From a bacterium (GTDB lineage Bacteria; Patescibacteria; JAEDAM01; Absconditabacterales; Absconditicoccaceae), in NCBI GenBank assembly GCA_030528665.1, contig JAUMYK010000013.1:1-32372 (forward strand): a stretch of 32,372 bases of DNA. The letters run 5' to 3'. Below the pieces are notes generated by a model. It did not search any database and was not told the DNA's origin. It was given only the letters and a program-made list of their open reading frames with translations. Positions 1 to 32,372 of this stretch are shown piece by piece. Position 1 is the first letter of the stretch. Each line of letters begins with the position of its first letter. A program made the translations under genes and the position numbers.

Positions 1-21
1 ACTTATTTATAAAAAAATGCC

Positions 22-57
22 AAAAGCCCCTCGCACTTGCGTGTGGGCTTTTTTTGA
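22..57 (+). terminator. Rho-independent terminator of a gene left of the window
   Basis: AAAAGCCC (22-29) pairs with GGGCTTTT (45-52), with an inner CGCAC/GTGTG helix and a run of T to 55. A TAA occurs just before it at 10-12. It probably ends a plus-strand gene that lies outside the window. Confidence 0.75.
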
Positions 58-211
58 TAGTCAGATTGTTCTTCACATATAACTGAAGTATCGTTGTACT
101 AAACTATAACTTTCTACTTTTCTTATACCTTACTAATGCTCGTAGCGATAGTATCTATCAACTCAGAATTGTAATCGCTACTTTTCCCAAGCTGCTGCTC
201 ATTCTGTCTAA
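58..211. other. Intergenic stretch with an 8-bp inverted repeat
   Basis: I see no coding frame here on either strand. The only structure is an inverted repeat, GTAGCGAT (142-149) and ATCGCTAC (174-181), with a 24-base loop. There is no T-run beside it, so it is not an obvious terminator. Confidence 0.4.
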
Positions 212-245
212 CAAAAAAAGCTACCCTAAATAAAGAGTAGCTTCA
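212..245 (-). terminator. Terminator of the small minus-strand gene 264-554
   Basis: Read on the minus strand, AAGCTACTCT (243-234) pairs with AGGGTAGCTT (227-218) with one mismatch, followed by seven T (219-213). It lies about 20 bases past the TAG of the gene at 264. Confidence 0.8.
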
Positions 246-263
246 AACAAGGAAATGGGAATA

Positions 264-554
264 CTATTTAGCACTTAAAATTGAGAGCAGAACTTGAGCA
301 TCAGCTTTCTGGGCTCCTAAACATCTCGAATAAAGCTGTCGATCAGATCCAGCAGTGCTAAAAAGTTTTGTCTTGGTGGGAGAGGTCTTAATAAACACGC
401 CTCCTTCCTTAATTTGAGCTAAAACCTCAGCAGAAAGGCTTGACCCTTCAGCAAGTTTCCACTCGTTAGTGTTTTTGATTCTCGCTCCGGTAATCAGAGC
501 GTCCCTGTCTAAGGTGTGAGATTCTTTCATCTCACTAAAGTTAACTGTTAACAT
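264..554 (-). CDS. Small hypothetical protein (96 aa)
   Basis: I do not recognise this protein. It is soluble-looking, has no signal peptide or membrane segment, is rich in Lys, Ser and Thr, and carries two cysteine-free halves around a Gly-Gly near residue 50; the single Cys is near residue 78. It has no in-frame UGA and ends in TAG. It is a one-gene transcription unit: a good promoter (TTGACT-N17-TATATT) lies at 585-613 and a strong terminator at 212-245. The ATG at 554-552 has no Shine-Dalgarno site; the leader is almost pure A+T. Framing by its own promoter and terminator is the main reason to believe it is a real gene. Confidence 0.7.
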   Translation of the reverse strand: MLTVNFSEMKESHTLDRDALITGARIKNTNEWKLAEGSSLSAEVLAQIKEGGVFIKTSPTKTKLFSTAGSDRQLYSRCLGAQKADAQVLLSILSAK

Positions 555-584
555 AATATAATAAAATTTTTATTTTACGAGCAT

Positions 585-613
585 AATATACAAAAAAGCA
601 GGATAAAAGTCAA
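585..613 (-). promoter_or_regulatory. Sigma70-type promoter for the 264-554 gene
   Basis: On the minus strand TTGACT (613-608) is followed by a 17-base spacer and TATATT (590-585). Transcription should start near 578, about 25 bases before the ATG. It lies just downstream of the rimO stop. Confidence 0.7.
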
Positions 614-629
614 GAGGAAATTTAAAAAA

Positions 630-1979
630 TTAGCTTACAATATACCTAATCCTACTACCAACCCTGAGATCTTCCTTATCTAGGGACTCCAAGATTGCTT
701 CCATCCCAATCTCATCTTCAGCATCAATCTCTGGACAGTGGAGGAAGGGGCGAACTGCAAACTGCCGTTCTCCTTTGCTGGTAGACCAAATGTCGCTGAT
801 CGTTCAGATTTTTTCTTTGCCTTTTTGAGCTTCTTCTCTAGCTTCAGCGAGCTGAGTGACCAGCTTTTTTGCTTGGAGAAATCTTTGTCTAATAATCTTG
901 GCATCAACTTTGTTGGGTAAGTGATGCGAAGGTGCAAGCGGCTCATCGTGATATTCAAAAAGTGCAATATTTTCAAACCAGTCCTGCTTGATAAATTCCA
1001 TCAAAAGATCAAAATCTGACTCCGTTTCTCCAGGGAAACCTACGATAAAATTGGTTCTGATATAGGCATCTGGAAATGATGATCTGATAAAATGAAGCAG
1101 TTCCAGCGTCATCTCGTGATTGTAGAATCTGCCCATCGATTTTAAAATATTTGGAGAACTATGTTGGAGTGGAAGGTCAAAATAGGGAATAAATTTTTTG
1201 AGTTGGATCAGTCTTTCAAGATGTTTTTTAGTGAGGATATCAGGATAGAGGTAAAGGACTCTATAATGAAAATCCCCAGGGAGCTGATCCAGCGCTTCCA
1301 AAAGTTCAAAAAGTCTGGCTTTCCCATAGAGATCGACTCCATATCTCGTACTATCTTGAGCGATCAAAATGAGTTCTCTCGCCCCTTGAGCAATCAGCGT
1401 TTTTGCCTCTTCTACCAGCGTCTCAATACTGAGTGAAACCTGTTTCCCTCTAATTTTTGGGATGATACAAAAGCTGCATTGGTTGTTGCATCCCTCAGCG
1501 ATCTTGAGATACTCAAATCCTAGGTCGATATTGCTAAATGCCCTCGCATTTTTTGCCCATTCAAAATCATCAGCTTCAAACTGATCTTTGCCTTGCTCGA
1601 GCATCTGAGGGTCAAAATTTGCCAAGGCTCCTCGAGACAAAAAGGAAATAGCAGGGTGATCTCTTAGTATCGCCCATTCTTGGGTTTCTTGATCATTCAG
1701 TTGAGCATTGAGTGCTACTTTTTCAAAATATTGCACAGCACAACCTAAAAGGCAAACCTTCTTTCCTTTTCTGAGGAGTTTTTTAAGGGTCTGAAACATT
1801 TCATTTCTCCCAGAGGAGATAAATCCACAGGTATTGAGAAAAACAAGCTCTACCTCGCTAGCATAGGGATCTACTCCGTAATAAAATTGCTCAGGTCGCT
1901 TTTCCAAAATCCTTCCAAGCAAAAACTGGGTATCAACAAGATTTTTGGTACAACCAAGATTGATAAAAGAAAAAAACAT
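630..1979 (-). CDS. rimO: Ribosomal protein S12 methylthiotransferase RimO
   Basis: RimO is a radical-SAM enzyme that adds a methylthio group to an aspartate of ribosomal protein S12. The 449-residue product begins MFFSFINLGCTKN, the family N-terminus, with the MTTase-domain cysteines at about 10, 51 and 80. The radical-SAM cluster motif CNNQCSFC is at about 164-171. The C-terminal TRAM domain follows from about residue 385. The frame carries one TGA at 804-806 (Gly) and runs on for 57 residues to a TAA at 630; stopping at that TGA would remove most of the TRAM domain. The start is the ATG at 1979, 36 bases after the stop of the pseudouridine synthase, so the two genes are probably cotranscribed. 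Family and length agree well. Confidence 0.95.
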
Positions 1980-2015
1980 CGTTTGTTGAGTATTAAAAGA
2001 TAAGAAAGGGGGGAA

Positions 2016-2702
2016 TTATGCTACCGCTTTTCGTTTCCCCTCAGCGAGATTTCAGAGCTGAAAAGTTCAAATACTGATTCTCTTGAGATCAGTTACCTCA
2101 TAGCCTAGGACTTTAAAAATTCTTCTGATATGTCTTTTTTTGCCCTCATTGAGGCTAATAAGGAGTCTATGATCCGAGTGTGGCGTGATGGCGAGGGTTC
2201 TGAGGAATTCTCAGCCTTCTTGGATACCATTCAGAATTTTTGCTTTTTTTGATCGATCAAAAGGATGATTGAGCTGGACAAGGTAGGACTTAGGAATTTG
2301 TTTGCTGGGATGCTCATATTCGTGTACCAGATGCGGGTCAGTAGTGAGCAACATCAGACCACGACTCTCCTTGTCCAATCTTCCGATATAGTAATACGCC
2401 TTAAAAGCTGGGGGAAGTAGCTCATAAAAGGTAGGATTATGCGGATCAGATTTGGAGCAGGTATAGCCAGTTGGCTTGTGAAAAAGAAGCAGGGGAGCTA
2501 GCTTTGATGTTGATGGTGCTGTTGGGACTGTACAGCTAATGCCCAAGCTCGCTATGGAGAGCTGATCTCAGGGGAGGAGCTGGTTTTTGTAGTTGGTAAC
2601 AACATTGTCATTGAGGAGAATCTCTCCTTCATCGATCAAACGGATAATCTTTCTCCTAGGGAGTTGGTACTTGGTTTGGAGATAGTTTCTCAAGAGGAGC
2701 AT
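2016..2702 (-). CDS. RluE/RsuA-type 16S/23S pseudouridine synthase
   Basis: The 228-residue protein has an N-terminal S4 RNA-binding domain (about residues 1-50) followed by a RsuA/RluB/E/F-type catalytic domain. The catalytic motif GRLDKESRGLMLLTTD has its nucleophile Asp at about residue 110. The C-terminal motif EGKKRHIRRIF is complete. Four in-frame TGA codons (2568, 2211, 2067 and 2052) read as Gly; the last two give the family ending IGTFQLGNL, where glycines are conserved. The start is the ATG at 2702, preceded by an AGGAAAAGG Shine-Dalgarno. It modifies a uridine in rRNA; which position cannot be told from the sequence. It sits between the lipoprotein gene and rimO. Confidence 0.9.
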
Positions 2703-2714
2703 ACCCTTTTCCTA

Positions 2715-2745
2715 CAAAATAAAAAAGCATCGTGTTGATGCCTCT
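2715..2745 (-). terminator. Terminator after the small lipoprotein gene
   Basis: On the minus strand GCATC (2741-2737), loop, GATGC (2731-2727), then a T-run (2726-2721). It lies between the lipoprotein and the pseudouridine synthase gene and may attenuate read-through into the latter. Confidence 0.75.
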
Positions 2746-2785
2746 TTATATGGTTCTCGCCTTGATATTGCAAGGTATTTTTTGA

Positions 2786-3082
2786 TTATTGAGCAACTAC
2801 TTCATCCACAGTAGGGCTAACAACATCTTCAGCTACTGGAGCCACCTCATCAACAAGCACTACTTCAGCAGGCTGTTCAACTACTACCATTCCTTCAGCA
2901 AATTCAATAAGATCTCCAGTAGTTGCCTCAAGTGTTACATCCATTTCATCAGAGCTATGATCTACTTCAACTACTTCAGGAGTGTTTACGATCTCGTTTA
3001 CAGGTTCATCGTGTTTTCCACATCCTGCCAATACTGCTACAGAGCTGAGAGCAAGCAAAGCTACCAACATTTTTCTTGTCAT
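2786..3082 (-). CDS. Small Val/Glu-rich lipoprotein (98 aa)
   Basis: The N-terminus is a lipoprotein signal peptide: MTRK, a hydrophobic stretch, then the lipobox LAGC with the modified Cys at about residue 21. The mature part is acidic, rich in Val, Glu and Asp, and has no recognisable domain. It should be anchored in the cytoplasmic membrane facing outward; lspA, which would process it, is at 13517. It has no in-frame UGA. A promoter (TTGCAA-N16-TATATA) at 3123-3150 and a terminator at 2715-2745 frame it. Function unknown. Confidence 0.85.
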   Translation of the reverse strand: MTRKMLVALLALSSVAVLAGCGKHDEPVNEIVNTPEVVEVDHSSDEMDVTLEATTGDLIEFAEGMVVVEQPAEVVLVDEVAPVAEDVVSPTVDEVVAQ

Positions 3083-3122
3083 TTTCCAAATTCATAATAA
3101 GATAAAAAATATGAACGCACTG

Positions 3123-3150
3123 TATATAGCAAAAAAGGAGCTAATTGCAA
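3123..3150 (-). promoter_or_regulatory. Promoter for the lipoprotein unit
   Basis: On the minus strand TTGCAA (3150-3145), a 16-base spacer and TATATA (3128-3123). The start of transcription would be near 3115, 33 bases before the ATG. Confidence 0.55.
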
Positions 3151-3212
3151 GTCTTTTTTCTTTGAATATCCTTCACACTTTGAGAAAAAGGATGAAAAAC
3201 CTGACTTTAGGC

Positions 3213-3241
3213 TTGAAAAAAGCTCGGAATTTAGCTATCAT
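3213..3241 (+). promoter_or_regulatory. Promoter for hemW
   Basis: TTGAAA (3213-3218), a 17-base spacer and TATCAT (3236-3241). Transcription would start near 3248, about 20 bases before the hemW ATG, leaving room for the AGGA at 3260-3263. Confidence 0.6.
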
Positions 3242-3268
3242 TACTCCGTTTATTCATTCAGGAATCCG

Positions 3269-4519
3269 ATGTTTTCGATCTATATCCATATTCCCTTTTG
3301 CCAGTCTAAATGCAAGTATTGTGCCTTTGCTACCTTCCCTATGGAGGAAAAAACTGACTATGTAGAACAGTATCTACAGGCCTTTGAGTGCGAGGCGGCA
3401 CGCTATGCTCAGGTCTTTGCAGGACAGCAGGTGAGAACACTCTATTTTGGCTGAGGGACACCAAATTTGCTGGGTGCAGAGCGTTTGGTACGCTTGATCG
3501 AGATGATAGAGCAGCATTTTGATCTCCAAAATTTAGCTGAGCTGAGTTTTGAGTTTAATCCCTATCCAGAGGAGGAGATTTACCAGATTATTCGCAGGAT
3601 TCAGTCCCAGTACGGCAAAAAATATCCAAGAATCAGATTCTCATTTGGAATCCAAAGTTTTGATAATGAGGTACTCCAACTCTCAGGGAGAAAGACACTG
3701 TTTCTTGGATTGGTAGATTTTCTGAGGGGACTCCAGAGCCTCAAAATGGATACGACAGTTTTTAACTTTGATTTTATCGCTTTTGGAAAACGAAATCAGA
3801 GCAAAAAAGGTAATCGCTATCTCCGAAATCAATCAGCTTTAGAATTTTTTCAAAATTTTGTCCATTCTGGATTTGCGGATAGTTTTTCGCTTTATACGCT
3901 CGAACTTTTTGAAAATCAGATGCGAAAAAGAAAAAATGAAAAACTGATTTCAGGAGAATATTTTGGTACAGATGAAGATATTTATGAGGAATTTAGCTTA
4001 CTCAAAAGTATTTTACTCGACTGAGGATATGCAAGGTATGAACTCTCAAATTTTGCACAGGCAGGCAAGTCGAGTATTCACAATAGAGTCTATTGGGAGA
4101 TGGAGGATTATCTCGGACTGGGACTCAATGCCGCTTCCTTCCTCAATGCTAAAACGCTTACTCCTGACTGCTGTGCCTTGCTTGGGGTCAAGCCTTCTGA
4201 GGACATCACAGGGCTGAGATTCAAAAATACGCCACATTTTGAGCAGTATTTGACTGGCAAGACCCTCGATCCGTTTGCCTTTGAGCAACTGAGTACGCAG
4301 GATTATTTGATTGAGTCGTTTTTTCTTGGTTTGAGAACAGATCAAGGTGTGAGCGATCTCTCTCACTATGCCTCGATTTTGGTGCCTCAGTATCAGAGCA
4401 AGCTGGAGAACTACAAGACACAAGGACTTATCTATGATCATCCTCATAAGCTTGTGCTGACCGATGAGGGGATGGATGTCTTCAATGCCATTGTCACTGA
4501 TATTATGCAGCAAATCTAA
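3269..4519 (+). CDS. hemW: HemW-like radical SAM protein
   Basis: HemW is a radical-SAM protein related to HemN, thought to be a heme chaperone. The 416-residue product starts MFSIYIHIPFCQSKC; the cluster cysteines CxxxCxxC are at 11, 15 and 18. The next motif, YFGGGTPN, contains TGA (3452-3454) as its middle Gly, one of the clearest proofs of the code. A second TGA (4022-4024) precedes YARYELSNFA and SSIHNRVYW, both HemW signatures, and the YLGLGLNAASF block follows. The C-terminal HemN domain is present. An AGGA Shine-Dalgarno lies six bases before the ATG. HemW-type proteins have FxxxC-type N-termini like this one; HemN oxidases differ. No heme synthesis gene is seen nearby, so the biological role here is open. 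Confidence 0.93.
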
Positions 4520-4567
4520 TACTTCAGCTCTAGGATTTTATTTGATCTAGGAGTGCTTAGGATCAAG

Positions 4568-4610
4568 AAAAAAAAGGAAAGAAAAATCAGATTTCTCCTT
4601 TTTTTTTGTG
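4568..4610. terminator. Bidirectional terminator between convergent units
   Basis: An A-rich arm (4568-4579) and a T-rich arm (4596-4607) pair as AAAAAAGGA/TCCTTTTTT with an inner AGAAA/TTTCT helix. The U-run on both strands suits both hemW (plus) and the 726-residue orphan (minus). The loop contains AATCAGA, see findings. Confidence 0.75.
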
Positions 4611-4622
4611 TAGAGTCACGAT

Positions 4623-6803
4623 TTACTCTTGCTCCAAGCTGATGAAAGCTCCTAAATCCTCCAAAGAAACCGCATAAAAGTTTGGATAAATATAGGTTTT
4701 TTTGTCAGTATAAAAGCAGATACTTTCTCCTGCTCTTTTTTGATCTTGAGCAGTATGTCTTAGGACATCTGAAGTTAAAAATCTTCTTTGTTTATAGGTC
4801 GATGCATCTTTGAGGAGATCAGGGGTAATCAATCCATAGTGTGTGGTTTTATCTTTGTTGACGTAGAGAATTTTGTTCTGTTTGAGAAAATAGTTGAGAA
4901 TATGCGTGATCAGGACATCAAAGCGATCAGAATTATCCTCATTCCTATAGAGAAGGTCTTTCAATGAAAAGTTTTCGCCTTCAATTTCTAAATAGCTATA
5001 GGCATCATTTTCTGGCTGAGGGAGTTTTCCAGCAGCTACTTGAGCTTCATAACAGTCAATATCAAAGGAAATATCTTTGAGTGCAGTCTCAGTAAAGTAT
5101 CTCAGCCTATTGAGTGAAATACTTTTCCCAAGCTCTTTATCATTGGTATTTTTTACACGGTTGAAGATTTTCTTTTCTAGGTCCAAGAAATGATGATTTC
5201 CCATATTCAGTTCATTGCTATTAGGATAAAAAGAGATTTCTTGGCAGAGATCAAGATCTTTTTCTAGTTTTTGCTCTCCAGGTTTGAGGTGAGCATTATA
5301 GCTTTTGTGATCAATATGATATTTCACCAAAAACTTAAAATCTTTATAATCCCCATTTGCACCTCTAGATATTTCTCCATTGGCAATTTGGTAGGCTCTT
5401 TTGAGTCCAGGTGAAGGTTTTTTGCCCTCATAGTGGGCATATTTGTCTGATAGGGATTCAAGGAAAGATTGATTTTTCTTGTGAGGTTTCACTCTTTTTG
5501 AGATATTTTCACACTGGAGAGAGGAGCCGAGTTCTTGGAGCAACACTTCTTCGCTTGCGCTAGAGATGAAATGCCCTTTTTTATCCGATTGGATACTCTC
5601 GATATGGATTCCTGGAATATCGTTGATCTGATCAAAATAGTTTTTTGTGCTTTCGAGGATAGTATTTTCGATCTGTTTAGGGTCTTTGTCATTGCCGTAG
5701 TAGGTAGCCCTAAGTCCAGATTCATCTTGAATATCTTTGGTTCTTCCCCCAATTTTGAGCATCATCGAGGCTTCAGTTTTAAATCTATTAACCATATTCC
5801 AGTTATTATTATTCCTATCTAGCGAAGATGCCCAAAGATCAGCGAAGCGTTTGTGGATGTTTTTTTTCTCTGAGAGTTTCTCTTGATGCTGTTCTGTCTC
5901 AAGATAGGCTGTAGCAAAGAGATTATTGAGAAATGATTTCTTGGATTTAGCCCACTCTTTCGCACCTTCTTCTCCTCATTCAGCATAGGCATTAAATCCA
6001 TGATAGTCCATCAAATACATAATCACTTGTACATAATGATGCAGCGTTCCTACCTTAGCGACTTTTCCCTGTGCATCTTCCTCTCTCAAAAAATTATAAT
6101 CTCCATCATGGAAAATTTTATGAAAGGATTTGGATGCTCCCGAATGCAAAAGATTTTTAATCGTCTTGAAAAAAACGGTAGCAAGATGCTTGAGTCCTGC
6201 TTCGTTGATCTGCCCAGTGCTAAGATCGAGAAAGTCTTTATTTTTTTCATAAAGCATATTGGCAAGCGTTAGGCAGATATCTCTATAGAGTTTTTGCTTG
6301 TCTGTAAGAGTAGTGTTATCTACAGTGTGCAACTGCTTGTCTCCAGGGAGTTTTTGTTTGGCAGCAAGTTTGCTATAATAGGGACGAAATTTGCCATGAG
6401 GCGTATTTTTCTTTTCAAGTTGTTTTCTTTTGTGAAAAAATTGTGCATTGATAAAATTGCTGATCGCTCCATAATAGGTAACCTTATCTTCCTCAGCGAT
6501 GAGATCAGAATTTTTAATGGTTTCAAAGAGTTCTTTTTTTGTAGTGAGGATGTTGATTTTTTCAATAGCACCGAGTACATCCACAGGTCCTTTTTTGGTA
6601 CCGTGCTTTTCTTTGATGATGATAGAGCCATCTTTATCAAAAGTCAAAGGAGCCACATCGTAGTTCCCTTTATTCCCAGTTTTCATCTTGTGGAGAATGA
6701 GCGCATCAGTTAGCTGGGATAAAATTTGTTTTTCTATGCTTCTATACTTCCAGCTTTTTTCAGGAGTATATTCATTGCGATTGTTGGTAGTGATCTGTTT
6801 CAT
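4623..6803 (-). CDS. Large orphan protein, possible RelA/SpoT-like region (726 aa)
   Basis: One open frame of 726 residues when the TGA at 5976-5978 is read as Gly; the standard code splits it in two. It has no signal peptide or membrane helix, is highly charged and looks cytosolic. I do not recognise a whole-length family. Around residues 340-390 the string IGGRTKDIQDESGLRATYY is followed by a helix-like IENTILEST; this resembles the start of the RelA/SpoT nucleotidyltransferase fold (R-x-K ... D-x-x-G-x-R). A later stretch, DFKFLVKYHI then LCQEISFYP and HHFLDLEKKI, could be the remaining strands and helix. This is inference by eye. It has its own promoter (6842-6870), three bases of A+T-rich leader type and no clear Shine-Dalgarno. 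It is last in the obg-rlmH direction. Confidence 0.8.
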
Positions 6804-6818
6804 TGCTCAGGAAAAAAA

Positions 6819-6864
6819 TAAAAAAAATCTGAATATTGTTCAGTATAATCATTATATTCAGATT
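6819..6864 (-). terminator. rlmH terminator, with a promoter inside its hairpin
   Basis: On the minus strand AATCTGAATAT (6864-6854) pairs perfectly with ATATTCAGATT (6836-6826) and is followed by a T-run (6825-6821). It starts 10 bases after the rlmH stop. The 17-base loop contains the -10 box of the next gene's promoter. Confidence 0.75.
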
Positions 6865-6870
6865 TGTCAA
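6842..6870 (-). promoter_or_regulatory. Near-consensus promoter of the 726-aa orphan
   Basis: TTGACA (6870-6865), a 17-base spacer and TATACT (6847-6842) on the minus strand. The start of transcription would be near 6835, inside the descending arm of the rlmH terminator. Confidence 0.8.
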
Positions 6871-6873
6871 TAT

Positions 6874-7323
6874 TTAATAATGGTATTTTTTGCCAGACCA
6901 AAGCGTTGTAGCTCTATACAGCTGCTCAATAAGTGTGAGTTTTGCTAGTCCATGAGGGAGGGTAATCGCACCAAACGACCATTTCTTAATCTTTGGAATA
7001 CTTGAGCAGAGGAGTGGCTCATCGACCCCATAGGGACCTCCAATAATGAAAACTGTCTTGTGACCCTGGAGCGTTTCCGCGATCTGCAAGGTATCGAGTT
7101 GCTTTCCTTCTTTGATGAGGAGGACTTTGTCTCGATCAGTGTATTTTTTTTGTACTATCTCAATCAGGTTTTGTGTCTCTTTTTCGATCACGAGTTGAGG
7201 GTTATCGTCCTTAAATGGTTTGAGCTCGTGAATCTGAAGTTGTTTTCAGAGTCTTTTGCTATATTCGCTTATCGCAGTCGCAAAATGTTTGTCAGAATCA
7301 GAGACGCAGAGGAGAGTAAACAT
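6874..7323 (-). CDS. rlmH: 23S rRNA (pseudouridine1915-N3)-methyltransferase RlmH
   Basis: RlmH methylates pseudouridine 1915 in helix 69 of 23S rRNA on the assembled ribosome. The 149-residue length matches the family (about 155). The SPOUT-fold motif FIIGGPYGVD and the C-terminal block LPHGLAKLTLIEQLYRA, ending in a YHY tail like the family's YHR/YHK, are intact. The true N-terminus, MFTLLCVSDSDKHFATAI, lies upstream of a TGA (7247-7249) in YSKRLGKQLQ and is missed by the standard code. The start is the ATG at 7323; no strong Shine-Dalgarno. It follows obg by 71 bases and ends in the terminator that carries the orphan's promoter. Confidence 0.93.
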
Positions 7324-7394
7324 AAGGTAGAGAGAAGGATAAAGAGGAGAGGAAAAAATTGGATGCTACTAGAAGATAATGGGAGAGATTTTTT

Positions 7395-8888
7395 TTAATA
7401 CAAAATATACTTATCATCCAATCCTTCATAATAACTCCTAATTCTCAAAATATCTCCTTTCATCAGTCCTTCAGACTCTAGAAGTTGAATCAGCCCTTTG
7501 CTCTGCATCTGTGCCCAAAAATAGTTTTCTGCTTCATCATTGCCTCGAGGGAGGGTAAACACCATCTTGGTGATCTCACGGTTTTGTACATACCAGACCT
7601 TGGTAAAACGGCTTTCCAGCTCATTGATATAGCCTTCTTCGATGAGCATCGCTTTTTCCTCATCAGTGATCTCGGTGATCAGCTCGCTTTCCTCATCATC
7701 TAGCTCATCCAGATCAGCATAATCCTGATGAAAAGCCTCAAAATCATAACCGCTCTCAGTCTTTTGTAAAAGTTCTGCAAACTTTCTCAGCAGTTCTCCT
7801 ACACCATGATAGCTCCCAGCCGAAGTTACAAAAGTATTTGCCTTGAGTAGAGGGATGCCCAGCTTTGCTAATCTTCTGGCTGCGAGAAAGTCATTGATCT
7901 GTGCGTAGAGTGCGGTCTGATACTCAGCCAAAATTTCCTGATCATTGAGCAAATCCCACTTATTGAGGACAAATACGATCTTTTTGGTCAGAATTATTTC
8001 ATCATTTTTTTCAACTTCAAACGTAATCAATCCTCCCTCTTCTCTAAAGACAAAATTTAAATCCTGATCTTCTCCAAATTTTTGCTCCAGATACAAAAGG
8101 ATTTCCTCCATCAGTTTGACGGTCTCGCTGATCCCACTTTCAAACCTCGAGAGATCAGCCACAAAAGCAAATACCCTTGATTTGAGGACATGTCTCAGAA
8201 ACGCATTTCCAAGCCCCTTCCCATGGCTTGCTCCTTCAATGAGTCCTGGAATATCGATTACATTGAAGCGGTAGTCGCCCACTGAGACCGATCCGAGATT
8301 AGGCACCAGCGTGGTAAAAGGATAATCGGCTACTTTCGCTTTTACATCAGCCATACAGTTGATCAGCGAGGATTTCCCTACACTAGGACTCCCAATCAGT
8401 CCTACATCTGCCAAAAGTTGCAATTCAAGCGTTACTTCCTTTTTGTGTCCTGGCTCTCAGAGGATATAAAAGTTGGGATACTGATTGACAGAATCTTTGA
8501 AGTGAATATTTCCTTTCCCTCCTTCTCCACCAGCAAGGATTTCTAGTTTTTGACCATCATATTCCATCTGAGCAAGGAGTTTTCCAGAGGCAGTATCTTT
8601 GATCATCGTACCCACAGGAACTACGAGTTCAAGATTGGCTCCATGAGCTCCATATTGATCTTTGGTTCTACCAGGTTCCCCAGCTTGTGCTTTAAAAATT
8701 TTCCTATACTTGTAGTCAATCAGCGTATTCTCATCTTTGGAAGCAACAAAAAATACTGATCCACCATCCCCTCCATCTCATCCAGATGGTCCTCCAAACG
8801 GCACTCCACTTTCCCTTCTTCCACTGGCAATTCCATCACCTCACTTTCCAGATGCGATCGAGATTTTGACTTCATCATAAAACTGCAT
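7395..8888 (-). CDS. obg: GTPase Obg/CgtA, ribosome assembly
   Basis: Obg is an essential GTPase acting in large-subunit maturation. The 497-residue product has all three parts: the glycine-rich Obg domain (residues 1-155), the G domain (G1 GSPSVGKSS at about 166-174, G3 DIPG, G4 NKWD) and a C-terminal OCT-like domain. Three TGA codons (8841, 8778, 8457) read as Gly; two complete the Obg-fold motifs GKGGDG and GGPSGGDGGDGG. There is an acidic linker, DELDDEESE, before the OCT domain. The start ATG at 8888 is chosen because the promoter -10 box is at 8922-8927; the frame is open further upstream but that part would not be transcribed. The extra length over the usual 430 residues lies in the G domain and linker. 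Confidence 0.95.
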
Positions 8889-8921
8889 AGCTTGTTGCGC
8901 TCACCATATAAAGTAGTCATC

Positions 8922-8949
8922 AGTATAGTATTTAGATCTGCTATTGCAA
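8922..8949 (-). promoter_or_regulatory. Promoter for the obg-rlmH unit
   Basis: TTGCAA (8949-8944), a 16-base spacer and TATACT (8927-8922) on the minus strand. The expected start, near 8914, leaves a leader of about 26 bases before the obg ATG and rules out an upstream start codon. Confidence 0.6.
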
Positions 8950-9044
8950 GCAGTTTTCAAACCTAGCTCTTTAGGGGTAAAAAAAGCAAAAAGAAGTCAG
9001 ATTTTTTTATTGTATTTTGATCTAGAAAAAATGATCCAAATTGC

Positions 9045-9050
9045 TATACT
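9045..9050 (+). promoter_or_regulatory. Probable -10 box of the yebC-family gene
   Basis: TATACT at 9045-9050, 37 bases before the ATG at 9087. The -35 region at the right distance is weak, so only the -10 box is offered. Confidence 0.35.
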
Positions 9051-9086
9051 CACAAGCATTCTTTTACATTTTTCAATCCAAAAGAG

Positions 9087-9845
9087 ATGGGAAGACGACA
9101 TAGTATCGCAGCTAAAAAAGCCTCAGGAGATGCTGCAAAATCCAGAATCTATAGTATCGTGGGTAAAAAAATCCAGATCGCAGCCAAAAATGGAGCTGAC
9201 CCAAAAATGAATCCTGCACTGGAGATGATCTTAGAAAAAGCCAGATACCACGGTCTCCCAAAAGATGTTATCGAAAGAGCTATTCTCAAGGGTTCAGGAC
9301 AGCTTGAGGGCGAAGAGATGAAAGAAGTGATCTACGAAGGCTATGGTCCCAATGGTGCAGCCCTCTTGATCAAAACCATTACTTCCAATACCAATAGAAC
9401 CTCACAGACCGTCAGAACAGCCCTTCAAAAAGCAGGTGGTTCGATGGCAGAAATCGGTGCTGTAGCTCGACAGTTTAAAGAACAAGGACTGATTATCCTT
9501 GATGGAAAAACTGAACATTATGAAGATAAAGGAAGGCAGATGGAAAGAGTGTTGCCTTTTGATGCAGAGGAGTTGGAGATGGAGCTTTTAGAGTTGGCAA
9601 TAGAGGATATGACCATCGAGGACCAACATGCTGAAGTCTATACCTCCAAAACTGACTTTATTACGGTGAGACAGCAGATCGCAGATTTAGGATATCATAT
9701 TACTGAGGCGGATATTCACTTTTTCGCAGACAATCAGGTCAATCTCGCAGGGGAGGATCAGGAAATCTTTGAGAAGATGCTAGAGCTGATTAATGAGGAT
9801 GAAGATGTAGAACATATCTATCATAATGTAGAAAATTTGTCTTAG
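9087..9845 (+). CDS. YebC/TACO1 family protein
   Basis: YebC-family proteins act as transcription regulators or, as shown for some members, in translation of difficult peptide stretches. The 252-residue protein covers the full family length: the N-terminal MGRRHSIAAKKASGDAAKSR corresponds to the family's MAGHSKWxNIKHRKxxxDxxR; the middle has GLPKDVIERAILKGSG and VIYEGYGPNGAALL; the end has HADNQV-like and DVEHIYHNVE. No in-frame UGA is used. The start ATG has an AAAAGAGATG context with a GA-rich stretch seven bases upstream. It stands alone, divergent from obg. It ends in TAG. Confidence 0.92.
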   Translation: MGRRHSIAAKKASGDAAKSRIYSIVGKKIQIAAKNGADPKMNPALEMILEKARYHGLPKDVIERAILKGSGQLEGEEMKEVIYEGYGPNGAALLIKTITSNTNRTSQTVRTALQKAGGSMAEIGAVARQFKEQGLIILDGKTEHYEDKGRQMERVLPFDAEELEMELLELAIEDMTIEDQHAEVYTSKTDFITVRQQIADLGYHITEADIHFFADNQVNLAGEDQEIFEKMLELINEDEDVEHIYHNVENLS

Positions 9846-10028
9846 AGTGGTGATCGCATCTTCTGAGAGATAGGCAAAAAGATCGGAAGAGCAAAAAGAG
9901 ATGCTCGTATTTTTGGGGAGGAGTTGATGTCAATATCGTTATGCTTATCAAGATGATTTTGCAAGTGAAAGGTGCTTGTAAAAAGGACTTTTGTTTGAAA
10001 TATTCTTTAAGATTAATAAATTGAGAGT
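9846..10028. other. Intergenic stretch without a convincing gene
   Basis: Reading all frames with UGA = Gly I find only short open stretches (up to about 55 codons with no good start) and no hairpin with a T-run. It leads into the GC-rich island at 10041. Confidence 0.4.
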
Positions 10029-10040
10029 ATAAATAAAAAC

Positions 10041-10205
10041 AAAATGCAGGTCAATACCTACCTCGACCGTAATCGCTCTCCTTAGGGTGGTACAGTCCGG
10101 AGTGAGGGGCTACTCTGTTACTCAAGCCTCTGACGAGAACGATGGCCTCGTCCCATAGTGCCGTCATGATGATATATCATCTATGGAGAAAATGACTCCA
10201 TATAA
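10041..10205. ncRNA. Candidate structured non-coding RNA
   Basis: This block is about 57% G+C from 10046 to 10165, against clearly A+T-rich flanks, and holds no reading frame. Hairpins can be drawn throughout: GCAGGT/ACCTAC (10046-10061), CTCC/GGAG (10078-10102), GAGG..CT/AGCCTC (10104-10130), GACGAG/CTCGTC (10132-10152), CCATAG/CTATGG (10153-10186) with a 14-base palindrome (10168-10181) in it, and ATGGAG/CTCCAT (10183-10201). The strand is unsettled: a TATAAA at 10029-10034 would start a plus transcript near 10041, while the first hairpin pairs fully only on the minus strand, where a T-rich tract follows. The next gene has its own promoter downstream, which argues against a riboswitch. I could not match it to 6S, SRP, tmRNA or RNase P RNA. 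Confidence 0.5.
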
Positions 10206-10215
10206 AACTACTTCA

Positions 10216-10243
10216 TTGAAAATAAAAAAATAACAAATATAAA
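10216..10243 (+). promoter_or_regulatory. Promoter for the glycosidase-like lipoprotein
   Basis: TTGAAA (10216-10221), a 16-base spacer and TATAAA (10238-10243). Transcription would start near 10250, only a few bases before the ATG at 10253, which implies a leaderless or nearly leaderless mRNA. The area is very A-rich, so chance matches are possible. Confidence 0.45.
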
Positions 10244-10252
10244 AAAAATACC

Positions 10253-11215
10253 ATGAAAACAATTGTTAAAAAGCTCCTTTTTGTAGGAGTTGTGATTTAT
10301 TTCTTTTTTGCCTGCTCCAAAGCAGAGCAAGACTATGCAGATACTTCTCTGGAGACTGAGCAATCTACTGCTTCGGATTTGGAGATGGATCAAGGTAAAG
10401 ATGTTATTGATCTCTCTCGTTTGACACAAAGGGTTCCTCCTGGGCTTGAGCCTGGAGAGTATTGGGATCGTGAAGGAAATATTAATGGACTACAGTATCA
10501 TGTATGCCACAAAAAGGATGGTAGAAAATGGTATTGGATTTCAATTCCACTTTCGCGATGGAAATTAAAGCTTGGTTATCAAATCCTTGAAAATACAGAT
10601 TCCGCAAATCCAACTTTTAAAAAAATGGATATTGAAGATTGGAATCGGATAGCATGGAGGGAGCCAACTTTGATGAAGGTTAATGCATCTTTCTTTAATC
10701 CAGTTAAGAATCCTTTTAGTTCCTATGGGCCACTTGGAAGTAAGGCTGAAGTAGCACATCCTATTGGAGAGGATAATAAGGTTGTATCTCTAGGATACGA
10801 TCCTCGAGAGTATGGGAGTCGAAGTTTAGTAGTACAAGGAAGGAAGGCATATGTCATCAGTCCGAGCTGTATTTCCTCTCAGGGGGTGTGTAGTTCCTTT
10901 GATCTGCTAGTATCTGGTCTTGATCCTGCAATTGACAAGCGTTCTACAGAAAAAATTGGACGCGTGATGATTGGGATTGATAGCACAACACGTCCTGTGA
11001 TTAATATCTTTGTTACTGGAAGTGGTAGTGATGGTGGAGCTACGCAGGCTGAAGCTATTACAGTCTTGAGAGATTATCTGCTATGTGATGAGATTCTAAT
11101 GCTTGATGGGTCGGCTTCTTCAAACTTTTGTTGGAGAGACAAGATAGTAGTTAAATCTTCTGACGCTCTTGGTACAAGAAATATTCCTATCCTATTAAGA
11201 GCAGTAAGAAGATAA
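10253..11215 (+). CDS. Secreted phosphodiester glycosidase (NAGPA) domain protein
   Basis: The 320-residue protein starts with a signal peptide (MKTIVKKLLF... FFFACSK); the Cys at about residue 21 could be a lipid-anchoring site although the lipobox FFAC is atypical. An acidic linker follows to about residue 60. The rest matches the NAGPA/DUF2233 phosphodiester glycosidase domain: NASFFNP at about 143, RVMIGID at about 238, and the C-terminal ILMLDGSASSNF, the usual DGGGSS-type motif. Members cleave sugar phosphodiesters or peptidoglycan-linked sugars outside the cell; the substrate here is unknown. No UGA codons are used. It is preceded by its own promoter and closed by a perfect 12-bp terminator. 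Confidence 0.85.
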   Translation: MKTIVKKLLFVGVVIYFFFACSKAEQDYADTSLETEQSTASDLEMDQGKDVIDLSRLTQRVPPGLEPGEYWDREGNINGLQYHVCHKKDGRKWYWISIPLSRWKLKLGYQILENTDSANPTFKKMDIEDWNRIAWREPTLMKVNASFFNPVKNPFSSYGPLGSKAEVAHPIGEDNKVVSLGYDPREYGSRSLVVQGRKAYVISPSCISSQGVCSSFDLLVSGLDPAIDKRSTEKIGRVMIGIDSTTRPVINIFVTGSGSDGGATQAEAITVLRDYLLCDEILMLDGSASSNFCWRDKIVVKSSDALGTRNIPILLRAVRR

Positions 11216-11231
11216 AAAGTTAGCAACCTAT

Positions 11232-11266
11232 ATAACCGTAGGGTTTCCCTACGGTTATTGTTTTAT
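11232..11266 (+). terminator. Terminator of the glycosidase-like gene
   Basis: ATAACCGTAGGG (11232-11243) and CCCTACGGTTAT (11247-11258) form a perfect 12-bp stem with a three-base loop, followed by TGTTTTATTT. Confidence 0.9.
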
Positions 11267-11285
11267 TTCCCATATAGATATTCTT

Positions 11286-11702
11286 ATGGTGATGACTATC
11301 CAAAATTTCCTTAAAAGGCACAAAAATATTTCGCGTATTCTTCTCATTTTCTTTGTTTATATGTTACTCAATTATATCGCTTGAATGATGGTAACTGTGG
11401 TGTTTGCAATTGATTTACAGCAACATCATTGTGGCTGATTCTGATTTTCCTTGTATTGGTGCATTATGATAGAAAATATGGTTGAATATACTATTTCTTT
11501 TCTTACTTCCTTTAGTCCGCTCGTATTTGTAATATTTTTTATGGGGTTAGGCATGCTCGTGGTTGAAATAATGAGTCATTTTTGAGGCTTGGGAATACAT
11601 GTGAGTCCTTTTACTCTAGGAATGGTTGGTTTTCTTACTGTAGCTATTGTGATAGGGCTAGTCTATCTTCTCAGAAAATGGAGTAAAAAGAGAAGGAAGT
11701 AA
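11286..11702 (+). CDS. Small multi-pass membrane protein (138 aa)
   Basis: This gene is hidden under the standard code because four TGA codons cut it into fragments. Read with Gly it gives 138 residues with about four hydrophobic helices: residues 17-45 (ILLIFFVYMLLNYIAG...), about 52-65, about 70-92 (FVIFFMGLGMLVV) and about 108-128, and a basic C-terminal tail KWSKKRRK. I do not recognise the family. The start could be the ATG at 11286 or the next in-frame ATG at 11292; neither has a Shine-Dalgarno. It comes directly after the glycosidase terminator and before two more orphan membrane genes on the same strand. Confidence 0.7.
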
Positions 11703-11860
11703 AAGAGAAGCTTCTGAGCATAAGTATACAGAGATAGAGTTGAGGAATGATGCTACATGAGTTACATTTCTAGTTGATACTCACTTTTTATTTGTTTACA
11801 GAAATGATCTCAATAGTGTTTGGGCTGTAGGAGCTTTTTTATCCACTTCATAGGATCACA

Positions 11861-12562
11861 ATGAAAATAACCTGATTTAAACTCTTTTTCTTAGCTATCG
11901 TTACTTTGATCCTTGGCATCTTGATAGGATATCTTTTGCAAACAAAAACTTCCTTACCAAAGGAGTTTTGGGATATTCAATCACTCTTATACCAAAGAAA
12001 AAACTATCTCAGGAACAAAGTAGCTCAGTGAAAAGCTTTGAATGCAACTGAAAAAATGGACTACTTCTATCTGATGAATCAATCAGCTTCACTTACTACA
12101 GGAGATGACAATTATCCGAGTCGTGTTACTCATAGAGAGCAGTTACCTATATGGAGAACCCCTTATCGAAAAGGAAAAATAGGAGATCAAGAGGTCAGCA
12201 TTCCTCAGTATGGAAGTATTCTTTTTCATGAGGCTTTTATTGGAGGAGTGAGTAGCAAGGATACGCTCTATACCTTTGATCTGGATACCATACCATTTTC
12301 TGGAACGCAGTTGCAAGGCAAGGTCATAGCTGGTAGTGGAATTACGATTACTCTAGATGCGTGGTATCCGCAAACTTCTGAATCCATAGTCAGAAAAACC
12401 AAGCAACTAAAATTCTGAGCTGGCGAAAGCTTTTACATTACTCCACGAAATGATCCTTATTTCTTCCAATCAGGAGAAGAAAAGTGAATTATAGGATGAT
12501 TTGATATTACTATTGAGCTGTTGGAAGATGAGACCAATTTTCACTATGCACTCATATTTTAA
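11861..12562 (+). CDS. Membrane-anchored or secreted orphan protein (233 aa)
   Basis: Five in-frame TGA codons read as Gly give one 233-residue protein. It has a single N-terminal membrane segment (about residues 7-27, FFLAIVTLILGILIGYLL) and an extracytoplasmic part that looks beta-rich. Features include a middle block HREQLPIWRTPY, the strand-like GTQLQGKVIAGSGITITL, and a C-terminal GFDITIELLEDE. I do not recognise a family. The ATG at 11861 has an AGGA seven bases upstream. Spacing of 8 bases to the next gene suggests coupling. It probably belongs with the flanking membrane proteins in one unit. Confidence 0.75.
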
Positions 12563-12570
12563 TTTGTTCC

Positions 12571-13053
12571 TTGATTCTTAAAAGCTTTAAAAGGGTAATT
12601 GATAAAAACAGCATAGACAAAAGGAATTTATTTGGAATAATACACATAGGAATGATTTTTATTATTACCTTCTTTGTGAGCATACTTCTCATAGTGGATG
12701 TACGGTATAGTCCTTGGAGAATGAGTTGGAGAGGTGGGGTGGCTTTGCTTTTATGGTCTCCTCTGGCTATAGTGGTAATTTTACTCTCTTTACTTTTGGT
12801 TTGGAAGCAACGGGAGAGTTGGATCGTGCTGATGTCTTGTTGAATGATGTATCTAGTGTGGAGAGGAATGAGAAAGTATATGACTACCCCTTTATTTCCT
12901 CCTTATTCAAAAAATCTTCTCTTTTGGCAGAGCCTGATAATTTTTTTACTCGTACAAATGGGAGGATTGTTATTACTATATATTGCCGGAAAGCATCCAG
13001 TTGAACCGCACTTTGATCCGAGTTTTTCAATTGTTAAACTATTTCTTTCATAG
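12571..13053 (+). CDS. Four-helix membrane protein (160 aa or less)
   Basis: Reading the TGA at 12841-12843 as Gly joins two fragments into one frame of up to 160 residues. Four hydrophobic helices are visible: about 25-45 (MIFIITFFVSILLIVDV), 55-78 (ALLLWSPLAIVVILLSLLLVW), 83-97 and 115-137. The family is not recognised. The start is uncertain: a TTG at 12571, eight bases after the previous stop, or the ATG at 12652 with an AGG very close by. Another frame of 96 residues overlaps it (12714-13004), but it lacks a start near the previous gene and I treat it as a shadow. Ends in TAG. Confidence 0.6.
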
Positions 13054-13099
13054 TGATGTTTTGCTAGGAAATTCCACTCTCCATCTATCTTTCTCTTAA

Positions 13100-13138
13100 A
13101 TAAAAAAAGCCTGAATGCTGAATTCAGACCTTAATTTT
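13100..13138 (-). terminator. Terminator of the argS-lspA-DUF3127 operon
   Basis: On the minus strand GTCTGAAT pairs with ATTCAGGC (one G-T pair) around a short loop, followed by seven T. It lies about 25 bases past the stop of the DUF3127 gene. Confidence 0.75.
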
Positions 13139-13159
13139 CCTAGCTATCAAAAGTAATCC

Positions 13160-13471
13160 TTAGAAAGGAAGATCATCGCTAGAAGAAGCGCTTGTTGAAG
13201 CTGATTTTTCAATTCTTCGGCAAGTGATACTGTTAAAGTATCTTCCAGGTTGATTTCTAGATTCGTTTGCTCTTGCGTTCAAGTGAACAGTGATCAAATC
13301 TCCATTATTTACATCAGCCAAAAGATTGATCTTGTCTCTAAAAAAATCTACAGCGATAGACCCTTTAAACTCTCTATCAGTATTTTCCTCCAAAACGATA
13401 GTTTGTTTTTCAACTCCTTCTCCGATAGTCTCTCTCGGTCCGATAAATTTTACAAATCCTGTGTATTGCAT
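13160..13471 (-). CDS. DUF3127-type OB-fold protein with SSB-like tail
   Basis: The 103-residue protein has the pattern of DUF3127 proteins: the strand FVKFIGPRETIGE, the central KQTIVLEE, FFRDKINLLADVNNGDLITVHLNARA and a YFNSITCRRIE end. Members are predicted OB-fold, single-strand DNA binding-like proteins. The C-terminus is a Ser-rich linker ending in DDLPF, which closely mimics the acidic tip (DDDIPF) by which bacterial SSB recruits partner enzymes. This suggests it binds nucleic acid and DNA-repair or replication partners. No UGA codon is used. It is the last gene of the argS-lspA unit, 45 bases after the lspA stop. Confidence 0.8.
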   Translation of the reverse strand: MQYTGFVKFIGPRETIGEGVEKQTIVLEENTDREFKGSIAVDFFRDKINLLADVNNGDLITVHLNARANESRNQPGRYFNSITCRRIEKSASTSASSSDDLPF

Positions 13472-13516
13472 AATAGTAGTAGTAATGAATAAAAAAGTAA
13501 TCTACTTACTTGCACT

Positions 13517-13942
13517 TTATGGTTTTCTTGAAGAATTGCAAGGGAAAATCTCATCAAAAAGCAGAACAGCAACTGCTATGCTCAGCAAAATATCTGCTAT
13601 ATTAAATACAGGAAAACTTCCTAATGCTATAAAATCCCTTACACCACCTAGTAAAATTCTGTCGAATAGGTTTCCGAGTGTTCCAGCGAGCAGGAGGATA
13701 AAACTCGTAGCGCTGAGTACTTTTTCTTTGCGTAAATAGAAAAAAAATCAGATTCAGAGCAATGAGAGGCTAATGACAATACTGGAGGGAACAGCAATTC
13801 CTCGAGAAATCCCTGTATTCAACAGAGGATGAAGGAGTGGTAGCTCTTCTCCCCATCTCAGAGTATAGAAAAGATACTTAGTTCCTTGATCAAGGAGGAA
13901 AAGTAAGAAAATACTGAGTCAGATTTGTATATTTTTATGCAT
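13517..13942 (-). CDS. lspA: Lipoprotein signal peptidase LspA
   Basis: LspA is the membrane aspartyl protease that cuts the signal peptide from diacylglyceryl-prolipoproteins. The 141-residue product has the four helices of the family and all its motifs: DQGTK at about 18, NTGISRG at about 42, AGTLGNLFDR with the catalytic Asp at about 94, and FPVFNIADI with the second catalytic Asp at about 117. Three TGA codons (in IGLS and in LLGIGFFF) read as Gly. It is almost invisible to standard gene finding. Start at the ATG 13942 with a short GGAT before it. It is 33 bases after the argS stop and could process the lipoproteins at 2786 and 10253. Confidence 0.93.
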
Positions 13943-13975
13943 ATCCAGGTTGATAACTAAATCGTAAGCTGATGA

Positions 13976-15688
13976 TTACATAGTTTGCGGAGTATTGATT
14001 CCTAGCAGCTCAAGAGCATTTTTGAGGGTTTGCTGGATTCCGGCAACAAGTGCAAGACGAGCCTGACTTAGCTTTGGCGCATCGGTATCCAAAATTTTAG
14101 CACTATGATAGTAGCTCGCAAATTGTTTTGCAAGCCCTAGCGCAAATCTTGCAATAATATTGGGTTTATATTCCTGTGCTGCTTTCTTAACGATACTAGG
14201 GAAACTAGCAAGTTGGACAAGGAGGTTTTTTTCACTCTCGAGTTCTAAAAGACTGAAGTCTGGATCTTGAAAATCTATTCCCTCTGCTTTTCTGAAAATT
14301 GAACAGATCCTTGCATACATATATTGGAGGTAGGGACCAGTCTCTCCTTCAAAGGAAAGTGCAGTCTGCTTATCAAAGGTAATCCCCTTTTCTGAATCTT
14401 GGAGGAGCATCCCAAATTTCATAGCACCAAAGGCTACATCTCTAGCAATGCTGGATTTTTCCTCAGCTGGTAAGTCACGCGTATCGACCATTTCCTGTGC
14501 TTTTTCTAGCAGGCTATCACGAAAATCTTCATACAATACAACATTTCCAGCGCGAGATGACATTTTTCCATCAACCAAATCTACCAGTCCATAGGAAATA
14601 TGTTGGAGTTTATCGTGATTAAAGCCAATCAGTTCCAGGGTTTTGAAGAGTTGCTCAAAATGATGTTCTTGCTCAAGTCCTACAATATAGAGTGATTTAT
14701 CATAGTTAGGAAAATCAGCTTCTTTTTGATAGGCAAGCGCAATATCTTTGGTAGAGTAGAGGGAGGTTCCATTGGATTTGAGCAGGAGGAAAATACCAAG
14801 TCCATAGGCTTCCAAATCCATAATAATAGCACCTTGACTTTTTTGGGCTATACCCTGTTCTAGGAGCTCATGTACTTTTTCAATACCTGGTTGTTCTACC
14901 ATACTTTCAAAGTACCACTTGTCAAAATCTTCAGTCCCAAGCTCAGCAAAAATTTTCTTCATATCCTCGAGACACATTGCTCTTGTTTCTTGCCAAAATG
15001 CAAGCAATTCAGGATCTCAGTCTTCGAGCTGTTTTTGTAATGAAGCAATCTCTGCTTTGTAGACTTCTGGGTTTTCATCGACCTTTCTCGTGGCTGAGGT
15101 ATACAGCTCTCCCACCCATTTGCTGAGATTCAGATTTGGAAAATCAGAATTATCAAATTTTTTATAGTACCATATCCATTTGGCTACATGGGCTCCAATA
15201 TCACCTGGATAGCAGGTTTTGATCACCTTGTAACCTGCAAAGCGCAAAATCCTTGAAATGGATTCAGCCAAGAGACAGTTTCTAACATGTCCGATATGAA
15301 TCGATTTGTGCGTATTGGGAGCTCGTCATTCTAGGAGAATTGTTTCTCATAGTGTTGCTCATTGTCCAAACTGAGTTTTTTGTACTTGGATGCTCTTGAG
15401 TACCTCTTCTGCAATTGTTTGTGTTTTCAGAAAGGCATTAAGGTAAGGACCTACTGCTTTGATCTGAGTAAAAGGATGTAAATTCTGATCCTGAAGAGCA
15501 GTTTCCAATTTGCTTGCGATCGCTACCGGAGAGAGTCCCAAGGGCTTTGCAAACTGAAAACAAGGAAATGCAAAATCTCATGCGATATTTTCTGGTGCAA
15601 TTTGAATAAGATCTACCAGAGTATCCGCAGAGGTATCCAGATGTGGAGAAAGCAAATCAGCAAAACGTTTTTTGTATGAGCTTAACAT
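13976..15688 (-). CDS. argS: Arginyl-tRNA synthetase
   Basis: A complete class I arginyl-tRNA synthetase of 570 residues. The N-terminal Add1 domain (residues 1-100) precedes the HIGH motif at 131-134 (IHIGHVRN). The KMSSR motif is at about 375-379 (DGKMSSRAGNVV), and the C-terminal DALR anticodon-binding domain covers the last 120 residues. Five TGA codons read as Gly; four of them cluster between residues 37 and 121, so the standard code shows only fragments. Start ATG 15688, no clear Shine-Dalgarno. It is first in an operon with lspA and the DUF3127 gene. A likely promoter lies at 15722-15750. Confidence 0.95.
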
Positions 15689-15721
15689 AGTGAAGTAATA
15701 GAGAAGGAATAAATTTTTCTT

Positions 15722-15750
15722 AGTATAAAAATTCCTTGATCAAATGCAAA
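15722..15750 (-). promoter_or_regulatory. Probable promoter for argS
   Basis: On the minus strand TTTGCA (15750-15745), a 17-base spacer and TATACT (15727-15722). The start of transcription would be near 15715, about 27 bases before the argS ATG. The -35 box is only half consensus. Confidence 0.45.
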
Positions 15751-16049
15751 GTTTTTTTGCATCTCAAAGAGTGCGATATGAGAGTAGTTTTTTGAACTAT
15801 GGATATGCTCTCCTAGGAGAGCTAGGTGCTGAGCCGACTTGATTTCGATTTGCAAATGTTGAGGAAATAGCTACACTTCATACTACACTCTTTCGAAAGT
15901 ATTCGGAGGGAGGGATTTTTATTCTTTGATCACTATCAGATGAAAAAAACGATGATACTGCTCGGAGCTGGTATACTTTTTGCGATGAATCCACTTATCT
16001 ATGCTCAATCTGCTCAGGAAGTCAGCCAGGCTTTGGACAATTTTTCTAA
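15744..16049 (+). CDS. Doubtful small ORF overlapping the next gene (101 aa)
   Basis: With UGA = Gly (two codons) an ATG at 15744 opens a frame of 101 residues that fills the gap after argS and then runs 110 bases into the gene at 15940 in a different frame. The first 67 residues look protein-like (MQSFFASQRVRYESS..., then FRFANVEEIATLHTTLF); the overlapping part is Cys-rich and unlike them. No family is recognised and no Shine-Dalgarno is seen. It could be a real small protein, or chance in a low-stop code. Confidence 0.3.
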
Positions 16050-16575
16050 CCAACTTGATCATATCTTGCAAGAAGAAGCAGACATTTTACAAGAACAAAC
16101 ACAAATCTTGCAAGAACAGGCACAACTGCCATTTGGAGATCCTTCTCTTGATACGATCCTAGATCAATCACAATCAGCTCTTGCGAGACCATCAGATCAG
16201 ATGCAGTCAGGTGCTTTAGACAGCGTGCATTTCTATATGAACAAGTATAATATCAATCACTGTGAAGTCAATGGACAGCAGGTTCCTTGTGAAGAATTGT
16301 TAGCAGATGCTGCAGGATTTATTCGCTCATTACCATTTGTAGGTAGTTTAGAGCAGCACTTTGGATCACTGGTATCAGTAATGTTGCGGGTAATAGGTAT
16401 TAGTGTGGTGCTGGGATTGATCGGATTTATCTTCTGGATCGCAATGCTCATCGACGCTATCAAGCATCAAAAAGACAATAAAGCGGTGTGGATTCTGGTG
16501 ATTGTATTTGGAAATATTTTGGGAGCGCTTATCTACTTTTTTGTAGAGAAACTCGATAGAAACAAGAAAAAGTAA
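15940..16575 (+). CDS. Secreted/membrane protein with PLDc_N-like C-terminus (211 aa)
   Basis: The N-terminus is a signal peptide ending about residue 23 (LIYAQSAQ). A Gln/Glu-rich coiled-coil-like stretch with imperfect seven-residue repeats (ILQEEAD, ILQEQTQ, ILQEQAQ) covers about residues 42-65. Two cysteines (about 109 and 116) could pair outside the cell. The C-terminal third has two membrane helices separated by DAIKHQKDNKAVWILVIVF, a pattern of the PLDc_N family of small membrane domains, and a basic end DRNKKK. No UGA codons. Function unknown; an envelope role is likely. It is followed by a good terminator. Confidence 0.8.
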   Translation: MKKTMILLGAGILFAMNPLIYAQSAQEVSQALDNFSNQLDHILQEEADILQEQTQILQEQAQLPFGDPSLDTILDQSQSALARPSDQMQSGALDSVHFYMNKYNINHCEVNGQQVPCEELLADAAGFIRSLPFVGSLEQHFGSLVSVMLRVIGISVVLGLIGFIFWIAMLIDAIKHQKDNKAVWILVIVFGNILGALIYFFVEKLDRNKKK

Positions 16576-16628
16576 TATCCTGAATTCCTAGGTTCGGATT
16601 GCCTCCCTTTAGAGGAATACCTTCTTGT

Positions 16629-16672
16629 CAAAAAAGACCTGATTGCTCTTCAGGTTTTTTTTTCTTTTTTTC
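16629..16672 (+). terminator. Terminator after the 15940-16575 gene
   Basis: ACCTGA (16637-16642) and TCAGGT (16650-16655) form the stem, extended by A-T pairs, followed by a long T-run. Confidence 0.8.
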
Positions 16673-16740
16673 AAGGAGGAAATGCGTTTCGGAGTGAGAA
16701 GACGGTATTGAAATAGACGCCTAGCACGATCTGAGAAATG

Positions 16741-17640
16741 CTATGCTCCAATAATCTGCTCGAAGAGATGCTGAGCATCAAAGGCAGTTTGTTCAAGTTG
16801 ATATTCAGCTTGGAAGCTTGTCAATTGATCATACTTGGGACTCAAAATCTGGAGTGTATCTGCTCAGACTTCGAGGAGTTGAGCAAGCTGTTCAAGAAAA
16901 GCTGGCTGAGGCAGCTGATCAAGAATGAAAATCAGTTTTTTTGCTTTTTTAACTTGCTGGAGTAGCTCAGGATTGTGCAGTTTGCTCCATCTTGCCACAG
17001 CTACAAAATGATAGGATGCAGAACGAGTCAAGAGGAGTGAGGAGAGTTTTACTAGTTCTTCAAAGTAGTTTCCTAATGCAATGATGACAGTCTCTGCTTC
17101 AGGATTGTGAATCAGACTGATCAGCTCTGGATTTTCCGCTAAAGCTTTATCGATTACGGCTAATTCCTCGTCCTCAGCTAAAGTATAGATACTCTCTGCG
17201 ATTTCCTGATTATTGAGTGCAAGATAGCGTTTGCCATTTTGCTTGAGTACGGAAAGAAAATGATGCTCATCAAAAGGAAAAAAAAGATCAAAACCTGACG
17301 CCAAAAGGGCAGGAAAGGATTGGTTTTCAGGAGCAGTTTTTCTCCCAAAACTACTGAGCCCATCAAAACTGCTGATCAAGCAGAGTTCAGAATACTCCGA
17401 GATCGCAGGTAACAAGAGTTCATTGCTGAGTTCAGAGAGGATGAGGAGGATACGATCAGATTTTTTGATTCCTTTTTCTCAGGCAAGCGTTTCAAAAGAC
17501 TGATTGAGCAGCAGGGGAGGCTGGGGCAAAGCTGGATATTCGTAGTCTGAGATTACCCAGTCAAAAGCGATATCCTCTTGTTCTAAAAGCTCAAAAAAGT
17601 AAGGACTCAGGCTGAGTTTAGAGAGATTATGAGAAAGCAT
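16741..17640 (-). CDS. Transketolase-like protein, apparently degenerate (299 aa)
   Basis: Two TGA codons (in ETLAGEKG and LLEVGADT) are read as Gly; the frame then ends in TAG at 16741. The middle, FDGLSSFGRK then ASGFDLFFPFDEHHFLSVLK, resembles the end of the pyrimidine-binding domain of DXS/E1-beta transketolases (GxDG...P.DE.E). The last 120 residues, with ETVIIALGNYFEELVKLSSL and KAKKLIFILDQ, resemble the transketolase C-terminal domain. The N-terminal cofactor-binding glutamate region is not recognisable, so catalysis is doubtful. The protein is only half the length of DXS and would need a partner subunit. It is the last gene of the envelope operon, 23 bases after the penicillin-binding protein. 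Assignment is by eye. Confidence 0.65.
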
Positions 17641-17663
17641 AGGTCAAAAAAGAGAAATAAAAT

Positions 17664-20174
17664 TTACATATCATAGGTCAAAAGATATTGTGCAATTTGC
17701 TTAAAGATAGGACCAGCAGTAAATCATCACCACTGACTTCTTCTAGGACGACGAATCCAGATATTAACTACATATTTGGGGTCTTGAGTAGTGATAATTC
17801 CTGCAAAAGTACCATTAGTTCGCCCCTCTCCTCTTTGGTATTTTCCTCTAAAGGAGATCTGTGCAGTTCCTGATTTTGCACCGAGATGAAATCCAGAGAG
17901 ATTCGCAGTATGCGTGAGTTCAGGATTGGTATTGATGACATTAAAGAGTCCTTCTTTGATTGCTTGGGAGCTAGTTTGTTTAAAAATAGTATGTTTTTTT
18001 TGGTTTTTGGTATAGGTATTTTGGGGATTGGAGCTATCTACGATATTTTCGATAATTGTGGGCTGGAGGTATTCGCCACCATTTACAAGAGCAATATAGG
18101 CTGCAGCGAGCTGAATTTGAGTCGTGGTAAGTCCCTGTCCAAAAGAATTATTCAAAAATCTGGCAAACGAGACGATATTGACCTTGTCCACAAATCCCTC
18201 CTTTTCTCAGGCAAGCTCGATATTGGTAAGTTCTCCGAATCCGAGTTTCTCCAGATAATTGTAAAAGGCATATTTCCCTATTCTTTGTACGATTCTTACC
18301 ATCCCTACATTACAGGAATGCACAAAGGCGTGCAAAAAGTTGTTGTATCCTTCACAAATACGGCTTGCGTTTTTGATGGTATAGGTACCTACCTTTACTT
18401 TTCCCTCATCATTGTAGGACTCAGAAAATCCTGCCTCATCAGTATCAATACCGATCGCCACAGTAAAAGCCTTAAAAATACTTCCAGGTTCAAAAGCAAC
18501 ACTAATGTTTTTATCAACGAAGACCTGAGAGCCATAGATATTTTTAGCAAGATATTTTTTTTCTTCGCTAGAGGTTCTTTCGCTCAGCGTGGCAAGTCTA
18601 TAGTTGCCTCCAGTGTGGATATAGACAGGAATATCAACATAGGTCAGATCCTCGAGAATATGCTGATGTTCAATCCCTAGCGGTATGAGGGTATAGGCAT
18701 CATTATAGTTGTTGGGATCAAAGCTCGGTGCATTGACCGATGCTTTTACTTCTCCATTTTTTGCATTAGTGACCAAAATACTAATTGCATCAGCTCTGAG
18801 AAATTCCAGCTGTTCTTTCACAATTCTCTCGACTTCCCTTTGGAGTCCAATATCGATAGTCAGATAAATATCATAACCATTAACAGGATTAGCAATCTCA
18901 AATTCATTGGATCCTACATTTCCCAGCCAAGCAGAAGTTCTTCCCTTGATTTCTCACTTTTTCCCCTTGAGGATAGTATCAAAATATTCTTCGATCCCAT
19001 AAAAAGCTACTCCATTTTTATTGACATAGCCCAAAATATTTGCCATAAAGTCTCCATACGGATAGTATCTTGTCACAAAAGGTTCTAAAACCAGACCATA
19101 CAGGACAGGAGTTCTCGTAAGCTTTTTTTTCTCATTACTTCTATCAATTTCAGAAAGTTCATTGAGATGTTGAACTTTAAGTTCTCTGACCTCTTGTGCG
19201 AGAGCAGGATTGAGTCCAGAGATGAGCTTGATATATTTCCATTCCTGTTGTTCAAAGAGTTTATCAAAATTGTGTCCTATGGGGTATTTCCATTTTCTGA
19301 GCAGGGTTTCTACTGTTTTTTTTGCAGCATCCTTGCTAGAAATAAGGGTTGGGGTAATATAGAGATAGTGATCAGCTTCGATACTGAGATAGGGCAGTGC
19401 TTTGGATTTGACTTCTTCCAAAAATTTTGGTTCCGTAAAATAGCCAAGATAATTCTGACTTTTTATTCAGATTTTAATCTTTTGATCAAGTTTATTGGTA
19501 ATATGGGAGAGTGCTTTTTCTTTGTTAAACTGTTCGATGATCTGCTGATAGTTCTTTTCGTATTCCTCAAATTTAAAGGTCTCATACTCAGGAGATGCTA
19601 TCCCACTTCCAAAATAAAATAATTCTGGCTTTTTTGGGAGGAGCGTGACTCCAGCAAAGAGTTCAATATTTTTGACACAGTCCTCCTTGCTCACCTCGTT
19701 CATACCATTGATTTCACAGAGATGTTTGTAGATAACTGGTGCGATGATTTCGATAAAGCGGGGTTTCATCGGCATTCCTCTCAGCTGTGCTGGAATGTTT
19801 GGAAACCTTTTCGCATCAGCTTCAAATTTCCATTGGAGTTCTCTTGGATCAATAGCGAGATCGTAGAGCGTGATATTTTCCGTGAGTTTTACAGGATGAC
19901 CACCTTTATCCAAGGCATAGATATTGCCTCTTTCAGGAGTGAGCAAGGATTCTCTATAGTGCTGTCTGCTCAGTGCACTATCGTATTCTTGGTGTTTGAT
20001 GACTTGGAGCCGAAAGAGCCTTAGCACAATGATCAAAAACAGAAAACAAAAAAAGGCAATCAGTTTTGCTTCTCTTTTCTCGATCAGCGTTGCTATCCAA
20101 GGGATCGAGCTTAGCATCTTAAAAAACTGATTTCCTCTGCGATGGTGTCTTTTGGGGCTAAGAAGGCGGTTCAT
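17664..20174 (-). CDS. Class B penicillin-binding protein (FtsI/PBP2 type), 836 aa
   Basis: A D,D-transpeptidase that cross-links peptidoglycan. A short basic N-terminus and one membrane helix (about residues 37-57) anchor it. The transpeptidase motifs are present: SxxK in EPGSIFKAFT (Ser about 565), SxN in HSCNVGM (Ser about 620) and KSGT in GAKSGTAQ (Lys about 767). Five TGA codons are Gly, including a tandem pair (17724-17729) giving WGGFTAGPIFKQIAQYLL, the family's GG.vAaPvF ending. At 836 residues it is some 200 longer than FtsI; the surplus lies between the membrane helix and the dimerisation domain, with LPKKPELFYFGSG and many charged residues. It follows the prepilin-like gene by 19 bases. 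FtsI or PBP2 cannot be distinguished here. Confidence 0.93.
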
Positions 20175-20193
20175 ACTGCGGTAAAAGGGCTAA

Positions 20194-21372
20194 TTATTTG
20201 AGATAAAAACCTCTGGTATCAAAACTGGATTGCAAGGAATAGCTATAGTCTTTGAGCATATTGCCAAGTTTCCTTCACCATTTATGGGGTGAAAGCTTGG
20301 TCGTTATACTCATCTTGATAAAGGGATTGATCTGTACGGATTCCTCGGTTCGTGCATAGTCTGGATTTTTGGTAGGGGAGAGTGCAATGTTTCGGTTAAC
20401 AATAGAGAGTTGCTCATCAAAGAGATCAACCCAGCCATTATCCTTGTTTGTTGGTAGCTTATAGTTGGCATAGGCTCCATTGGGACCGTTACTGACAGCA
20501 GCTCCATCACACACAAATCCCTCTCCATAGTCACAGGCTCGGGTATCGATGTCTCCATCGTAGGTTGTAGGATTGCTGAGATCAAAATTATGTTTACTTC
20601 CTGCATCAAAACCTCTCAGTTTGAGGATCTGAATCGTTTCTCGAGGATGGTTTTTCCCATCTTCTCAGAGTTTTTGCGTTGTCTGTCTTCTCAGGAACAG
20701 CCTTCTTTGTCCATCGTGCGAGATCAGATAAAGTTCTTTTACATTTTGGCTGTCTGGAATCGCTATTGGTCCTGTTCCAAGGTCTCTATCATCAGCATCG
20801 CCTACTTCTGGAAAAAAGTTACTCGCATCAACTTCTTCAATCAGGTTGATTTTCGTTTTTCCATCGCTATCTCCCGCTACATCCCAAAAGAGTGCCTTGT
20901 ATTGCCCGTAGGACTGAGGTCATTCTGCTAATTCATTTCCTTGTTTACAATTCGCACTTGCATAATACTTTCCATTATCTATAGAAGAGCAGTATTTAAT
21001 TCTATGTTGATCTTTTGTAGTATCGATGGTAATTTTATTTTGATTGCCGTATGCGGTGAAATTATTACAGTGTCCATTATCTCCAGTGTCCCAGGAGAAA
21101 GGAGCTTGGTTTGGATCGTTGTCACAGCCACTCTGCTGTCTATTGAAATACTCCTCATAATCAATCGTATAATCCTGAAAAAGAATCGCAAATCTGTTCA
21201 TCACTCCATTGGTATCCTCGATGATCTTTTGTCTAGCATCATTAAAAATTTTGACTCTCGGAAGGGTAATCATAACTGAGTAGAGCGTTGTGATCAGGCT
21301 TCCTGAAATAATAATTACCAAGAGGAGTTCGATCAAGGTAAAACCTTTTGCCTTAAGTGATAAGCGAGACAT
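20194..21372 (-). CDS. Large prepilin-like protein (392 aa)
   Basis: The N-terminus MSRLSLKAKGFTLIELLLV is a type III (prepilin) leader, cut after the Gly and followed by FTLIE with Glu at +5, then a hydrophobic helix. The remaining 360 residues are extracellular, Asp/Asn-rich and beta-like, with several cysteines. This fits a minor pilin or pseudopilin of a type IV pilus or type II-like system rather than a major pilin. Three TGA codons (20920, about 20663 and 20275) read as Gly join fragments; one gives KLGEDG. It sits in an operon between a peptidoglycan-binding protein and the PBP. The adhesion target or specific pilus role is not known. Confidence 0.85.
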
Positions 21373-21405
21373 ACTGATAAGATGAGAAGCTAAACAATAA
21401 AGGAA

Positions 21406-22872
21406 TTAGATAAGGCTATTGAGCTTTGCTCTCGTCTGGGTTCCAAACCATCCATAGCCAGCTTTATTTTTTTCTTTTCCAGTAACAATACCGTGCTTGA
21501 GTTGAAACTGATAGACTGCCTCAATCGTAGCAGGAGAATAGATTCCATTGATTGTCCCTTGGTAAAGTCCTTGACTGTGGAGATAGTTTTGGAGGACTTT
21601 GACTTGAGGATGGTACTGGTTTTTAGTGAAAGCCTGAGTAAAGGTCGTTTTTGCAGGAGGAGTTGCTTGTGATGGAGCTGAAGGAGTAAGCTCTGGAGTG
21701 CTAGGAGTAGCGTGGGTTTCAGGATGTACTGGCTGGGCAGGAGTCTCGCTCTCAAGCATCAGCGTAAAATCTTTTCTGAGTTCTGCTGCGAGTTTATTGA
21801 CTCCATTATCAAAAGCGGTTAGTGCAGGGAGTTCAAGGTCTTTGAGTTTTACTTTACCATTTTTGATTCCATCATCAATAAGTTTCATCCCTTTTATGAG
21901 AGCTGGAGCTTTGGTCTCAATACCGTTGGTGTATGGAGCAAGACTCATACTACTGGTCAGTAAGAGCTTGCAGTCAAGCTTGCCAGAGGAGTCGGTAAAT
22001 CTCTTTTGAAGTTCGCTATTTTTCTCGAGGAGATCGAGGTAGGCTGGATAGTCAAAAAATGCTGAGAAGACATAGTAAACCGCTTTATCCGATTCAGCTT
22101 TAAATTTTTTCATAAAATTATCCTTGTGAATGAGATATTTTGCCTGAATATCTGGATGCGGATTGTGAGCAGCGATCATACGAGCAATCGTCTCATCAAA
22201 ATCAGCTGCTAAGCCTGTTGTTATTTTTTCCTTGGTCGCAAGCATATTCTTCCAAAAGCTAGAGCGTGCGTCAATGGTAGCATTGAGGCTGGTAAAGACT
22301 TTTTGTGTATCAGTACTGTGTTTTTTGACCAGTTCAATACTATCCATTTTCTGAGCAAGTCCATTGAGGAGCTCTTTATTGTTGTCCACATATTCCAAAA
22401 AACTGGTCTTGGTCTTGCTGGTTTTGAGATAGTAGTCATTTTCTAGGGTATTGATCTTGATCGCATTCTGATTGTAAAAGGTATCCAAGCTATTGCTAAA
22501 AATCAGAGGATCCACGGTATTGAGTCCGTATTCGTACCTTTTGATGTCGCCATCAAGCTTGATATACTCGTTGAGAATTGTGGTTTTGAGATTATCGGTC
22601 AGTTTAGAAAAGTCCAAATTCTGATTTTCGACAGGGATCGCCCCCAAACAGCTCGCAGCCCTAAAAAGCGAGGTATCTGAAAATTTTTGTGCTTCTTGAG
22701 CGATAGACTTGAGCTTGGTTTTGCCAGCTTCGATCTGATTTAGGAGTTTGGTTTTATTGTTTTCAAGTTTGGTAGTGAGGTTTTTGATCTCAGTTTTGCT
22801 AGGAGTCGCTGCGAAACTTATTCCTCATAGGAGCAAAACTCCTCATAGTATGCATAGTCAGGCTTTTTTCAT
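21406..22872 (-). CDS. Secreted peptidoglycan-binding protein (488 aa)
   Basis: The signal peptide MKKAGLCILGGVLLLGGISF uses three UGA-Gly codons in its first 16 residues and ends before AATPS. The central 370 residues are charged and probably helical, with no family I recognise; a Pro/Thr/Ser-rich linker (TPAQPVHPETHATPSTPELT...) follows at about 390-420. The C-terminus is a PG_binding_1 domain: QVKVLQNYLHSQGLYQGTIN, IYSPATIEAVYQFQLKHGIV and GWFGTQTRAKLN. It should act in the envelope by holding to peptidoglycan. The ATG at 22872 has GAGAAAAAG just upstream. It is first in the operon with the prepilin-like gene (33-base gap), the PBP and the transketolase-like gene. The promoter is in the palindrome at 22914-22962. 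Confidence 0.88.
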
Positions 22873-22913
22873 CTTTTTCTCAATTACAAGGTAAAGCAGT
22901 AATAGTTAATGAG

Positions 22914-22966
22914 TAGTGTTTTTTGGTTCAATTTCAAGTTGAAATCTGAAAATAAAACACTAAAAA
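22914..22966. promoter_or_regulatory. Symmetric divergent promoter/operator region
   Basis: An imperfect palindrome about 49 bp long is centred at 22938: the core ATTTCAA-G-TTGAAAT (22931-22945) and the outer arms AGTGTTTT (22915-22922) and AAAACACT (22954-22961). The core provides a TTGAAA -35 box on each strand. The plus copy (22939-22944) is 16 bases from TAAAAA (22961-22966) for clpP; the minus copy leads to TACTCA or TAACTA for the peptidoglycan-binding operon. A dimeric regulator binding here would control both. Confidence 0.5.
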
Positions 22967-23004
22967 TCAAAAAAGATCAGATTTTATTTTTTTATTGATC
23001 ATCA

Positions 23005-23592
23005 ATGACCCTGATACCTACCGTAATCGACAAGACAAAATCTGGAGAAAGAGCCTATGATATTTACTCCAGACTCTTAGAGGATAGAATTATTTTTGTG
23101 GGAGAGAGCGTACATAGTGCAATGGTAAATTCTATTGTAGCACAAATGCTGTACCTAGAAAAAAAAGACCCTGATAAGGATATTATTATGTATATCAATA
23201 CCCCTGGTGGAGAGGTCTATTCAGGACTCGCGATTTATGATACGATGCAGATTCTCAAATGTGATGTCCAAGTGATCTGTACAGGATTGGCTGCGAGTAT
23301 GGGATCGGTCTTTCTCGCAGGAGGCACCAAAGGGAAAAGATTTGCTTTGCCACATTCTAGAATTATGATTCATCAGCCTCTCATTTCTGGGGGAGGAATT
23401 TCTGGGCAGGCTACAGATATTCAGATAGAGGCAGAAGAGATGCTCAAAGTAAAAGAAACCCTGACAAAAATTATCGCAAACCATAGTGGCAATAGCTACG
23501 AAAAATGTCTCGCAGATATGGAAAGAAACAAGTGGATGAGTCCTCAGGAAGCCCTTGAATATGGATTGATTGATAAGATTATTGGAGGATAG
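23005..23592 (+). CDS. clpP: ATP-dependent Clp protease proteolytic subunit
   Basis: ClpP forms the 14-subunit serine protease chamber used with Clp ATPases. The 195-residue protein has the full family length and the catalytic triad: Ser98 in [10 protein letters not shown], His123 in IMIHQP and Asp171 in [10 protein letters not shown]. The substrate loop [17 protein letters not shown] is intact, as is the end [12 protein letters not shown]. No UGA codons are used. The N-terminus is [10 protein letters not shown]; no long propeptide. It is a single gene opposite the envelope operon and shares its symmetric upstream region. It ends in TAG with no clear terminator before the convergent membrane gene at 23646. 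Confidence 0.97.
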
Positions 23593-23645
23593 GAGGCAGC
23601 AAGCTCAATAGTTGATACTGGAAAAGGAGTTGGGGAGTGTGGGAG

Positions 23646-24170
23646 TTAGCTATAGACTCAGAGATTGAGAAAAAAACCAAAGCATACAAATAAGATTCCC
23701 ACAATATAGATCAGAATTCCGATATTGCGGACAAATTTGTTTCCAAAGCAATAGGCGATAAAGAAAGGTGCAAAGCTGAAAATCAACATAGTATAAAGTG
23801 ACCAATTCCCCATCATACTATTCAATGCATAGAATGCCGGATCTTCGATTCTTGCTCAAAGAGCGACTTGTCCTTGAGAGGATGCAAGGAGTGAAAAGCT
23901 AAGATCTACGAGTTTCCAAGTGAAAAAATGTAATAAAAATCAGATCCCAAGATACCGAATGCTTTGAGTCAATGTTTTGTGCTTTTCATAGAGTGTGTTC
24001 AAGATGGTTTTGCTTTCGCTCGGAGTGAGTTGTCTGTTTAATCAGTTACGCTTTACTGTTTTGAGTGCCTGATATCCAAAAAGTATGATAAAAATGATAA
24101 AGAAAGCGAGCAGAACGCTTCCAAAAATCTGATAGAATACACTGTCATCAGTCCTATGCTCTACGATCAT
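23646..24170 (-). CDS. Membrane protein with about four helices (174 aa)
   Basis: Four TGA codons (in RNGLNR, LGIGFL, ALGARI and NLGVYS) read as Gly give a 174-residue protein. Helices are visible at about residues 12-35 (FGSVLLAFFIIFIILFG), 70-95, 113-135 and 140-168. I do not recognise the family. The frame is open to a GTG at 24269, but a promoter (TTGTTT-N16-TATACT, 24250-24277) lies downstream of that GTG, so the ATG at 24170 with AAGGA ten bases upstream is the better start. It is divergent from the CoA-binding gene and convergent with clpP. Confidence 0.75.
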
Positions 24171-24249
24171 TTTATTACTGTCCTTCACGCTCCTGAAAAA
24201 GTAAAGTTCTTTATCCAGGTTTTGGACAGCAAAATAAAAGGTCAGTCTT

Positions 24250-24277
24250 AGTATACCCTTTTGATACACAAAAACAA
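24250..24277 (-). promoter_or_regulatory. Promoter for the 23646-24170 membrane gene
   Basis: TTGTTT (24277-24272), a 16-base spacer and TATACT (24255-24250) on the minus strand. The start near 24243 leaves about 70 bases before the ATG at 24170. Confidence 0.5.
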
Positions 24278-24297
24278 TATTTTATCTTTTTGTCGGT

Positions 24298-24684
24298 ATG
24301 ATAATGGTCAAAGCTGCACTTTTAGGGGCTTCTCTCGCTCCCTCTCTTGCTCATAGAATTCTAAAGCGTCTGCAAGAGGCAAACTATCAGATTTTTCCTA
24401 TCAATCCAAAATATGAGCAGATCGATGATACCGCTTGTTTTGCTAGTTTGGAGGAGTTGCCTGTTCTTCCAGAGGTAGTGATTTTTATGGTCAATCCAAA
24501 GCTGAGTGTTCAACTTCTTCCGCAACTGGAAAAGCTTGGTATCAAAAAGGCACGATTTCAGCCTGAGACCTTTGATAAGGAAGTAGTAGCGCTAGCAGAG
24601 GAGCTAGGCTTGAGCTATGAAGATCAAAAATGTCTGCTGATTGCCCCTCCAGATGCATTGGCAAACTTTGTAGCAAAAAAATAA
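24298..24684 (+). CDS. CoA-binding domain protein (YccU-like)
   Basis: The 128-residue protein is a single Rossmann-type CoA_binding_2 domain: AALLGASLAPSLAHRIL at the start, the strand YQIFPINPKY (family V.PVNP), a SLEELPVLPEVVIFMV block and a C-terminal GLSYEDQKCLL, the family's ending with a conserved Cys. Such proteins bind CoA and are thought to be regulators or acyltransferase relatives; the exact role is unknown. No UGA codons. The ATG at 24298 is followed by another at 24304; either could start. It is 46 bases before mnmA and probably cotranscribed with it. Confidence 0.85.
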   Translation: MIMVKAALLGASLAPSLAHRILKRLQEANYQIFPINPKYEQIDDTACFASLEELPVLPEVVIFMVNPKLSVQLLPQLEKLGIKKARFQPETFDKEVVALAEELGLSYEDQKCLLIAPPDALANFVAKK

Positions 24685-24730
24685 GAAATCTGATGCAGTG
24701 TTTTCGTTTTTAGTTTTTCACGATGGAGAG

Positions 24731-25828
24731 ATGAAAATTTTAGTTGGACTCTCGGGTGGGGTAGATAGTGCGGTTGCTGCCTGGCTTCTCAAAGAGCAGG
24801 GACATGAGGTAGTCGCTGGATTTATGAAAAATTATGTCTCTGAGAGCAATGACTGTACGACCTATCAGGATTCCTTGGATGCGATCAAGGTAGCAGAATA
24901 TCTCGGTATCGAAATCCGTGCTTATGATCTGCAAAAGGAGTATCAAGAACGTGTGATTGATTATATTTTTGAGGGCTATCAAAAGGGCGTTACGCCAAAT
25001 CCTGATGTGCTTTGCAATTCCTTGATTAAATTTGATGTTTTCCTGCAAAAGGCAATGCAGGAGGGTTTTGATAAAATTGCTATGGGACATTATGCGAGAA
25101 TAGTGAGTAGTGAACAAGGAACAAGTGACAAGGAGCAAGGAACTCTAGACTCTGAACTCTGAACGCTGAACTGATGCACCTATCATCTCTATCGTGGAGT
25201 CGATCATAATAAAGATCAGACCTACTTTCTTTCTGGACTCAATCAATATCAACTGAGTAAAGCTCTTTTTCCCATCGGTCATTTGACGAAACCAGAGGTC
25301 AGAGCTTTGGCTCAAAAAATTGGGCTTCCTAATGCTCATCGTAGAGATTCTCAGGGCTTATGCTTTATTGGAAATATTTCTATTAAACAGTTTTTGATGC
25401 AAAAGTTGCCGATCAAAAAGGGAGAAATCAGAACCCTTGATGGCAAGGTAGTTGGTCATCACGATGGAGCCTATTTTTTTACCATCGGACAAAAACACGG
25501 ACTTGGGCTACATTTCAAAGCATATGTGTATCGTATTGATATTGAGCATAATATTGTATATGTCGGTGATAGGGATATTGAGGAGCTTAATACTCAGCAT
25601 ATTACGGTCAAAAATCGACATTGGATAGCGGAGGAGAGGCAAAAATGAACGCAACTCACTGGTAAAATCCGTTATCGCCAAAATCCTCCTGTTGCCTGTG
25701 AAATTACGCAAATCAATGGTACAGAGCTGAGTTTTTCTTTTCCACAGGCTCAACGAGCGGTGGCTCCAGGACAGGTGTTTGTAGCGTATGATGGGGAGGA
25801 GTGTCTTGGAGGCGGGATTATCGTATAA
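24731..25828 (+). CDS. mnmA: tRNA-specific 2-thiouridylase MnmA
   Basis: MnmA adds sulfur to U34 of tRNA Lys, Glu and Gln. The 365-residue protein has the PP-loop SGGVDSAVAAWLL at residues 8-20, the catalytic Cys95 (NPDVLCNSLIKF), the second Cys211 (DSQGLCFIG), KDQTYFL at 161-167 and the C-terminal APGQVFVAYDGEECLGGGII. Three TGA codons read as Gly. Between GHYARI and YHLYRGVD (residues 125-150) there is an insertion of about 15 residues, SSEQGTSDKEQGTLDSELGT, coded by short DNA repeats (see findings). The start at 24731 is preferred to an upstream GTG (24698) because it gives the family N-terminus and has GGAGAG just before it. Confidence 0.94.
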
Positions 25829-25859
25829 GATACCTTTGATGGAGAATGAGTTTTGGAGA

Positions 25860-25903
25860 AAATCTGATCATAATTTTAGGTCAGTTTTTTTGCTTTTTTT
25901 TGC
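25860..25903 (+). terminator. Terminator of mnmA
   Basis: CTGATC (25864-25869) pairs with GGTCAG (25879-25884, one G-T pair), followed by seven T, a GC and eight T. Confidence 0.75.
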
Positions 25904-25918
25904 ATTTTAAGATATAAT
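25890..25918 (+). promoter_or_regulatory. Promoter for the Cys-rich repeat protein
   Basis: A perfect TATAAT at 25913-25918 with TTGCTT 17 bases upstream (25890-25895). Transcription would start near 25925, 30 bases before the ATG at 25955. The -35 box lies in the mnmA terminator T-run. Confidence 0.6.
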
Positions 25919-25954
25919 TGGACAATCTTTATTTTATGCACGCTCAAAAAAGCA

Positions 25955-27271
25955 ATGGCGATCAAAAGAATTGGAAAAATTTGACCTCAAAGACTGACCA
26001 AACCAAATGTTTTGTCCTTTGTCGCGTATACTTTGATTTTGTTTTTTGGTGCAACCATTGTAGCAAATATCAATCCAGATGCCAATAGTGAATATCGTAA
26101 TGACCGAAAAAAAACCACGATCCAACAGATGCAATGGGTCTTTCTTGCAGATGATGGGAACAAGTATTTGCTCAACGATCAACCCTTCTGAGAGCATGCT
26201 GCAGCAGAAAATTTTGACTATTTGATGCCTGATGCAAACGCAAGTTCAGAGCTAGAGTCTCAGCAAAAGCCTTCTTCATCAGAGGAAGTGAGTGAGCAGA
26301 CCACATATGCGATGGCATTCAAAAAAGGCTATGCTGCCCTACGACCTAGAATCGAAGATCGTTCACTTTTTATCAATACAGTATTTGAGTATCTTTTGAG
26401 AGGAGATATTGTCGAGTTACCTGAATGAGCTGCAAGATATGTAGTAGCACTCTATGGTATGGAGCATGCTGTACATCAAAAAGTGCGTGATGGAGCCTCG
26501 TGTATGACCCCTTGGAGCTATACGATAGAGGATGGGGCTTCCGTACTTGCCTATCAGCAGAGAAGTGATGCTCCCTATATCTGCAATATCCAGCGTAGAA
26601 TCTGTAAAGATGGAAAACTCTCAGGATCTTTTACACAAGTTGCCTGTGATGAATCTCGCAATGGAAATCTAAAAAAAATCTGATTTGAGACTTGGAATAC
26701 AGATGATAATGCGAGAGAACAACTCCAGTGAGATATTCAAGCCCATCAAGAAAGACTTAAACTCCTCAAAAAACAAGGATATATTATGCCGGATGAGCCA
26801 TATTATGCAGATGCTGATTTTAATATCTATGGACAGAGAAAACCAAATCCTCGCCCTTCGACACTTGAGGGAGGAAATCATGATGCTTTGAGTGAAGAAC
26901 CTACCAGCTATCCACAAGCAATCCCATGAAAAAAATATTGTACGAGTCCCTGGGGGGAAAAGGTCAAGTCAGGTCAATTTATCAAGGCGTATAGATTTAG
27001 AAATGGCTTTACTGATATTCCTTGTCAGGTGCAGTTGAGACTCTGTGTAGAGGGGGAGCTAGAGGGTACGCATCAGTATCCAAATTGTAAGCTTTGGGAG
27101 ACTTCTTATGAAGATTTCCGTTATGGATATCTCAATGGAGATGAGCCTTCTCCGCAAAAATTGATCAAAATGCTAGAAAAAGAATATTCTACTGATGCCA
27201 ATCCAGATATGACCTTGAATCCAGAGATTGCTCGAGAAATGGCGGATTACCTCCAGTCGCTGACTCCTTAG
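25955..27271 (+). CDS. Secreted protein with two Cys-rich PWG-type modules (438 aa)
   Basis: Six TGA codons read as Gly give one 438-residue protein; the standard code shows only pieces. A basic start and a membrane segment (about residues 20-40, VLSFVAYTLILFFGATIVAN) suggest an anchor or signal peptide. Two related modules follow: SCMTPWSYTIEDGASVLAYQ to QVACDE at about residues 180-235, and YCTSPWGEKVKSGQFIKAYR to PNCKLW at about 330-380. Both share C-x2-PW, a G-x4-AY block, C-x2-Q-x-R-x-C, a G-x-L-x-G and a final C, so each could carry two disulfides. The family is not recognised. The ATG at 25955 is in frame; an ATG at 25936 is not. It has its own promoter. Confidence 0.8.
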
Positions 27272-27334
27272 TATCCTTTCAATCCGCTTTTTCACTTTTC
27301 TCTTGAGCGACTTTTATTTCTCTATTGAGCGTAG

Positions 27335-28087
27335 ATGCAAGCCCCATTTCAGACCAATGAAGATACCATTATTAGCTTTCTCGCTTTTTTCAATGAAATA
27401 GATAAACACTTTGACAAGATTTTGGGAGAAGATGGTTTTTCCCCCTATAATGAAAAACTCAAAAAAATTGCCGAAGGGAGATATTCGGTTTCCAATTTTG
27501 TCAGAAAACATCTCTATCAGCTCAGAAATTTTGGAGAACTGAGAAATTTTATCACGCACGGCATCAAAACCAATGGAGAAACCTATGCGATGCCTACGCT
27601 CTCCGCAGTAGAAAAGATCAGCAAATATGCCCAAATTATTATGAAACCAGCTAGAGTGATTGATCTTTTCAAAAAAGAGGTCTTTAAAGCCCAAAAATCT
27701 GACTATCTCAAAAGTATTATCCCGCTGATGAAAAGTAAGAGTTATACCAATATCCCCATCTATGATGAACAGGGCAAGTTTGAAGGGATTTTGAGTCAAA
27801 GTAGACTCTTTCACTGGATAGCCGATCTGCTGATCAATGAGGATTATATCAATCTTTCTCTCCTCAAGGTCGAGCATATCCCACTCGAATATCACTGGAA
27901 AGATTACGCTTTTATTCCCAAGACAATGACGGTCTATGAGGTAGATGAGCTTTTCACCGATAAAAAACTTAATAATCAAAAATTCTCCGTAGCCTTCATT
28001 ACCGAAAATGGTGATCCTCAGGAGGATATTATAGGAATGATCTCCTCAAGTGATGCCAATATCATTGATCAGTACCTCTTTTTGTAG
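27335..28087 (+). CDS. CBS-domain protein (250 aa)
   Basis: The N-terminal half is helical with a KHLYQLRNFGELRNFITHG segment, a pattern of HEPN/DUF4145-like N-termini. The second half is a CBS-like pair: KSDYLKSIIPLMKSKSYTNI then YDEQGKFEGILSQSRLFHWI for the first, and MTVYEVDELF to EDIIGMISSSDANI for the second. CBS pairs usually sense adenosine nucleotides. No UGA codons, ends TAG. The start ATG at 27335 has no strong Shine-Dalgarno. There is no catalytic domain, so a regulatory role is likely; the partner is unknown. Confidence 0.8.
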   Translation: MQAPFQTNEDTIISFLAFFNEIDKHFDKILGEDGFSPYNEKLKKIAEGRYSVSNFVRKHLYQLRNFGELRNFITHGIKTNGETYAMPTLSAVEKISKYAQIIMKPARVIDLFKKEVFKAQKSDYLKSIIPLMKSKSYTNIPIYDEQGKFEGILSQSRLFHWIADLLINEDYINLSLLKVEHIPLEYHWKDYAFIPKTMTVYEVDELFTDKKLNNQKFSVAFITENGDPQEDIIGMISSSDANIIDQYLFL

Positions 28088-28217
28088 ATGCTGAGGGGGA
28101 AAAAAATTAAAAACTCTGATTTCCTCTGGTCATTCCGCTTTTTGAGTAAAACTTCTTGATTTCTCGTGTCAAAAGAGTAGGCTTACCATACTTTTATATT
28201 CTCATCTCTTTCTAGCT

Positions 28218-28316
28218 ATGAAAAAAAATAAGACCTTTAAAGTAATTACGATCGTGGTATTGGTAATTGCTTTGATTTCCTTGCTTGCAGGTGGATTTCT
28301 AGCCCTTCTTGGCTAA
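28218..28316 (+). CDS. Single-helix membrane peptide (32 aa)
   Basis: A short frame, MKKNKTFK followed by a 20-residue hydrophobic helix and a C-terminal LLG, ending in TAA. The basic start followed by one helix is typical of small membrane proteins. It lies in an otherwise empty gap and just upstream of the VirB2-like gene. No conserved family can be named for so short a peptide. Confidence 0.45.
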   Translation: MKKNKTFKVITIVVLVIALISLLAGGFLALLG

Positions 28317-28352
28317 GGAGTCAGTTTTTTTTACTTTTTTATTGTGTACAAG

Positions 28353-28934
28353 ATGAGCGTTCGCTGGATCAAGGGAGTAATGTTGTGTTGATTGTTATTC
28401 TGTCCAATAACTACTTTGTTAGTGACTGCAAACCAAAAAGTAGACACAGTCCAAACTCAGTGAATTGTTGCATCACCAAACCCTTCTATCTCTGCTGGAA
28501 ATGTGAGGATACCTCAAAAAGCTCCAGACATTACAGATAAGGAACTTAAGGCTATGGAAAAGCAACTAGCAGAACAGGAAAAAGCAGCGAGGGCTTGAAT
28601 CAATCTTAGCAGCGACTGTATGCTGAATGGGAGTTGCAGTTTCTCAATCTACGATGCTCTCGATATCCGCCAAGAGGGAAGAGCTCCCGAGGAGAGAACC
28701 TCAGTAATGGTCTTTGTGCAGGATATTATCCTTGGTGCAACCTATTTTATAGGGACAGTAGTGACTGCATCTTTAATTGTCTCAGGCTTGTTTTATGTGC
28801 TTTCGCCTACTGATAGTGGATACCAGCAAAAAGCGAGCAAGGGGATCAAATACTCTTTGATTGGATTGGTAGTGGTGACTTTAGCTTTGGTGATTATTAG
28901 GCTAGTACAGTTCCTCGCCAGATGAGGAATATAA
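28353..28934 (+). CDS. VirB2/pilin-like membrane protein (193 aa)
   Basis: Four TGA codons read as Gly give 193 residues. The first is in the signal-peptide helix (VMLCGLLFCPITTLLV). A charged linker with ELKAMEKQLAEQEKAARA lies at about 65-85, followed by two cysteines (about 93 and 98). Two membrane helices follow at about 127-150 and 165-188, with the loop SPTDSGYQQKASKGIKYSLI between. This two-helix layout with a Lys/Gly-rich loop is that of TrbC/VirB2-like subunits common in Patescibacteria (GGxxYxxSxGD...KAKxxIxxAIxG). No other secretion genes are in the window. The exact family is not proven. Confidence 0.75.
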
Positions 28935-28979
28935 AAGGCTTGATTTTTACCGAGAAATCATCATACTCTATACGACTTA

Positions 28980-29012
28980 AAAGATCTCTCAGTGAGGGAT
29001 TTTTTGTATTTT
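28980..29012 (+). terminator. Terminator of the VirB2-like gene
   Basis: GATCTCTC (28983-28990) pairs with GAGGGATT (28994-29001, two G-T pairs) around a three-base loop, followed by TTTTT. Confidence 0.75.
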
Positions 29013-29036
29013 ACCTTGTATGCTAGAGACCAACTT

Positions 29037-29495
29037 ATGAAACCACAAGAAATCGAACAAATCAAAAATATTTTGCTCAATATTGAGGATGCAAAAAAAT
29101 CAATTCCCTATCTTTCAAATCTTGAACAGCATCCTGTGTTTTGACCTATATTTTCTTCCTTAAGTAAAGCAGAAAAACAGGAAGTAAACCAGATTATTGA
29201 TGACTATATCCTCGAAAAACTTGAACTTATCAAAAAGACTAAAGGTGGTCAGCTTTTTAATAGATTTGCTGAAAGTCAATCTGACTTGTTTTGGGCATTC
29301 CGCCGTAGTAATGATCCGCAGGCAAATGATCCTCAGTTTCAGACACTAGGCAAACAGGTAGAAATCGAGATGTTCAAGCTCGAGGGCATCCTTACTGAAA
29401 AAATGCTCAAACAAGAAAAAGGACTCGAAAAAGTGGTAGAATCCTTTTATAATATAGTATACTTGTTTTTCCCTAGGTTTAATGAGATAGAGTAG
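29037..29495 (+). CDS. Orphan helical protein (152 aa)
   Basis: One TGA (in HPVFGPIF) read as Gly gives 152 residues from the ATG at 29037 to a TAG. The protein is highly charged and helix-rich (KPQEIEQIKNILLNIEDAKK, VNQIIDDYILEKLELIKKTK), with FWAFRRSNDPQ in the middle and an aromatic C-terminus (NIVYLFFPRF). No signal peptide or membrane helix. Not recognised. It is convergent with the DUF1846-like gene, separated by only 10 bases and no terminator that I can see. Confidence 0.7.
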
Positions 29496-29505
29496 TGGGC
29501 AACTA

Positions 29506-30429
29506 TTATGAGGAGTGCTTACTGAGGATAGCAAGTTCTTTTTCAGCGGCTTGCTGGGCAGTAGGGAGATTGCTGAGTGCTTCCCAGCTTGGGCAGAGGA
29601 GCATATCGCTTGGCTGCTGGTAGCTATGGATGAGATTGTCTTTTGGGAGGTATTTTCCAAGGACTTTTTTGAGAAATATGAAATTACTTGTTGTACGTTC
29701 TTCCAAGCATATGCCTCCATCTTGAATCAGTTTTTTATCTGGATTTTTTGCAGATCGTGCTTGATGGATCGGATCTTCAGCTGCAAGCTCTGGAATCGGT
29801 AGTGTCTGCCACATACAAAAGCTGGATTTGATCCCAATTTCCTGATCTAGGTACAGTTGACTCATACAGGTTCTAAAGCTTTCGTGTTCCTCGCCAATCC
29901 CAGTGACAAAAATGAATTTTTTTTGGAGAGGAATATGATCATCTCCTCCAAGTCCAATCTCGCTGAGTATTCTCTTGTTGGAAAGGTAGCCCTTTTGTTG
30001 GTACTTCTCCCAGACGCGATACCCTTTTTTCTGAAATTTAGCTTCGATGCTGAAGATAATATCATACATATCCTCCATGTTGATATTGGTAATTACCAAC
30101 TGTGGTTTAATTCCGGTCGCAGTCTCGATTCTCTTCAAGGTAAACTCGAGATATTGTACGCAAGGGATTGCTTTTTTGGTAAAGAGATGGTTGCCGATGA
30201 GGGTATTTGCATTGATGCAGACCAAAATTGCAGCCTCAGCCTTAAATTGAGCAATGAGCTTTTTTTTGAGATCAGGCTCATAGCCTGGCAAAATTCTACT
30301 CGCAAAATCATCTTTCAAAAGCTTGCCCTGAAGTGCAATATAGAGGTTCCCAGCGACCTGATCCGCCCTATCCAAGAGCAGCTTTCTCATCAGTTCGAGA
30401 TATTTTTTGCTATCAAAACAAACTTCCAT
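29506..30429 (-). CDS. Shortened DUF1846 family protein (307 aa)
   Basis: The N-terminal two-thirds follow DUF1846 (UPF0371): FDSKKYL, LYIALQGKLLKDDFASRILPG (family KLYLEFGGKLxxDyHAsRVLPG), the ILVCINAN strand, QLVITNINM, GYLSNKRILSEIGLG and RTCMSQLYLDQEIG. DUF1846 proteins are usually near 490-500 residues, so this one lacks the C-terminal 180. The family's glycine-rich GPGSGK loop appears as GIGEEHESFR, so the nucleotide-loop-like element is lost. It has no UGA codon. The start ATG at 30429 fits the promoter at 30462-30490. DUF1846 proteins have an acyl-dehydratase/P-loop-like structure of unknown function. Confidence 0.75.
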   Translation of the reverse strand: MEVCFDSKKYLELMRKLLLDRADQVAGNLYIALQGKLLKDDFASRILPGYEPDLKKKLIAQFKAEAAILVCINANTLIGNHLFTKKAIPCVQYLEFTLKRIETATGIKPQLVITNINMEDMYDIIFSIEAKFQKKGYRVWEKYQQKGYLSNKRILSEIGLGGDDHIPLQKKFIFVTGIGEEHESFRTCMSQLYLDQEIGIKSSFCMWQTLPIPELAAEDPIHQARSAKNPDKKLIQDGGICLEERTTSNFIFLKKVLGKYLPKDNLIHSYQQPSDMLLCPSWEALSNLPTAQQAAEKELAILSKHSS

Positions 30430-30461
30430 AGCATAAAAGCAGAATATAAAATCTTAGCTCA

Positions 30462-30490
30462 AGTATAGTGAGTAGGGATATATTTGTCAA
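30462..30490 (-). promoter_or_regulatory. Near-consensus promoter of the DUF1846-like gene
   Basis: TTGACA (30490-30485), a 17-base spacer and TATACT (30467-30462) on the minus strand. The expected start near 30455 gives a leader of about 26 bases. Confidence 0.8.
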
Positions 30491-30570
30491 AAGAAAAGCT
30501 ATTTTTAACTTGAAAAAGACTTTACAATAGCTACAAAAGAGTCAGAATTTTATTTGCATTTTTCCTACTG

Positions 30571-31053
30571 ATGATGTCCAACTCCTGATTGCGTCCCTCT
30601 CGAGATGAATATTTTATGGAGGTCTGTCGTGCGATTGCCAAGAGAGCAACCTGTGACCGTGGCAGAAGTGGTTGCGTAATTGCCAGAGATCATCAAATCT
30701 TGGTGACAGGCTATGTTGGGGCGCCGAAGGGCTTGCCGCACTGTGATGAAGTAGGGCATCTCTACAAGGAAGTCAAGCATAATGATGGCAGTGTCTCTCA
30801 GCACTGTATGAGAACAGTCCATGCTGAGCAAAATGCGATCTGTCAGGCAGCCAAGCTTGGGATTGCACTGGATGGAGCTACCTTGTATTGTAAGATGACG
30901 CCTTGTAGAACCTGTGCTATGATGATTATAAACTGCGGTATCAAAAGGGTTATCTGTGAAAAAAAATATCATGCCTGAGCTGAAAGTGAGGAAATGTTCC
31001 AAAAAGTCTGAATCCAACTTGAATTTTTTGATGAAGAAATAGAAAAATATTAA
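30571..31053 (+). CDS. dCMP/cytidine deaminase family protein
   Basis: The 160-residue protein has the zinc-deaminase signature: HAEQNAI (His84, Glu86) and PCRTC (Cys112, Cys115). The N-terminal RPSRDEYFMEVCRAIAKRAT, the QILVTGYVGAPKGLPHC block and HCMRTVHAE are those of dCMP deaminases (ComEB type), which make dUMP for thymidylate synthesis. Three TGA codons are Gly: one at residue 6, two near the C-terminus (KKYHAGAESE, QKVGIQ). The start is set at the ATG 30571, upstream of the first UGA. It is a single gene upstream of tRNA-Val and divergent from the DUF1846-like gene. Confidence 0.92.
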
Positions 31054-31083
31054 GCGCTTTTAGGATTTTACAAAAGGAAGCTA

Positions 31084-31111
31084 TTGAAAAGGAGAGGAAA
31101 ATCGCTATATT
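31084..31111 (+). promoter_or_regulatory. Promoter for tRNA-Val
   Basis: TTGAAA (31084-31089), a 16-base spacer and TATATT (31106-31111). Transcription would start near 31118, four bases before the tRNA. Confidence 0.7.
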
Positions 31112-31121
31112 TCGATCAGCA

Positions 31122-31195
31122 GGGTAATTAGCTCAGTTGGTTAGAGCGCTTGCTCGACATGCAAGAGGTCACTGGTTCGAGTCCAGTATTACCCA
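31122..31195 (+). tRNA. tRNA-Val(GAC)
   Basis: A full cloverleaf of 74 bases: acceptor GGGTAAT/ATTACCC (31122-31128, 31188-31194) with discriminator A, D-arm GCTC/GAGC, anticodon stem CTTGC/GCAAG (31149-31153, 31161-31165), T-arm ACTGG-TTCGAGT-CCAGT. The seven-base anticodon loop reads TCGACAT, giving anticodon GAC (31156-31158) for valine codons GUC/GUU. Position 33, nearly always U, is C here. CCA is not encoded. It does not carry the UCA anticodon that reads UGA; that tRNA is elsewhere. Confidence 0.93.
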
Positions 31196-31249
31196 GGTTT
31201 GCTGTACAAGGCAAAATGCGGTTTTTTTCAGATTTTTTTCTTTTGAATT

Positions 31250-32212
31250 ATGAAACTTACGGTTAATCCATCACAAAGATATGCTAAAATGAGAGCGCAT
31301 ACCGCTACTCACCTTCTCCATGCTGAATTGGCACAATTTTTCCCAGAGACCAAACAAGCAGGTTCACTCGTTGATAGTGATTTTTTGAGATTTGATTTTT
31401 ATGCAGACAGATTGCTTACTCCGCAGGAACTCGCGATGATTGAGAAAAGGATCAATCAGATGATTTATCTCGCTCGTGAGGTAAAAGTGGAAGAAATGAG
31501 TATTGAAGCAGCAGGAAAGCTCGGAGCCAAGATGTTTTTTGAAGAAAAGTATGGCGATGTGGTGCGTGTTGTTCAGATCGTAAATGATGAACTTCCGCAG
31601 GAAATGCAACATGATGACAATGCTGAGTATTTTGCAAGCTATGGAGAAGTGCTTTCCATTGAACTCTGTGGAGGAACCCATGTTGCTAATACCAGAGAGA
31701 TTGGTGCATTTACTATCGTGTCTCAGGAGGCGGTAGCATCTGGGATCAAAAGAATTACCGCAGTGACAGGACACAAAGTCGTTGAAAAAATTGAAAATCA
31801 GACTACCTTACTCTGGAATCTCGCCCAAACCCTCGAAGTCAAGTCCATCGCGCAACTCCTTGAAAAAGCCAATAAAGTTGTTAAAGAATTTGCTGATGCA
31901 AGGGCAAAACTTGAAGCTATGGAGATGAAGGTGATGATCTCAGTTCTTCATGCTCAGCCACATCGTGCTACTGAGCAGTTTGATATTGTGATGCAAGTAC
32001 CTGCAGATTTGAATTTTAAAGCGCTTGTAGGTCTGGCAAAGGAGAGATGGTCCGGGAAAAATGTTTTAATTGGTAATGAGCAGGGAAACTTCTTGATTCT
32101 CGCTAAAGAATGAGTTTCTGCTAAGTTGCTTGCTCAGCAAGTAGGACTCAAAGGTGGTGGAAATGATAGTCAGGTACAAGGAAGAGATGAAAAGGTACTA
32201 GCTTTGTTATAG
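31250..32212 (+). CDS. Alanyl-tRNA synthetase C-terminal half (editing + C-Ala), separate gene
   Basis: The 320-residue protein contains only the editing and C-Ala parts of alanyl-tRNA synthetase. The zinc-binding editing motifs are intact: HTATHLLH (His17, His21) and CGGTH (Cys140, His144). A helical linker (residues 185-235) and the C-Ala/DHHA1 end GLKGGGNDSQVQGRDEKV follow. One TGA (32111-32113) is Gly and lies just before the C-Ala end. The N-terminal catalytic and tRNA-recognition domains are missing; no sequence for them lies upstream, where the tRNA-Val gene ends 54 bases earlier. The Met start at 31250 coincides with the natural domain border. It is either one subunit of a split AlaRS or an AlaX-type editing protein. 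Confidence 0.88.
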
Positions 32213-32235
32213 TTGATAGTGGGGCACAAAAATAG

Positions 32236-32275
32236 AAAAAAAGAGGTCGAAAAATCAGACTTCTTTTTCCTTTTT
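32236..32275. terminator. Terminator of the AlaRS C-half gene, shared with the next gene
   Basis: AAAAAAAGAGGTC (32236-32248) pairs with GACTTCTTTTT (32258-32268, one G-T pair), followed by CCTTTTTT. The A-run on the other side suits the convergent minus-strand gene too. Confidence 0.8.
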
Positions 32276-32372
32276 TATTGCTTTTCACAAATCAGGAGAT
32301 GCCCAGTGATGACCTTACTATTGCAGACATCACGAAGTGGCATGATCCCTGTATTGAATCAGGATTCTTGAG
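32275..32372 (-). CDS. C-terminal end of a protein cut by the window edge
   Basis: The minus strand has an open frame from the window edge to a TAA at 32277-32275, directly before the shared terminator. The visible 31 residues end NTGIMPLRDVCNSKVITGHL plus a short tail LICEKQ. One in-frame TGA reads as Gly. Too short to name. The 5' part lies outside the window. Confidence 0.5.

Follow-up and report, generated by a model that had tools for sequence, protein, structure and literature searches.

UGA as glycine and CGA as tryptophan in a genome fragment from an Absconditabacteria (SR1)-type bacterium

The window, by which we mean the whole 32,372-nucleotide stretch of DNA analysed here, carries protein-coding genes on both strands, and those discussed below are collected in Table 1. 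Mechanical calling of open reading frames with only TAA and TAG as stops covered 91% of the window versus 68% with table 11, which bears out the initial annotation's expectation that the genes read through TGA. Control calls that freed TAA or TAG instead covered 73% and 76%. After manual trimming of starts and replacement of false ORFs, the curated set comprises 31 genes and holds 64 in-frame TGA triplets spread over 21 genes; the earlier count of more than 60 such triplets was right, and its figure of some 23 genes becomes 21. As had also been claimed, all 31 genes end in TAA (23) or TAG (8), a consequence of the way in which the genes were called. The absence of TAA and TAG inside homologous stretches is not a consequence of the calling procedure.

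Untrimmed, the set consisted of 32 ORF calls with 79 TGA. Some of these TGA lay 5' of the likely starts of Obg, ClpP, dCMP deaminase, the AlaRS-like gene and a lipoprotein, or within ORFs that were dropped. Two of these ORFs (13224-13739 and 27314-28189) were removed because family searches favoured the gene on the opposite strand, and a third (9790-10254) because family searches gave no match at all; ORF 12714-13037, which had no match in the related genome G092, was dropped by judgement.

Table 1. Features of the window, with the TGA, CGA and CGG codons that they contain
Feature	Coordinates	Strand	Codons and remarks
RimO-like methylthiotransferase	630..1979	-	1 TGA; CGA 1632-1634 and codon 28; CGG 765-767
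RsuA/RluB-type pseudouridine synthase	2016..2702	-	4 TGA; 2 CGA
HemW-like radical SAM protein	3269..4519	+	2 TGA (first 3452-3454, FGGGTP); 3 CGA
RlmH	6874..7323	-	1 TGA (7246-7248); 1 CGA
Obg GTPase	7395..8888	-	TGA 8841-8843, 8778-8780, 8457-8459; CGA 7545-7547
YebC/TACO1 family	9087..9845	+	no TGA; CGA 9096-9098, 9468-9470
Signal peptidase II (LspA)	13517..13942	-	3 TGA; 1 CGA
Arginyl-tRNA synthetase (ArgRS)	13976..15688	-	5 TGA (15578-15580 on invariant Gly); 1 CGA 15323-15325
Penicillin-binding protein (PBP; transpeptidase)	17664..20174	-	5 TGA, including a tandem pair (17724-17729); 1 CGA 17820-17822; 1 CGG 20010-20012
Prepilin-type N-terminal methylation motif protein	20194..21372	-	3 TGA; 4 CGA (20539, 20392, 20350, codon 244)
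Peptidoglycan-binding domain protein	21406..22872	-	3 TGA in first 16 codons
CoA-binding domain protein	24298..24684	+	no TGA; CGA 24553-24555
MnmA tRNA 2-thiouridylase	24731..25828	+	3 TGA (variable columns); CGA 25616-25618, 25754-25756
Unassigned protein	25955..27271	+	6 TGA; 3 CGA; relative in G092 at 26% identity
dCMP deaminase	30574..31053	+	3 TGA; CGA 30601-30603 in R-P-S-x-D-E-Y-F-M
tRNA-Val (GAC)	31122..31195	+	only tRNA found in the window
AlaRS-editing-type (tRNA_SAD) protein	31250..32212	+	1 TGA

Comparison of its genes indicates that the window derives from an uncultured bacterium of the Absconditabacteria (SR1) type. Named relatives were compared for one gene, MnmA: among the 120 database matches listed, the nine organism-naming rows above rank 69 all belonged to Absconditabacteria or SR1, at 56-69% identity. 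Gracilibacteria were first named at rank 69, and the best listed row was 74% identical. The best 12 matches of ArgRS over 192 genomes all contained in-frame TGA. A tree of RF1 was set aside, as it relied on one short gene in which CGA and CGG were read as X even in two standard-code outgroups.

The comparisons with orthologues point to glycine as the meaning of UGA in the window, as the initial annotation had proposed. In standard-code orthologues, glycine occupied all three Obg TGA columns (14/14), ArgRS codon 37 (TGA 15578-15580; 16/16) and PBP codon 407 (TGA at 18954; 15/15), and nearly all rows at two further PBP positions (18207, 14/15; 17727, 13/15, with one Cys and one gap). For HemW, 1olt and 9p2u, the two solved relatives found, place the GGGT glycine opposite the first TGA. 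In the pseudouridine synthase, the two alignments shown (4lab and 9cl9) both have Gly at TGA 2067; codon 2052 lies outside them. This synthase, previously called RluE-like, scores nearer to RsuA/RluB than to RluE. The TGA positions cited earlier (3452, 8841, 8778, 2067, 2052, 17724-17729 and 7246-7248) are all in frame. The description of these sites as invariant glycines was overstated for RlmH codon 26, with G in 1vh0 and 4fak and S in 1to0 among three alignments shown, and for PBP codon 817, where 15 standard-code rows included S 11 and G 2. The first 16 codons of the peptidoglycan-binding domain protein, judged by eye, look like a signal peptide.

A log-odds test of codon meaning, applied to seven genes with DNA-level rows, also selected glycine. 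Over 17 TGA columns the standard-code orthologues gave G 12.2, with S next at -7.1 and W at -28.6; over 18 columns the unambiguous codons of relatives gave G 17.9, with N next at -1.6. In control runs the right codon meaning was recovered in 57/59 and 59/59 cases. At 20 window TGA sites, 241 cells from relatives held TGA 86 times, GGN 74 times and TGG never, and comparison with the G092 genome placed 36 TGA within aligned stretches.

Many database translations of relatives assume instead that UGA is tryptophan, as in code 4, and 87 of the 120 listed MnmA rows do show W where the SGGVDS or DSQG motif has glycine, a sign of code-4 translation. Such translation accounts for the W at UGA columns of these rows (column 317), which we rejected as evidence for tryptophan. 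The log-odds scores for W and G at TGA, the lack of TGG in the 241 relative cells and the glycine identity elements on the tRNA(UCA) of relatives, described below, leave this reading with next to no probability. Equally improbable is a standard code in which the in-frame TGA triplets stem from sequencing errors, pseudogenes or a mosaic contig. The read support of the contig was unseen, which leaves some room for that explanation; against it, 21 of the 31 genes, lying on both strands, contain TGA and none of them has an internal TAA or TAG, and the glycine columns are shared with relatives as TGA or GGN.

The initial annotation had assigned the window to code 25 throughout. Its UGA part stands; CGA, which table 25 keeps as arginine, is read by comparison as tryptophan in the window. 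The 31 curated genes hold 33 CGA, spread over 19 genes, and 5 CGG; 21 genes contain one codon or the other. In the genes of 17 relatives, 155 cells opposite 13 window CGA sites comprised TGG 75, CGA 46, CGG 6 and Arg 2, and 933 cells opposite 77 window AGA sites comprised Arg 448 and TGG 0. Against the G092 genome alone, 21 window CGA were matched by CGA 8 times, TGG 6 times and Arg never, the remaining 7 cells being G, N, E, F, L, K or S, whereas window AGA faced Arg in 65 of 126 cells (Fisher p = 1.5e-6 for the contrast). The unambiguous codons of relatives gave log-odds over 12 CGA columns of W 39.2, Y 1.9 and R -16.0. With the standard-code orthologues alone (8 columns), Trp beat Ser narrowly (W 1.4, S 0.1, R -8.4), because most of the CGA sites are Trp only inside the clade. 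Even the ordinary Trp codon TGG scored weakly against standard-code rows (W 0.1, Y -4.6), and the test is therefore low-powered for Trp.

Individual columns show the same pattern. YebC codon 4 (CGA) is Trp in 14/14 standard-code orthologues and CGA 7 or TGG 5 in 12 relatives, and YebC codon 128 faces F 11, W 2 and Y 1 in standard-code rows and TGG 7, CGA 4 and CGG 1 in relatives. In 14 relatives the Obg CGA column reads CGA 9 and TGG 5; the 14 standard-code orthologues show W 5, F 4 and the others printed once each. The ArgRS column holds TGG 7, CGA 4 and a gap in 12 relatives (standard-code S 12, A 4), and the PBP column holds TGG in 13/14 relatives and T in 14/15 standard-code rows. Three prepilin-like sites were compared in 12 relatives: codon 278 (TGG 11, CGA 1), codon 327 (TGG 7, CGA 3, F 2) and codon 341 (TGG 7, CGA 2, CGG 1, Y 1, F 1). 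RimO codon 116 is CGA 6, TGG 1, CGG 1 and gap 2 in 10 relatives. For MnmA, CGA 25616 faces TGG 7, CGA 3, CGG 1 and others 3 in 14 relatives, with mostly L/V/I in standard-code rows. The second MnmA site (25754, codon 353) gave CGA 5, TGG 5, CGG 2 and AGA 2 in 14 relatives and included R 40 and S 38 among 92 standard-code rows; the 120 database protein rows listed have R 104 and W 16 there, CGA possibly having been translated as R. The CGA of the CoA-binding protein was opposite Trp in all four alignments shown (8 chains matched), and that of dCMP deaminase is also CGA in G092. Two of the four alignments shown for the deaminase extend to this codon and place it opposite Trp (2hvv) and Ile (4p9c). 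In G092 the three HemW CGA codons faced CGA twice and Phe once, and the RlmH CGA faced Leu. At two of the 13 sites, RimO codon 28 and prepilin-like codon 244, the relatives showed no Trp, one CGA aside.

For CGG, the window offers two testable sites, on largely aromatic columns, and Tyr scored best at them both with standard-code rows (W -1.6, R -2.5) and with relatives (W 1.8, R -3.1). At one of the window's CGG codons, RimO 405, the 8 standard-code rows held Y 4, F 1 and gap 3, while 10 relatives held I 3, Y 2 and gap 5. Between two relatives, the 27 CGG cells of G092 faced in G141 CGA 9 times, TGG 6 times, CGG 3 times and Arg never.

Could the window follow table 25 as it is written, with UGA alone altered and both CGA and CGG still arginine? 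That table changes only TGA, and CGG = Arg has been reported for some Gracilibacteria in the available passages of PMC8629427. At its two testable sites in the window, CGG was decided for neither Trp nor Arg. In addition, six TGA-coded, Gracilibacteria-like genomes (G133, G142, G068, G157, G016 and G167) carry CGA in ArgRS where 16/16 standard-code rows show Arg, and because CGA sits on these Arg columns we do not claim CGA = Trp for them. At the one Trp column in common with Gracilibacteria-like genomes, TGG stood in 19 of 19 rows. All six, however, fall outside the window's ArgRS group. Window CGA was opposite Arg in none of the 21 G092 cells and in just two of the 155 cells from relatives, nearly half of which were TGG. 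YebC codon 4 is uniformly Trp under the standard code, and the tRNA(UCG) and tRNA(CCG) of both relatives read lack A20. We thus regard an unmodified table 25 as very unlikely.

The initial annotation had suggested looking for a tRNA-Gly(UCA) and for the absence of RF2, and both searches were made in relatives of the window. In the two genomes examined (G092 and G141), with identity bases judged by eye from the sequences, tRNA(UCA) has G1:C72, C2:G71, G3:C70 and U73, which is Gly-type. The tRNA(UCG) and tRNA(CCG) have G73 and no A20, which is Trp-type, and the GCG, UCU and CCU tRNAs keep A20. None of 18 TGA-coded relatives had RF2 above the cut-off, versus both of two standard-code ones, with a gap possible in any single genome since the completeness of the relatives is not given. 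The single lower match in the RF2 search had the PxT motif in 17/17.

Taken with the codon comparisons, these observations make it very probable that the code is altered at both positions, with UGA read as Gly and CGA (in the clade also CGG) as Trp, probably through changes in tRNAs and release factors. A glycine-accepting tRNA(UCA) would decode UGA, and RF2 would be absent, leaving RF1 to terminate genes at UAA and UAG. CGA and CGG would be decoded by tRNA(UCG) and tRNA(CCG), which, without the Arg identity base A20 and with G73, would presumably be charged by TrpRS. The tRNA and release-factor steps are seen only in relatives, and we infer them for the window.

The use of the reassigned codons varies among relatives. 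UGA accounts for 10% of Gly codons in the window; over five genes its share is 8% in the window versus 59% in G024, the nearest among the genomes searched in four of the five genes compared. CGA and CGG together make up 36% of presumed Trp codons in the window and 13% to 62% over 14 relatives having several genes, shares that rest on small numbers (19-44 Trp codons each). A comparison of G092 with part of G141, limited to gene pairs without overlaps (145 pairs, with 44,346 aligned codons), replaced a set of 213 pairs that had included overlapping shadow frames (UGA against Cys 32 and TGG 15 of 507). In these pairs the orthologous codons of G092 numbered CGA 295, UGG 234 and CGG 27, and the CGA cells faced in G141 TGG 115 times, CGA 103 times, CGG 13 times and Arg never. 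Over the whole of G092, taken as long naive ORFs (247,514 codons), CGA (1580) and UGG (1587) each occur at 64 per 10,000; the ceiling for CGA in the available passages of PMC8629427 is 37 per 10,000, counted in Pfam-aligned codons. In close kin of the window, CGA has probably become the commonest Trp codon, ahead of UGG, which goes further than what has been published.

Both reassignments are already published for Absconditabacteria: the code inferred by Codetta has UGA = Gly and CGA and CGG = Trp (PMC8629427, in the passages available). Among the matches listed, CGA = Trp in this group appeared only in the accessible parts of PMC8629427 and PMC13092985; phages of these bacteria are covered in PMC10746230, likewise seen as excerpts. 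The window resembles that code in having UGA on Gly columns and CGA on Trp columns, and its relatives do so in their Gly-type tRNA(UCA), Trp-type tRNA(UCG)/(CCG) and lack of RF2 over the cut-off. It differs in its GC content of 39.5%, just above the genomic 0.26-0.38 given for CGA/CGG clades in the same passages, in its low share of UGA and in a CGG that is undecided between Trp and Arg. With NCBI table 25 (SR1 and Gracilibacteria) it shares in-frame UGA on conserved glycines and stops at UAA and UAG only; the table's arginine at CGA is contradicted. Gracilibacteria also have UGA = Gly; in those passages CGG is read as Trp by some of them and as Arg by others, with no CGA change reported. The window's nearest genes are Absconditabacteria-like. 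In the Mycoplasma-type code 4, UGA is sense as it is here, with Trp in place of Gly.

These findings bear on how the lineage is annotated. Under table 11, 21 of the 31 window genes are broken, close to the two-thirds first estimated. Table 25 still puts Arg in place of Trp at the CGA codons of 19 of the 31. A third error is visible in the 87 listed MnmA rows that look translated with UGA as Trp. The lineage holds two reassignments at different stages, and this gradient suits the study of how reassigned codons spread.

Mechanical calling over the window (32,372 bases, 39.5% GC, zero N) gave an ORF coverage of 91% when only TAA and TAG served as stops, versus 68% with table 11; as controls, freeing TAA or TAG gave 73% and 76%, respectively. 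The curated set comprises 31 genes, named from family searches, with hand-trimmed starts and four mechanical ORFs dropped or replaced. These genes end in TAA (23) or TAG (8), have no internal TAA or TAG, and hold 64 in-frame TGAs distributed over 21 of them. Every TGA coordinate quoted in the initial annotation, which read UGA as glycine throughout, was on checking an in-frame TGA.

Side observations on three window genes
Coordinates	Gene	Observation
4623-6803	726-residue protein, one TGA	Pfam search without a match; counterpart not found in the related genome G092
29506-30429	307-codon gene with DUF1846 N-terminal domain	zero TGA
31250-32212	tRNA_SAD (AlaRS editing-type) protein	called gene too short for a catalytic domain; candidate readings are a split AlaRS and a free-standing editing protein

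Judged from aligned columns, UGA in the window is a glycine codon. In orthologues from organisms with the ordinary code (standard-code rows), glycine stands opposite TGA at Obg codons 16, 37 and 144 (14/14 each), ArgRS 37 (16/16), and codons 407 (15/15), 656 (14/15) and 816 (13/15, the remainder being one Cys and one gap) of the penicillin-binding protein (PBP). ArgRS 114 and 224 are weaker columns (10/16 and 8/16 Gly), RlmH 26 aligns with Gly or Ser, and PBP 817 is Ser in 11 of 15 rows. ArgRS 121 is Phe/Tyr outside the clade and TGA or GGA inside it; RimO 392 is likewise Val/Ile outside and TGA or GGN inside. PBP 236, ArgRS 110 and MnmA 155, 159 and 317 lie in columns that are likewise weaker or clade-specific, and three TGA sites of a prepilin-like protein are similarly less conserved or clade-specific. 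Across seven genes, which take in 20 of the 64 curated TGAs, 13 of 33 CGAs and two of five CGGs, the log-odds for TGA from standard-code rows were 12.2 for Gly and -7.1 for the next residue (control: 57/59 codons recovered, TTA and ATA missed). Using the unambiguous codons of relatives, they were 17.9 and -1.6 (control: 59/59).

The same comparisons indicate that CGA in the window is tryptophan, its sites interchanging with TGG among relatives. YebC codon 4 is Trp in 14/14 standard-code orthologues, and in 12 relatives it is CGA in seven and TGG in five; ArgRS 122 is TGG in seven, CGA in four and a gap in one of 12. In the seven genes and 17 relatives, 13 window CGA sites (155 cells) faced TGG 75, CGA 46, CGG 6 and Arg 2 times, and 25 TGG sites (306 cells) faced TGG 122, CGA 40 and Arg 1 times; 77 AGA sites (933 cells) faced Arg 448 times and TGG never. 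Trp is compatible with 11 of the 13 CGA sites. RimO 28 and prepilin-like codon 244 are uninformative for Trp, and MnmA 353 is mixed, with AGA in 2/14 relatives and Arg in 40/92 standard-code rows. On standard-code rows alone, CGA scored W 1.4, S 0.1 and R -8.4; because this Trp lead is narrow and TGG itself, as control, scored just 0.1 for Trp, these rows speak clearly against Arg and not strongly for Trp. Outside the seven genes, CGA lies opposite Trp in 4/4 alignments shown for a CoA-binding protein and, in dCMP deaminase, opposite Trp in 2hvv and Ile in 4p9c. CGG is scarce (five in curated genes), and the two sites open to comparison fall in mostly aromatic columns with Tyr as top score.

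Among 120 MnmA relatives listed, the top rows reach 74% identity, the nine organism-naming rows above rank 69 are Absconditabacteria or SR1 (56-69% identical), and the first named Gracilibacteria stands at rank 69. ArgRS was compared across 192 genomes of the class. Of the matches listed, the 12 that score best (G024, G141, G092 and kin) all have in-frame TGA.

The decoding apparatus was seen in relatives only. No RF2-profile match above the cut-off occurred in 18 TGA-coded relatives, versus 2/2 standard-code members of the class. Seventeen of the 18 (all except G156) have one sub-cut-off match each, every one with a PxT motif, which we take to be of the RF1 kind. The tRNA survey covered stretches of G092 and G141 containing all their Rfam tRNA matches (34 and 37). 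In both genomes, ARAGORN found UCG and CCG tRNAs, which it labels Arg, and a single UCA tRNA, which it labels SeC. Under identity rules in the available text of PMC8629427, with position 20 read by eye, the UCA tRNAs are Gly-type (G1:C72, C2:G71, G3:C70, U73). The UCG and CCG tRNAs have G73 and lack A20, which the GCG, UCU and CCU tRNAs retain.

As far as the available text of PMC8629427 goes, Absconditabacteria share with Gracilibacteria the reading of UGA as Gly and also read CGA and CGG as Trp; an accessible part of PMC13092985 restates this CGA/CGG reading for Absconditabacterales. Since both reassignments are published, the window's code is already known. The "code 25" of the initial annotation holds for UGA; as a complete code it falls short, being the older half only and leaving out CGA as Trp. 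NCBI has since given the combination of UGA as Gly and CGA/CGG as Trp a table of its own; among the results listed by a literature search on this separate table, no paper dealt with it.

Separately, 87 of the 120 MnmA database rows (P0001-P0120) show W at motif glycines, a sign of code-4 translation of UGA-glycine genomes in public protein sets. Two of the 120, P0069 and P0114 (one named Gracilibacteria), have additional PF04480/PF18741 (DUF559-type) domains. In an RF1 tree, built from that gene alone, the TGA-coded genomes G044 (L097) and G080 (L111) cluster with Absconditabacteria; CGA in their divergent ArgRS falls at a column where 16/16 standard-code rows have Trp. Six Gracilibacteria-like, TGA-coded genomes, G133 (L202), G142 (L203), G068 (L206), G157 (L201), G016 (L208) and G167 (L216), have ArgRS columns in which CGA stands opposite Arg in 16/16 standard-code rows, as if CGA were still arginine there.

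Long naive ORFs of G092 (L132-L151, L167-L196) contain, per 10,000 codons, 64 CGA, 7 CGG and 64 UGG (raw counts, 1580 CGA versus 1587 UGG). When G092 is paired with G141 (145 non-overlapping gene pairs), its side holds more CGA (295) than UGG (234), plus 27 CGG, and Arg stands opposite none of the 295 CGAs or 27 CGGs. In G141, G109, G149, G067, G126 and G044, CGA and CGG together account for over 50% of presumed Trp codons (up to five genes; 23-44 Trp codons each); in the one G092 gene included in that set they make up 7/9. The published ceiling for CGA, in the available text of PMC8629427, is 37 per 10,000 Pfam-aligned codons, with one assembly near CGA/UGG parity; our counts extend beyond Pfam-aligned codons, so that the comparison is approximate. 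These codon counts suggest that CGA use in G092 lies above the published range for Absconditabacteria.
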